NCBI RefSeq assembly: GCF_022458985.1
Contig: NC_061774.1
Location: forward strand, 11,522,616 to 11,586,615
Direction: 5' to 3'
Length of the DNA stretch: 64,000 nucleotides
From: Mugil cephalus
Taxonomy: Eukaryota; Chordata; Actinopteri; Mugiliformes; Mugilidae
A program made the translations under genes and the position numbers. Below the pieces are notes generated by a model. The model did no database searches. It was not told the DNA's origin and saw only the letters and a program-made list of their open reading frames with translations. This document shows positions 1 through 64,000 of the stretch, piece by piece (position 1 is the stretch's first letter; each line of letters starts with the position of its first letter).

Positions 1-53
1 TACACATGTAAAACCACACACAGTGCACATGTCCCAGTTACACACACACACAC

Positions 54-134
54 CTGTTTTGCAGACCTCTCCTGTGGCGCGCTCATCGCTCCAGCACCTC
101 CTCCTGCAGTCGGCTCTCGAATGAGCATGAACAT
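54..134 (-). CDS. Possible first coding exon of a leftward gene (partial)
   Basis: Reading leftward, an ATG at 134-132 opens a 27-codon frame (MFMLIREPTAGGG..., with a second in-frame ATG at 86-84 giving MSAPQERSAKQ). It ends at CAG followed by GTGTGTG, a plausible splice donor at 53-52. The region just upstream (135-240) is rich in CT/GA repeats, as many vertebrate 5' leaders are. The rest of the gene would lie left of the window. I do not recognise the protein and there is no homology support, so this is a candidate only. Confidence 0.25.
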
Positions 135-2760
135 CTCGGTGTCACCGGCTCACACGCACTCTCTCTCTCTCTCTTCCTCGCTCGCCCTCCCCCCTCCCTC
201 GCGCTCTCTCTTCTCTTCTCTCGTTCGACGAAACACTTTTGATTTTTTTTTCTTTTTGGCTGCTTTCTTTTTTCTTTTTCTACATTAATGTGCAAAAAAT
301 CCTCACAAAGTCAGCTGAGGTGCTGATTGTGAATTGCTTTGGAACTGTTATTGAAAAATGTCTTAAAACTCAGCTCCACCGGGCCTGCGGTTGCAGTCTT
401 TGTTTCAGGTGAAATAAAAAAAAAAATAGAAATAATAATAAAAAACTGAGAATGAACTGAAGTGAAATGAACTAAAGGATTCCAGGCAAAGTCGAAGCCC
501 AAATGTTCTCCTCCTTCTTCCCCCTTCCTTTTTCTTTCAAGTATGCCTTTCACCTGTTTTCCTCAGAGTCGCACCGTGCTCCAGTCCACATCTTTCTCCC
601 TGGGTGCGTGCAGGTGGGGTGGTTTTTATCATCTGCCGTTGTCTTGGCTCTGGGATAGAGTTCCAGCACCTCTGCCCCAACTTGTTATCTCTTGATCCTT
701 TAGGTGACACCCTATACTCTGTGAACTTTACCTCCCTCGCGTTATCTACCTGTAACACGTCGACCTACCTCTCTCCTTCTCTTCCTCCCCCCTTTTCCTC
801 TTTTCCCCCCCCTTCATCGCCGGTAAACACTCCTCCTGTTGCCTGTGTGCTTTGTCTCAGCTGCCCTTCCTGCCGTCAAGCGCGTGCACAACCTTTGCGA
901 AACGTGTTTTTTTTCTGACATTGTTTTCAATATAATTTTTTTTTGTTCCCAGAATAGTTCCCTTCCTCCTTCTTGTCATCATCATTTCCCTCTGATAGTA
1001 ATCCTTCTTACTCCCAATCTCCCTGTCCGCCCTCAATCCCCTGTCATATTTGGGAGCCTTTGTTGCAATACTGATGGCATGTTTTCTGAGAGACGGAAAA
1101 GGTGGGACGCGGTGCAATTAAACTCAGCATCATTGCAGCCGTGAAATGCTCTTGTTTACCTATAGCACAAAACCTCAGTGATATCCAGCGTGCATAATCT
1201 CATCCGGCAAGGATGGCTGAGCCCGTACACATGCACACAACATGAAGCCACTGATCTCTATTTTTAGAAATGTTCACACAGGCGTGTAAACATGTTATTG
1301 TGCTTTTGGTCTCTCCAAAGAAGATGTATGACTTTGTTTGTCTAAAGCAACCAACGCCGCCAAAAGCGTCGACTTCCTATAAATAAAGCGTCCCATCACT
1401 TTGATTTTTTTTCCCCCTTTCCCTCCTCCTTGTAGAAATAAGTGTAGGTGTCTGACAGCATTGAGCTGACAGCGTCTCACTTCTCCTTTTCTGACCTAAA
1501 CAGTCAACCCCTGAAATCTGCCTCCACCGCTTTCTCGCTCTGCATCTCCTGTTAACCCGCATTAAACATTTCAGTTTCAGACTGAAACCCTGAGCGTATA
1601 CGTTGTCCAGACGCGGGGATAACGTATAGGTCGCCTTCTCTCCAGTTCCTAATGAGGTTTCCATTAATCACCTCGGTTGCCCGTCCGTCTTTCTTCAGCC
1701 CCTCTCCTCATCGATTATTGATGCGAGGGGAGAGGCAAATTCTTGAGTGGAGACAGAAAGGAGATCCGTTACAGAAACGCTAAGTTACATGGATGAGGGT
1801 TAAAAATAGTGGCTGTATTTTGGGAACAGATCAGTCATCCGAGGATGGGAGAATAGATGAAGGATGAGTGAACAAGATGAAAGCGGAAACAAGGGCTGAA
1901 AATAAATCTAATGGCAAAAAAACGTTCATGTCGGAGCTCTCCATCACCTTGACCATCCCCGAAGCTGCTAAGCGACGGGGATGAATGACACGGGGAGTGA
2001 CAGCTGAGCAGCAACGTAGAAGTGAAGGCTTGTGTTACGGCATGTTGATCAGATCTTAATAATATCTAATTACAGATCAGGACAGTTGAGGGAGAAGATG
2101 TGTTCCCCTGACTGGTATGAAGCCCGGCGTCTGTGGTTGATGTGTCCGCAGATGATCCACAGAGACTGAGCAGACACGGAGGACGGCAAGTTTTATTTGG
2201 GTCAGACTAATTCTCATTATTTATTTGTTCGTAATTGTAGTCACAGATTATCAAATTGCTCAATTGGCATGAGGACGCTCATTAACCTTGCTTAAGTGGA
2301 CAGAAAAAGGACATTAACACCAAACTACTCAGCTGATTATCTCAGTCGCAAAAACATTGTGAATTAAATGTTTTCGTTGAGCTTGTGTCAAACGTGATGT
2401 TGTTGCCCCTCTGTGTGCGTCATGTGATGTTTTCGTGTTACATTACATTTTAATATGTGCTGAAAACAACTTGGCACGTCAGCAACGGTAAAGAAACGAA
2501 CATAATAAGCTCCACACTAGAGCGTTTGTTGTAAGGCTCCTGAATTTGATTACAAGACATAATCACTTTAATCACTTTCGGTTACTTTTCTGGAGACCTC
2601 ATCTGAACTTGGCGACACTCAGGTAACACACGGTCAGATGCGCCAGCGGCAATTATCCGTCATGAGAGATGTGTGTCCTCCGGAGGAGCTGGCGGAAGTT
2701 GTTGGGGAGAGAGCTATCTGGCCTTCCCTGCTGAGGCTGCTGTCCCAGATAAGTGGGAGA

Positions 2761-2794
2761 AGACAGACGGACGGACGGACGGACGGACGGATGG
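2761..2794. repeat. (GACG)n microsatellite
   Basis: About seven head-to-tail GACG/ACGG units with a degenerate edge unit at each side. Confidence 0.85.
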
Positions 2795-3074
2795 AGATCT
2801 GTCTTTCCCTTGTCTGTGCCCCATTCGCTTGGGTTCTTTGTCCCCTCTCTCCCCCTCTCTCTTTCTTTGCCTTACCTGAATGTCAGGTATTCATATACAT
2901 TAACTTGCTAAAACATTGTGTGCAACAAAGTGAAACAAATAGTGAAATCAAATAATACACATGTGCAACTGCCATAAACATACGTACCTACATATACCAT
3001 GCAATGTTAGCTTCTCTTCTGCTAATATTGCAGCGCGCCTCTGAGATTTCACCTGGGGACTGAATAGGCTCTCG

Positions 3075-3215
3075 ACCAATTGCGGGGGAACCTGACAGAA
3101 TCAGTGACTAATATGCAGCCTCGTGATTGGCTCGACAACGTTAGGGGCGGGGCCTACTGTGTATGCGAGGCTTAAATTGACAGGTCTCGACTAGTGCTGA
3201 CTGAAATATGACGTC
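3075..3215. promoter_or_regulatory. Promoter-like motif cluster without an attached gene
   Basis: Within about 140 bp there are two CCAAT-type boxes (CCAATT near 3077, and GATTGGCT near 3125, an inverted box), a GC box (GGGGCGGGGCC near 3145) and a CRE-like TGACGTC near 3210. These are common proximal promoter motifs, but no coding exon can be tied to them. It may be chance or part of a repeat. Confidence 0.2.
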
Positions 3216-3959
3216 TTCTGCCGTCATGTATCCCTTTACTAAAACGTGTTGGATCCATGTTAATGTGTAGTTAAAGAAATTTTCATTTGTGGAGGAAAAT
3301 TAAAAAATATATATAGGAAAAATGTCTAATCACCCAATGATTTTGCGACCCCTCCTCCACGGACCCCCTGTTGAAGACCTATGTTTTAGAAGATAATTTG
3401 TGGTGCTGTTAAACTGGGGGGGCACAGTCGATGAAGTGTACGACTTTCATAGTATTAACGGTGTTGATGGTTGTCAAAGGGAAACCATCTGGGGGACCCA
3501 TTTTTCATGATTTTCACAGGATCTCAAACAGTTGCTTGGTTTGCTTGTTGTGACGGTCCCTGATTAACTAAACCTAATCCTAACCCTAAAATGATTTCTG
3601 TTAATAAGCCCGACCACTGCCTAAAATCTGGTTGGCAAAATAATAGAAACATGTGCTGATACAACACAATTTAGTTCAGTAGTACTACAAACTACTATTT
3701 CTGTTGCCTGCTCTCAATTTATTTATGAGTTTGGTCATAATTGCATGATCGTTTGGTTGCTAATTGGGACTGTTCATCATATGAAATCAATAATACATGA
3801 TCGCCGACAACACTGCAGCCGCTGACAGGAGAAACAAATAACACTGACCATCTTAGGCAATACTGTGTTCCACTGAGAAACCTTTGGACCGATCACTTAG
3901 ACCAGACCAGTAGGATGCAGCCTGACACAGGCACACACACAAAAACGGTTTAGGAACAA

Positions 3960-4205
3960 CTAAAAAAACACTTGGGAAACAGCGCAATGTGTTGACCTGG
4001 CTTCCAAATTCACTATATCCCAAACTGATCTAGTATCTGTAGATGTACTGGAACAAGTCTGATCCACAAAGGCCCCTCTGCTCAAACCATAGCACCCATG
4101 GAAAACCCATGTCTGACGAGTCACAGCTGTTTTGGAGGCACAAGGGAGGCCTACACAATATTAGGAAGGTGGTCATAATGTTATGCCTAATCTGTGGATC
4201 TTACA
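3960..4205 (+). mobile_element. Tc1-like DNA transposon remnant, 3' end
   Basis: The stretch reads like the last quarter of a fish Tc1-like element. It has 'gtgttgacctggcttcc' (the transposase 'LTWPPNSPDL' region), then a decayed 'IEHLWDVLE'-like stretch, then the terminal 'cctacacaatattaggaagg' wording typical of the right inverted repeat. No long frame survives. A related but 5' piece lies at 56,700-57,078. Confidence 0.6.
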
Positions 4206-4892
4206 GATGGATCTGTCCTCTGTCACTCTTCCTAATGTTTTTTTTTTCTTCCCCCAACTAAACTATTATTATTTGGTGACTTTGGTGAAATAATTAATTA
4301 TATCTTGAGGTGAACACTCCATCTGTATGGTTTTAAATCTAAGGAAAATTAAAACATTTTTATGCCCAAAATAACTGATGAACAGTGACGCTGCGTTCAA
4401 AGCTGGTTTTTGGTTCCCTCTAGTGGAAGCAACAACAACGACAACAGAAAATTCAATCATAATCTTAAAGTCTCACACCCAAATAAAATATGTCTGCCTT
4501 CATTTTAACTGTCAGGCTGCTAAAACTGAAGAATAATCATGTACACTACATTTAAATAGTGTTGGATAAATGTGAAAGTGATGGCACGTCCCCATTAAAA
4601 AATTACATAAAAGTCCTACTTACTGAGACACATAATTTCTTAAACTGTACATAGAATACATACAAATCGAAGACTACTTATTTGTAACTAATATGTAAAA
4701 AAAAAAAAAACGTTTTGTAAAGTGTCATCTATCTAGTTTCCTTCTCCAGTTCAGTCTCCCATCTTATCTGCTGAGTTTCCTGTCTGAGTCTTTATGACAA
4801 AGCAGATTTATGAATGCTCATGAAATGAGTCCATCGTAGTTCCTCCTCTTGCGCCCTGAATCCATTCATCAAGTCTGTGATAAAAACGACAT

Positions 4893-7800
4893 CTACCCCC
4901 AGTGTGGCGTTACTATGGTGAGCGGCTCCCGGTTGCGTCCGTTGATGATTGGCCACGGGTTGAAGTAGGGGAAAACGGGCTCTTTGAATTTTGCGTCATA
5001 GAAGGTGAAGAGGTGGCTCATGTCTCCAGCATCGTAAAAAGCCACCTCGCCACGCCCGTAGTCTAGATACACCCCCACCCGCCTGGGCGGTTTGGGGGGA
5101 TACAACAAGTTCTCCTCTGAGTCGGTGCATGCTTCGTACTCGCTGGTGCCGTTGCCTGCGTCTCTCAGAATCACGGTCCAGAAGCCATCGTCGGGGCAGA
5201 GGCTAATCTCCTCCTTCCTGTTGACGGAGGCTGCAGCAACGCCAAGACCCCACGCCGTCTTGGAGCCCACCTCCACCTCCCAGTAGTGTCGGCCTGAGGA
5301 GAACGCTTCGGAGCCCAGGACGATGTTGTAGCGGGTGAAGCGCTCGGGGTTGTTCGGCAGGTTTGGTTGGATTTTTCCTACCTGGACGCTGGTGCGGCAT
5401 GTAGACACCCACAGGCAGGGGTAGGCTGTGTCTGGGTTAAGGGTCACCGCTGTGACAGCTGTGAAGGCATAAGAAAACAGTCACACGGAGAAACAACTAA
5501 ACAAACACGTTTACACAAAAGACTCCTTGGGCATGACCTTCAGCCCGTGTGATTAGTAAGACGAGCTGGATAAGAGCATCAGCCGCATGGATGCAAATAA
5601 AAAATGAATGATGCAACTGTGATATAACACGGATTAAGCTGTGTCTAGTTTTACAGAATCAGTAACAATGTATGATGCCATCTCATTAGTAAATTGCCTG
5701 CAACTCCCAGTGACAAACTGGGAAGGACCAGATGCTGTTTTCCAACTCCACCAAATGGAGCAGGTTAATACCAGGCTGAACATTAGCAGGCATAAACGTG
5801 CTTATTGTTTGTGTAGCTAATTAAACAGGAGATATTGATGTCAAAGTGCTATTCTTAGGGATTATTACTGAGCTTTTAAAATCAGCTGTATAATTACTTC
5901 TGTTGCTCTGGAGGACATTTGAAAACACTGAAATTACTGAAGTACCGTAGGCCCCCTCCTTAACGACAGGTAAGAAACCAGACATTAATGACAATTAGTA
6001 GCAACAGTTTATGGTTATTACAGAAACAAGTCTAGCAAGTTTCTGATGGGTTTTACCCACAGAGTTTCCTATTTAAACCTCAACTTCCTTGAGCAAGAAG
6101 CTACTCAGATGAGTGACGAAACCTCTTCAAGAAACCTTCACTGACGTTCTGAAGTGGTGCTTTGTGAGCTACAACTTTGAAAGCCTGCATTAAACGCATT
6201 AATCCAGGTTTGAAAAATGACAAGATTTAAAACCACAAATTGTGTTGTAGCCAGTGTTTTTGCTTGTGGATTTGTCATGATATCTGAACCTCCTCCCACT
6301 TCCTGTTGAGCAATTAGTTGTGATTCAACTGTTGATACGTTCAGAACGTATTTATGTCTTCATACCTGGGTGAAAAATTGAAATCATTTTCCTCCACGTC
6401 CTGTACTGTAGAGGTCCCAGAAACTCTCCTGACTGCAGATCCACAGCCACCTCCGGGGGGCGCTCAAACAAACTCTCGGCCCTGTAAGGGAAAGATTGTA
6501 CATCAAAAACTATACACTCGTAAAAATATGTGCTATGACACAGACGGGGTAGCCTTTAAAGATACAGCGCAAAACATTTCTCTCCCCCTTCTGGCAACGA
6601 CAATAAAAACACAAACACTGTTGACATGTTTTGCTTGTTTTTTCTTTTTTGTAACATCTTTGATGTAGGCTATGAAACTATTTCATTTATTCTGCCTAAA
6701 TAATTTTGCCAGAGACTGTGAATTCACAGAACCCAAGTTACATTCATAACTCTTGTTTCTCGTCATCTCACTCCTGGTTTCATCTTGATCGTTTGGCCGA
6801 AGAACGTCACCAGATTTAAAGCTCTAAACTTCAAAATACAAGGATATTTAATTGTTGCCAATTAGCTTAATTGCCACTGTCTGAAGTCGTCTGACAAGTG
6901 CTTGAATTTAACAGATGTTCCTTTATCCGCAAAAGTGCTACACTACAGCTTTAAGACACATCTTAGCTTTACATGTAAATTCTTAGAAGAAAGGAAGAAG
7001 AACTCCTTATTTCTCAGATCTATGACGTAAACTTTCTTTTAGTGACCACTACTTGTAATAACAGTGTGTAACAAGGGTGGCCCACTAAACCACAATCATG
7101 CCCTCACACCCTTTTTCAACACAACTTGCAATTATTGTGAAACCCTTGTTCTTGCACTGTTTGATGTCTTGCCGACATTCACGTAGACGTAAGAGGTCAA
7201 AACATTGATAGTAATTGGATAACTCATAACTCTAGCAAGAAATTTGTGCCGCTTAGTGACCTTAATGAAATGAAAATGGTACTCACCCTCCAATAAAGTC
7301 CTTGATTCCCTGAAACAGAGCAGATCAAAACAGGCCCGTGATTACAAAATCCTTCAGTATCGGCTGAAACTTGCAGATGTTATCTCTCATACTACACCTC
7401 CCTGCTTCCATGTAATAGTCTTTCATATTTGTAGATGTAATCTTCCCTTTTCCTCCTCCTCCTCCTCCTCCTCCTCCTCCTCCTCCTCCTCAATCTTACC
7501 TTGAGTTGCTCTGGGTTTTCTTCTTCCCTCAGTTTGAGGCGTAGTTTCTCCGCCGTACTTTCCAGCTCGCTGATCTGCTCCGTGGCCTGAGTGAGCGCCT
7601 CCTCCAGCTGGTTGAGCTTCTCCTCCTTCTGCTTCTTCAGTTTCTCCTTGATGCGCTCCTCCTCCTCGAGAAGGAACTCCCTCAGGCGGCCAAGCTCCGC
7701 GGTGACCTGCTCCTCCAGATCTGCTGCTCGCTCCTGAAATACGGCAGACTGCAGTCACAAAGAGAAATGCTGGATGGGGGAAACAAACTACAGTTACTTG

Positions 7801-10800
7801 GTGGTTGTCTTCACCTTCCCACTAATCAAGGCGTAGGTGATGTCTGGTCTGACTCACATAATTGAATAGAAATGTGTTTTTGCAGAACGTTATGACGTCA
7901 CAGTGAAGTTGACCTTTGACTCTTTGGATATAAAATGTTAACAATTCACCACTGTGTCATATTTGATATCTGTGTGAAAAAGTTTTAGGAGGTGGCCTTT
8001 AACTCGTGACCTTCTAACGGCTAGTCAGGCCATCCTTTAGTTCATGTGAATCTCTTGAGGCTCTCATGAGATATTGTGTTCACAAGAACGGGTCACACGG
8101 ACCGCTCAATAAACTAAAACTGAAAACTGTGGCTAACTTCTCTGTGTCAAATGATTTCTTTTGCAACAAGGTAGTCATGTGGAGGTGTAGTATTTTTGGT
8201 ATGTATGTATGTATGATATGCAGTTATAGGAAAAAAAAACACCTAAGACAACACTTCCTTAAATTACACACCCAGCAGTTACCAACCAACTCATTTTTAG
8301 TATTATTTGTGTGAGGACACACTAGTCATGTAACGATCCCTGTTTTAATTTTCACCAATTCCCCCCCAAAAATCTCCTGCCTCAGGATAACGCTTGTTGT
8401 CGAGACAATTTGTGAATTTAAACCAAAGTTAAGACTCTAACATGGATGAGACTAAAACCAGACGTATAACACGTCAATTTGTATGGATATGCTATTCTGT
8501 GGTCCTATAACTCTTCTGAAACATGGGTGACAACGTCTATTACAAAATACATATATAAGAAAAAATCAAAAGGAGAAGTTGCACTTATTACGTCCCTATG
8601 GTCTAGTTTCCTGCTCTACCAGTAGAGGCAGAAACACAAAGCTTCTAACCGGTGCCTGTTTAGTAGAGTTTACTGAAAATATGCTGTGTTTTGTATCAAC
8701 AACCATTCCTTTGGGTTTGGCAGATAGACAGATGTGCCCCTTTTGCCATTTTCACGCAGGAAAAGACAAATTGGCAAACTTCCTCTCTACCTTGTTCACC
8801 CCACATCCTGTCACGCTGACAGAGAACCAGAAGTGAAAATCTGTGAATCTGCACTTAAAGTAGGTCAAACAGAGAAACGTGCTCCATTCAGAGACACTCG
8901 AAGGCAGTTTGTAGCATCTAGTAGTAGAGATACGTGAAGTTATCAGCTGCTCCCTCATATCTTTGTTTAGCACACACACACACACAAACACACAAACACA
9001 CACACACACACACAGTGTCCTCTGTTATAAGTGTACATAAGTCGTCACAGCGTGGGGCAAAACTGAGCAGGTTTAAACTCTGTCAGCTCTGTTTCTTACG
9101 TTATTTCTGTTTAATCATTGTGTAAGTATTCTGTATGTGTGCGTGAGAAAGACACATGTAACACAACACATATAACTTCGTAGGATCCAGCCACTTCATT
9201 TCAGCATAGATATCTGGGTTAATCGTGGTAACCATCACGTCCAAGCCAAGCTTCTCAGCAACCTGTTGTGTCACCGCCAGTCATAACGAGGACGACTCAT
9301 CCCTCAGTCACGTCTGTCAGACAGGTAAAGGTGGAGGAATCTAAGTCGCTATACCTACAAGATTTTCTGGTTACCTTCACATGAGTCACGTGAGCATTTT
9401 GTCTCAGGCTCCCTTCCAGATAATTTCTTTCCCTCGCGATGCGTCACAAACAAACAGCACCCACATGCAGAGAGACACGCAACCATCCTGATACCTTAAT
9501 GAGTAGGATCTTGTCATTGGTCTGTTTTTGGAAGAGCGTGGCGTCCTCCGTCTGCAGCTGAACCCTCTCGAGAGCCACAGATAGCTTATCCTATTGGTGG
9601 ATAACAGAAACAGAGAATCACATGCAAAATGTTATTAAGGAGCCATGTTGATAAACCAGATTATAGTTGAATAAGCACTTAATTTGATTGGTGCCTCACT
9701 CTGAACAACAAGCTCTTTAATGAGAGTCATATGATAGTCAACCCTCCTTCGGCTGAGTGCTCTGACCCGCAAAGTCAAACAAAGTGGGAATTTAGCACCA
9801 GTTAAAGACGTTAAAAGACACAAAAGGCCTCTCAGAGCGAGTGTCCAAACAGGCGGGCGAGGGTCAGCAGCAAAGTTGAAAGTATAAGGGAGTTACAAGA
9901 TCTCACACAGGCCTGCAGAATTCTTGTAAAACACGGAGTACCCTGGGGAAAGCAGGGAGTGGGCATTTAAAGCACAACTGTCATGTCACCGCAACTGCTC
10001 TGTAAAATAATAATAATAATGTTAATAAAAAAAAAACAAAACAAAATATAACCTGTGAGCAAATCTAGATTTTAGTTATAAAGAAACTATATTTGACTTT
10101 TGGGAGTGTTTGACGTTTCTTTCAATGAACAAGGAAATGTTCACTCCCTAAACTCTAACAAACGTTCTCTAGTGACTCCTCCTCTTCTGCCATTGAGAAG
10201 AAAAATCTCAACTAAAATTTTTGTGTCCAACCCGAGCCAAAAGTGGTCAGTTTAAACCTTATTATTTATGGATACATAGGGAGACTAGGAAAAAAACAGC
10301 CAAAAGTACCTTGTAGTTTTCAAAAGCTTCGGTAATGGGGATGACATTGTGGGTCTTGTGGTCCCGGGACATGCCGCACACTAGACAGATGGGGAGCTGG
10401 TCGTCCTCACAGTAGAGCTTCAGCTTCTCCTCATGCTCCTCGCACATATCCATTGTACCGTGGCGCGGCCAGTGCCCGATGGATGAGGCCACGCTGCTCA
10501 TGCTGGACCCGAGCTCGCGTTCCTCCGGCATCTCCGGCGAACATTCGTGCTCCCACCCATACCCATATGGCCCCGACGCGTCCATGGTGCGGGCTCTCCG
10601 CACGCTGTCCACGACGTTGCACAGGAGCGAGTTGGGTCGCAGTTTACGGGAGCACGACTTTCTACACTTCGGACAGTTCGACAGCTCGTCCGCCTTGGCT
10701 TCCCAGCACTGGATGATGCACACCTGGCAGAAGTGGTGTCCGCACTCGAGGATCACCGGGTCGTGGAACAGCTCCAAACACACGGGGCAGGTGAGCTCCG

Positions 10801-10834
10801 AATGAAGTTCCTCAAGCGCGTTGGCCTCGGCCAT
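4893..10834 (-). CDS. TRIM-family E3 ubiquitin ligase (RING, B-box2, coiled coil, PRY-SPRY)
   Basis: Complete gene of six coding exons: 10310-10834, 9495-9590, 7500-7733, 7287-7309, 6366-6481, 4893-5449. Every junction has AG/GT borders and the 1,551 nt stay in one frame (516 aa plus TAG). Residues 16-57 form a C3HC4 RING (C16, C19, C31, H33, C36, C39, C54, C57). A B-box2 spans C131-H162. Exons 2-3 encode a highly charged coiled coil (about 176-285). Exon 4 is the 23-nt micro-exon typical of TRIM genes. The last exon is a PRY-SPRY with HYWEVEV and WGLGVA. The family transfers ubiquitin to targets chosen by the SPRY domain, often in innate immunity. The exon sizes 96/234/23 match class IV TRIMs. 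ATG 10,834 was chosen because it precedes the RING directly. Overall it resembles TRIM39/62/69-type proteins, but the orthologue is not settled. Confidence 0.93.
5450..6365 (-). other. TRIM intron 5, no other feature seen
   Basis: The intron runs from the GTATG donor at 6365-6361 to the CACAG acceptor ending at 5450. An alternative acceptor nine bases upstream (exon starting at 5458) would add three residues in the same frame. No repeat or nested gene was recognised. Confidence 0.6.
7450..7491. repeat. (CTC)n tract at the TRIM coiled-coil exon border
   Basis: A pure CTC/GAG trinucleotide run begins a few bases inside the intron, just after the donor of the 234-nt coiled-coil exon (GTAAGA at 7499-7494). 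Length change here could alter the splice context, but it lies outside the coding sequence. Confidence 0.8.
7734..9494 (-). other. TRIM intron 2 with a (CA)n microsatellite
   Basis: About 1.76 kb between the 96-nt and 234-nt exons. A CA-rich microsatellite with a few AAA interruptions lies at 8970-9014. The short open frames are not supported as genes. Confidence 0.6.
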
Positions 10835-11040
10835 TCTCAGCCATGAACATAATCCTGAAAAGAAACGGCAACACTGTGGCGAGTAAATACTGAACTGCTC
10901 TTCCGTTCGCACACGGAGGGAGGGAGTGGTCTGAAGCTGACGGCAGAGCAAATGTTTCCGCGGAAGAGACGGGAGGCGTGCTGAAACAGGCTCTGTCTGG
11001 GCAGACGCGCAACGCAACAGGGCGCACGTCTTCATTAGCC
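10835..11040 (-). promoter_or_regulatory. TRIM 5' leader with overlapping upstream ORF and a possible leader intron
   Basis: Reading leftward, a pyrimidine-rich TTTCTTTTCAG lies just before the leader GATTATGTTCATGGCTGAGA that precedes the main ATG, so an untranslated 5' exon may be spliced in here. The leader has an out-of-frame ATG (MFMAENGRGQRA) that overlaps the main start and ends inside the coding sequence. This arrangement can lower initiation at the main ATG. Confidence 0.4.
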
Positions 11041-11838
11041 CGGAGGCAAACAGGGTTTGTTAGAAAGAGTTAGGAAGAAAAAAAGTGTTATCCCATTAAG
11101 GAAATACTTCCTCCTTTAGTTTTGTTTTTATTACTGTTGTTATTTTTTTTTTTACTAATAAACCAATGTAGGTGCATATGTATTGAGTTTATGAGTTACA
11201 ACTAACTGCTCAATGGTTAGAAATAGAAATCACACATCTTTGAGTCGCAGATTATTATAACGTAATGAAACACAAATACCTTCCCAGAAAAGTTGATAAA
11301 AGTACAGATTATGTAAAGTAGTTAGGTTGGATTGGATTTAGTCCGTAGAGGCCTAGCTGTTCAGTACATTAAGTGAATGTAACCAATGTTAAATCGAATG
11401 TATAAAAGAACATTTTAGGAACATGCATGTTGCCTTTAAGGTCTCATAATCTGGGCTTTAGACTGGCACACTCAAGCTGCTGAGTCAGAAAAAAAAACGC
11501 AAAACACGGAAGCAGACTAGAAACTGGCTGACACGGAGTAAATCAATAAATAAGGCTTGGCCTGGAAATTTCAACTATTCTGATTCCTGGCATTTCACAG
11601 ATTGCACCTCATCACCAGTGACTGTTAATGAAGCCTCATGAGTCAGCATCCAACTAGTTTCACCGAGGTGATAAGGTTATGGCTAGTCATACCTCCGTTT
11701 CATCACTAGATGGCCATAATGTACAGTACAGCATCCTGCAGTTCACTGCAAATAAATAAATAAATAAAAATTCATGAGAGTGCTCCTTTTGTCCTGGATC
11801 CTCTCCTCAGACATCGCTGTTCTTATTTATTGTATCCT
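11041..11838. other. Intergenic DNA upstream of the TRIM gene
   Basis: AT-rich sequence with short homopolymers. No gene or recognisable repeat could be supported. Confidence 0.5.
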
Positions 11839-11839
11839 A

Positions 11840-12520
11840 CACTCACTGGCCACTTTATTAGGTACACCTGTTCAATTGCTTGTTCACGCAAATAGCTAAT
11901 CAGCCAATCACACGGCTGCAGTTCAATGCATTTAGGCATGTAGAGGTGATAAAGACAACTTGCTGAAGTTCAAACCGAGCATCAGAATGAGGAAGGAAGG
12001 GGATTTAAGGGACTTTGAACGTGGTATGGTAGTTGGTGCCACACACAACCATCTCTAGAATGGTCAGAAAAAGAGAAAATATCCAGTGTTGATGTGAGAG
12101 ATCAGAGGTGAATGGACAGACTGGTTGGAGATGATAGAAAGGCAACAGTAACTCAAATAGCCACTCGTTACAACCAAGGAATACAGAATACCATCTCTGA
12201 ACACACAACATGTTGAACCTCGAAGAAGATGGGTTACAGCAGCAGAAGACTGTTGCTGACCATGTCCATCCCTTTATGACCACAGTGTACCATCTTCTGA
12301 CGTCTACTTCCAGCAGGATAATGCACCATGTCACAAAGCTCATATCATCTCAAACTGGTTTCTTGAACATAACAATGAGTTCACTGTACTCCAATGGCCT
12401 CCACAGTCCCCAGATCTCAATCCAATAGAGCACCTTTGGGATGTGGTGGAACGGGAGATTGGCATTACAGATGTGCAGCCGACAAATCTGCAGCAACTGT
12501 GTGATGATCTTCTATAGTTC
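11840..12520 (+). mobile_element. Tc1-like DNA transposon, internally deleted and 3' truncated
   Basis: The left end reads CACTCACTGGCCACTTTATT, a well-known fish Tc1-like terminus, preceded by the TA target dinucleotide at 11838-11839. The 'gactttgaacgtgg' transposase start region follows, then 'aaccatctctag', 'acagtaactcaaatag' and, after a deletion, 'gttgctgaccatgtccatcc' through 'ccaatagagcacctttggg' (IEHLWDVVE motif). About half the usual 1.2-1.6 kb is missing and the right inverted repeat is absent, so it is dead and cannot move alone. A LINE tail abuts it at about 12,530. Confidence 0.85.
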
Positions 12521-12529
12521 TGCCAATCC

Positions 12530-13475
12530 TAAGTACGCAAATTATTTGAGATTCAACGTTATTTTTATTGCCATTTTTCACTATGGACTTAAGTACACAG
12601 AGAACAGCGCAATATTGTTTCTCAGCAATATGTCAGAAGGGGGTGAGAGTGAAAGTGTATGTGTGAGTGTGCTGGCTGTTCCGTTCAGCTGCTTTTTTCC
12701 CCTCTTTGCTGCAACCCCCAAACCACGAGGTGCAACTGTAGGTGCGGATGCTTTCTGCAGTTGTAGAATGTGATTAGGTGTGAGGGGTGGGGAGGTCGGT
12801 TTTCTTGAGTCTGCGAAGGGAGTGGAGACGCTGTTGTGCTTTTTTGACGACTGCTGTGGCGTTGGAGGATAAGGTGAGCAATCTGGACACAGAGGTGCTT
12901 CACATTGCTGGCCCTCTCCACAGCAGGGCCATCAATCATAAGGGGTGCATGCTGTTGTTCGTAGGCCCACCTGAAGTCTATCTCAAGTCTTCTGAACACT
13001 ACACCACGCTGTTAGCTGCCTGACCTCCTCCCTGCATGCAGACTCATCGTTGTCCTTAATAAGGCCTAAAGCAGCCGTGTCATCAGCTAATGTGACCATG
13101 TGGTCGGAGCTGAATCTGGCTGTGCATTCATTGGGACGGCCCATGCTCACGGTGATGGATTTTGATGTACGGATGCCCACGGATGCTCTCTCTCACCAGC
13201 TGAGAGAGAGAGGCGGCGCATGGTGGAAATTGCATCGTACGTAGCTACGTTGGCTCTAGGCGTACTGCGTTGCATCACCAGGTGTTCAAAACATTTTATT
13301 ACTGTAGGTGTTAGTGCCACAGTGCGAAAATCAGAGAGGCCTGTAGCATTTGACTTTGTGTGAATGGGGATGATGGTGCTGCTCTTCACCATCTGACTGG
13401 AATTGTAACCGCACGGTTGATCTTTTTTTGCAGTAGTAATAGTAGACAATAAAATGCTTAATTTTGTCCCCATTT
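12530..13475 (-). mobile_element. Rex1/CR1/L2-group LINE fragment (reverse transcriptase, 3' part)
   Basis: Leftward translation shows 'SDFRTVALTPTVIKCFEHLVM' (RT motif SDYRPVALT...), then 'LADDTAALGLI' (the catalytic Y/LADD box with the first D pair intact) and 'INGPAVER'-like thumb wording. A short 3' tail with CAATAAA follows near 12,570. Frames are broken in several places. A further piece of the same RT lies at 14,385-14,500, so the element seems to be interrupted. Confidence 0.75.
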
Positions 13476-14384
13476 TCTAACCATTGCTAGTCATACAATT
13501 TATAAGAAATTTATAAAATTTTCCCAAGTGTGAACATGTAACAGGGTCAAATATACAGTACTGTACAGTATACAGTATTATAATTACACAAAATCTGTTT
13601 CACTTTAAATTGTTCTTACCTGACATGTTTGTCCTCCTAAGTTGTTATGTGGAACCTTTAAAACTGAGCTACTGTACCCCTACGTTTATTTTCGGGGTCC
13701 CCCCCTCCCCTATAAATGTGTCTCCCGCCTTTACCTCTCCCCTTTTCCTGTTGTGCTCTGGAGAGGTAAAGCGACACACTAGTCACAGAGATTTGTGTTT
13801 TAGCTATGTGCTAAAGCTATACTGTTAAAGTTCGCTCGCTAGCTTAAAGCTAACATATTTCTGTCCTTTAATGCGTGTAGGAGCTCATGTTGTTCGTGAC
13901 TGATGGGAGGATTTTGTTTTCATTTATACTTTCGTCAGGTATGCTTTTCTGTGTTTTAATGTATTATCGCCCTTTTCCTGTTGTGCTCTGGAGAGAGAAT
14001 AAACGGAGACTGCCTCCTCCAAAGAAATCCTGGTCTGGGCCATTAATCCTCATCACACAACGCAGAGGTAAAAACTAGCTGGTTACAAACACATTATTTA
14101 TACAAAGATCTAAGCTGTGGCTTTTATACTTTTTGAGATATAGCGCTTTTGAGCAGCGCAAAAATATGCATCATACAGCTTCAGTATTTATATTGTATCG
14201 ATCTGAACATTTTAATAGTGATATGTCAAAGTACTCTGTTTGCAGTGCACGCTATTAATATTTATTAAAAATGGATGATAGTTAATCGTGATTAATCGTA
14301 TTTCTCAGCGTAGAAGACAAAGGGTTAAGGCAGGTTGGCACCACTGCTTATTGGAGTGAGATGTTAAAAATACACATCCTTCAG
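13476..14384. other. DNA splitting a LINE, with a 26-bp direct repeat
   Basis: About 0.9 kb separates two parts of one leftward RT. It holds two copies of a 26-bp phrase (cccttttcctgttgtgctct..., at about 13,741 and 13,972) and an AT-rich 'ttaatcgtgattaatcg' palindromic stretch near 14,282. The latter resembles the ends of some fish hAT elements. No coding frame was recognised. Confidence 0.4.
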
Positions 14385-14500
14385 CGTGTCTTTTAGGACA
14401 CGCCCTGGGATATCATCAGGTCCTGCAGCCCTTCGTGGGTTGACTTTGGTCAGTGTTTTCCATACGTCAGCTGTGGACAAGCTAAAAAAAATAATAAAAT
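14385..14500 (-). mobile_element. LINE reverse-transcriptase fragment (5' side of the split element)
   Basis: Leftward translation gives 'TLTKVNPRRAAGPDDIPGRV', the finger motif of CR1/L2/Rex1-type reverse transcriptases. In an intact RT this lies a few tens of residues before the 'STIIPI...SDFRTVALT' segment found at 13,330-13,440, and order and strand agree. Confidence 0.65.
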
Positions 14501-15160
14501 AAAAACGAAACAAAGCAAAGAAGTGGACTTCCCATATACTGACAATTGAGAAATAATGGACGGTCAAAGTTCACTTAAAATTTTGCGGTTCCCACAGCAA
14601 GTTTCGATGACCATGACAGACAGAAAGGGAAACAAACACACCTTTTTCTATGTTATAATGCTACTGGAAACCAAATGAAATCCATTGATCTATCTGGACA
14701 TCTGAGGAGAGTTTCTCAGTTGTGTGTCTGCATCTCAAGCCTTGCACAGCAGTCCTCAGTACATATGACCCTTCAAGTTCCACAACCCTAAATCTCTCGT
14801 AATGCTTCAGCTTTTTCAGACAAAGCCGACAGACTCTCCGCAGACATCTGCACCGTCATTTCCTGCAGCATTTACCACGGGTTGATAGCGTGAGTGCGTC
14901 CTGTGTCAGCGTATTGATGGGAATGTTCACTAAATATTCCCTCAAATACGGGTCTTTGAGTTGGAAATGACAAAATGTTCAGGTCGGTCACAGTTCTATA
15001 ATTACCAAAAGATGACAGATTGGAAACAAGACAAGATGGCAAAAAAAATAAGAAAAAAATGGATATGCAAATCACTATTGCCCAGAAGGAAGCCTGACTG
15101 TTGGTTAACAGGGGAAGTTGGAAAATAAACAGGGGTGTCAACCGTGGGGTTTCGGCTGTC
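14501..15160. other. Intergenic DNA upstream of ENDOD1-like gene A
   Basis: No gene or repeat recognised. The last 100 bp lead into the TATA box of gene A. Confidence 0.5.
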
Positions 15161-15162
15161 AC

Positions 15163-15172
15163 CGTATATAAG
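15163..15172 (+). promoter_or_regulatory. TATA box of ENDOD1-like gene A
   Basis: CGTATATAAG lies about 140 bp upstream of the start codon. Transcription would start near 15,195-15,200 and leave a leader of roughly 115 nt. The surrounding promoter does not resemble the CCAAT/TATTTAA promoters of genes C-F. Confidence 0.6.
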
Positions 15173-15311
15173 AGAGGACCTCAGTGATCGCATATACTGC
15201 GACTGCTGAAGTTAGACTGGATTGGAGCTCGGTTTGAGAAAACGTCTTGCTAGCATCTCCACCCAGTAGGCTTGTATACAACTGGTCTTCTCAACGATAG
15301 CAGTCCACAGG

Positions 15312-16707
15312 ATGACTCAAAGGAACTTGCTGCAACCCTCCGCAGTAGCTCTGTTTCTTCTCCTGCCCTGGTTCGGTGAACTGGTCGCTGGAGAGATCAG
15401 CAGGGACTTCAACAACTGCCTTGATTTCTTCTACAACAGATTTCCACCATCAGGCACAAGAGCGGTAGGATACCAGCCAATATGCCAGCGCTACAAAAAC
15501 CAGTACCGCTTTGCCAGCCTGTATCACCGCACGCATCGCACCCCATTGTACTCTGCGTACGTACTAAGTCCTGCAGACGGCAAACGGCCCAATGCCACTT
15601 GGATGTATGAACCACAGGTAAGAAAGAAAATACGCTGTGATCAAGAGAAGTCGGTGACGCTGTGGTATTTGTCAATATGACGTCTTAAGATATAGATTGT
15701 TGGGAAACTTGTGTCTCGATAAGGGCAAAGCAAGTAATACCGTAGAAGTAGCAGTGTAGTATATCCTTCCCTTTACTTCATTTAAGTTATATATGTATTC
15801 CTATCTCGGCTAATGTGTCACTACATTTTAGATACATGCATATTAACACAATATATATATATATATATAATATAAATATGCAGTCATACATAGTGTGATG
15901 TATGACTGCATATTTATATTATGATGCTAGAATGATGCTCGAAAATTGCGTTCAATTTTGAGTGAATCAGAGTGGCAAAATAAAAGCTCACCACAAACTT
16001 TCAGTTCAGACTGAATGAAGAACCGATCTGCAGCAGCTTTTTCTTTCTTTCTTTTTAAGCTCCTCGGCTGAGACTCGGTTTCTCTTTCTGTCCTTCAGTT
16101 GGCGTTTTCCGGTGCTCACCCTGAGATGGAGCCTTTCCACATCCCCGTTGACCAGAATGTGATTGAAAGCCAGGCGGTGCTGCAGGACTACAGGAACTCC
16201 AGCTTCACCAAGGGCCATCTCAATCCCAGCATGCACCAGAAGACAGCAGAAGACAGAGAAGCCACGTTCACCCTGACAAACATTGTCCCTCAAAAGGCAG
16301 GCTCCAACTCTGGCCCCTGGAGCAGACTGGAGAATGACGTGTTGAAAAAATTCACCACTTATTGCGAAGGCCCAATGTACGTGATCACAGGGGCCATGCC
16401 TTACAAGTCAAACATACCACTGATTAATAACAGGGTGTCTGTCCCCGAGTACATGTGGTCCGCCTACTGCTGCCCATCATACAAATCAGGCCTTCCTCAG
16501 TCTGTGCAGCAGTTTTTTCCCACGTATGCTGCAGTGGGAAGAAATGACCCGAACAGCGGAGAAGAGATTGTGCCAGTAAACGTGAGGGCAAAGGCAGCGG
16601 TGCGGGGCTATGATGTGAGGCGGATGTCTTTAGAGACTCTGGAGGGCATACTGGTGGACAGGCTGGCCATGCCCATCAGTCTGTTTGATGGAGGCTGTCG
16701 GGAATAA
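15312..16707 (+). CDS. ENDOD1-like secreted nuclease, copy A
   Basis: Two coding exons, 15312-15617 (ends ...WMYEPQ before GTAAGA) and 16099-16707 (after CTTCAG), give 304 aa. This is a DNA/RNA non-specific endonuclease of the ENDOD1 type. It has a signal peptide (residues 1-27, leucine-rich core), conserved cysteines (CLDFFYNRFPP, ICQRY) and the active-site segment 'FTKGHLNPS', where His is the expected general base. Next come 'TFTLTNIVPQ...GPW', with the Asn/Gln likely to help hold Mg2+, and 'MYVITGAMPYK' and 'VPEYMWSAYCCPS'. The family's classical DRGH motif is TKGH here. It ends at about 300 aa, well short of mammalian ENDOD1 (about 500 aa) with its hydrophobic C-terminal part, so it is probably secreted. 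AATAAA at 16702-16707 overlaps the stop; a second lies at 16952. This is the most divergent copy. Confidence 0.92.
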
Positions 16708-17140
16708 AGGGCCCTGTTAAAAATCAATTGTTAATTTCTTTGCAGCCTTCTTACAGCCTGACCAGACCTTCTCTCTGTCCTCATTTACTCTCTGTCGTTT
16801 TAGTAACTGAATCAAGGTTGGAGTCACTGGGACTTGATGATTGTCTCATGATGGTGCAAAATGATTTTCCCTTGTGATTGATTTTGTAAAATAGCCATAT
16901 TGCCTTTTTCTTACTGAAATCTTGTAACATGTATTAGCGTCAATACTTTTCAATAAAACAAGACAAAAAAGTGGATGAAAAATCTTTTGAAATGTAAATG
17001 TTATTTTTAGGTTAATAAAACAAGACGAAAACAACTGATTAATGCTAAATGTTTTATTTCTCACTGACAGTTCCGACAAGGAACAACTAATATATCAGTT
17101 GATAACAACTTCATGATATAGAATTGTTTTTCGTCATCAT
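16708..17140. other. 3' flank of gene A
   Basis: Untranslated and intergenic DNA with a polyadenylation signal AATAAA at 16952-16957. No further gene was seen. Confidence 0.5.
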
Positions 17141-17144
17141 CAGT

Positions 17145-17610
17145 CATTAGATGATCAGGAAAGCACCTGGGCCCGATGAGAAGTCCATCCTCCTTCAACT
17201 GCTCAAAAATCACCACAGATCATCAAGGAAACTCCCGGGCCTCTGTCCTGACATCTGTGTGAAGGCCTCTCTGAGTAATAACCCCCGACCACATCTTCCC
17301 TCCCTTCTTTTCTTCCTCTTGTGTGCGCACAAGTCATCTGGGACGGTGACACGCATGCGCCGCCCTTCTGGTCAACAGCTGGTGCAGTCAGAGCACCATA
17401 CAGGAGAAGCCTTAGTTTTTAACATAAACACATTGTGATTTACTATCAATATTACTATTAATAATATTACATTAATATTGTATATGTTTACACTGTTTTT
17501 GCAGGGACATTCTCATTTCATAGCAGTCTTGTGTCTTATGTCCATTGCATAATGAGTCAAATTCCTTGTCTGTGTTTGCATATTAGGACAATAAACTGGT
17601 TCTCATTAAA
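17145..17610 (+). mobile_element. LINE deletion derivative with 3' tail
   Basis: It starts with 'RKAPGPD' (the RT finger motif KAAGPD), loses most of the RT, then shows 'RRPSGQQ' (LLPSGRR-like end). It closes with 'caaattccttgtctgtgtttgcat...aggacaataaactggttct', the tail wording of CR1/Rex1-type fish LINEs. Internal deletion only; not functional. Confidence 0.5.
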
Positions 17611-17654
17611 ACATTTTGAACACATATACAGTTGAAGACTAGTTGTTATATTAA

Positions 17655-17790
17655 CAGAATAACTTATATTTTCTCAGTTGCTCCCTGGGCCTCTGCTCCA
17701 GCTGTACAAGCTACTGTGTGAATGAAGGGATGGGTCAAATGCAGAGAAGGTGTTTCCCTGTGAGGGATCAATAAAGGAATAACAATAATT
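17655..17790 (+). mobile_element. SINE/LINE tail fragment
   Basis: 'gggatgggtcaaatgcagag' followed by 'tttccctgtgagggatcaataaagg' is a very common 3' tail of fish retroposons, and an ATT-rich end follows. The 5' head is not recognisable. Confidence 0.45.
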
Positions 17791-18690
17791 ATTATTACCT
17801 GCATTTTCATGCCAACCGTCGTGGTGGAAGTACACCTTAAACTACTTCCAACCTTCAACCATGCAAGATCAGAATTTAATCTGTATTTTTTTTTTCCTAA
17901 CTGAGCAGATGAGTCCACATGCACTGTGAAATTAGAGAGATAGCTTGACATGCACAAAAGTTGAAAAGAACCCGTTTGTTTCTCTATCTCGATATGAGTG
18001 CGTTATGCAGAGAAGGTGGTTGTACATGCTGAATAGGAGGCTTTGAAAAAAGATAGGGAACAAAAGGCTGTTCATAGATGTGGAGCATCTTTCCTTGCTG
18101 AATGACCAAAGGAAATGTAGCTTTGTTTTGTAACAGCAGCTTCTCCGTGTCTGAGATGTTTAGACACTGGGAATGTTACTGCTGTTTTCCAAAAGGTGTG
18201 TGTTGTGAGAGACTATTACAATTGGCAGAAGAGCAATTGAAGTACTTATAAGAGTTCTGTGGCAGAGATCTCCTGACTGTGATGTCAATGGGCCCTGATG
18301 ATTTGCCTATCTTACACCTGCTGAGCTGATTCCTCACATGGTCCTCTGCCAAAGGAGCTGCTTTGTCAGGTTACCTACTCTCCAAAGTACAGCCTTTTCT
18401 CAACAGAAAGTTTCTTATTTGTTTGCATAACTGTGTTTGGACCTTGAGATAAAAAAGCCATGATATACCACTATCAATGCAGTGTTATTCTGTTTCTGAA
18501 ATAAATACAAACACACTAGACGTTCAACCTGTCAATTTTCAGAAGTGCAAGAGCAGCATGAATTACAACTACTCATTTGCTTGCTCATTAGATATGCTGC
18601 ATTTGCATGCTCTGAATGATTACAATCACAAATGTGTGGTGTGGCACACACACAAAGAAAGCAGAATAGCCCATAAGTATACTTGGCTAA
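17791..18690. other. Intergenic DNA before gene B, lacking the family promoter
   Basis: No gene was seen. The CCAAT/TATTTAA promoter shared by copies C-F is absent here. Similarity to the other gene copies begins only at about 18,695 (ACAGGACAGACCAG), inside the former leader. Confidence 0.6.
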
Positions 18691-18779
18691 ATAGAACAGG
18701 ACAGACCAGTTAACAGACTTGTCTAGAGGAGGTCTGGAGCACTGTTCTACATCTCTTTCAGGTTACTGCTCTGTTGTAC

Positions 18780-19437
18780 ATGATGACTCCAAGGAAGATG
18801 CTGCCATTCACCGCTGGAGCTCTGCTTCTTCTTTTACCCTGGTTTGGTGGCCTGACCTCTGGAGAGCTCAGCAAAGCAAAATTTACCATGTGCCAAAAGT
18901 TCTTCTACAACAAAACTCCACCGAAGGGTTTTGGAACCAGACGTCAGGCGATATGCCAGCGCTACGAAAATCAATACCGCTTTGCAACCCTTTATGATCC
19001 TCAGAACCGTATAGCACTGTACTCTGCATACCTGATGAGCTCCTCAGATGAACACAGTGAACAAAACCCAACCTGGATGTATGAACCACAGGTAAGATAT
19101 AAGCAATCATTACTTCACTGAAACTGAGGACCTGTTGTATTATTGTTAAGAATATACAAGTAGGAATGTTCACACAGAGGTGCTTGTATTTTGTAAATTT
19201 TTTGTCTTAATAATTAAGTTACAATGTAATATTGTTTCTTATTCATAAACTGTTGTTTTGGGAAACAAATGAGCAAATTAGTTGTGCATGCAAATCAAAT
19301 AATTTAAAGGAAGTTTACATGATGGTACAGTGTTTTAACACTGGTGCTCAGAAGTATCAGTCATGATATGCTCACATTTAACCTGGTATGTAAAATGCAT
19401 TAACATGGACAAGGTTTTTTATTTTCTCCTAAAACTT

Positions 19438-19501
<64 letters not shown>

Positions 19502-19801
19502 ATACCTTATAAGTCAGTACGTCTGCTCAATGCCCGAGTGTCTATTCCTGAGTACATATGGTCTGCTTACTGCTGCCCATCCTTCAAATCTAAACTTCCA
19601 AGCGATACGAGCACCTATTTCCCTACATATGCTGCAGTGGGAAGAAATGATCCCGACAGTGGAGAGGAGATTGTGAAAAAAGATCCCTCACCCTATGCTG
19701 TGAAGAGGATAACCTTGGTGAAACTGGAGACATTCCTGTCAAAACGTCTGAATATGCAAATTAGTCTGTTTGACAAGAACTGTCAGGTTTCCAAGTCTTA
19801 G
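18780..19801 (+). pseudogene. ENDOD1-like copy B, promoterless with a gutted exon 2
   Basis: Exon 1 (18780-19091) is open and encodes a signal peptide identical to those of C, D and E plus 'FTMCQKFFYNKTPP' and 'ICQRY', ending in a normal GTAAGA donor. The 3' part of exon 2 is also open (19,507-19,801; PYKSVRLL... to ...CQVSKS). The splice acceptor and about the first 300 nt of exon 2, including the KGH catalytic segment and the metal-site Asn, are gone. A (TA)n tract stands at the junction. Together with the missing promoter this makes it a dead copy of a D-like gene. If exon 1 were transcribed without splicing, it would encode a short secreted peptide of about 113 aa. Confidence 0.85.
19436..19497. 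repeat. (TA)n microsatellite at the deletion joint of copy B
   Basis: An alternating AT tract with two CA/GT interruptions. It sits exactly where intron and the first half of exon 2 are found in the intact paralogues. Confidence 0.9.
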
Positions 19802-20729
19802 CTCTTTGTTTAAATCAAGTTAACTTACCCACACAGACACAAAGCACAGGTTTCAACCTCAGACTAAATGTTTCATCAAGATGTCATGTGTCATGATGGC
19901 TGGGAAATAAATGCTCACAATAAATATGATACATAATGAATATTTCCTCTGTGTTGGGAGTGTGTTTTCAAATAAAGACTGAAATGGATTAAAAGCATTT
20001 TGATGGTTTGAAATGTACATTTTTTTAAATAATGTGACTGAAACAAACCTGTCCTACATCGAACACAAAATGACAAAAAACTGTCAATTTAAATTCCGTA
20101 CACTGTACATACTACATAAAGACATGATTACACACATATACTAAACTAAATCATCTACTTCATGTATATGCACTTAAAATGTATCACGTACCATTGTACT
20201 CTGTGGTTACACTGAGTACTGCAGATGATGGACAGATTTATTATCCTCAAACAGGTTTTTGACAAGTTGCAACACTTAAATTTTAAAAAACTGTAAACAC
20301 TTAGCTCTTATGTCCCATCAAGATTACATTTGCTTGTCTTGAACTCAAGTTGTGTTCTCCCAACCATTCCTAAGTATTATCCTGCTGAAAGAGGCCACTG
20401 CCGCACCCTGGGATCCATGTGCTCTGACATGTATTATATATTTGTAACCACAGGTCCATTCCTTCATGTGCACAATGAGTGTACACGTGAAGATGTAACA
20501 GCAGTTACATTAAATTAATATTTACATGCTTATTGATTTATGTTTGGTAGGTTAAATACAGATTTACATTTTTGCAGTATAGTTACAGTTAAAGTATAAA
20601 GGTGATCGAGACAGCAGAGATCCTGCCTGTGTAAGGAAAACACCTTTATCAGTATAGTTTTGGTAACAGATCATTATTAGTGTTCATTTAAGATTTTAGT
20701 TCCTTCTTAGGTATTTCATTAATTATCTA
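19802..20729 (+). repeat. Gene-flanking duplicated segment (3' flank plus 'Y' segment)
   Basis: 19,802-20,240 is nearly the same as the 3' flank of gene D (37,815-38,280), including two AATAAA signals. From 20,260 it carries the 'cctgctgaaagaggccactg' segment, seen again at 25,440, 41,740, 44,750 and 55,575. These shared flanks show that the array grew by duplication of units larger than the gene. Confidence 0.7.
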
Positions 20730-21105
20730 AGACACGATGACAATGAGAGAAAGACTAAACAAATAATGAGAAGTTAAATGCAGAAGTAAAAGTTAGCAAC
20801 ACATCACTCTCTTCACGTTGCACTTTCCAGCCTGAAATCTGCACCCTGAGCTGAACGAAGTGTATTTAACTCACAGCCGATAAATCAGTACACAGATCAT
20901 CATACTTGGCTATTTTTCCTACTTCAACTCTGAGGACAAAATGTTTGTTTTGGTCAGTGGTCATAATGGGACGGCTGATTGGGGTATAAACCCCTTCTTT
21001 ATTTATTTAAAGTCATATTCATTTCTCTATATACTTGATGAAGCCTTCCGGAGTACGTGCGCCAGTTTTTTCCCTGCAGTGGGAATAAATGACCCCACCT
21101 GAATC
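20730..21105 (+). pseudogene. Orphan promoter and exon-2 scrap of a lost ENDOD1-like gene (relic 1)
   Basis: 'cacgttgcactttccag...gctgaacgaagtgtatttaactc' (20,815-20,872) matches the promoters of C-F, TATA-like box included, but no signal-peptide exon follows. At 21,046-21,095 a scrap of exon 2 remains ('cagttttttccctgcagtgg', compare FFPTYAAVGRNDP). Most of the coding region has been deleted. Relics at 28,905 and 47,740 share the same decayed layout. Confidence 0.6.
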
Positions 21106-21189
21106 CACCATCATTGTTTGCGGTGAAAACAGACCAGTGGATCATGTAGTTAATATGAAATGACAAAAGAGTCTGAAATGTCCAGATTC

Positions 21190-21600
21190 CACTGGAGCAT
21201 GCTCAAGGACCGTGTTCAGGTGCAATCAACGCAACATGCAAAAAAAAAAATTGTGTTTACTGCATCCATTCATTCTGTTCTCTACTCATCCATCACCGTC
21301 TGGTTTGGACTGATGACCAAACAAGCAGGAAACTCCACTACCGATCCATCCCACTCTGGTCACAACCTGTTCCTACTTCTCCCCACTGGTGGGCGCTACA
21401 GACCACTGTGTGGAAAAAACAGCCACACAACAGTTTCTTCTCTCAGGCCACATTTAATGAACAGTTATAATGAATAAGAGTTTTACACAATACAGAGATA
21501 TGTCTGAATTAATTAATTGTTCACTGTCAGTGTATTGCTTGCACATGATGTCTGCTAGAGCATATGAAGACAAAATTACATGCACATACTGAATGCAGAC
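21190..21600 (+). mobile_element. LINE 3'-end fragment (CR1/Rex1-like)
   Basis: The translation contains 'SITVWFGL' fused to 'DPSHSGHNLFLLLPTGGRYR', the last RT-domain wording of these LINEs with an internal deletion, then the C-terminal 'MNSYNE' and an untranslated tail. Related copies are at 29,320, 48,190 and 50,766. Confidence 0.65.
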
Positions 21601-21609
21601 CTCCACTTC

Positions 21610-21830
21610 ACTTATATTTATCTCATGTCATCTTCTACTACCACTCATCTTCACTAGGGTCGGGGGGGTTGCTGGAGTCTATCCCCACTGTCATCGGGCG
21701 AGAGGCGGGGTTACATTTATTTTAAGTTTATTTAACTTCTGTCATTATTAGAGTGTTTGTGGACTGGAGCTTGTTCCAGCTGACATTGATTAAGAGGCAG
21801 GGTGCATAGAAACTGAACAAAGAAAGGCAA
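21610..21830 (+). repeat. Common teleost interspersed repeat, TCTCA-tailed family
   Basis: 'tctcatgtcatcttctacta...cactagggtcggggg...gttgctggagtct...gggcgagaggcggggt' is a fragment of a very abundant fish repeat. Other pieces lie at 30,420, 35,838, 47,412, 51,095 and 57,085. I recall the family from fish genomes but cannot place it firmly. Confidence 0.6.
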
Positions 21831-21859
21831 CTACTCATCGGTGGGTTTGAATCCACAAC

Positions 21860-22640
21860 CCTCTTTCTGCAAACCACTGAACTGTTTCTTCCCCCAAAAT
21901 GTCACCAATTTATGGCAAGACCACAACATATGAGTGTGACTGGCGGGGGACGGTCCACACCTGCTGCAGACATCACTAACAGAAGAATAGATTCTGGTTT
22001 AGCATTTGTATGTTGAATTTTATGAAGAACTTTGCATTGAATTAAACCATGTCATGCACATACATAGATGAAGAGTGAACTAAGTTTAAGGCAGTATCCA
22101 ATGGGATACTGCCTATAGAGATGCATTTCTTTTGACTGGGGTTTATTGATAATAGGGTAAATCTATCAAAGTTTCGGGAGGTTGATTCGGGAAGTAAGGG
22201 AAGAGGTTTTTTTTTAACAAAATGTCTAACTTGGAAAACCTGAAGAGGTGAGAGTAAAGTAGTGGAAACAATTGGATTTGTGTGAGAAACTAGAGAGGAA
22301 AGGGGAGACCATGAACATAAAATGGGCAGTGGGTAAGGTGAACCTAATTTTTCTAGGTGCACCCACTCTCATCACAACACCTGTATGGAAGTTTTTGCAT
22401 ATTAGCCCGTGAAGTGAATGAAATTAGGGAGCACCAAGCCTCCATCACTCTTAAGAGACAGTAGAATCATTTTTTTTATTCTTGCCAGTTTATTGCCCCA
22501 CAAAAATTAGGATATCATTTTATCAAATTTATCAAAAAAAATATTTAATAATGAGTATTGGAATGTGTTGAAACATGTAGAGGAATTTAGGGAGGATGGC
22601 CTTTTTAATTACATATATTCGATCCACCAGAAACAGTGCA
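21860..22640 (-). mobile_element. L1-clade LINE fragment
   Basis: Leftward translation near 21,888-21,970 reads 'CSRCGPSPASHTHMLWSC' followed by 'TFWG', the C-terminal zinc-knuckle-like signature of L1 ORF2 (C-x2-C...H-x-W-x-C...FW). Further upstream in the element comes 'SHTNPIVSTTLL' (compare NPIV...). Frames are broken. A second copy lies at 51,265-52,140 as part of a larger duplication. Confidence 0.65.
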
Positions 22641-23010
22641 CAGTGGCTCTTAAGTTTAGACCCAGAGTACACAGCAAAAATTGTTGAGTGTTGAAATTTC
22701 AGGGTTAAACATGTTAGAGTTGATTTCCATTCTCACAGTGTCATTTTAACACATTCTGATTCAAAAAGTGTTCAGTGTTTGAGTTATTTGACAGAGTTAG
22801 TCAAGCCTAAGCAAATTAACCCTATAGAGATGTAAAGAGGAGGTTAATTTCATCTCTACAGATTTAATTTGCTTGGTAACCCGTGGATCAACTAATAGTT
22901 GGCTCTGCCGCGCCATTCTCCCACGTGCTTCTGCTGGTTTCATCACTGATCGACGTTGTGTTGTATGGAGACTGTAGGTGCAAGTCAAACTTACGGGAAG
23001 AATAATATTA

Positions 23011-23560
23011 GGGATGTCCGATAATATCGGCCATTAGCCTATTTTTGTGATATCTGTTATCATTATAGGTTTTACCGAACAGATAATGAAAACAGACATG
23101 ACAACAGGTAACGCGCTCCTCCTGCTGCTGCTTGTGGGGTCCTGAGACATTTACTGGCGGGCGATTGAAGAGCATCCGGAGCCAAAACAACATTATACAA
23201 CAAGTAGTTCCAAGCATTTGATTGGTCAATAAGACATTTAGAACGTGCTCTAATCAGCATTACAGCACTACTCACGACTCATCACTAAATATATCACTCC
23301 GCCATCTCCACATTGTCACGTCCTGAAAATCTATAACATGTAAACAAATGCGAGTAAGTCCACTGGAAGTCAACTTCAATAAAATATTACATCTGAATTT
23401 ACAATTTCAGCTCTCTATAATAAATATTCTGTGTTACGAATCTGTTAGACCGCCTTGTTAACACAGGTGTAACAAATTTGTGTGCAGCACGTCGGAGATC
23501 AAACAGTTCACTGAGCGCAGAGAAAATATTTTTACAGTCTAAAGGTGGACTAATATGGAC
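23011..23560. mobile_element. Non-autonomous hAT-like element, left part (in X1)
   Basis: It begins GGGATGTCCGATAATATCGG after the flank 'taatatta'. The right end, seen in X2, is the inverse (...ATCGGACATCCCC). No transposase frame is visible. In X1 the right part has been deleted, and 23,560 joins straight to the block sequence 'tgtgactctttgtccacagc'. Confidence 0.6.
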
Positions 23561-24171
23561 TGACTTTTTGTGACTCTTTGTCCACAGCCTTTGACTAAGA
23601 GGTGGCCTCCCTGTTGTTACTGTACTTTCTCCTTCCGCCACCACCAGGAAGATGAAGCATCCAAAAATCCGCGCCTCTGATGCAATTCAGAGACTCGTGG
23701 TCTTTCATAATTTAATATTTAGAATTTTTATGATAATTTGTCATGTCACTGTCTTAGCCTCATATGCAAATGTGGGTGAAAGGTGGATGAAACAAATTAC
23801 AGTGGAATTTAGGATGTTTGTCACTTCTGTAACACTGTTTTCTCTGACTTGCTCCTGTGTCTAATGCTCAGTGTCTTTGTGTTAACCCCAGTCTTGCTGC
23901 AGTTTGGAAGAGCATCTTGAGAATCAGCAGAGCCAGCAGCCGTACCTAGTAGTGTTGTAGTAGTGTTAATTTAACCCAGATTGGTGAGTTAAAGAAGGAA
24001 CACTGACGTACTGTTGAATAATTAACTCTCAAATTTAACTCTGCAGAGTGTGGAGCTATGTAAACCCTGAAAAACTGTTAAAATATCAGTTTTACAAAAT
24101 ACAGTTTTGTCTCAATTAATTATGGTTCACTGTCGGTGTAATGTGTCTGCCTGTCTCTCTGTCTGTCTGAC

Positions 24172-24985
24172 AGTCCAGCACATAATAGCGGGTGTAAGAT
24201 GCTAGCTGGGTCAGTGTACATGGAGAGGCACAACTAAGTGGCTGGGATAGTGTCCAGGAACATCTGTACCCAGTATGGAATAGAAGTACCCAGGTCCCAA
24301 TGGGCCACACCACAGAAGGTGGTTGAGGACAACAGGGCCAAGGTTCTGTGGGACTTCAGCTTCCAGACTGGTCGGGGTTAACCAACCTGACATAGTGGTG
24401 GTGGACAAAGAACAGAAGAAGGTGGTGGTGATAGATGTGGTGATACCAGCTGACACCAACATCAGAAATAAGAAACACAAAATGCTTGAGAAGTACAAAG
24501 GGTTGGAAGAGCAGCTGGAACGGATGTGAAAGGTTAACTCTTGTGTGGTAATAGGAGCACTCGGGGCAGTGACCCCCAAACTGGGAGATTGGCTCCAACA
24601 GATCCCAGGAGCAGCACCTGAAGCCTCAGTCCAGCAAAGTGCCGTCCTAAGAACAGCTAAGATACTGCGCAGGACCCTCAAACTCCCAGGGGCGGTTATG
24701 GCTCAGTAGGTAGAGCAGATTGTCCATAAACCGAAGGGTTAGTGGTTCGATCCCCTGAGTGTGCCATATGCCGAAGTGTCCTTGAGCAAGACACTGAACC
24801 CCCCCAGTGCAACCGCCGCTGGTGTGTGAATGTGTGGATGTGTCTCTGACTGTAAAAGCGCTTTGACTACCTTTGAGTAGGTAGAAAAGCGCTATATAAG
24901 AGCAAGACCATTTACCAGGCCTCTGGTAGAGGTACGGCGATGACACAGATACCACCCTACGAGATTGAGAGAGACTTTTTATTTA
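24172..24985 (+). mobile_element. RLE-type LINE (R2/R4/NeSL-like) 3' end, in X1
   Basis: The translated wording 'HIIAGC...LAGSVYMERHN' (CCHC-like step of the restriction-like endonuclease region) is followed by 'PDIVVVDKEQKKVVVIDVVI' (the PD...D endonuclease core) and 'VIGALGAVTPKLGDWLQQIP'. Frames are interrupted. In this copy a SINE sits inside the final codons. All four copies stop and start at the same points, so they were copied with block X and not inserted separately. Confidence 0.75.
24691..24914 (+). mobile_element. tRNA-derived SINE with L2-type tail
   Basis: It starts 'ggcggttatggctcagtagg' (pol III A box) and has a B box 'GGTTCGATCCC' at about 24,744. A middle part with 'gtgtccttgagcaagacac' follows, and the tail reads 'aaaagcgctatataagagca'. 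It is flanked by CCAGG at 24,686-24,690 and 24,915-24,919. X2, X3 and X4 have the uninterrupted site (ccaggcctctggtag), so the insertion is recent and specific to X1. Confidence 0.85.
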
Positions 24986-25480
24986 TTTATTTATTTGTGT
25001 ATGTGTCACCTAAATAACACAAGGTGTTTATTTTTAAGGGTGCAACATATATCACGTACCGTTTTGCAAATACTCACATAAAACAAACAGCAGCTTAACT
25101 TCAGCAGAGTCCTTTCACCCGTATCTGGATTCAGCAACAATGAATTCACATCTTTTATTCTGTAGTGGTGCTCATGGTGATGTGTAGAGATTGCTGTGTC
25201 TTTAGAGATTTGAGGCTGTGAACAATGATGGTTTCTGATAATTAAAAGATAAATTGTGGCCAATGTGTCAGTGACAATGTGACAGTTTAACAAGCTGCAA
25301 GGACAAGTTGCAACACTTAACTTGTGAAAAACTATAAATACTTAGCTCTGATGTTCCATCAAGATTACATTTGATTTAAAGCAACTTGAAGTTGTGTTCC
25401 CCAAACCATTCCTAAACCATTTTCCTTCACGACAGGACGTATTATCCTGCTGAAAGAGGCCACTGTCGTCAGGGAATACC

Positions 25481-26440
25481 GTTCCCACATCTTGGCTCCA
25501 TGGGCTCCGACATAAATTATATATTTGTAACTACAGATCCCATTCCTTCATGTGTACTATATGTATATAGTAGTTATATTAAATTAATATTTACACGCTT
25601 ATTGGTTTATGTTTTAGTGGGTTAAATACAGATTTACATTTTTGCAGTATAGTTACATTTAAAGTACAAAGGTGATTGAGACAGCAAAGATCCCACCTGT
25701 GTAAGAAAAAGACCTTTATCAGTATAGTTTTGGTATTTCCTTTGTTACATTAAACATATTTTGGTTTATTTATCTTATTTGTTTAAATCTCCATTAAGTG
25801 TCAGTACTCACCTCCATCTGGATGTCTCCTTAGGCTGATCACCTGCTGAATTTTAAAAAAATTTCCACCAAATCTATTTTTCTTCATATATCAACCCCCA
25901 TATATTGATGAAGTGCAATGATAATGAATTTATCAGTGGTATTCACTTGATGAGTAATTATGACCAGTCAGTCATGGCTCTTGAACATAAATTGTAAAAT
26001 ACAAAAAAAATGGCATCTGCTGAAATGAGATGCTGAGAAGTTGGTTTAGTTGCTCTTTTTAGTGCTTTTATTAAAAGCCGTCAGCTACTAAATAGGAAAT
26101 CGATAAAGATTCCCCTGTCTGACGAAGTCTACCAATATACTGTATTGATGTATATTTTATAAGGGCCACCAGGTACAAATGTTTCAGTGTGAAAAAATAA
26201 AATAATGCATTGAATGCATTGTGACCTTTACATTTACTGTACATTGACTGATTATTGATCCCAATAACAATGGCAGTGAGATACATTTCTTTTTTATGCT
26301 GACTGACAGTGTTTAATAATTATTTCCTTTTATCGCCACAGTAAAAATTGTGCGAGCTCACATATAGATATCTAAAACACGATGACAACAAGAGAAAGAC
26401 TGTAACCAAAACAGCACGTTCAAATGCAGAAGTGAAAATG
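25481..26440 (+). other. Upstream flank of gene C (Y segment and conserved upstream block)
   Basis: 25,540-26,290 is shared with the region before gene E (44,870-45,660). The part from about 26,210 recurs before D (35,990) and F (58,520). No gene was seen. The conserved upstream block may hold distal promoter elements. Confidence 0.55.
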
Positions 26441-26451
26441 ACATCCCTGTA

Positions 26452-26545
26452 TTCACGTTGCACTTTCCAGTCATCGATTAAGCACCACCCCAGGGGCTGA
26501 ACGAAGAGTATTTAACTCAAGTCTGTGACTGAATACACAGAGCAG
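26452..26545 (+). promoter_or_regulatory. Promoter of ENDOD1-like gene C
   Basis: 'cacgttgcactttccag', a diverged CCAAT region (tcatcgatta), 'accccaggggctgaacgaag', then the TATA-like GTATTTAACT at 26508-26517. The same order holds in D, E and F. Transcription probably starts near 26,540, leaving a leader of roughly 85 nt. Confidence 0.6.
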
Positions 26546-26625
26546 GATAGACCAGTTAACAGACTTGTCTAGAGGAGGTCTGGAGCACTATTCTACATCT
26601 CTTTCAGGTTACTGCTCTGTTGTAC

Positions 26626-27943
26626 ATGATGACTCCAAGGAAGATGCTGCCATTCACCGCTGGAGCTCTGCTTCTTCTTTTACCCTGGTTTGGTGGCCTG
26701 ACCTCTGGAGAGCTCAGCGACAAAAAATTTACCATGTGCCAAAAGTTCTTCTACAAGAGAACTCCACCAAGGGGTTTTGGAACCGGACATAAGGCGATAT
26801 GCCAGCGCTACAAAAATAAATACCGCTTTGCAACCCTTTATGATCGTCAGAAACGTACAGCACTGTTCTCTGCATACCTGATGAGCTCCTCAAATGAACC
26901 GAGGCCAGATGGAACTTGGATGTATGAACCACAGGTAAGATATAAGCAATCATAACTTCACTGAAACTGAATATCTATTGAACTGTTGTTGAGAATATCC
27001 AAGTAGGAATGTTCACGTATAGTTGCTTGTATTTTTTGCTTGTATTAAGTTATAGTTACGTATAGTTTCCTATGTAATGTAATGCAAAAATAGCTAAATA
27101 TGAAGCATCCTTACAAATACTATACAGCAATAAAGGTGTGTTATCTCGTAAACTGTTCGGAAACTTTGGGAAACAAATCAGCAAATCAGTTGTCTGCGCA
27201 AATAGAATAATTTAATGAAACAAACACACACACACAACCACACACACACACACACTCACACACACACATTTTTATCATATGAAGAGTGAACACATTTATG
27301 AGTGTGTAATAAAGACATAATTTGTTTTTCTTTCACCATCAATAAGTTGGTGTCTAAGACAGCTGATCCTGAAATGAAGCCTTTTCCAAATCCTGTTGGC
27401 CAAAACATGAAAAACAGCCAGGCTGTGCCTGAAGACTACACGAATAATAACTACACCAAGGGTCATCTCGCTCCATCCCAGCACCTGAACACAGAGGACG
27501 ACCGTACATCCTCCTTCACTCTGACAAACATTGTTCCACAGAAAGCGGAGTCCAACAACGGGCCCTGGAGTGATCTGGAGACAGAGGTTTTGAGAAGATT
27601 CAATACCTACTGCAATGGACAGATGTATGTGCTCACTGGCACCATACCTTATAAGTCAAAATGCCTGCTCAAGGGACGAGTGTCTATTCCCGAGTACATA
27701 TGGTCTGCTTACTGCTGCCCATCCTTCAAATCTGACCTTCCAAACGATACGAGAATCTTTTTCCCTACACATGGTGCATGGGGAAGAAATGGTCCTTGCC
27801 CCGACAACAACACTGTGGAAGAAAATCCCTCACCGTATGCTGTGAGGAGGGTGTCTTTGCCGAGACTGCAGAGATTCCTGAGAGAAAGGCTGGGCATGAC
27901 AGGCAGCCTGTTTTCCGGCGACTGTCAGAGTCCCAAGCCTTAA
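26626..27943 (+). CDS. ENDOD1-like secreted nuclease, copy C
   Basis: Exons 26626-26934 and 27347-27943 encode 301 aa. Start: tandem ATGs, the first at 26,626, directly before the basic stretch 'TPRKM' and a Leu-rich signal core (LLLLLPWFGG). The mature part begins near 'SDKKFTMCQKFFYKRTPP'. Exon 2 opens 'LVSKTADPEMKPFPNPVG' and carries 'YTKGHLAPSQH' (catalytic His) and 'SFTLTNIVPQKAESNNGPW'. The intron is 412 nt with a CA repeat, and the acceptor is the weak AATAAG. Its C-terminal third differs clearly from D and E (HGAWGRNGPCPDNNTVEENP), with one extra Cys there. Secretion is inferred from the signal peptide and the absence of a membrane segment. Substrate and tissue are unknown. Confidence 0.92.
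27216..27272. repeat. (CA)n microsatellite in the intron of copy C
   Basis: A CA tract with two interruptions. A homologous, longer pure tract is in the intron of copy D, while copy E has lost it. Confidence 0.8.
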
Positions 27944-28079
27944 ACTCACCCCTGACACACACGCAAAAGGGCAGCATAAGATTTCAGTTTCTGACTAAAT
28001 GTTCAATTTAAATGTCTCATATCAATCTCACGATGGCTGGGAAATGAATGCTCATAATATTATATTGTGTATTTTCAAA

Positions 28080-28800
28080 TAAAGGCTGAAGTGTGGAAAC
28101 AATGAATTCACATCTTTTATTCTGTAGTGGTGCTCATGGTGATGTGTAGAGATTGCTATGTCTTTAGAGATTTAAACAAAAAGAGATATACATGAAAACT
28201 ACACTGATGGTGAAACCTGACAGTGAAAAGTTTGTGTTTGCATTTTAGGACGGCAAGATGAGGCCGTGAACAATGATGGTTTCTGAGAATTAAAAGAGAA
28301 ATTGTGGCCAATGTATAACCGATAATGTGAGAGTTTAACAAGTTGGAAGGACAAGTTGCAACATTTAACTTGTGAAAAAAACTATAAATACTTAGCTCTA
28401 ATGTTCCATCAACATTACATTTGTTTTAAAGCAAATCGAACTCAAGTTGTGTTCCCCAAACCATTCCTCAACCATTTTGACAAAGAGGCCACTGACGTCA
28501 GGGTATATGTATCCACATATAGGCACTATGTCCTCTGACAGGTCCCATTCCTTCAAGTGTACAATATGTATGCAGTAGTTAATTAAGTTAGTAATGAAAT
28601 TAGTATTTATACATATAATGATTTATGTTTTAGTGGGTTAAATATAGATTTACATTGTTGCTGTATAGTTACAGTTAAAGTACAAAGGTGATTGAGACAG
28701 CAGAGATCCTGCCTGTGTAAGAAAAAGACCTTTATCAGTATAGTTTTTGTATTTTCTTTGTTACATTAAACATATTTTGGTCTTTATGTTTAAGTCTTCA
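28080..28800 (+). repeat. 3' part of block X plus Y segment downstream of gene C
   Basis: 'caatgaattcacatctttta...gctcatggtgatgtgtagagattgc' and 'gtgggttaaatatagatttacat' match the ends of blocks X1-X4, but the hAT and LINE parts are absent. The segment links the gene C unit to the duplicated blocks. Confidence 0.65.
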
Positions 28801-28904
28801 TTCAGTGTCAGTACTCTGCTCCTTCTGGTTGTCTCCTTACTTTAAAGAGTGAGGCTGCCTGCTTTTCAACTCAGTAGTGAAACCATTTTCACAAGACGGG
28901 GCCA

Positions 28905-29295
28905 GTCTAAGGCACAATGACAATGAGAGGAAGACTAAACAAATAATGACACGTTGAAATGCAGAAGTGACAACTAGCAACATATCACTGTCTTCACGTT
29001 GCACTTCACCCTGGGGGCTCAAGTCTGTGACTAAATACACAGCTCATAAACTCACGTGAGTACACAGATTGTCTTACTTGGCCATTTCTCCTCCTTCAAG
29101 TCTGAGGACGAATGTTTGTTTGCTGTTTAGTAACTCCCACACACTGACAGGTGCCACGAAAAAGAGAAAATCAGTGTTATTCACCTCACCTTTCGGTGGT
29201 CATAATGGGAAGGCTGATAGGTTTAAACCCCTCTTATACTTATTTAAAGTCGTATTCATTCTTCTATATACTTGATGAAGCCTTTCAGGGTGTGT
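28905..29295 (+). pseudogene. Orphan ENDOD1-like promoter (relic 2)
   Basis: 'gacaatgagaggaagactaa' and 'cacgttgcacttcaccctgg' correspond to the shared promoter, but the GTATTTAACT box has been deleted and no coding exon follows. It is nearly identical to relic 3 (47,740 on), down to 'ttggccatttctcctcc' and 'tatacttgatgaagcctttc', so the two arose by duplication after the gene had died. Confidence 0.55.
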
Positions 29296-29319
29296 GTGTA
29301 TGAAAGAGTCTGAAAACCT

Positions 29320-30420
29320 CCAGACTCCACTGGAGCATGTTCAAGGATCTGTCCTCTGCTAGTCCATCACTGTCTGGTTTGGACTGATGACCAAACAGGC
29401 AGGAAACTGCACTGCCGATCCATCCCACCCTGGTCACAACCTGTTCTCACTTCTCCCCACTGGTGGGCGCTACAGACCACTGTATGACAGAGCCGTATAT
29501 TAGGCAGTTTGGCCAACGAGGGAACTGAGCTGGTCACGTGTTTTATCGGTATCATGCCAGATACATATAACCAATATTCTTCCATAGAGAAGTGGCAATA
29601 ACAGAGAATAAAAATGGATTAAAATTTGAAATATACCACAGTGCTCGGATAAAAATGGAGAAAGTCATGGGAGCAGAACATTAAAAGGAAGAACTGGATG
29701 TCAACTGATTTCTCCTTATTATGTGAGGTAAATGTTGATGTCTCTCTTTGTCCTTTGTTAAGATTTTATATAGAAAAAATAAAGTCATACCATCATTAAT
29801 GTGTACCTTGATCTCAAAAACACCCAACACCACTTTACAAATGAATGAAGTTTTAAATTAACCAAGCCTCGTGCTAGCTAGTTATCTAGACTAAAGGCTT
29901 AGAGAAATAACAGCTACGGTCATATATACTGTGAAGTTATTATGGCTAGCGTGCTAATGTTATAATGATAATACTAATCATAATAGTAATAACAGTAAGG
30001 CTTTCATATTTATCTAAAGCTCCTTGATTGAAGAGGCATTCAGGCTACAAAGCATTTTACTGGCTCATTTAAGATATTTACAGTAAGTAGATGCTGGGAT
30101 ATTTAAGTCAGGGCCTTTTACATATTGACAGACGTTGGCAATAACATTAGGCCCCATAGGGTTACACTGTAGAATCTTCTGGTGCATGAATGAAAACAAC
30201 AAAACAAAAAAAACAGCCACACAACAGTTTCTTCTCCCAGGCCACATATAATGAACAGTTATAATAAAGAAGGTTTTTACAAAATACAGTTATGTCTGAA
30301 TGAATGAATTATTTAATTAATCGGTCACTGTTTTGTGACATGTATTGCTTACACACTATGTCTACTAGAGCATATGAAGACAAAATTACATGCACATACT
30401 GAATGCAGTCTTCCACTTCA
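29320..30420 (+). mobile_element. LINE 3'-end fragment, interrupted by about 0.7 kb
   Basis: The pieces 29,320-29,478 (SLSGLD..., 'ctggtgggcgctacagacca') and 30,205-30,420 (cagccacacaacagtttctt...) are adjacent in the copies at 21,190 and 50,766. The 0.7 kb between them starts 'tgacagagccgtatatt', which is also seen at 48,320. I could not identify it. Confidence 0.5.
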
Positions 30421-30424
30421 CTTA

Positions 30425-30660
30425 TATTTATCTCATCTCATCTCATCTCATCTCATCTCATCTCATCTCATCTCCTCTCATCTCATCTTCTACCATCACT
30501 TCACTAGGGTCGAGGGGGTTTGCTAGCCTATCCCCACTGTCATCGGGCGAGAGGCGGGGTACTTACATTTACTTTAAGTTTATTTCATTATTAGAGGGTT
30601 GTGGACTGGAGCCTGTTCCAGCTGACATGGGATAAGAGGCAGGGTGCATAGAAACTTAAC
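30425..30660 (+). repeat. (TCTCA)n tract and TCTCA-tailed interspersed repeat
   Basis: About eleven TCTCA units (30,431-30,487), then the 'cactagggtcgagggggttt' repeat body. The pentanucleotide is the usual edge of this family in the window. Confidence 0.8.
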
Positions 30661-31126
30661 AAAGAATACCCCCACCCATTTTTGGTTGTTGATATGTCTG
30701 TAAGTCCATTGAGAAAAATTAGTCCTACTGTATATTTACATCGCAGATTTCATAGACACTTTGTAAACTTTGTTTATTGAACAGGATTTTGTTTCTTTTC
30801 CCTATAAAGACAAGCATTGGTAGCAACCTGTTATCAAAATCAAAATAATTGTGCTTGCACATTCACAATTATTCAGCTAAACATCATTTATTCTCTTGTC
30901 CTTTCTCACCCCTGAACAAACCCATCTGTTGGAAAAGAATAAGAGTAAGAAAAGACGTAATAAAATAAAATAAAATAAACAATAATAATAACTAAAAAAA
31001 ATAATAGTAAATAATAAATAGTAAATCACTGCTAAGTGAGATTATAACATATACAGAGAAGCGTAATCCTGCTCTAGAGTTGGAGATATATCCATAGAGT
31101 TTGCCACTGCTAAAAGGGGCTCCATA
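30661..31126. other. Intergenic DNA, AT-rich
   Basis: Contains an AAAT/AAT-rich stretch at 30,960-31,020. No gene or classified repeat was seen. Confidence 0.5.
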
Positions 31127-31128
31127 TA

Positions 31129-32562
31129 CAGTGGGTATATGTATTGAAAACATCACGATTTTCCATAGTAAACATATTTCTAAAGGTGTTATTGACGTGA
31201 AATTTTCAACCGCCCAAGTAATCCATACATAGAAAGGAACCAAAACAAATAAATTCAGAAATTAAGTTATGTGTAAATGTGAAATCTATCAGTGATCAGA
31301 AAGCCATCCTGCCCCTTGTCAGTGCAAATGAATATCAGCTAGTTCAGTCCAAACTGATGGCCTGTAAAAAAGTGTGTCATTATCAAGGTGTCACACAAGG
31401 AACATCTCATGATGGGTAAATCCAAAGAACTTTCTCAAGACCATCGCAACCTTATTGTTGCAAAACTGATGGCATTGGTTACTGAACATTCCAATGAGCA
31501 CTGTTGGGGCCATAATCCAGAAGTGGAAAGAATATCATTCAACCATAAACCGGCCACGACCTGGTGCTCCTCGCAAGATTTCTGCCAGTGGAGTAAAAAG
31601 AAGTATCAGAAGAGTTGTCCTAGAGCCAAGGACCACTTGTTGAGAGCTTCAGAAAGACCTGAAATTAGCAGGTAGAATTGTTTCAAAGAAAACAGAAAGC
31701 AATGCACTCAACGACCTTGGCCTGTATGCACGCTCACCACGCAAGACTAAAGTCTCGATTAAAGTTTGGACAAGCCTGTAAAATATTGTGAGAACATAGT
31801 CTGGTCAGATGAGTGCAAAATTAAACTCCTTGGATGCCATAACACACACCATGTTTGGAGGACAAAATGCACTGTACATCACCCTAAAAACACCATTCCG
31901 ACAGTGAAGTTTGGAGGTGGGAAAATCCTGGTGTGGGGCTGTTTTTCTGCATATGGTACTGGCAAACTTCATATAACTGAATGGAGGATGGATAGAAATA
32001 TGTACCAATATATTCTTGAGAAAAATCTGCTGCCATCTACCAGAATGATGAAGATGACATGAGGGCGGACATTTCAGCAAGACAATGAAACTCTCAACTG
32101 GCTTCAGAGAAAGAAAATAAAGCTGTTAGCATGGTCCAGCCAATCACCTGACTTAAAATCAATTGAAAATTTAGGGAAAGAGCTAAAAATCAGAGTTCAA
32201 AAAAGAGGCCCACAGAACCATCTGATTTAAAGACTTTTTGTGTGGAAGAATGGGCCAAAATCACACCTGAGCAATGCATGCAACTAGTTTCTCCATACAA
32301 GAGGCGTCTTGAAGCCGTCATTACCAACAAAGGCTTTTGTACAAAATATTAAATATCAGTAAGCGTGTTCAATACTTTTTCCCTCTGTTATTTTACATTA
32401 TTATACAACCTAATTTCTGAACTGATTTGTTTTGGTTTCTTTCTATGTATGGATTACTTGGGTTGTTACCAACACCTGGTAAATTTCATGTCAATAGCAC
32501 CTTTAGAAACATGTTTACTATGAAAAATTGTGATGTGTTCAATACTTTATTTTTGCGTGCTG
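31129..32562 (+). mobile_element. Tc1-like transposon with long inverted terminal repeats, decayed transposase
   Basis: Both ends are present and abut TA (31127-31128 and 32563-32564). The left end (CAGTGGGTATATGTATTGAA...) and the inverted right end (CAGCACGCAAAAATAAAGTA...) match imperfectly over about 170-200 bp, e.g. 'catagtaaacat' and 'gtaatccatacatagaaag'. The right repeat also holds two copies of 'tgttcaatacttt', as IR/DR-type Tc1 elements do. Inside are a helix-turn-helix region (LSQDHRNLIVAKL) and the catalytic part ([13 protein letters not shown]..., [23 protein letters not shown]). The reading frame is broken by several stops and shifts, so it is not autonomous. Confidence 0.88.
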
Positions 32563-32669
32563 TATCTTGAAATGTCTTAACTGAACCAGTGAGCAAGGGC
32601 TCACTCTTTTGATAGTTAAGTTTATACCAAGAGTATGTTCCAAAGCATTTGAAAAGTCACGATTATGTC

Positions 32670-32850
32670 TGTCTGTATCATGTTTTGCGTTTCCTGTTTT
32701 ATTTTATTAACTTTCCTGGTTTCCTGTCTGTTGTGCCTCCTAGTGTTTTGGTAAGATTGCTTATTGGTTTCCTCCCTGTGTGATTGCCCTGATTTGTATC
32801 ACCTGTGTCCCGTCATCCCTCTGCCCCTGTGTGTATATAGTTAAGTTAGT
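32670..32850. mobile_element. Possible LTR-like scrap related to the solo LTR at 50,066
   Basis: 'tcatgttttgcgtttcctgt...' resembles the start of the LTR at 50,066 in wording and base composition. Its edges and any target repeats are not visible. Fossil; family uncertain (Ty3/gypsy-like at best). Confidence 0.25.
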
Positions 32851-33043
32851 TAACTTAAATTAAAGTTAACTTAAGTTGAAGTTAACTTAATTTACTAGAA
32901 GGGGGCAGCTGAGTGTTTTTTCCACCCAAGAGGGCAATTTAGCGTATTTTGCCAACCAGGAGGGCACTTTAGCACACTTTTTTGCCTCCCAATAGGAAAC
33001 TTTAGCGAGTTTTGGCTCCCAAGACGGCACTTTAGCACGCGTT
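32841..33043. repeat. Short direct repeats and a 30-33 bp minisatellite
   Basis: Three 'agttaacttaa' repeats (32,860-32,895) lead into four degenerate units of the form 'cccaagagggcactttagcg' plus 'ttttgcc' between about 32,924 and 33,043. Leftward the units translate to a repeating 'AKVPSW' pattern, but no gene is implied. Confidence 0.7.
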
Positions 33044-33489
33044 TGGGCTGGAACTGGATTTTTACACTTATTTTGTATTTTATTCAAATACCAATGCAAA
33101 TACTGTAATATTTTGCACACTATTGTCACTATTATTTGTGCTTATAACGTCTCTTGATTGAAACACTGTGATGGCAGTCTTGTGCACCATTTTGCATACA
33201 GAAAAAAAAGGCTTTGATACTGACACTTGTGGACTGTCCGCCATTTGCCCCAGGAAAAGTGGCTACATCCCCCTCTGATAAGGAGAGACTGCATCTTCTC
33301 AGGTGTAGAACATCTTCTACCTAGATGTTGCTATAGTCACTGCAATGTGTTCAATTACAACTTCTTAGCCCAGGCACAAACGATGTGAAGCGACGTTGCA
33401 GGTAGCTCTTTGATGTCAGTTTGTTGTGTCCTTCAGAGGGGAAATGATATTTAAAAGGTCTATATGAAAGGCTCCGGCCAAGAGCAGGC
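33044..33489. other. Intergenic DNA
   Basis: No gene or known repeat recognised between the minisatellite and the duplicated segment that starts near 33,490. Confidence 0.5.
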
Positions 33490-34617
33490 ACTTGGTACTT
33501 TGTGGATTGTAGTTGTCATAAACAATGTACTGAGATAAGCAAAGATTTAGATTATTGTATGTATTCCACTAAGGACAAGTGAAGCAAATCATTTTTGTTA
33601 GTGCATGAAAGAGTAGCACTAGGAGCGCAGACTAGGAGCCCTGCTCCTAGTTAGTTGGATCAGTTAATGTGTGTATTTAGACCAAGGTCTAGTTGTCACA
33701 GTGTCGCTGTACGTGCGACTAAATAACTTTTACACAATTTTTATATGGAAAAAACATTCTGCACTTTTTGGTTAACCAGCAAGGTGGAAATTCTAAAGAA
33801 ACAAGAGATTACACGATAAAACAAATTCTGTAGAAGTACAGTGTCATTTTGGTCAGTTTGTGATGAACACATTTCATTTCTATGGTATTCATTTAAAGCA
33901 GAAGTAGCTTTTTCTAAACTCTAAATGAAAACGTTAAAGTTAGGTTCATATATGTTTGGACACTGAGACTATTTTTCTTTCTTCCGTTTACCAAAAAAAC
34001 TATTATATGTATGGTCATATAATGAATATGTACAGACTCAGCTTTAATGTGAACACATCCAATTTGGAGGAAATACTAGAGGTCCCACTTTCTTGTGAAG
34101 TCGTCTCAGGCAAATGCACTCAAGAAAAGGGGCCAGATTAGACTTTCTCAAGAAAACAAAAACAAACAAACTATAAAAATGGAGCCAATGCAGTTGTGGA
34201 AAAGCATTTTTTGGGCAGATGAAACCAATATCAACCTGTACCAGAATGACAGGAATAAAAATGAATGTAGCCCTAGAATGTCATTTGGACCCAAATGAAA
34301 GTTTAAAAACTGTTTAACTTCAGAAAAGTAAATATAATATTATCCTCCTGAGAACCAAGGTAAAAAAGTGTCTTCCAATTTCTGTATTTTTGTGATTTCC
34401 TATCTATTTGTGCCCCCCAAAAAACACCAAAACAAAAACAACAAAAATACAGTTGTTGGAAAAAAAAAAAATATATATATATATATATATATCCGTGTGG
34501 AAATTAAACTGAATTTAGAAAATGAGAAAAAGGAGCAGATTATATCTTTAGAGTGATATTCACCCAAGAACAATAAACTTCTGTATCACTGTTATGTTAC
34601 TTGTTGCTTACAAGGAC
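33490..34617 (+). repeat. Duplicated segment Z, copy 1 (partner 48,390-49,527)
   Basis: Shares 'gtactgagataagcaaagat', 'aggaataaaaatg', 'cctgagaaccaaggtaaaaa' and the end 'gttacttgttgcttacaagg' with the partner, in the same order and strand. A Tc1-transposase scrap (34,180-34,275: FWADETNINLYQNDRN) lies inside both copies. An (AT)n tract is at 34,468-34,492. Confidence 0.75.
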
Positions 34618-35392
34618 AAAAATGTATGTAATACACTCCCAACCTTCTTCCAGTTTGTCAATTGTGCCACCCGTGACAATAAGACTTTGGATGTGCTGTA
34701 CGCAAATGTTAAGGATGCATACAGCTCCACTGCCCTGCCACCACTGGGCAGGTCAGACCACAACCTTGTCCTGCTCTCACCATCATATAAGCCTGTGGTT
34801 CAGCGGCACCCAGTCGCAGTGAGGACAGTGAGGAAATGGTCTCCTGAGGCCATGGAAACACTGCATGGAGCGCTGGAGGCCACAGACTGGGATGCTCTTT
34901 ATGAGCCACATAGTGAGGACATTGATGGCATGACTGACTGTGTCTCTGAGTGCATTGGGTTCTGCATTGACAACACCATCCCCACTAAAGAGGTCCGCTG
35001 CTACTCAAACAACAAACCATGGGTAATCAGCGACCTGAAGGCCCTTCTCAACAAGAAGAAGAGGGCCTTTAGATCACGGGACCGAGCAGAACTCAAAAGA
35101 GTACAAAGGGAGCTCGAACGCAGCATCAGGGAGAGTAAGGACAACTACAGGAGGAAACTGGAGCACAAACTGGAAGAAAACAACACCAGGGACGTCTGGA
35201 GAGAGATGAGAGAGATCACTGGCTTCCAGAGGAGAGGTGGGGGAGCAGCAGAGGGGGATGAACAACGTGCGAACGAGCTGAACTTGTTCTTCAATAGGTT
35301 CAACTCCAACCTCAACACCTCTGTTGGCCTCTCTACTGCTTCTACTGCCTCTCCGAGCAACAACCGCCCACCCCTCCCCTCATCTTCTACAT
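34618..35392 (+). mobile_element. Rex1/CR1/L2-group LINE fragment (endonuclease end and linker)
   Basis: Open for over 250 codons: 'LPTFFQFVNCATRDNKTLDV' then 'PPLGRSDHNLVLLSP' (SDH is the catalytic tail motif of the apurinic-type endonuclease), a linker with 'NNKPWVISDLKALLNKKKRA' and a charged helix 'REMREITGFQRR'. Both the 5' endonuclease half and the whole RT are absent. The frame being intact suggests a fairly young insertion. Confidence 0.8.
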
Positions 35393-35539
35393 ATTAATAT
35401 TATCGTATATTGTTATATATAATAACACTTATGTTTTTCAATTGTTTTTTAGATTTTTTTTTTCAGTCAACATCGGGGGAGCCTGTTGAACTCACAGTTC
35501 ACAGAGCCATGCCTTTTTTTCTTAGCTACAAAAACCCAT

Positions 35540-35745
35540 CCCATCCACTCCAAGAAGGGCCATCGCAACACCATGAAGCAATACATCTATAAAAGATCAT
35601 GATCCAAACTGACTACAAACACTCCTTAGGAAAAGGCAATGTCTTCTGCAAAGGGCCAGTGTATGTGACTACAGAGGCCATGAGTGAAGGGCACTGCATC
35701 TGTTTTGGGGTCTGTGGTCTGCCTCCGTCTGAAGTCAACTAATAC
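35540..35745 (+). pseudogene. Decayed ENDOD1-like exon 2
   Basis: Pieces in the correct order recall exon 2: 'tccaagaagggccatcgcaa' (SKKGHRN; compare TKGHLN), 'tctgcaaagggccagtgtat' followed by a 'gtgactacagaggccatg' stretch (CKGPVYVTTEAM; compare CEGPMYVITGAM), and 'gtggtctgcctccg' (WSAS; compare WSAYC). The gene A-type wording (EGPMYV...GAM) is closest. Exon 1 was not found and the frame is broken, so this is an old relic. Confidence 0.5.
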
Positions 35746-35837
35746 ACGTTATTGATGTATATTATATATTATAAGGGCCACCAGGAACAAATGTGTCAGT
35801 GTGAAAGAATAAAAATAAAATGAAATGAAATAAATGT

Positions 35838-35975
35838 TATAGGGCCCTGCGATAGGCTGGCGACCTGTCCCAGGGTGTACCCCGCCTCTCGCCCGATGCC
35901 ATCTGAGATAGGCTCCAGCAACCCCTGTGACCCTAGTGAGGATTAAGATGTACGGAAGATGAGATGAGATAAATG
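35838..35975 (-). repeat. TCTCA-tailed interspersed repeat fragment
   Basis: Inverse of 'actagggtcacaggggttgc...gcgagaggcggggtacaccc', ending in a short TCTCA-type edge (gatgagatgagat). Confidence 0.7.
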
Positions 35976-36240
35976 TTGAAGCCTGAATGCATTGTGACCT
36001 TTTACATTTACTGCAATTGATTATCGATTCCAATAACAATGAGTGATATACATCTCTTTTTTTATGTTGACTGACAGTGTATACAAATTATTTTCTTCTA
36101 TCTCCATAGTAAAATTGTGTGACTCATGTTGTAAAGCCTGTGGTATTACATTGGATGTCTAAAACACAATGACAACGAGAGAAAGACTAAACTCACAATG
36201 ACACGTTTACATGCAAAAAGCGAAAATTAGCAACTCATCC

Positions 36241-36345
36241 CTGTATTCACGTTGCACTTTCCAGTCACCAATCAGCACCACCCCAGGGGCTGAACGAAGA
36301 GTATTTAACTCAAGTCTGTGACTGAATACACAGAGCAGGACAGAC
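36241..36345 (+). promoter_or_regulatory. Promoter of ENDOD1-like gene D
   Basis: CCAAT box in 'caccaatcag' (36,267-36,276) and TATA-like GTATTTAACT (36,301-36,310), about 30 bp apart, within sequence nearly identical to the promoter of E. Confidence 0.65.
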
Positions 36346-36418
36346 CAGTTGACAGACTTGTCTAGAGGAGGTCTGGAGCACTATTCTACATCTCTTTCAG
36401 GTTACTGCTCTGTTGTAC

Positions 36419-37086
36419 ATGATGACTCCAAGGAAGATGCTGCCATTCACCGCTGGAGCTCTGCTTCTTCTTTTACCCTGGTTTGGTGGCCTGACCTCTG
36501 GAGAGCTCAGCCCGTCAAAATTTACCATGTGCCAAAAGTTCTTCTACAACAAAACTCCACCAGAGGGTTTTGGAACCGGACATCAGGCGATATGCCAGCG
36601 CTACAAAAATCAATACCGCTTTGCAACACTTTATGATCCTCAGAAACGTACAGCACTGTTCTCTGCATACCTGATGAGCTCCTCAAATAGACCGAGGCCA
36701 GAAGACACTTGGATGTATGAACCACAGGTAAGATATAAGCAATCATAACTTCACTGCAACTGAGGACCTATTGGATTATTGTTAAGAATATACAAGTAGG
36801 AATGTTCACACACTGGTGCTTGTATTTTGTAAATTCTTTGTCTTAATAATTAAGTTACAGTGTAATATTGTTTCCTATTCATAAACTCTTGTTTTCGGGA
36901 AACAAATCAGCAAATTAGTTGTTCATGCAAATTTAAATAATTTAAAGAAAGTTTACATGATGGTACAGTGTTTTAACACTGGTGCTCAGAAGTATCAGTC
37001 ATGATATGCTCACATTTAACCTGGTATGTAAAATGGATTAACATGGACAAGTCTATTTTTTTCTTTTATTATTTTCCTGCCTGTCT

Positions 37087-37149
<63 letters not shown>

Positions 37150-37814
37150 TTTCATCGTCTGAAGAGTAGACACATTCATGGGTGTGTAATAAAGACATAA
37201 TGTGTTTTTCTCTCACCATCAATAAGTTGGCGTCTGAGAAAGAACGGGAAATGAAGCCTTTCCCAGATCCTGTTGGCCAAAACGTGATTAAAAGCCAGGC
37301 TGTGCCTGCAGACTATGCAGACAGCCTCTACACCAAGGGTCATCTCGCTCCATCCCAGCACCTGAACACAGACGATGACCGTGCGGCCACCTTCACTCTG
37401 ACAAACATTGTTCCCCAGAGGGAGGGGTCCAACAACGGGCCCTGGGGTGATCTGGAGACAGAGGTTTTGGAAAGATTCAATACCTACTGCAATGGACAGA
37501 TGTATGTGATCACCGGCACCATACCTTATGAGCCAGTACGCCTGCTCAATAACCGAGTGTCTATTCCTGAGTACATATGGTCTGCTTACTGCTGCCCATC
37601 CTTCAGGCCTGACCCAAATGTGAAAGCCTATTTCCCTACATATGCTGCAGTGGGAAGAAATGATCCCAACAGTGGAGAGGAGATTGTGAAAAAAGATCCC
37701 TCACCCTATGCTGTGAAGGAGATGACCTTGGTGAAACTGGAGAAAATCCTGTCAGAACGTCTGAATAAGAAAATCAGTCTGTTTTACCAGAACTGTCAGG
37801 TTTCCAAGTCTTAG
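36419..37814 (+). CDS. ENDOD1-like secreted nuclease, copy D
   Basis: Exons 36419-36727 and 37227-37814 encode 298 aa. The signal peptide is identical to B, C and E; the mature part begins near 'SPSKFTMCQKFFYNKTPP'. Exon 2 opens 'LASEKEREMKPFPDPVG' and keeps 'YTKGHLAPSQH', 'TFTLTNIVPQREGSNNGPW', 'MYVITGTIPYEP', 'IPEYIWSAYCCPSF' and the full 'GRNDPNSGEEIVKKDPSPYA' segment. The 499-nt intron carries a pure (CA)n tract. AATAAA signals follow at 37,919 and 37,932. Its 3' flank is shared with B and E. All expected catalytic positions of this subfamily are present, so it is probably active. Confidence 0.93.
37090..37149. repeat. (CA)n microsatellite in the intron of copy D
   Basis: About 29 uninterrupted CA units, close to the acceptor of exon 2, so length change could alter splicing. 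Confidence 0.95.
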
Positions 37815-38280
37815 CTCTTTGTTTAAATCAAGTTAACTTACCCACAGAGACACAAAACACAGGTTTCAACCTCAGACTAAATGTTTCATCAAGATGTCAT
37901 GTGTCATGATGGCTGGGAAATAAATGCTCACAATAAATATGATACATAATGAATATTTCCTCTGTGTTGGGAGTGTGTTTTCAAATAAAGACTGAAATGG
38001 ATTAAAAGCATTTTGATGGTTTGAAATGTACATTTTTTTAAATAATGTGACTGAAACAAACCTGTCCTGCACCGAACACAAAATGACAAAACACTGTCAA
38101 TATAAATTCCGTACACTGTACAAACATAAAGACAGGATTACACACATATACTAAACTAAATCATCTACTTCATGTATATGCACTTAAAATGTATCACGTA
38201 CCATTGTACTCTGTGGTTACACTGAGGACTGCAGATGATGGACGGATGTATTAACCTCAAACAGGTTTTTGTTTTGTCTA

Positions 38281-38639
38281 TTATGATGTACAGCATTTAT
38301 GCCAAGATATAAATTGTTGCACAAACAAGGGCCAAATGTCATTTGAGACACCTCTGAATAATTTTCTAATTACATACATTGCTCCCTGTCAAGAAGGTCA
38401 CCAGATGTTTTTTTTACATGCTCACATAAAACAAACAGCAGAGTCCCTTTAACTCGTATCTGGATTCAGCAACAATGAATTCACATCTTTTATTCCGTAG
38501 TGGTGTTCATGGTAGAGATTGCTATGTTTAAAGAGATATAAACAAAGTATATACAGTAACCAGAAAAGTTTGTGTTTGCATTTTAGGACGACAAGATGAG
38601 GCCGTGAACAATGATGGTTTCTGAGAATTAAGGGGAAAT
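38281..38639 (+). other. Junction between the gene D flank and block X2
   Basis: Holds the 3' edge of an X-type block (caatgaattcacatctttta..., gaacaatgatggtttctgag) that runs directly into the middle of the hAT-like element at about 38,640. It marks a duplication or deletion breakpoint. Confidence 0.55.
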
Positions 38640-39546
38640 TCAGCTCTCTTTAATAAATATTCTGTTTTACGAATCTGTTAGACCGCCTTGTTAACACAGG
38701 TGTAACTCATTTGTGTGCAGCACGTCGGAGATCAAACAGTTCACTGAGAGCAGAGAAAATATTTTTACAGTCTAAAGGTGGACTAATATGGACTGAAGAG
38801 GAATATTCCGTTAGATAAAAACATGATGTTTATGTTCGAAATTATTCCATCGATCTTTGTTCAATACATGTTCCGGTGAGTCCCAGATACGGCGCAGGCT
38901 TCAAGGAGGCCAGTCTGTCTGTGGAAAAATATATTTTTCAGCAGACATGTTAGTCACTACAAGACTAAACTAACGAAGCAGTTTAGTGTTTATATGTGCG
39001 CTATTTATTCAGTTTGGGCAACTCCGCGATCTTTATAAACTTTGACGGTACTAGAAAGTTTCTTCGTTGCTAGGTCGTTACTAAGGCGCGGGCTACTTGC
39101 TGGAGTAGTAAACTGTGTTCCATTACACATAGGAGTGTACTGCTGTGACTGATTGTTTTCCAGGTATTAGTCAGGCCCCATTTATTTCCATGGAAACGGG
39201 AAGTACACTAGCCAAAAGCTTCACATTTTGAGAGCAAAATGTCCATCAACATGAATATATATTTAATTTTACACTTTATTTTGTTGGTAATTGTTGTATA
39301 ATCACAATATTACCCTCCAGGGTGTGTTTAAACGTAATTTGAGCACTTTTGTGACGCACATCCTCTCGAGTAATACTGCTTAAACAGAGTGTAGCTAGTG
39401 TTGCTAACAGGGAAGTCTGGGCGGGGGAAAAAAACGCCTGCATATATTGGTATACAATATCGGTTGATATCGGAATCGGAAATTAAGAATTTGGACAATA
39501 TCGACTATCGGATATCGGCAAAAAGTGAAAATCGGACATCCCCAAA
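38640..39546. mobile_element. Non-autonomous hAT-like element, right part (in X2)
   Basis: Ends '...gatatcggcaaaaagtgaaa' then 'ATCGGACATCCCC', the inverse of the X1 start, followed by 'tgatatta' as an imperfect 8-bp target copy of 'taatatta'. No transposase was seen. Confidence 0.6.
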
Positions 39547-40585
39547 TGATATTAAATGAACCGCGGTGTATAAAATGAAATATCTACGGAGAATATATAG
39601 GCTACTTTTCTATGCTTTGTTGTTGCTGGTACTGAGCAGCTAATGTGTGGGATTGTAAGACTAGTTAACAATTAAATATTAACAAGCTGGAAAACGGTTT
39701 CCTTCATCATCCATTGCAATATACCAAGCCTCATGCATGCTTGAAGTGGTGTAAAACAAAACTTCTTCTTTGTAACTTTGTCAAAACTAGTTTTAGCTGG
39801 AGCTAAATACGAGCTAATATGAAGTTCACGGTCTTTCACCGATGTGGTGTAGTGTTTGACACACCAATGGCATGTTTGACACTGAAAAGGAGCTTTTTCT
39901 TTCTAGTTTTCATTGAAACTAGTTGTGGAATAAATTTTTAAATATTTGCAGTTAATTTCATTCTTGTGACTCTTTGTCCACAGCCTTTGACTAAGAGGTG
40001 GCCTCCCTGTTGTTACTGTACTTTCTCCTTCCGCCACCACCAGGAAGATGAAGCATCCAAAAATCAGTACCTCTGATGCAGTTGAGAGACTTGTGGTCTT
40101 TCGTAGGGTAATTTAATATTTAGAATTTGTATGATAATTTGTCATGTCACTGTCTTAGCCTCATGTGCAAATGTGGGTAAAAGGTGGATGAAACAAATTA
40201 CAGTCGAGTTTAGGATGTTTGAATAGTCACTTCTGTAACACTGTTTTCTCTGACTTGCTCCTGTGTCTAATGCTCATTGTCTTTGTGTTAACCACAGTCT
40301 TGCTGCAGTTTGGAAGAGCATCTTCAGAATCAGCAGAGCCAGCAGCTGTACCAAGTAGTGTTAGTAGTGTTGTAGTAGTGTTAATTTAACCCAGATTGGT
40401 GAGTTAAAGAAGGAACACGGACGTACTGTTGAATAATTAACTCTCAAATTTAACTCTGTAGAGTGTGGAGCTATATAAACCCTGAAAAACTGTTAAAATA
40501 TCAGTTTTAAAAAATATGGTTTTGTCTCAATTAATTATCGTTCACTGTCGGTGTACTGTGTCTGCCTGTCTCTCTGTCTGTCTGA

Positions 40586-41145
40586 CAGTCCAGCACATAA
40601 TAGCAGGGTGTAAGATACTAGCTGGGTCAGTGTACATGGAGAGGCACAACTAAGTGGCTGGGATAGTGTCCAGGAACATCTGTACCCAGTATGGAATAGA
40701 AGTACCCAGGTCCCAATGGGCCACAACATAGAAGGTGGTTGAGGACAACAGGGCCAAGGTTCTGTGGGACTTCAGCTTCCAGACTGGTCGGGGCTAACCA
40801 ATCGGACATAGTGGTGGTGGACAAAGAGCAGAAGAAGGTGGTGGTGATAGATGTGGTGATACCAGCTGACACCAACATCAGAAATAAGGAACACAAAAAG
40901 CTTGAGAAGTACAAAGGGCTGGAAGAGCAGCTGGAATGGATGTGGAAGGTTAACTCTTGTGTGGTAATAGGAGCACTTGGGGCAGTGACCCCCAAACTGG
41001 GAGATTGGCTCCAACAGATCCCAGGAGCAGCACCTGAAGCCTCAGTCCAGCAAAGTGCCGTCCTAGGAACAGCTAAGATACTGTGCAGGACCCTCAAACT
41101 CCCAGGCCTCTGGTAGAGGACCCAGGCTTGAGGACCACACAGATA
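40586..41145 (+). mobile_element. RLE-type LINE 3' end, in X2
   Basis: The longest uninterrupted copy of this tail: 125 codons from 40,739 with 'SDIVVVDKEQKKVVVIDVVI' and the C-terminal 'GTAKILCRTLKLPGLW'. It is only the end of the element, with no reverse transcriptase. Confidence 0.75.
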
Positions 41146-42139
41146 CCACCCTACGAGAGTAAGAGAGACGTTTTATTTATTTAGTTATTTGTATATGTGT
41201 CACCTACATAACACAAGGTTTTTATTTTTAAGGGTGCAACATATATCACGTACCGTTTTGCATATACTCACATAAAACAAACAGCAGCTTAACTTTGGCC
41301 GAGTCCTTTCACTCGTATCTGGATTCAGCAACAATGAATTCACATCTTTTATTCTGTAGTGGTGCTCATGGTGATGTGTAGAGATTGCTATGTCTTTAGA
41401 AATTTAAACAAAATGAGATATACAAGTACATGAAAACTGCGCTGATGGTGAAAACTGTCAGGGAAAACATGTGAAAGTTTGTGTTTACATTTTAGGGCGG
41501 CAACATGAGACTGTAAACAATGATGACTTTTTAGAATTAAAAGAGAAATTGTGGCCAATGTGTCACTGACAATGTGACAGTTTAACAAGCTGCAAGGACA
41601 AGTTGCAACATTTAACTTGTAAAAGACTATAAATACTTAGCTCTGATGTTCCATCAAGATTACATTTGATTTAAAGCAACTTGAAGTTGTGTTCTCCAAA
41701 CCATTCCTAAACCATTTTCCTTTACGACAGGACGTATTATCCTGCTGAAAGAGGCCACTGTCGTCAGGGAATACCGTTCCCTCATCTTGGCTCCATGTGC
41801 TCTGACATATACTATATATATGTAACCACAGGTCTTATTCTTTCATGTGTACTATATGTATATAGTAGTTATATTAAATTAATATTTAGACGCTTATTGG
41901 TTTATGTTTTAGTGGGTTAAATACAGATTTACATTTTTGCATTATAGTTACATTTAAAGTACAAAGGTGATTGAGACAGCAAAGATCCCACCTGTGTAAG
42001 AAAAAGACCTTCATCAGTATAGTTTTGGTATTTCCTTTGTTACATTAAACATATTTTGGTTTATTTATCTTATTTGTTTAAATCTCCATTCAGTGTCATT
42101 ACTCACCTCCATCTAAATGTCTCCTTAGGCTGATCACCT

Positions 42140-42245
42140 GCTTTTAAACACAAGGTTAAAACATTTATTGTATACAGCACTTTGTGCTTTCTGTATGAAA
42201 AGTGCTACACAAATAAAGTCTTATTGATTGATTGACTGAACAATG
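42140..42245 (+). mobile_element. Retroposon tail (L2/SINE type) inserted between X2 and X3
   Basis: 'tttctgtatgaaaagtgcta' followed by 'cacaaataaagtcttattga' and ATTG repeats, a typical fish L2/SINE end. The paralogous site before gene C (25,845) lacks it. Confidence 0.55.
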
Positions 42246-42465
42246 ACAGTCCTTTTCACTGCGCACATTTTAAATAAAATTTCCACCAAATCTATTTTTC
42301 TTCAAATATCCAGACACTGAACACAAATCTGTTTTCTTCAGCGATGAAATTGTATCTTTGATGAAGTGCAATGATAATGAGTTTATCAGTAGTATTCACT
42401 TGATGAGTAATTATGACCAGTCAGTCATGGCTCTTGGACATAAATTCTGATTCATAATTCTTGCT

Positions 42466-45100
42466 TGGTAAACCATGGATCAACTAATAGTTTGCTCAGC
42501 TGCGCCATTCTTCCACGTGCTTCTGTTGGTTTCACCACTGATCGATGTTATGTTGTATGGAGACGGCAAGTGCAAGTCAAACTTACAGGAAGAATAATAT
42601 TAAATGAACTGCGGCATATAAAATGAAATATCTACAGAGGATGTATAGGCTACTTTTCCATGCTTTGTTGTTGCTGGTACTGAACAGCTAATGGTACTGA
42701 ATATTAACAAGCTGGAAAATGTTTACCTACATTATCCATTGCAATATACCAAGCCTCATGCATGCTTGAAGTGGTGTAAAACAAAGCTTCATCTTGTAAC
42801 TCTGTCAAAACTAGTTTTGGCTGGAGCTAAAAACGAGCTAATATGAAGTTCACGGTCTTTCACCGGTGTGGTGTAGTGTTTGACACACCAATGGCATGTT
42901 TGACACTGAAAAGGAGCTTTTTCTTTCTAGTTTTCATTGAAACTAGTTGTGGAATAAATTTTGAAGTATTTGCAGTTAATTTCATTCTTGTGACTCTTTG
43001 TCCACAGCCTTTGACTAAGAGGTGGCCTCCCTGTTGTTACTGTACTTTCTCCTTCCACCACCACCAGGAAGATGAAGCATCCAAAAATCAGCGCCTCTGA
43101 TGCAGTTGAGAGACTTGTGGTCTTTCATAATTTAATATTTAGAATTTTTATGATAATTTGTCATGTCACTGTCTTAGCCTCATGTGCAAATGTGGGTAAA
43201 AAGTGCATGAAACAAATTACAGTCGAGTTTAGGATGTTTGAATAGTCACTTCTGTAACACTGTTTTCTCTGACTTGCTCCTGTGTCTAATGCTCATTGTC
43301 TTTGTGTTAACCACAGTCTTGCTGCAGTTTGGAAGAGCATCTTCAGAATCAGCAGAGCCAGCAGCTGTACCAAGTAGTGTTAGTAGTGTTGTAGTAGTGT
43401 TAATTTAACCCAGATTGGTGAGTTAAAGAAGGAACACTGACGTACTGTTGAATAATTAACTCTCAAATTTAACTCTGTAGAGTGTGGAGCTATATAAACC
43501 CTGAAAAACTGTTAAAATATCAGTTTTACAAAATATGGTTTTGTCTCAATTAATTATCGTTCACTGTCGGTGTAATGTGTCTGCCTGTCTATCTGTCTGT
43601 CTGACAGTCCAGCACATAATAGCAGGGTGTAAGATGCTAGCTGGGTCAGTGTACATGGAGAGGCACAACTAAGTGGCTGGGATAGTGTACAGGAACATCT
43701 GTACCCAGTATGGAATAGAAGTACCCAGGTCCCAATGGGCCACAACACAGAAGGTGGTTGAGGACAACAGGGCCAAGGTTCTGTGGGACTTCAGCTTCCA
43801 GACTGGTCGGGGCTAACCAACCGGACATAGTGGTGGTGGACAAAGAGCAGAAGAAGGTGGTGGTGATAGATGTGGTGATACCAGCTGACACCAACATCAG
43901 AAATAAGAAACACAAAAAGCTTGAGAAGTACAAAGGGCTGGAAGAGCAGCTGGAATGGATGTGGAAGGTTAACTCTTGTGTGGTGATAGGAGCACTTGGG
44001 GCAGTGACCCCCAAACTGGGAGATTGGCTCCAACAGATCCCAGGAGCAGCACCTGAAGCTCAGTCCAGCAAAGTGCCGTCCTAGGAACAGCTAAGATACT
44101 TTGCAGGACCCTCAAACTCCCAGGCCTCTGGTAGAGGACCCAGGCTTGAGGATGACACCGATACCACCCTACGAGAGTAAGAGAGACGCTTTATTTATTT
44201 AGTTATTTGTGTCACCTACATAACACAAGGTTTTTATTTTTAAGGGTGCAACATATATCACGTACCGTTTTGCATATACTCCCATAAAACAAACGGCAGC
44301 TTAACTTTGGCAGAGACCTTTCACTCATATCTGGATTCAGCAACAATGAATTCACATCTTTTATTCTGTAGTGGTGCTCATGGTGATGTGTAGAGATTGC
44401 TATGTCTTTAGAGATTTAAACAAAATGAGATATACAAGTACATGAAAACTGCACTGATGGTGAAAACTGTCAGGGAAAACATGTGAAAGTTTGTGTTTAC
44501 ATTTTAGGGCGGCAACATGAGACTGTAAACAATGATGACTTTTTAGAATTAAAAGGGAAATTGTGGCCAATGTGTCACTGACAATGTGACAGTTTAACAA
44601 GCTGCAAGGACAAGTTGCAACATTTAACTTGTGAAAAACTATAACTACTTAGCTCTGATGTTCCATCAAGATTACATTTGATTTAAAGCAACTTGAAGTT
44701 GTGTTCTCCAAACCATTCCTAAACCATTTTCCTTTACGACAGGACGTATTATCCTGCTGAAAGAGGCCACTGTCGTCAGGGAATACCGTTCCCACATCTT
44801 GGCTCCATGTGCTCTGACATATACTATATATATGTAACCACAGGTCTCGTTCTTTCATGTGTACTATATGTATATAGTCGTTACATTAAATTAATATTTA
44901 CACACTTATTGGTTTATGTTTTAGTGAGTTAAATACAGATTTACATTTTTGCAGTATAGTAACATTTAAAGTACAAAGGTGATTGAGACAGCAAAGATAA
45001 CACCTGTGAAAGAAAAAGACCTTCATCAGTATAGTTTTGGTATTTCCTTTGTTACATGAAACATATTTTGGTTTATTTATCTTATTTGTTTAAATCTCCA
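42466..45100. repeat. Duplicated block X, copy X3 (no hAT insertion)
   Basis: Reads straight through 'agaataatattaaatgaact' at 42,591-42,610 where X1 and X2 carry hAT-like ends, with no footprint. The remaining landmarks match X2. Confidence 0.85.
43603..44150 (+). mobile_element. RLE-type LINE 3' end, in X3
   Basis: Same tail as in X2 (PDIVVVDKEQKKVVVIDVVI); the frame diverges after 'PGAAPEA'. Confidence 0.75.
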
Positions 45101-45790
45101 TTTAGTGTCAGTGCTCACCTCCATCTGGATGTCTCCTTAGGCTGATCACCTGCTGAATTTTAAAAAAATTTCCACCAAATCTATTTTTCTTCATATATCA
45201 ACCCCCATATATTGATGAAGTGCAATGATAATGAATTTATCTGTGGTATTCCCTTGATGAGTTATTATGACCAGTCAGTCATGGTTCTTGGACATAAATT
45301 CTAAAATGCAAAAAAAATGGCATCTGCTGAAATGAGATGCTGAGAAGTTGGTTTAGTTGCTCTCTTTAGTGCTTTTATAAAAGCCGTCAGCTACTAAATA
45401 GGAAATCCATAAAGATTCCCCTGTCCGACAAAATCAAGCAATATATTGTATTGATGTATATTATATATTATAAGGGCCACCAGGAACAAATGTTTCAGTG
45501 TGAATAAAATAAAATAATGCATTGAATGCATTGTGACCTTTACATTTACTGTACAATTGACTGATTATTGATCCCAATAACAATGGCAGTGAGATACATT
45601 TCTTTTTTATGCTGACTGACAGTGTTTAAAAATTATTTCCTTTTATCTCCACAGTAAAATTGTGCGAGTCATGTTGTAAAGCTCACATACATGCCTTCAT
45701 TCCCTGTGGTACTTCATTAGATATCTAAAACATGATGACAACAAGAGAAAGACTAGAACCAAAACAGCACGTTCAAATGCAGAAGTGAAA
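45101..45790 (+). other. Conserved upstream block of gene E
   Basis: Matches the region before gene C (25,800-26,440) closely. No gene was seen. Confidence 0.55.
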
Positions 45791-45796
45791 ATGATA

Positions 45797-45890
45797 TCAC
45801 GTTGCACTTTCCAGTCACCAATCAGCACCACCCCAGGGGCTGAACGAAGAGTATTTAACTCAAGTCTGTGACTGAATACACAGAGACAGA
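45797..45890 (+). promoter_or_regulatory. Promoter of ENDOD1-like gene E
   Basis: CCAAT box in 'caccaatcag' (about 45,817) and GTATTTAACT at 45,851-45,860. It is almost the same as the promoter of D. Confidence 0.65.
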
Positions 45891-45964
45891 CCAGTTAACA
45901 GACTTGTCTAGAGGAGGTCTGGAGCACTATTCTACATCTCTTTCAGGTTACTGCTCTGTTGTAC

Positions 45965-47064
45965 ATGATGACTCCAAGGAAGATGCTGCCATTCACCGCT
46001 GGAGCTCTGCTTCTTCTTTTACCCTGGTTTGGTGGCCTGACCTCTGGAGAGCTCAGCCCGTCAAAATTTACCATGTGCCAAAAGTTCTTCTACAACAAAA
46101 CTCCACCAGAGGGTTTTGGAACAGGATGTCAGGCGATATGCCAGCGCTACAAAAATAAATACCGCTTTGCAACCCTTTATGATCCTCAGAACCGTACAGC
46201 ACTGTTCTCTGCATACCTGATGAGCTCCTCAGATGAACCGAGGCCAGAAGATGAAACTTGGATGTATGAACCACAGGTAAGATATAAGCAATCATAACTT
46301 CACTGAAACTGAGGACCTATTGTATTATTGTTAAGAATATCCAAGTAGGAATGTTCACACACAGGTGCTTGTATTTTGTAAAATAAATAAATAAAATTCT
46401 TGGCAGTCTGTCTGAAACATAACACACTTTTTTATCGTCTGAAGAGTAGACACATTCATGGGTGTGTAATAAAGACATAATGTGTTTTTCTCTCACCATC
46501 AATAAGTTGGCGTCTGAGAAAGAACGGGAAATGAAGCCTTTTCCAGATCCTGTTGGCCAAAAGGTGATAGACAGCCAGGCTGTGCTTGCAGACTACACGA
46601 ATAGTGGCTACACCAAGGGTCATCTCGCTCCATCCCAGCACCTGAACACAGAGGACGACCTTAAATCCTCCTTCACTCTGACAAACATTGTTCCACAGAA
46701 AGCGGAGTCCAACAACGGGCCCTGGAGTAATCTGGAGACAGAGGTTTTGAGAAGATTCAAGAACTACTGCAATGGACAGATGTATGTGATCACTGGCACC
46801 ATACCTTATAAGTCAGTACGTCTGCTCAATAACCGAGTGTCAATTCCTGAGTACATATGGTCTGCTTACTGCTGCCCATCCTTCAGGCCTGACCCAAATG
46901 TGAAAGGCTTTTTCCCTACATATGCTGCAGTGGGAAGAAATGATCCCAACACAGACTATGCTGTGGAGAGGATGTCCTTGGAGAGACTGGAGAAAGTCCT
47001 GTTAAAACGTCTGAATAAGAAAATCAGTCTGTTTTACCAGAACTGTCAGGTTTCCAAGTCTTAG
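45965..47064 (+). CDS. ENDOD1-like secreted nuclease, copy E
   Basis: Exons 45965-46276 and 46507-47064 encode 289 aa. The signal peptide is identical to B-D. It keeps 'YTKGHLAPSQH', 'SFTLTNIVPQKAESNNGPW', 'MYVITGTIPYKS' and 'IPEYIWSAYCCPSF'. Two oddities stand out. It has an extra Cys in 'GFGTGCQAICQRY', where the others have His or Arg. It also has a clean in-frame loss of about ten residues after 'GRNDPN' (the SGEEIVKKDPSP loop of D and F). The 230-nt intron is the shortest of the family because the CA-rich part is gone. Whether the missing loop affects activity is unknown; it lies away from the KGH segment in sequence. Confidence 0.92.
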
Positions 47065-47411
47065 CTCTTTGTTTAAATCAAGTTAACTTACCCACAGAGA
47101 CACAAAACACAGGTTTCAACCTCAGACTAAATGTTTCATCAAGATGTCATGTGTCATGATGGCTGGGAAATAAATGCTCACAATAAATATGATACATAAT
47201 GAATATTTCCTCTGTGTTGGGAGTGTGTTTTCAAATAAAGACTGAAATGGATAAAAAGCCTTTTGATTATCTCATTTTTTTTTTTAAATAATGTGACTAA
47301 AACACAAACATACAAAATGCTTAACTGTAAGTGACGTTCAGAGCCAACCAAGGTCATCAGCTTCAACACGAGTTAACCCAAGAACAAAACTTCACTTTAT
47401 CAGTGTAGTTT
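47065..47411 (+). other. 3' flank of gene E
   Basis: Shares 'cagactaaatgtttcatcaa' and two AATAAA signals (about 47,169 and 47,182) with the flanks of B and D. Confidence 0.6.
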
Positions 47412-47520
47412 TGTTCAGGGTGTACCCCGCCTCTTGCCCGATGCCAGCTGGGATTGGCTCCAGCAACCCCCACGACCCTAGTGAGAATTAAGAGGTACGG
47501 AAGATGAGATGAGATGAGTG
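47412..47520 (-). repeat. TCTCA-tailed interspersed repeat fragment
   Basis: 'agggtgtaccccgcctcttg...' is the inverse of the family body, ending 'gatgagatgagatga'. It splits sequence that is continuous around 28,735, so it inserted after that segment was duplicated. Confidence 0.7.
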
Positions 47521-47739
47521 TAGTTTTTGTATTTTCTTTGTTAAATTAAACATATTTTGGTCGTTGTGTTTAAGTCTTCATTCAGTGACAGCACTCAGCT
47601 CCTTCTGGTGGGATAAAGAGTGAGGCTGATCACCAGCTTTTCAACTCGGTGGTGAAACCATTTTTACAAGACGGGGGCAATAGAACATTATTAGTGTTGA
47701 TTTATGTTTTTAGTTCATTCGTGGGTATTTCATTAGATA

Positions 47740-48145
47740 CATAAGGCGCAATGACAATGAGAGGAAGACTAAACAAATAACGACATGTTCAAATGCAGAA
47801 GTGACAACTAGCAACATATCACTGTCTTCACGTTGCACTTCACCCTGGAGGCTCAAGTCTGTGACTAAATACACAGCTCATAAACTCACGTGAGTACACA
47901 GATTATCTTACTTGGCCATTTCTCCTCCTTCAACTCTGTGGACAAATGTTTGTTTACTGTTTAATATCTCCCACACACTGACAGGTGCCACGAAAAAGAG
48001 AAAATCAGTGTTATTCACCTCACCTTTCGGTAGTTATAATGGGATGGCTGATAGGTGTAAACCCCTCTTTTATTTATTTAAAGTCATATTCATTCTTCTA
48101 TATACTTGATGAAGCCTTTCAGGGGGTGTGCACCAGTTTTTCCCA
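47740..48145 (+). pseudogene. Orphan ENDOD1-like promoter (relic 3)
   Basis: Near copy of relic 2: 'gcaatgacaatgagaggaag', 'cacgttgcacttcaccctgg', no TATA-like box and no coding exon. At 48,113-48,165 a longer exon-2 scrap (ccagtttttcccacagtg) and 'gaaaacagaccggtggatga' remain, as in relic 1. Confidence 0.55.
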
Positions 48146-48189
48146 CAGTGAAAACAGACCGGTGGATGATGTAGTTAGTATGAAATGAC

Positions 48190-48325
48190 AAAACAGTCTC
48201 AAACCTCCAGACCCCACTGGAGTATGTTCAAGGATCTGTCCTCTGCTCATCCATCCCACCCTGCTCACAACATGTTCCCACTTCTCCCCACTGGTGGGCG
48301 CTAAAGACCACTTTATGACAGAGCC
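48190..48325 (+). mobile_element. LINE 3'-end scrap
   Basis: 'ctccccactggtgggcgcta' (LLPTGGR) and its left flank match the copies at 21,190 and 29,320. The last part is cut where 'tgacagagccgtatatt' begins. Confidence 0.5.
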
Positions 48326-48389
48326 GTATATTTCACAGTTTGGCCAACTAGGGAATAGACCGTCCCGCTATGCTGATTGGTCAATACTT

Positions 48390-49527
48390 TGATTGTAGTT
48401 TTGTCATAGACAATGTACTGAGATAAGCAAAGATTTAGATTATTGTATGTATTCCAAGAACAAGTAGAGCAAATAAGTTTTGATGTTGGTCTATGAAGAA
48501 GTAGCACTCCATTTAGTTGGATCAATTAATGTGTGTATTTATACCAAGGTCTCCTCAAAACTGTAAATGAAAACTTTACAGTTAGGCTCATATGTGTTTG
48601 AAGACGGACACAATTTTTCTTATTTCTAACGGTTTACCTAAAACTATTCTATGTGTGGTCAATCAGCCAATGTAGTTGTGGAAAACCATTTTCTGGATAG
48701 ATGAAACCAAGATCAACCTGTACCAGAATGATAGGAATAAAAATGCATGTGGTCCTAGAATGACATCATCTTTTTTCTCCTGGAATAGCTCATTTTCTGA
48801 AACGTACCTTGCATTTGCTAAACACAGTGGAGGCAGAGTGTATGCATGGCTTCCAGTGGTGCTGGAATATCACTAGTATCGGTACTGTAGCTAAAAACAG
48901 ATGCAGCCTTTTACTCCATATATAACAATTGTCCAAACATTTCCTCCAATGTGGATGTGGATACCCTCAGAGGCTCACATGATACCATAGAAATTCTATA
49001 TAACCAATGAGATTAAAAATAAAAAAAATACAGTAGGTGTACACGAAGAAAAATCTTCAAATATATCCAACAAATCTAAATTTCTTCAAATATTTAAACA
49101 CAAATACATTTTGTACAGAGACTAATTCATCTTTAATGAGGTCATTTTACCACTGTATACATTCAGTTGCTATTTGGACCCAAATGAAAGTTTAAAAACC
49201 GTTTAACTTCAGAAAAGTAAATATAATATTATCCTCCTGAGAACCAAGGTAAAAAAGTGTCTTACAATTTCTGTATTTTTGTGATTTCCTATCTATTTGT
49301 GCCCAAAAAAAACACCTTACAATTTTAATATTTTTAAATTTATTTATTTATTTATTTTTTAATTTCACAGCATGTCCACTGTAGAGGATAACAGGACGAT
49401 ATCCGTGTGAAAATAGAAAAGAATTTAGAAAATGAGTAAAAAGGAGCTGATTATATCTTTAGAGTGATATTCACCCAAAAACAATAAAATTCTGTATCAC
49501 TCTTATGTTACTTGTTGCTTACAAGGA
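48390..49527 (+). repeat. Duplicated segment Z, copy 2 (partner 33,490-34,617)
   Basis: Same order of landmarks as copy 1, including the Tc1 transposase scrap 'FWIDETKINLYQNDRNKNAC' (48,688-48,747). It ends at the same 'acttgttgcttacaaggaca' point, after which a piggyBac fragment and not a LINE follows. Confidence 0.75.
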
Positions 49528-50765
49528 CACTGGTCACTGCCAGCTCAGGCCTCGTCTGGACCCTCGTCACTAAAGCCCCTCTCCCTTCTTTTCTCAGCTG
49601 CTTATCTTCTGGCAGCTGGCATTGCTTTGGAACCCTGTTCTTCATGATGGTTCCAGTTGCTGGAAGACCCTTTGAGAGCAAAGCCTCCACGAGGTCGATC
49701 GTTGTGAAATATCGATCAAAGAACACATAAGTTCCTGTAGGAACTGACGCGACCATTCGCAAGACTGCTGCAGCTCCAACTCCCAGCCTTTGGCCCCTGA
49801 ATGTGTTCTTGCCCTGATACACCTTGAAATCCAGGACCAGGCCATTTGGGGAGGCAAGCACAAAAACCTTTAGGCCAGTAGGGTTTGGCTTTCCTGGCAC
49901 ATACTGTCTGACTGGGCAGCGGCCTATGAAAGAGATGATTTGCTAATCAGTGCACACCTTGGAAGGCTGAGACAACCTTGCCTCACATGGTCAAGCAAAG
50001 GTCTGACTCTCCAAAGAATGTCTGATTTCTTTGCCTCTTCAGTTACATCCAGGTCATTGACAATCTGTCACACACGCGGTGTGGTCATGTCTTATTTTGG
50101 TATGTTTTGTCTCGTGATTTCCTGTTTTATTTTGGAAAGTAACTCTCCTCTCGTTTCAGGTCACTTGCCCTTCCTCATGTGTCACCAGTCTGATTGTCTT
50201 CCCTGATTCCTGATTGTGTTTAAATAGTCTGCGTCTCCCTTGTCTTTTGCCAGTGTGTTCGTCATTTTTGTCGTTTCCACCCGTGCCTTCGTTCCATGCC
50301 ACAGTCTCTCATGCCGGTCTGCCTTGAGTTTCCTCGTAAGAGTGATTTTTTGTTGTAACTTTCTAGCATAGTTCTAGTGATTAGGTTCTGTTTAGGTTTT
50401 TGCTGTTTTTGTTTCCTCCCTCTGGAGCGTTTTGTGTTTTAGTCCTTCTTGTTTTTTTCTCCCGTTTAGAGCGCCTTTTGTTTGGTTACCTTTTAGCTGT
50501 GAGTTTCTTTGTTTTCCTCCTTAGGAGTGATTTTACTTTAGTAAGGTTTCTTAGCCATCAGGAGCTGGTTTCATAGCCCTTTTATTTTCACTCTGTTCGA
50601 GTTCCGCTTCCCATTTATTCTGTATAAATAAGTCTCCTTTGCCGCCTACCCTCTGCGTTTGAGTCCTGCCTTGAACCCGGGCCTGACACAATCTTGAGTG
50701 AGCTCCTCAGCTTGTAGAACCTATCCCTTGTCATTTTCCTGTTAATAATTGGCATAAAAAATGTG
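49528..50765 (-). mobile_element. piggyBac-type DNA transposon fragment
   Basis: Leftward reading, in order: 'KMTRDRFYKLRSSLKIV' (50,690-50,750), '[14 protein letters not shown]' (from 50,060 down), '[19 protein letters not shown]', and '[18 protein letters not shown]' with a conserved catalytic-type Asp. The last 390 nt are an open frame of 130 codons. This is the core of a DDE_Tnp_1_7 transposase; the N-terminus, the C-terminus and both inverted repeats are missing. An LTR sits inside it. Confidence 0.85.
50066..50688. mobile_element. Solo LTR of an LTR retrotransposon (Ty3/gypsy-like), fossil
   Basis: A 623-bp unit beginning TGTCA and ending TGACA. It is flanked by the exact 5-bp target duplication CAATC (50,061-50,065 and 50,689-50,693) and inserted inside the piggyBac fragment, whose coding wording continues on the other side. 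No internal region is present. The family assignment rests on the TG...CA ends, the 5-bp duplication and the general wording. The perfect duplication suggests a fairly recent insertion. Confidence 0.8.
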
Positions 50766-51092
50766 TTCACTGCTTATCCATCACCCTCTGGTTTGGACTG
50801 ATGACCAAACAGGCAGGAAACTCCACTACTGATCCATCCCACTCTGGTCACAACCTGTTCCCACTTCTCCCCACTGGTGGGCGCTACAGACCACTGTGTG
50901 GAAAAAACAGCCACACAACAGTTTCTTCTCTCAGGCCACATTTTATGAACAGTTATAATGAATAAGAGTTTTACGAAATACAGAGATATGTCTGAATTAA
51001 TTAATTGTTCACTGTCAGTGTATTGCTTGAACACAATGTCTGCTAGAGCATATGAAGACAAAATTCCATACTGAATGCAGGCCTCCACTTCA
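50766..51092 (+). mobile_element. LINE 3'-end fragment (CR1/Rex1-like), second copy
   Basis: Nearly the same as 21,275-21,600: 'cctctggtttggactgatga', 'ctccccactggtgggcgcta', then the tail. Marks the left edge of the long X1/X4 duplication. Confidence 0.65.
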
Positions 51093-51248
51093 CTTATATT
51101 TATCTCATTTCATCTTCTACTACCACTCATCTGGGGGGGGGTACTTACATTTATTTTAAGCTTATTTAATTTCTGTCATTATTAGAGTGTTTGTGGACTG
51201 GAGCTTGTTCCAGCTGACATTGATTAAGAGGCAGGGTGCATAGACCAA
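51093..51248 (+). repeat. TCTCA-tailed interspersed repeat fragment
   Basis: Truncated copy of the unit at 21,610 that lacks the 'cactagggtc' centre. Confidence 0.55.
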
Positions 51249-51264
51249 AGAAAGGCAGCTACTC

Positions 51265-52140
51265 ATCGGTGAATTTGAATCCACAACCCCTCTTTCTGCA
51301 AACCACTGAACTGTTTCTTCCCCCAAAATGTCACCAATTTATGGCAAGACCACAACATATGAGTGTGACTGGCGGGGGACGGTCCACACCTACTGCAGGC
51401 ATCACTAACAGAAGAATAGATTCTGGTTTAGCATTTCTATGTTGATTTTTATGAAGAACTTTGCATTGAATTAAACAATGTCATGCACATACATAGATGA
51501 GGAGTGAACTAAGTTTAAGGCAGTATCCCATTGCTCATCCTCCCGCGCACTCCTTGGCAACACAAAGAGTAATACAATATTTAGATGCATTTCTTTTGAC
51601 TGGGGTTTACTGATAATAGGATATCTATCAAAGTTTCGGGAGGTTGATTCGGGAAGTAAGGGAAGAGTTTTTTTTTTTTTTTTTTTTTAACAAAATGTCT
51701 AACTTGGAAAACCTGAAGAGGTGAGAGTAAAGTAGTGGAAACAATTGGATTTGTGTGAGAAACTAGAGAGGAAAGGGGAGACCATGAACATAAAATGGGC
51801 AGTAGGGAAGGTGAACCTATTTTTTCTAGGTGCACCCACTCTCATCACAACACCTGTATGGAAGTTTTTGCATATTAGCTCGTGAAGTGAATGAAATTAG
51901 GGAGCACCAAGCCTCCACCGCTCTTAAGAGACAGTAGAATCAATTTACGAATTCTTGCCAGTTTATTGCCAAACAACAATTTGGATATCATTTTATCTAT
52001 TTATCAAAAAAATATTTTATAATGAGTACAGGAATGTGTTGAAACATTTGGAGGAATTTAGGGAGGATGGCCTTTTTAATTAGACATATTCGATCCACCA
52101 GAGACAGTGCACAGTGGCTCTTAAATTTAGACCCAGAGTG
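51265..52140 (-). mobile_element. L1-clade LINE fragment, second copy
   Basis: Same wording as 21,860-22,640 (THMLWSC..., SHTNPIVSTTLL) with a longer poly-T run at about 51,668-51,688. Part of the X1/X4 duplication. Confidence 0.65.
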
Positions 52141-52466
52141 CACAGCAAAAATTGTTGAGTGTTGAAATTTCAGGGTTAAACATGTTAGAGTTGATTTCCA
52201 TTCTCACAGTGTCATTTTAACACATTCTGATTCAAAAAGTGTTCAGTGTTTGAGTTATTTGACAGAGTTAGTCAAGCCTAAGCAAATTAACCCTATAGAG
52301 ATGTAAAGAGGAGGTTAATTACATCTCTACAGATTTAATTTGCTTGGTAACCCGTGGATCAACTAATAGTTTGCTCTGCTGCGCCATTCTTCCACGTGCT
52401 TCTGCTGGTTTCACCACTGATAGACGTTGTGTTGTATGGAGACTGTAGGTGCATAATAATAATAAT

Positions 52467-53580
52467 AATATCGGCTGTTATCATTATCGGTTTTACCGAA
52501 CAGATAATGAAAACAGATAACACAATGATCGGGTTGTGCTACTGCGCGCTCCTGCTGCTGCTTGTGTGGCCCTGAGACATTTACTGGCGGGCGATTGAAG
52601 AGCACCCGGAGCCAAAACAACATTATACAACAAGTAGTTCCGAGCATTTGATTGGTCAATAAGACATTTAGAACGTGCTCTAATCAGCATTACAGCACTA
52701 CTCACGACTCAGCAAGACTCATCACTAAATATATCACTCCGCCATCTCCACATTGTCACGTCCTGAAAATCTATAACATGTAAACAAATGCGAGTAAGTC
52801 CACTGGAAGTCAACTTCAATAAAGTAATACATCTGAATTTACAATTTCAGCTCTCTTTAATAAATATTCTGTTTTGCGAATCTGTTAGACCGCCTTGTTA
52901 GCACAGGTGTAACTCATTTGTGTGCGGCACGTCGGAGATCAAACAGTTCACTGAGAGCAGAGAAAATATTTTTACAGTCTAAAGGTGGACTAATATGGAC
53001 TGAAGAGGAATATTCCGTTAGATAAAAACATGATGTTCATGTTGGAAATTATTCCATCGATCTTTGATCAATACATTTTGACTTTTGGACTTTACAGCTC
53101 TGTGTGGTTACTGGAAATGTTTGGAGCGTCAGCTGTTCCGGTGAGTCCCAGATACGGCGCAGGCTTCAAGGAGGCCAGTCTGTCTATGGAAAAATATATT
53201 TATCAGCAGACATGTTAATCACCACAAGACTAAACTAACGAAGCAGTTTAGTGTTTATATGTGCGCTATTTATTCAGTTTGGGCAACTTCGCGATCTTTA
53301 TAAACTTTGACGGTACTAGAAAGTTTCTCCGTTGCTCGGTCGTTACTAAGGCGCGGGCTACTTGCTGGAGTAGTAAACTGTGGTCCATTACACATAAGCG
53401 TGTGCTGCTGTGACTGATTGTTTTCCAGGTATTAGTCAGGCCCCATGGAAACGGGAAGTACACTAGCCAAAAGCTTTACATTTTGAGAGCAAAATGTCCA
53501 TCAACATGAATATATATTTAATTTTACACTTTATTTTGTTGGTAATTGTTGTATAATCACAATATTACCCTCCAGGGTGT
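52467..53580. mobile_element. Non-autonomous hAT-like element, central part (in X4)
   Basis: Overlaps both the X1 left part and the X2 right part, so the full element would be roughly 1.5-1.9 kb. The left end is replaced by a (TAA)n run (52,453-52,470). No transposase was recognised. Confidence 0.55.
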
Positions 53581-54406
53581 GCTTAAAAGCTTCGTCTTTG
53601 TAACTCTGTCAAACCTAGTTTTAGCTGGAGCTAAAAACGAGCTAATATGAATTTCACAGTCTTTCACCGGTGTGGTGTAGTGTTTGACACACCAATGGCA
53701 TGTTTGACACTGAAAAGGAGCATTTTCTTTCTAGTTTTCATTGAAACTAGTTGTGGAATACATTTTGAAGTATTTGCAGTTAATTTCATTCTTCTGACTC
53801 TTTGTCCACAGCCTTTGACTAAGAGGTGGCCTCCCTGTTGTTACTGTACTTTCTCCTTCCGCCACCACCAGGAAGATGAAGCATCCAAAAATCAGCACCT
53901 CTGATGCAATTGAGAGACTTGTGGTCTTTCATAATTTAATATTTAGAATTTTTATGATAATTTGTCATGTCACTGTCTTAGCCTCATGTGTAAATGTGGG
54001 TAAAAGGTGGATGAAACAAATTACAGTGGAATTTAGGATGTTTGAATAGTCACTTCTGTAACACTGTTTTCTCTGACTTGCTCCTGTGTCTAATGCTCAG
54101 TGTCTTTGTGTTAACCCCAGTCTTGCTGCAGTTTGGAAGAGCATCTTCAGAATCAGCAGAGCCAGCAGCCGTACCTAGTAGTGTTAGTAGTGTTGTAGTA
54201 GTGTTAATTTAACCCAGATTGGTGAGTTAAAGAAGGAACACTGACATAGTGTTGAATAATTAACTCTCAAATTTAACTCTGTAGAGTGTGGAGCTATATA
54301 AACCCTGAAAAACTGTTAAAATATCAGTTTTACAAAATAAAGTTTTGTCTCAATTAATTATCGTTCACTGTCGGTGTAATCTGTCTGCCTGTCTCTCTGT
54401 CTGTCT

Positions 54407-54985
54407 GACAGTCCAGCACATAATAGCAGGGTGTAAGATGCTAGCTGGGTCAGTGTACATGGAGAGGCACAACTAAGTGGCTGGGATAGTGTCCAGGAAC
54501 ATCTGTACCCAGTATGGAATAGAAGTACCCAGGTCCCAATGGGCCACAACATAGAAGGTGGTTGAGGACAACAGGGCCAAGGTTCTGTGGGACTTCAGCT
54601 TCCAGACAGGAAGCTAACTGGTCGGGGCTAACCAACTGGACATAGTGGTGGTGGGCAAAGAGCAGAAGAAGGTGGTGGTGATAGATGTGGTGATACCAGC
54701 TGACACCAACATCAGAAATAAGGAACACAAAAAGATGAGAAGTACAAAGGGTTGGAAGAGCAGCTGGAACGAATGTGGAAGGTTAACTCTTGTGTGGTAA
54801 TAGGAGCACTTGGGTCAGTGACCCCCAAACTGGGAGACTGGCTCCAACAGATCCCAGGAGCAGCACCTGAAGCCTCAGTCCAGCAAAGTGCCGTCCTAGG
54901 AACAGCTAAGATACTGTGCAGGACCCTCAGACTCCCAGGCCTCTGGTAGAGGACCCAGGCTTGAGGATGACACAGATACCACCCT
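54407..54985 (+). mobile_element. RLE-type LINE 3' end, in X4
   Basis: Same tail as in X1-X3, with a 12-base extra 'gaagctaactgg' near 54,610 and a different frame break in the middle. Confidence 0.75.
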
Positions 54986-55844
54986 ACGAGAGTGAGAGAG
55001 ACGTTTATACTTTTATTTATTTGTATATGTGTCACCTAAATAACACAAGGTTTTTAATTTTAAGGATGCAACATATATCACGTACCGTTTTGCATATACT
55101 CACATAAAACAAACAGCAGCTTAACTTCGGCAGAGTCCTTTCACTCGTATCTGGATTCAGCAACAATGAATTCACATCTTTTATTCTGTAGTGGTGCTCA
55201 TGGTGATGTGTAGAGATTGCTATGTCTTTAGAGATTTAAACAAAAAGAGATATACACGTACATGAAAACTGCACTGACGGTGAAAACTGTCAGGGAAACC
55301 ATGTAAAAGTTTGTGTTTGCATTTTAGGACGGCAACGTGAGGCTGTAAACAATGATGATTTCTTAGAATTAAAAAGGAAATTGTGGCCAATGTGTCACTG
55401 ACAATGTGACGGTTTAACAACTTGCAAGGACAAGTTGCAACACTTGACTTGTGAAAAACTATAAATACTTAGCTCTGATGTTCCATCAAGATTACATTTG
55501 ATTTAAAGCAACTTGAACTCAAGTTGTGTTCTCTAAACCATTCCTAAACCATTTTCCTTCATGACAGGACGTATTATCCTGCTGAAAGAGGCCACTGTCA
55601 TCAGGGACATTTCCACATCTTGGCTCCATGTGCTTCTAACATGTATTATATTGTAACCATAGGTCCCATTCCTCCACATAAGTATAATATGTATACGTAT
55701 ACAGTAGTTATATTAAATGAATAGTTATTGGTTCATGTTTTGGTGGGTTATATAAACATTTACATTTTTATTTATGCAGTGTAGTTACAGTTAACGCAGA
55801 GGCCATAATGCCTGTGTAAGAAAAAGAACTTTATCAGTATAGGA

Positions 55845-56462
55845 GGAGGGGGGGGGGGGCAGAGCAGGTAGAGAGTTTAGTTTCCTGACAGCCTGGTGGA
55901 TGAAGCTTTCCCTTAGTCTGCTGGTCCTGGACTGCAGACACCACAGTCTCCTCCCTGATGGCAGCAGACTCAGGCAGGAAGCTGTGTCACGGGTGGGTGG
56001 CATCACACGTAATGCAGGGGGCATTGCCCGAGAGGCACCAATTATCCTTTCAGCTGCTCTTACTGTACGCTGGAGGGTCTTCGGGCAGGATGCGGTGCAG
56101 GCTCCGTACCAAACAGTGATGCAGCTAGTCAGGATACTCTTGATGATGCCTCTGTAGAAGGTGCACATCATGGGAGCTGGGGCTCTGACTTTCCTCAGAT
56201 TGCAGAGGAAGTAGAGGCGATGTTGAGCCTTCTTTGCCAGTGATGCTGTGTTGGTATTCCAGGAGAGGTCCTCTGTGACGTGCACACCCAGGAACTTGGT
56301 GCTGCTCACCCTCTCCACAGCAGCACCGTTGATGGACAGAGGAGCATGCTGGGTGTGCACTCTCCTGAAGTCCACAACAATCTCTTAGTGGTGGTGGCTT
56401 TGTCCATGCACTTGGTGATGTAGGCAGTTACTGTCTCTGTATACTCCCGGAGATCAGTAGGT
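55845..56462 (-). mobile_element. Rex1/CR1/L2-group LINE with internal deletion, 3' end
   Basis: Leftward, 56,462-56,385 reads 'EYTETVTAYITKCMDKATTT' (endonuclease-RT linker; compare TDCVSECIGFCIDNTIPTK at 34,930). It then jumps straight to 'VDFRRVHTQHAPLSINGAAV' and runs open to 'SILTSCITVWYGACTASCPK' and 'LLPSGRRLW', the RT thumb and C-terminus. The RT catalytic part has been deleted. The long open 3' part (195 codons) indicates low age. Confidence 0.8.
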
Positions 56463-56699
56463 GCGTTCACATGCACGTGAAAAAAAACTGATGCATTACA
56501 TATTAATCTGACTTGATATGAAGTGTGCGTATTGTTAATTGTCTTACTTCAATCCTTTCTTTTAATTGCCAAATCATCATGTGATAAAACTTCAACTTAG
56601 TGTTTTTGCTTTTTCCAGTTTTGGCACCAAAAAATACAGCAAGATGACATTTACATGATAGAAAGCAACAATGTTGGCCTTAAACTTCCCTCTGTTTTG
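56463..56699. other. Short intergenic gap
   Basis: AT-rich, nothing recognised. Confidence 0.4.
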
Positions 56700-57078
56700 C
56701 CTCTAGTTAACAACGTAACCTCACAGTCACGTAGGCAGTGAAGGGGTCTATATGTCAGCACAACAACAGTACCACCACTTCCACACTGATGCAGAAGCAA
56801 AGCACATCTCCATACGTCTCCATAGGGCCATACAGAATAAACTGTGATGTACCCTTCTTTTATTCTTTGGACCACATTTGATAGGTATTGATAACTGCAG
56901 ACTAGGAACACCACACAAGAGCTCCAGATTTGGAGATGCTCTGAACCAGACTCGACAAATTGGCCCTTGTCAAAGTTGCTCATATCTTTTAACCTGCCCA
57001 TTTCTGCTGCCTTTAACAAAATCACTTGCTGCCACTAGATCCCAAACTGATCAAGTACCTGTGGGGTGCACTGAAAAT
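56700..57078. mobile_element. Tc1-like remnant with pieces in opposite directions
   Basis: Leftward from 57,003, 'MGRLKDMSNFDKGQFVESGS' matches the start of a fish Tc1-type transposase, and 'accacatttgataggtattg' is family wording. At 57,038-57,072 a plus-strand scrap 'atcccaaactgatcaagtac' (PNLIEHLWG-like) belongs to the other end of a transposase. The remnant is therefore rearranged. Confidence 0.55.
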
Positions 57079-57370
57079 ATCTCTCTCATATCTCATCTCA
57101 TCTTCTACTACCGCTTATCCTTACTAGGGTCGCAGGGGTTGCTGGAGCCTATCCCAGTTGTCAGGTGGGGTACACCCTGGACAGTTCGCCAGTCTATCAC
57201 AGAGACAAACATTCACACTCAGACTCACACCTTGGGTCAATTTAGGGTCACCAGTTAGCCTATGTCTTTGGAGGTGGGAGGAAACCCACGTAGACACAGG
57301 GAGAACATGCAAACTGCACCAAGAAAGGCCCGAGCTGGAGGTGGGAGGCATCAGTGCCGCTGTGCCGCCC
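57079..57370 (+). repeat. TCTCA-tailed interspersed repeat, longest copy
   Basis: 'tctcatatctcatctcatct' edge, then 'cttactagggtcgcaggggt', 'gtacaccctggacag', 'agacaaacattcacactcag', 'gtctttggaggtgggaggaa' and 'gggagaacatgcaaactgca', the full body of this family. Confidence 0.75.
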
Positions 57371-57479
57371 TGCCTGATCTATGTAAATATTAATGAAATT
57401 TCCAGCAAATCCATATTTTTTCAAATATCCAGACATTGAACACAAATCTGTTTTCTTCAGTGGCGAAGTTGTCGACCTG

Positions 57480-57610
57480 GTGCTATTAGCCAGCTGCAAA
57501 GAGTTGCAGTAGACAAGGCGGGAGGTAACCAGGGAGTGGCTGAGGATGGCGGTGGATTTGAGCGTGAGGACGGAGGCAGTTGATACAGTGAAGGTGGAAG
57601 TAGGGGGTCC
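57480..57610 (-). mobile_element. LINE scrap
   Basis: Leftward 'SHSLVTSRLVYCNSLQLA' resembles the 'VTSRLDYCNSLLAG' motif near the end of several fish LINE reverse transcriptases. Too short to classify. Confidence 0.45.
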
Positions 57611-58510
57611 TGGTGACATGATTAATGTGGTTCTGTAGTGAGAGGGTGGAATCAAGGAGCAAGAAGCAGTCTCAGTCTCAGAAATGCTGAACCGGAAAGC
57701 AGCAGTTCCTCAAATCTTCTGTTCAGTTTAGAAAGTTGAGATGAGATGTAGATACCAGCGGGCAACGGCGGGTTTCCTGGCAGCAACATGAAGTCCTGAA
57801 CACCCTCTACAACAGCAGCAGTAGCATGCATGGCCGCCACTGGTGCAGGCTTGAGGTACACTATGCAGAATACCACAACACTAATAAACTTATTGTTTGT
57901 TCCCATACATAATTTATATTGTCACCAATTAGGTGACAATATAGTGTCATAGTATACTCAATACTCACTCACAACTTGACGTAAAAATATTTTCCGCCAC
58001 ACACAGTCTCCCTCTCTCCCAGTTAGCGAGGATGAGGCTAAAAAAATGCCATTGCTATGATTTACAATAATGGCTGGCTGAAACAGCTCCAAATACGCTA
58101 ACTCTTCAAAGTTGTACAAGGAAACACAAAGGTAAAACCTCCGGTTTTAGTTTCAGTAACAACTGTAACTGTAACAATTTTAAATGGCTTACATCTAGCT
58201 CCTCATGTTGACTAGATGGGAGATTTTACCATTGACTCTGATGGGAAGAGCAGAAGCTGTAAGAATGAATATACTGTCAAGATTGTTGTTTTTGTTTTGG
58301 TCATTGCCTATTGTGATTTTAGGTGCTTTTCTAAAAAAAAAGAAAAGATAAGGCTCAGAAGAGACATCAGACAGGTAACGAGTGGATCAGTAGATCACTG
58401 TACATTTGGTCAGTAGTACGAAAGAAGCTGAAATTGTCCAATTTTGTATTCAGGGCTACTAACATAGCAAAGAACCCAGACTTTATACCATCTACCATCT
58501 ACTCCTTTCC
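57611..58510. other. Intergenic DNA before the gene F unit
   Basis: No gene recognised; short open frames only. Confidence 0.5.
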
Positions 58511-58514
58511 TGGC

Positions 58515-58870
58515 TGAATACACTGTGACCTTTTACATTTACTGTACATTAGACTGATTGATCCCAATAACAATGGCAGAATGGGATACATTGTGTTTTA
58601 TGTTGACTGACATTGTTAGTGTTTGAATTTTATTTTCTTTAATCTGCACAGTAAAATTGTGTGAGTCATGTTGTAAAGCTCACATACGTGCCTTTTTTCT
58701 CTGTGGTATTTAGATATCTAAAGCACAATGACGAGGAGAGAAAGACTGAACACACATTGGCACGTTCAAATGCAGAAGTGAAAATTACATCATTGTATTC
58801 GTGTTAACTTCCCACCCAGAAATCAGCACGTCAGGGGCTCACCGAAGAGTATTTAACTGAGGGTCAAGTC
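58515..58870 (+). promoter_or_regulatory. Upstream block and promoter of ENDOD1-like gene F
   Basis: 58,520-58,760 shares 'gattgatcccaataacaatg' and 'cacagtaaaattgtgtgagt' with the C, D and E upstream blocks. 'caggggctcaccgaagagta' then leads to GTATTTAACT at 58,849-58,858. The CCAAT box is diverged (agaaatcag). Confidence 0.6.
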
Positions 58871-58952
58871 TGTGACTGAATATACAGCCGATGAATTCTC
58901 TTGAGTACACAGATCATCACAGTAGGAGCAACTAACTGCATTGTTGTGCAAG

Positions 58953-60230
58953 ATGTGGCGATTCACAGCTGGGGCTCTGCTTGTTCTTCTACCCTGGTTT
59001 GGTGGCCTGGCTTCTGGAGAAATCTGTGTAAAATTCAAAGGATGCCGTAATTTCTTCTATAAAGAAACTCCACCAGTGGGTTTTACTGGAGTCCCGATAT
59101 GTCAGCGCTACAAAGGCAATTATCACTTTGCCACCATGTATGATCGTCAGCATCGTACAGCAAGGTACTCTGCTTATTTACTCACTCCTGCAGATGGTAA
59201 CCGGCCTTCTAACTCTTGGATGTATGAACCACAGGTAAGACAGAAAAATCTGTTATGAAAGTGTTTTGTCACATTTTGTAATCATTATTCATTTATATTT
59301 TACCATGTAATGTAATGATATTGATTAGCTAAATAAGAATGCAAGACTACACCAATTAGTTATTTTGGGAAATAAATCAGCAAATTAGATGAGCATGCTA
59401 TCAAAATATCTCAATGTGTTAGAGAGTTTGAACACTTTGCCTCTGAATCAATAGATGTATATCCTTAAAATTTTGCTCTGCAGACTTTTACATGGGACGT
59501 GTGAATCAGTTCTTTCTCTGTTTGAAATCTAATACTGTAAATAGACCTTTCGTCTGAAAGAGGAGTGGACACACCACATTTTTGAATAAGTAATAAAGAC
59601 ATAATGTGTTTGTCTCTCACCACCAATAAGTTGGCGTCTAATGGAGGTGATCGAGAAATGAAGGAATTCCCACCAAATTCCATCCCCCAAGATGTGATTA
59701 GAAGCCAGGCTGTGCTTGAAGACTACACGGGTGGTAACTACACGAAAGGTCATCTTGCTCCGTCCCAGCACATGGGGACAAGCGATGACCGTGCGGCCAC
59801 CTTCACTCTGACCAACATTGTTCCACAAACAAACTTTTCCAACAACGGACCCTGGAGTGATCTGGAGAAAAGGGTTTTGCAAAGATTCAGGCAATACTGC
59901 ACAGGGAAGATGTATGTGATCACCGGCACCATACCTTATAAGCCAGTACGCCTGCTCAAGGGACGAGTGTCTATTCCTGAGTACATATGGTCTGCTTACT
60001 GCTGCCCATCCTTCAAATCTAAACTTCCAAACGATACGAGCTTTTTCCCTACATATGCTGCAGTGGGAAGAAATGATCCCGACAGTGGAGAGGAGATTGT
60101 GGAAAAAGATCCCTCACCCTATGCTGTGAAGGAGATGTCTTTAGCAAACCTGGAGAACATCCTGTGGCAGAATTTAAAAAAAAAAAAATTAAACCTGTTC
60201 AAAGGGCAGTGTAAACAAGGCAAGCCTTAG
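58953..60230 (+). CDS. ENDOD1-like secreted nuclease, copy F
   Basis: Exons 58953-59234 and 59631-60230 encode 293 aa. The ATG in 'MWRFTAGALLVLLPWFGGLA' was chosen because it starts a compact signal peptide; the longer MTPRKM leader of B-E is absent. The mature part begins 'SGEICVKFKGCRNFFYKETP'. Exon 2 has 'YTKGHLAPSQHMGT', 'TFTLTNIVPQTNFSNNGPW', 'MYVITGTIPYKPVRLL', 'IPEYIWSAYCCPSFKSKLPN' and 'GEEIVEKDPSPYAVKEMSLA'. The last codons include a run of about 13 A's (60,176-60,188, read as Lys), a slippage-prone spot eleven residues before the tail. Polyadenylation signals are at 60,326 and 60,408. It is the outermost copy and faces the zinc-finger gene tail to tail. Confidence 0.92.
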
Positions 60231-60859
60231 CTCTTTGTTCAGAACTTAAGTGATCTGCCCCCTCCCCCAGAAACATCTGTTTAAAATGCAATGTAAGCAT
60301 GTAAATCCTTGCCTCTTTGTCTCTGAATAAATGTTTGACAAAAATGTTGTCTTGTCTCAAGATGGCAGGAAAAAAAAATGGAATCTGTTACTTTTTATCT
60401 GTTCTCAAATAAAGCACGTCGAAAGGGGTAAAGAGTCTTCTGATGATCTGAAATGTTTATTTCTTAACAATGTGACAAAAACACAAACATACAAAATACC
60501 ATACTGTCAAATAGTCTTCAGAGGAAATCAAGGCCATCAGCTTTAACATGAGTCAACGATAAAAGACAGAAATCATAAATAAGTGAAAGCTTTGTACATA
60601 ATGAGAACAGCTCCAGTTTTACTTCTCCTCCTGTACAGAAACACCATGTACAACTGACTTCCCGCCAGCTCTGGAAATGTGCCTTTTTTTAATTACTGGA
60701 CAAGAAGTGTACACACACGTATGTGCTTCATTGTCTTTAAGATAATCACTGAGAATAACACAAGGATGTACCAGTCACATTCATCAGCTAAATTCTACAG
60801 AAATTAAACACCAGCTCTTACTTTCAAGGTCCATCAGATATTTTAAGGAGGAGGAGAAT
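60231..60859. other. Shared 3' region between convergent genes
   Basis: About 630 bp between the stop of gene F and the stop of the zinc-finger gene. It should contain both 3' untranslated ends. AATAAA on the plus strand lies at 60,326 and 60,408. No other gene was seen. Confidence 0.5.
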
Positions 60860-63301
60860 CTAAAAACATTGGTGGTTCTTTAGTTGCTCCACGTCACTGA
60901 AGCCTCGTCCACAGCTGGAGCACTGGAGCGTTGCCTTGTCACTGTTGTGTAAGAGCTGATGTCTCTTTAAGTATTCCACACGACTGAAACGTTTCCCACA
61001 GGCTTCACAACCGTACGGACGTTCCCCCGTGTGGATGCGCTGGTGCCGCTCCAGGTTGCCAAGGCGACTGAAGCTGCGTCCACACTGCGGGCAGCGGTGC
61101 GGCCTCTCGCCCGTGTGCACTAGGTGATGGCGTTCCAGCGAGCGCGAGTGTGTGAAGCGCTTCCCGCAGATCTCGCAGCAGTGCGGCCGCTCGGCAGCGC
61201 AGGCACACTCGTGGTTCTTAAGAGCCCAGGCGTGGCTGAATGTGTTGCCACAGTGAGCGCAAGGGAAAACGCCATCCTCCGCTCCGCCGCTCTGTAAATG
61301 GGCGCCCCCTAGTGGACAAGGGTGCTCCTCCAGCTCTGCCTCCGAGGTGAAGCCTCCCCCACACTGTGGGCAGAAGTGGAGCAGGTCCGCGCCACCCTCC
61401 TCCTCCCCTCCGCTCTCCCCGACACTCCCTGGAGCAGACAGGCTGGGCAGGTGCTCCGACTCCCCCTGCTCCATCCCATCACAACCGGGCATGACCGCAG
61501 CCGAGTCGCCCTCTCTCAACTTCTTCGACCAACCCAGCCTGAGCTCGACTCCTGCGACCACTCCGGCCCTCGCGCCGTCCTTCGACCTGCCTTGCCCTAT
61601 TTGGTCCTCTCTCTCCAGAGTGGGAGGCTGAGGCTCCAGCTCTCCGTCCTGCTCCATTCCATCAAGCCCGATGTACTTCGGGGCCAAGCTGATCTCGCTC
61701 CCTCGCACTGCCTCCGAGTCGGGGCTGACGGGTTGAGAGGTCGTCATGGCAGCCTGCTCGCGGCCTCTCTCAGCCCTCAGCGCAGACTCCAAGCCCCTCA
61801 GCTCATCCATGGTCATGCCCCCCTCCGACGGTTCCGCCGAGCTCACCTCCCAGTCCTCCTCTTCTTTCTCTCCCGAATGAAGAGTCGGGGGGCGATCTGA
61901 TAGTTCTCCTGAGGTGGAGGAGAAACAGAGAGAGAAGGTGTGAGTGATCGTTTCCACTACGAGCTTCTGAACATTTCACTAAATGGTTCTCCCTCAATCA
62001 GTGAGTCCTTATCTCATTACCTTCACTTTGGGCCCTGGAGACGGAGTGGAAGTTCTGGTTGGGCAGACCCATCTTCAAAGCCTCTTTGATTAGTCGGAGA
62101 GAGGCAGGTTGATAGCCCTCCTTTTGAAAGTGAACCAGAGTTAGCTACAGAGCAAATAAGCGGAGCTCGGCGCCACGGCAAACCGACATTCATCACAGCC
62201 ACATATCAAGGACATAACTGTATATATACACACACATGTATCCAGTGCACCTGAAAATGAAGATATAAAGCCGTATGATAGCTCGTGTTTGTTTTGGTGG
62301 AACAGTTGGTTAGTTACCCCCCTACTAATGAAAAGACATTACTTAAAACGCGTTTTTTTTTACGCTGATCATTCAAAACACTGATTACGTAAGAGCACAC
62401 CAGTTTAGTAGCATTGTGTGCAATAATGTGGCACAGACCACTTCCAGACATGGCCTGAGTGATCCGATCCCTAAATGCCTAAATGCACACTGGATGTGTC
62501 CACACATGCACCTTACGCCAGTCAGCTGTGATCAGATCACTCAGGACCCGTCTTATCGCCAGGTCTTTAAAGCAACCTTAATTATTAACCAAAACACCTT
62601 CAAAGACCTCGCATGAAGGCTAATAATACATTTGGCGTGTTCTGAATATTTAAATCAAGGAGAGGACTGAAGAGTGGATCTGTGCTTTTGCAGATTGGCT
62701 TAAGCAAAAAGCTTTTCTAAGTGGGATCTCTACTGAAAGCTTGTTGTATCTGAGAGGTGAACAGCGCCACTCAACAGGCTCTTCTGGACGCTACATATCA
62801 AATAAATAGCCTTCTCTTTATCCACTACATCTCTGCGGTGCCTTGACGGCTGATAAAGAAGAGTAAAACTCTCTCCGTTTGTGTCTACATTCTTCCTCAG
62901 TCTGTGCGAAGCCGCTGAGTGGTGCAGAGATGCTGTGCCACTTTCTCCTCCTACTCCTCCTCCTCCTCCTCCTCTGAGAAAGCCCGTCTCCCTCACCTCC
63001 TCTTTGATGTTGGCCGTCTCCTCCCCCTCACCGCTGAGGCTGCCCTCCCCTTCCTCGTCCTCCAACATCCCTCCCTCATCTTCTTCATCCCGGGGGAACT
63101 GGATAAGGTACATCTCTCTGGCCTCTTTCCCCCCTCGTCCTCCTGCTCCTGCTACCTTCCCCACGGCTCCTCCACTTCCTTCTCCTCCCCCACCACCACC
63201 GCCGCCGCCGCCGCCGCCACCTCCTCCTCCTCCTTCCTCCCACACACCTCCAGGCCAGCCTTTGCCATAGGCTGCTGCCGGGCCCTTTTTTGACTTGCCT
63301 C
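60860..63301 (-). CDS. C2H2 zinc-finger protein, 3' exons (start not found)
   Basis: Three leftward exons fit in frame: 62997-63301 (after TCCACAG), 62021-62120 and the terminal 60860-61908. The first encodes '[18 protein letters not shown]', a long Gly run, then an acidic stretch ([22 protein letters not shown]). The second gives '[20 protein letters not shown]'. The last has an acidic, Pro/Ser-rich region followed by six zinc fingers: three canonical C2H2 with TGERP-type linkers (HCCEIC..., HRCPQC..., YGCEAC...) and three of C2HC form (FCPQC..., FPCAHC..., LQCSSC...). It is probably a nuclear DNA-binding regulator; target unknown. At least one upstream exon must lie to the right, possibly beyond the window. 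Confidence 0.85.
62121..62996 (-). other. Zinc-finger gene intron
   Basis: An 876-nt intron between the 305-nt and 100-nt exons, with GTGAGG donor and TTTCAAAAG acceptor. The open reading frame that runs on past the donor to 62,730 is taken as read-through of the intron. Confidence 0.6.
63180..63240. repeat. Trinucleotide repeats coding for polyglycine
   Basis: CCG and CCT/CCA triplet runs (GGC/GGA/GGT on the coding strand) inside the zinc-finger exon. They give about 17 consecutive Gly codons in the chosen frame and poly-Ala/Val or poly-Arg in the others. Confidence 0.8.
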
Positions 63302-64000
63302 CTGTGGAGAAGCGAGGGTGAAGAAGGTAGAGTAGGAGTCAGGTGGGAGCGGGTACAGGAGAGATGGAGGGCATGAGGAGAAGGAAAAATTGAAATATGG
63401 GGGAGAGAGAGCAATAAGTGGGAGGAGATGATTGGAAAGCCAACAGACAGAGATGAAGGAGAGAAGAGGGTGGAGAAGCGGGAGATGAGGAGGAGGATCG
63501 GGTGGGGGGGGGGTTGGCAAAAAAAGGAGAAGAACAGAGGTTAGGGAAAAAGGAGTGAGAGCAAAGGGAGCAGGGAGAGGAGGAGGGAGCATGATGAACG
63601 AGTGAGGAGAGGGGGCGGAGAAGGACAGACAAGAGAGCGGGAAGGAGAGAAAAACACGTGACAGGGAGGAGAAGAATGAGAGAGGCAGAGAAGAGAGGAA
63701 GAAGGAGGAAGGAAAGGAGAGGGAGGACATGATGAAGAAAAAGATGAGGGTCGGATGAAGAGGCGAAAAGAGGAGGGAGAGAAGGAGAGAGAGAGAGAGA
63801 GAGACAGAGAGAGGAGAAGTGAAGAGGGAGTGTGTAATTATGGAGGGTGGCAGCGGTGGAGAGGAGCGGGGGAGGAAAGGAGGCGGGAGAGTATGCATGC
63901 AACGTGATGAAGGAGAGAACAGAACAGGAGGAGGTGGTGGGGGCAGGGAGCAGAGGAAAAGGAGGAGAGGGTGTGAAGGAGAGAGGAGCGGGAAGGGGAG
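63302..64000. repeat. Purine-rich low-complexity DNA
   Basis: GGA/GA-rich plus strand throughout, including a (GA)n run at 63,789-63,815. Probably intron of the zinc-finger gene. Long leftward frames here are composition artefacts. Confidence 0.6.

Follow-up and report, generated by a model that had tools for sequence, protein, structure and literature searches.

A tandem array of six ENDOD1-like nuclease gene copies, five of them open, in Mugil cephalus

Enzymes of the Endonuclease_NS family rely on a catalytic His and on metal-binding Asn and Glu residues, and in many fish genomes several genes bear the annotation 'endonuclease domain-containing 1 protein-like'. To our knowledge, little is known of what such ENDOD1-like nucleases cut, and where. 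Passages of one study connect ENDOD1 with signalling through cGAS-STING and with DNA repair, and describe the human protein as 500 aa long, with a signal peptide (residues 1-22), a nuclease domain (residues 49-257) and three C-terminal transmembrane motifs (PMC9126970). The ENDOD1 name is also used in fish transcriptomes (PMC10706053, PMC11659141, PMC3534563, PMC8633542, PMC8117508), and in extracts of three of these five papers genes so named respond to a virus, a bacterium or a viral mimic. Among the literature matches listed, no paper describes a tandem ENDOD1-like array or selection in the family, a result that does not show such work to be unpublished.

An array of six gene copies, all on the + strand and each with two exons, spans positions 15,312-60,230 of the window (the whole 64,000-nucleotide stretch of DNA that was analysed):

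15312..15617, + strand: copy 1 exon 1, from the leader through WMYEPQ; frame open, with donor GTAAGA following 15617
16099..16707, + strand: copy 1 exon 2, KGH nuclease part and stop; acceptor CAG before 16099; protein 304 aa
18780..19091, + strand: copy 2 exon 1, open
19502..19801, + strand: copy 2 exon 2 remnant, pseudogene; KGH, Asn and Glu motifs gone
26626..26934, + strand: copy 3 exon 1
27347..27943, + strand: copy 3 exon 2; protein 301 aa
36419..36727, + strand: copy 4 exon 1
37227..37814, + strand: copy 4 exon 2; protein 298 aa
45965..46276, + strand: copy 5 exon 1
46507..47064, + strand: copy 5 exon 2; protein 289 aa
58953..59234, + strand: copy 6 exon 1
59631..60230, + strand: copy 6 exon 2; protein 293 aa

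This layout bears out the preliminary description, which had reported six copies on one strand, a two-exon structure with a WMYEPQ donor exon common to all six, and five open genes. Exact matches to the WMYEPQ coding motif, each followed by GT, lie at 15600, 19074, 26917, 36710, 46259 and 59217, in a scan that allowed up to two mismatches and for which shuffles gave an expectation of 0.07 matches. A seventh match, at 38243 with two mismatches, was ruled out as an extra copy by tblastn, and tblastn of the five open-copy proteins against the 64-kb window (E up to 0.01) returned these six loci only. All five exon joins of copies 1, 3, 4, 5 and 6 produce open frames, each with an AG acceptor before a common TTGG start. 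The window sequence contains no N, and Rfam and tRNA scans of it gave no matches.

Membership of the products in the Endonuclease_NS family is secure as judged from sequence. PF01223 (Endonuclease_NS) is matched by all five spliced proteins (best E 5.3e-28), and the exon 2 open reading frame alone clears the cut-off of 23 bits in every open copy, scoring 77.7-89.3 bits, with E values of 3.1e-22 for copy 1, 1.3e-21 for copy 3 (ORF 27302-27940), 4.3e-22 for copy 4 (ORF 37170-37811), 3.7e-25 for copy 5 (ORF 46450-47061) and 3.8e-24 for copy 6 (ORF 59586-60227). Exon 1 of copy 1, searched alone, gave no Pfam match. Relatives of known structure, retrieved by sequence, agree with the nuclease assignment made earlier: the 'Nuclease' entries 2o3b/1zm8 (3e-11), which we take to be NucA, EXOG (2e-7), EndoG (7e-6), and the extracellular nuclease 1ql0/1g8t (3e-5), presumably the Serratia nuclease. 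In all four cases the likeness covers the core, from the KGH motif to past the Glu. Unlike the bacterial secreted nucleases, the array consists of eukaryotic two-exon genes whose products share six invariant cysteines, and, whereas EXOG and EndoG are mitochondrial by name, the array proteins combine such cysteines with a hydrophobic leader of secretory type. An alignment of the five proteins was also used to scan viral, bacterial and archaeal contigs, which gave 75 pattern stretches in viral_contigs and 37 in genome_contigs, none of them a relative by tblastn.

The His (T-K-G-H), Asn (LTNIVPQ) and Glu (GPWxxLE) motifs are invariant in all five open copies, as is the upstream RP..WMYEPQ segment. 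The x-R-G-H form of the His motif is absent, with Lys (TKGH) in five of five copies, and membership in PF01223 does not require the Arg. Aligned relatives display this Arg, as ARGH in 2o3b/1zm8, SRGH in EXOG and DRGH in CG8862, so that NucA differs from the array by RGH in the aligned chains against KGH. In an ungapped register, all five copies carry Leu where 2o3b/1zm8 and CG8862 have an Arg four residues past the Glu; once a gap is allowed, an Arg in copy 5 can be brought into line with the relatives' Arg after the Glu. The Lys in TKGH and the Leu in place of Arg suggest that nuclease activity may be altered. Catalysis by the array products is nonetheless likely, with the T-K-G-H His expected to act as general base and the LTNIVPQ Asn and GPWxxLE Glu to hold the metal ion. 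For the five open copies, AlphaFold modelling of exon 2 alone gave a structure too poor to use (mean pLDDT 46, pTM 0.46).

Each open copy begins with a hydrophobic N-terminal leader (top 19-residue hydropathy 1.67-1.73) and shares the six invariant cysteine columns. From residue 35 onward the maximum 19-residue hydropathy is 0.23-1.06, and a C-terminal hydrophobic segment is absent in five of five. The small, leader-bearing architecture and the ends near 290-304 aa, claimed at first reading to lack a hydrophobic C-terminal part, are thus confirmed, with lengths of 289-304 aa. By description, the array proteins resemble human ENDOD1 in having an N-terminal leader and one Endonuclease_NS-type domain; they differ in stopping at 289-304 aa with no later hydrophobic segment in any of the five. 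Because the C-terminal transmembrane motifs are missing, we call them 'ENDOD1-like' rather than ENDOD1. The fish 'endonuclease domain-containing 1 protein(-like)' genes can be likened to the array by name alone. Secretion of the array products is likely on this architecture. The leader would route each protein into the secretory pathway, where disulfides among the six common cysteines would probably stabilise it, and cleavage of DNA and/or RNA by the products would take place extracellularly or inside vesicles. Extracellular nucleic acid may thus be what they act on.

Copy 2 (18780-19801) departs from this pattern. The first part of its exon 2 is missing, with homology restarting at 19502 just downstream of an AT-repeat tract (~19437-19497), and it retains only ~87 bases of the upstream region common to the copies. 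Since the KGH segment and most of this common upstream region are missing, we consider copy 2 a pseudogene; neither of its pieces gave a Pfam match. The KGH segment, which the preliminary description had placed in all six copies, is therefore present in five of six. Three further stretches within the array are probable or possible relics of such units:

20710..21097, + strand: probable relic unit 1; decayed upstream region at 20710-20899, then an exon 2 scrap at 21043-21097, in the right order
28905..29069, + strand: possible relic unit 2; decayed upstream region, with blastn matches to copy 4 and copy 6 upstream
47724..47907, + strand: possible relic unit 3; decayed upstream region, with blastn matches to copy 4 and copy 6 upstream

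In a blastn search against the five gene stretches, the upstream part of relic unit 1 matches the copy 4 upstream region (E 5e-34) and its exon 2 scrap matches copy 1 exon 2 (E 6e-8, or 1e-6 against the whole window). No coding remnant was found at relic units 2 and 3. The wider sequence around relic unit 3 (47742-48355) shares 84% identity with that around relic unit 2 (28908-29524). Together these three relics, probable or possible, suggest that genes have been born and have died within the array.

The five open copies are 66-93% identical in coding DNA and 56-87% identical in protein, and the copies are therefore not assembly duplicates of one gene, a possibility the preliminary description had raised against itself. 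Similarity between units is broken and partial, and flanks are duplicated too. Copies 1 and 6 are two older genes bracketing a younger sub-array of copies 2-5, which would have arisen by unequal duplication of a unit that included flanking repeat DNA.

Among the young open copies, leader and mature protein have changed differently, and this contrast is what is new in the present analysis. Copies 3-5 are identical over their first 93 coding bases, the leader, and beyond these bases protein-altering change outpaces silent change (mean omega 1.66, p=0.022 against 1; recent branches 1.60-1.66, deep branches 0.40). Protein-altering change per site also exceeds divergence in pooled upstream and intron sequence for copies 3 and 5 (0.146 vs 0.051, p=2e-8) and copies 3 and 4 (0.173 vs 0.113, p=0.002). 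Copies 4 and 5 have no excess over silent sites (dN 0.072, dS 0.094) or over pooled non-coding sites (0.076 vs 0.066, p=0.27). Against introns alone the p values are 0.07 (copies 3 and 4), 0.11 (copies 3 and 5) and 0.017 (copies 4 and 5), so the excess over non-coding sites owes much to upstream sequence. Pairwise Fisher tests of dN>dS over the whole protein are weak (p 0.18, 0.03 and 0.86 for copies 3-4, 3-5 and 4-5).

Codon site models were run in our own small implementation, not PAML. With six copies, plain M1a/M2a comparisons gave 2dlnL of 53.6 on one tree and 54.7 on another; with three copies the value was 35.5, against at most 9.7 in null simulations of the three-copy case (n=25), and the signal persisted when columns near indels or columns 240-282 were masked; copies 1, 4 and 6 alone gave 6.8 (p=0.033). 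We do not take this support at face value because silent rates are held constant in those models, and it falls to 6.8-13.4 once they vary. With two silent-rate classes, three copies gave 2dlnL of 6.8-8.0 over three column sets (p about 0.02-0.03), and six copies on one tree gave 13.4 (p=0.001) under a model uncalibrated by simulation; in the three-copy sets the null that lets silent rates vary places all sites at omega 1. The loss of most of the plain site-model signal suggests that much of this signal may reflect mosaic gene conversion.

Upstream sequence and published expression bear on a possible role in defence. No IRF-E, GAS or NF-kB pattern occurs within 600 bases upstream of the six copies, and one relaxed GAAANNGAA match lies upstream of pseudogene copy 2 only. 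According to portions of the published reports, fish genes annotated with the ENDOD1 name go up in cod spleen upon poly(I:C) treatment (PMC3534563) and in turbot exposed to Aeromonas salmonicida (PMC11659141), and endod1 decreased in a salmon feeding study (PMC8633542). The mean omega above 1 (copies 4 and 5 excepted) and this induction by poly(I:C) or bacteria would fit a defence function without proving it, and on these two grounds we regard an immune role of the array as plausible. The locus offers a compact set of short, probably secreted nucleases with accelerated change in the mature protein and a dead copy as a built-in control, and would make it testable whether fish extracellular nucleases serve as inducible antimicrobial or anti-DNA-web effectors.

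We think the array is probably a tandem birth-and-death set of small secreted Endonuclease_NS endonucleases of the His-Asn-Glu type, related to the ENDOD1 nuclease domain. On this main reading, the mature parts have since diverged under relaxed to positive selection with the leader and catalytic motifs fixed; such a pattern would be expected were substrates or antagonists, such as microbial nucleic acids and microbial inhibitors, to change continually. Ordinary digestive or housekeeping secreted nucleases could have expanded neutrally in copy number, under relaxed constraint and gene conversion and with no arms race, and we give this explanation an appreciable, though clearly less than even, chance. 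It would accommodate the absorption of most of the selection signal by silent-rate variation, the null fit at omega 1 in three-copy sets, the missing excess between copies 4 and 5 over silent sites, the weak excess over introns alone for two of three pairs, one dead copy with up to three relics, and the absence of immune-type promoter motifs save the relaxed match at dead copy 2. It sits less easily with the mean omega of 1.66, with pairs involving copy 3 that exceed their own pooled non-coding divergence, with five copies still open and invariant in their motifs, and with the responses of same-named fish genes to infection or a viral mimic in the parts of two reports cited here (PMC11659141, PMC3534563). 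A bolder reading, tentative and rather unlikely, casts the array as rapidly diversifying secreted nuclease effectors built around a modified TKGH active site: leader and catalytic residues would be frozen, and the surfaces of the mature proteins would be caught in an arms race against microbial nucleic acids or inhibitors of nucleases.

The replacement of A/S/D-R-G-H in aligned relatives by T-K-G-H, and the Leu for Arg after the Glu in all five copies (ungapped, against 2o3b/1zm8 and CG8862), would also suit catalytically changed proteins that bind nucleic acid without cutting it, for example extracellular sensors or scavengers. We find this improbable given that His, Asn and Glu are retained in five of five, that Lys for Arg is a mild change, and that the Arg of copy 5 still matches in a gapped alignment. 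That the array represents haplotypes of a single locus, or that its genes are spliced otherwise than modelled, is very improbable, with coding DNA of the open copies differing by 7-34%, broken and partial similarity between units in a window free of N, and five open exon joins whose AG acceptors precede the same TTGG start.

Six exact WMYEPQ motifs followed by a GT donor, marking the end of the leader exon of the ENDOD1-like nuclease array, occur in the window, all on the plus strand (two mismatches allowed; 0.07 chance matches expected). When the intact proteins were used as tblastn queries against the window (five queries, E up to 0.01), only the same six loci were recovered. Joining exon 1 to exon 2, which encodes the KGH-containing nuclease part, at phase 0 GT-AG junctions yields open proteins of 289-304 aa from five copies, in line with the five open genes of the preliminary description:

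Spliced products of the open copies
Copy 1: 304 aa, intron of 481 bases
Copy 3: 301 aa, intron of 412 bases
Copy 4: 298 aa, intron of 499 bases
Copy 5: 289 aa, intron of 230 bases
Copy 6: 293 aa, intron of 396 bases

The accompanying claim that KGH is common to all six copies fails at copy 2 (18780-19801). Exon 1 is open there, homology in exon 2 restarts only at 19502, after an AT-repeat tract, and none of the three motifs (KGH, Asn, Glu) survives. Just ~87 bases remain at this copy of the upstream region common to copies 3-5. The array looks complete inside the window, and further copies may lie outside it.

All five spliced proteins match PF01223 (Endonuclease_NS; best E 5.3e-28). By sequence, the closest solved structures are 2o3b/1zm8 (3e-11), which we take to be NucA, and CG8862 (8e-8), presumably from Drosophila, followed by EXOG (2e-7), EndoG (7e-6), and 1ql0/1g8t (3e-5), which we assume to be Serratia nuclease. 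The KGH His, LTNIVPQ Asn, and GPWxxLE Glu, residues with catalytic roles, are invariant in the five open copies and fall on the conserved core in the displayed alignments with structural relatives. The array proteins read T-K-G-H, whereas the displayed relatives have Arg in place of Lys, preceded in the 2o3b and 1zm8 chains by what is presumably an engineered Ala. Four residues past the Glu, 2o3b/1zm8 and CG8862 carry an Arg where the array proteins have Leu in ungapped register; the EXOG alignment is gapped at this position, and a one-residue gap brings an Arg of copy 5 into register with 2o3b.

Each protein contains a single hydrophobic stretch, at the N-terminus (hydropathy 1.67-1.73 versus later maxima of 0.23-1.06). 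Six alignment columns hold cysteine in every open copy. These features would fit a secreted protein. Because the layout of the products corresponds only to the first part of ENDOD1, we file them as ENDOD1-like Endonuclease_NS members rather than as ENDOD1. This kind of protein is already known; what is new is a local array with fast-changing young copies.

Copies 1 and 6 are old, with 56-62% and 58-68% protein identity to the other open copies, respectively; copies 3-5 share 73-87% among themselves, and copies 2 and 4 are about 93-94% identical in their two long matching stretches. Flanking repeat DNA is common to the young units (copies 2-5), and copies 3 and 5 are 94-95% alike across 0.8-0.9 kb upstream. 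Repeats and relics were located as follows:

Upstream repeats and decayed units
25493-26360 and 44800-45671: upstream repeat of copies 3 and 5, 94% alike
41788-42142: third, shorter copy of that repeat, between genes 4 and 5, 95-98% alike
20710-21097: decayed upstream-region copy, then an exon 2 scrap, ordered as in the genes
28905-29069: decayed upstream-region copy, without coding remnant
47724-47907: decayed upstream-region copy, without coding remnant

The upstream repeats at copies 3 and 5 and at 41788-42142 may have mediated unequal duplications. The unit at 20710-21097 is probably a dead former copy. Those at 28905 and 47724, which lack any coding remnant, are possibly further dead copies or, alternatively, members of a dispersed repeat. 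Separately, the exon 2 remnant of copy 2 (19502-19739) is 91% identical to 59931-60165 of copy 6, compared with only 76% in exon 1, a likeness for which gene conversion is the probable cause.

Copies 2-5 do not differ at all over the first 93 bases of coding sequence, and divergence is patchy along the gene. Whole-protein dN and dS are 0.174 and 0.139 (copies 3 and 4), 0.143 and 0.085 (copies 3 and 5), and 0.072 and 0.094 (copies 4 and 5), with a mean omega of 1.66 for the trio (p=0.022 against 1). On the six-copy tree, omega is 1.60-1.66 on recent branches (p=0.006 and 0.011 against 1, two trees) and 0.40 on deep branches. A check free of codon models compared protein-altering change per site with change per pooled non-coding site, a reference that leans on the possibly constrained or converted upstream region, and gave 0.146 versus 0.051 for the pair 3/5 (p=2e-8), 0.173 versus 0.113 for 3/4 (p=0.002), and no significant excess for 4/5 (0.076 versus 0.066, p=0.27). 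With introns alone as reference the direction is kept in all three pairs (p=0.11 for 3/5, 0.07 for 3/4, 0.017 for 4/5), which weakens this check. Plain site models gave massive support for positive selection; with silent rates free to vary, support drops to p=0.032, 0.018, and 0.033 in three copies (three column sets), and is p=0.0013 in six copies on one tree. There is moderate evidence for diversifying selection, borne mainly by copy 3, atop gene conversion.

The products are most likely secreted, metal-dependent nucleases acting at host-microbe surfaces. Published responses of fish genes linked to the array by annotation name would support this role: a cod spleen probe annotated endonuclease domain-containing 1 changed 9.9- to 14.2-fold with poly(I:C) (PMC3534563), Aeromonas salmonicida induced endod1 in the head kidney and liver of turbot from each of the two families examined (PMC11659141), and a listing for sea bass challenged with nodavirus gives endod1 a value of 1.91 (PMC10706053). 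Counting against it are a decrease of endod1 in salmon on olive extract feed (-1.86; PMC8633542) and the absence of interferon and NF-kB type motifs from the array's upstream regions, apart from a single relaxed match beside the dead copy 2. That the array is digestive or neutral is a less likely but credible alternative.

The surroundings of the array hold the following:

Neighboring features
4893-11059, minus: TRIM-type gene, left flank (RING and B-box ORF 10262-11059; PRY-SPRY ORF 4893-5480)
49508-49942, minus: DDE_Tnp_1_7 transposase fragment, presumably piggyBac-type
55791-56384, minus: ORF matching Pfam ALKBH8_N (E 1.2e-16)
60860-61975, minus: C2H2 zinc-finger gene, right flank, directly downstream of copy 6

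Genes of the TRIM family often have immune roles. The ALKBH8_N model also catches fish LINE reverse-transcriptase ends, so the ORF at 55791-56384 is probably a retroelement piece.
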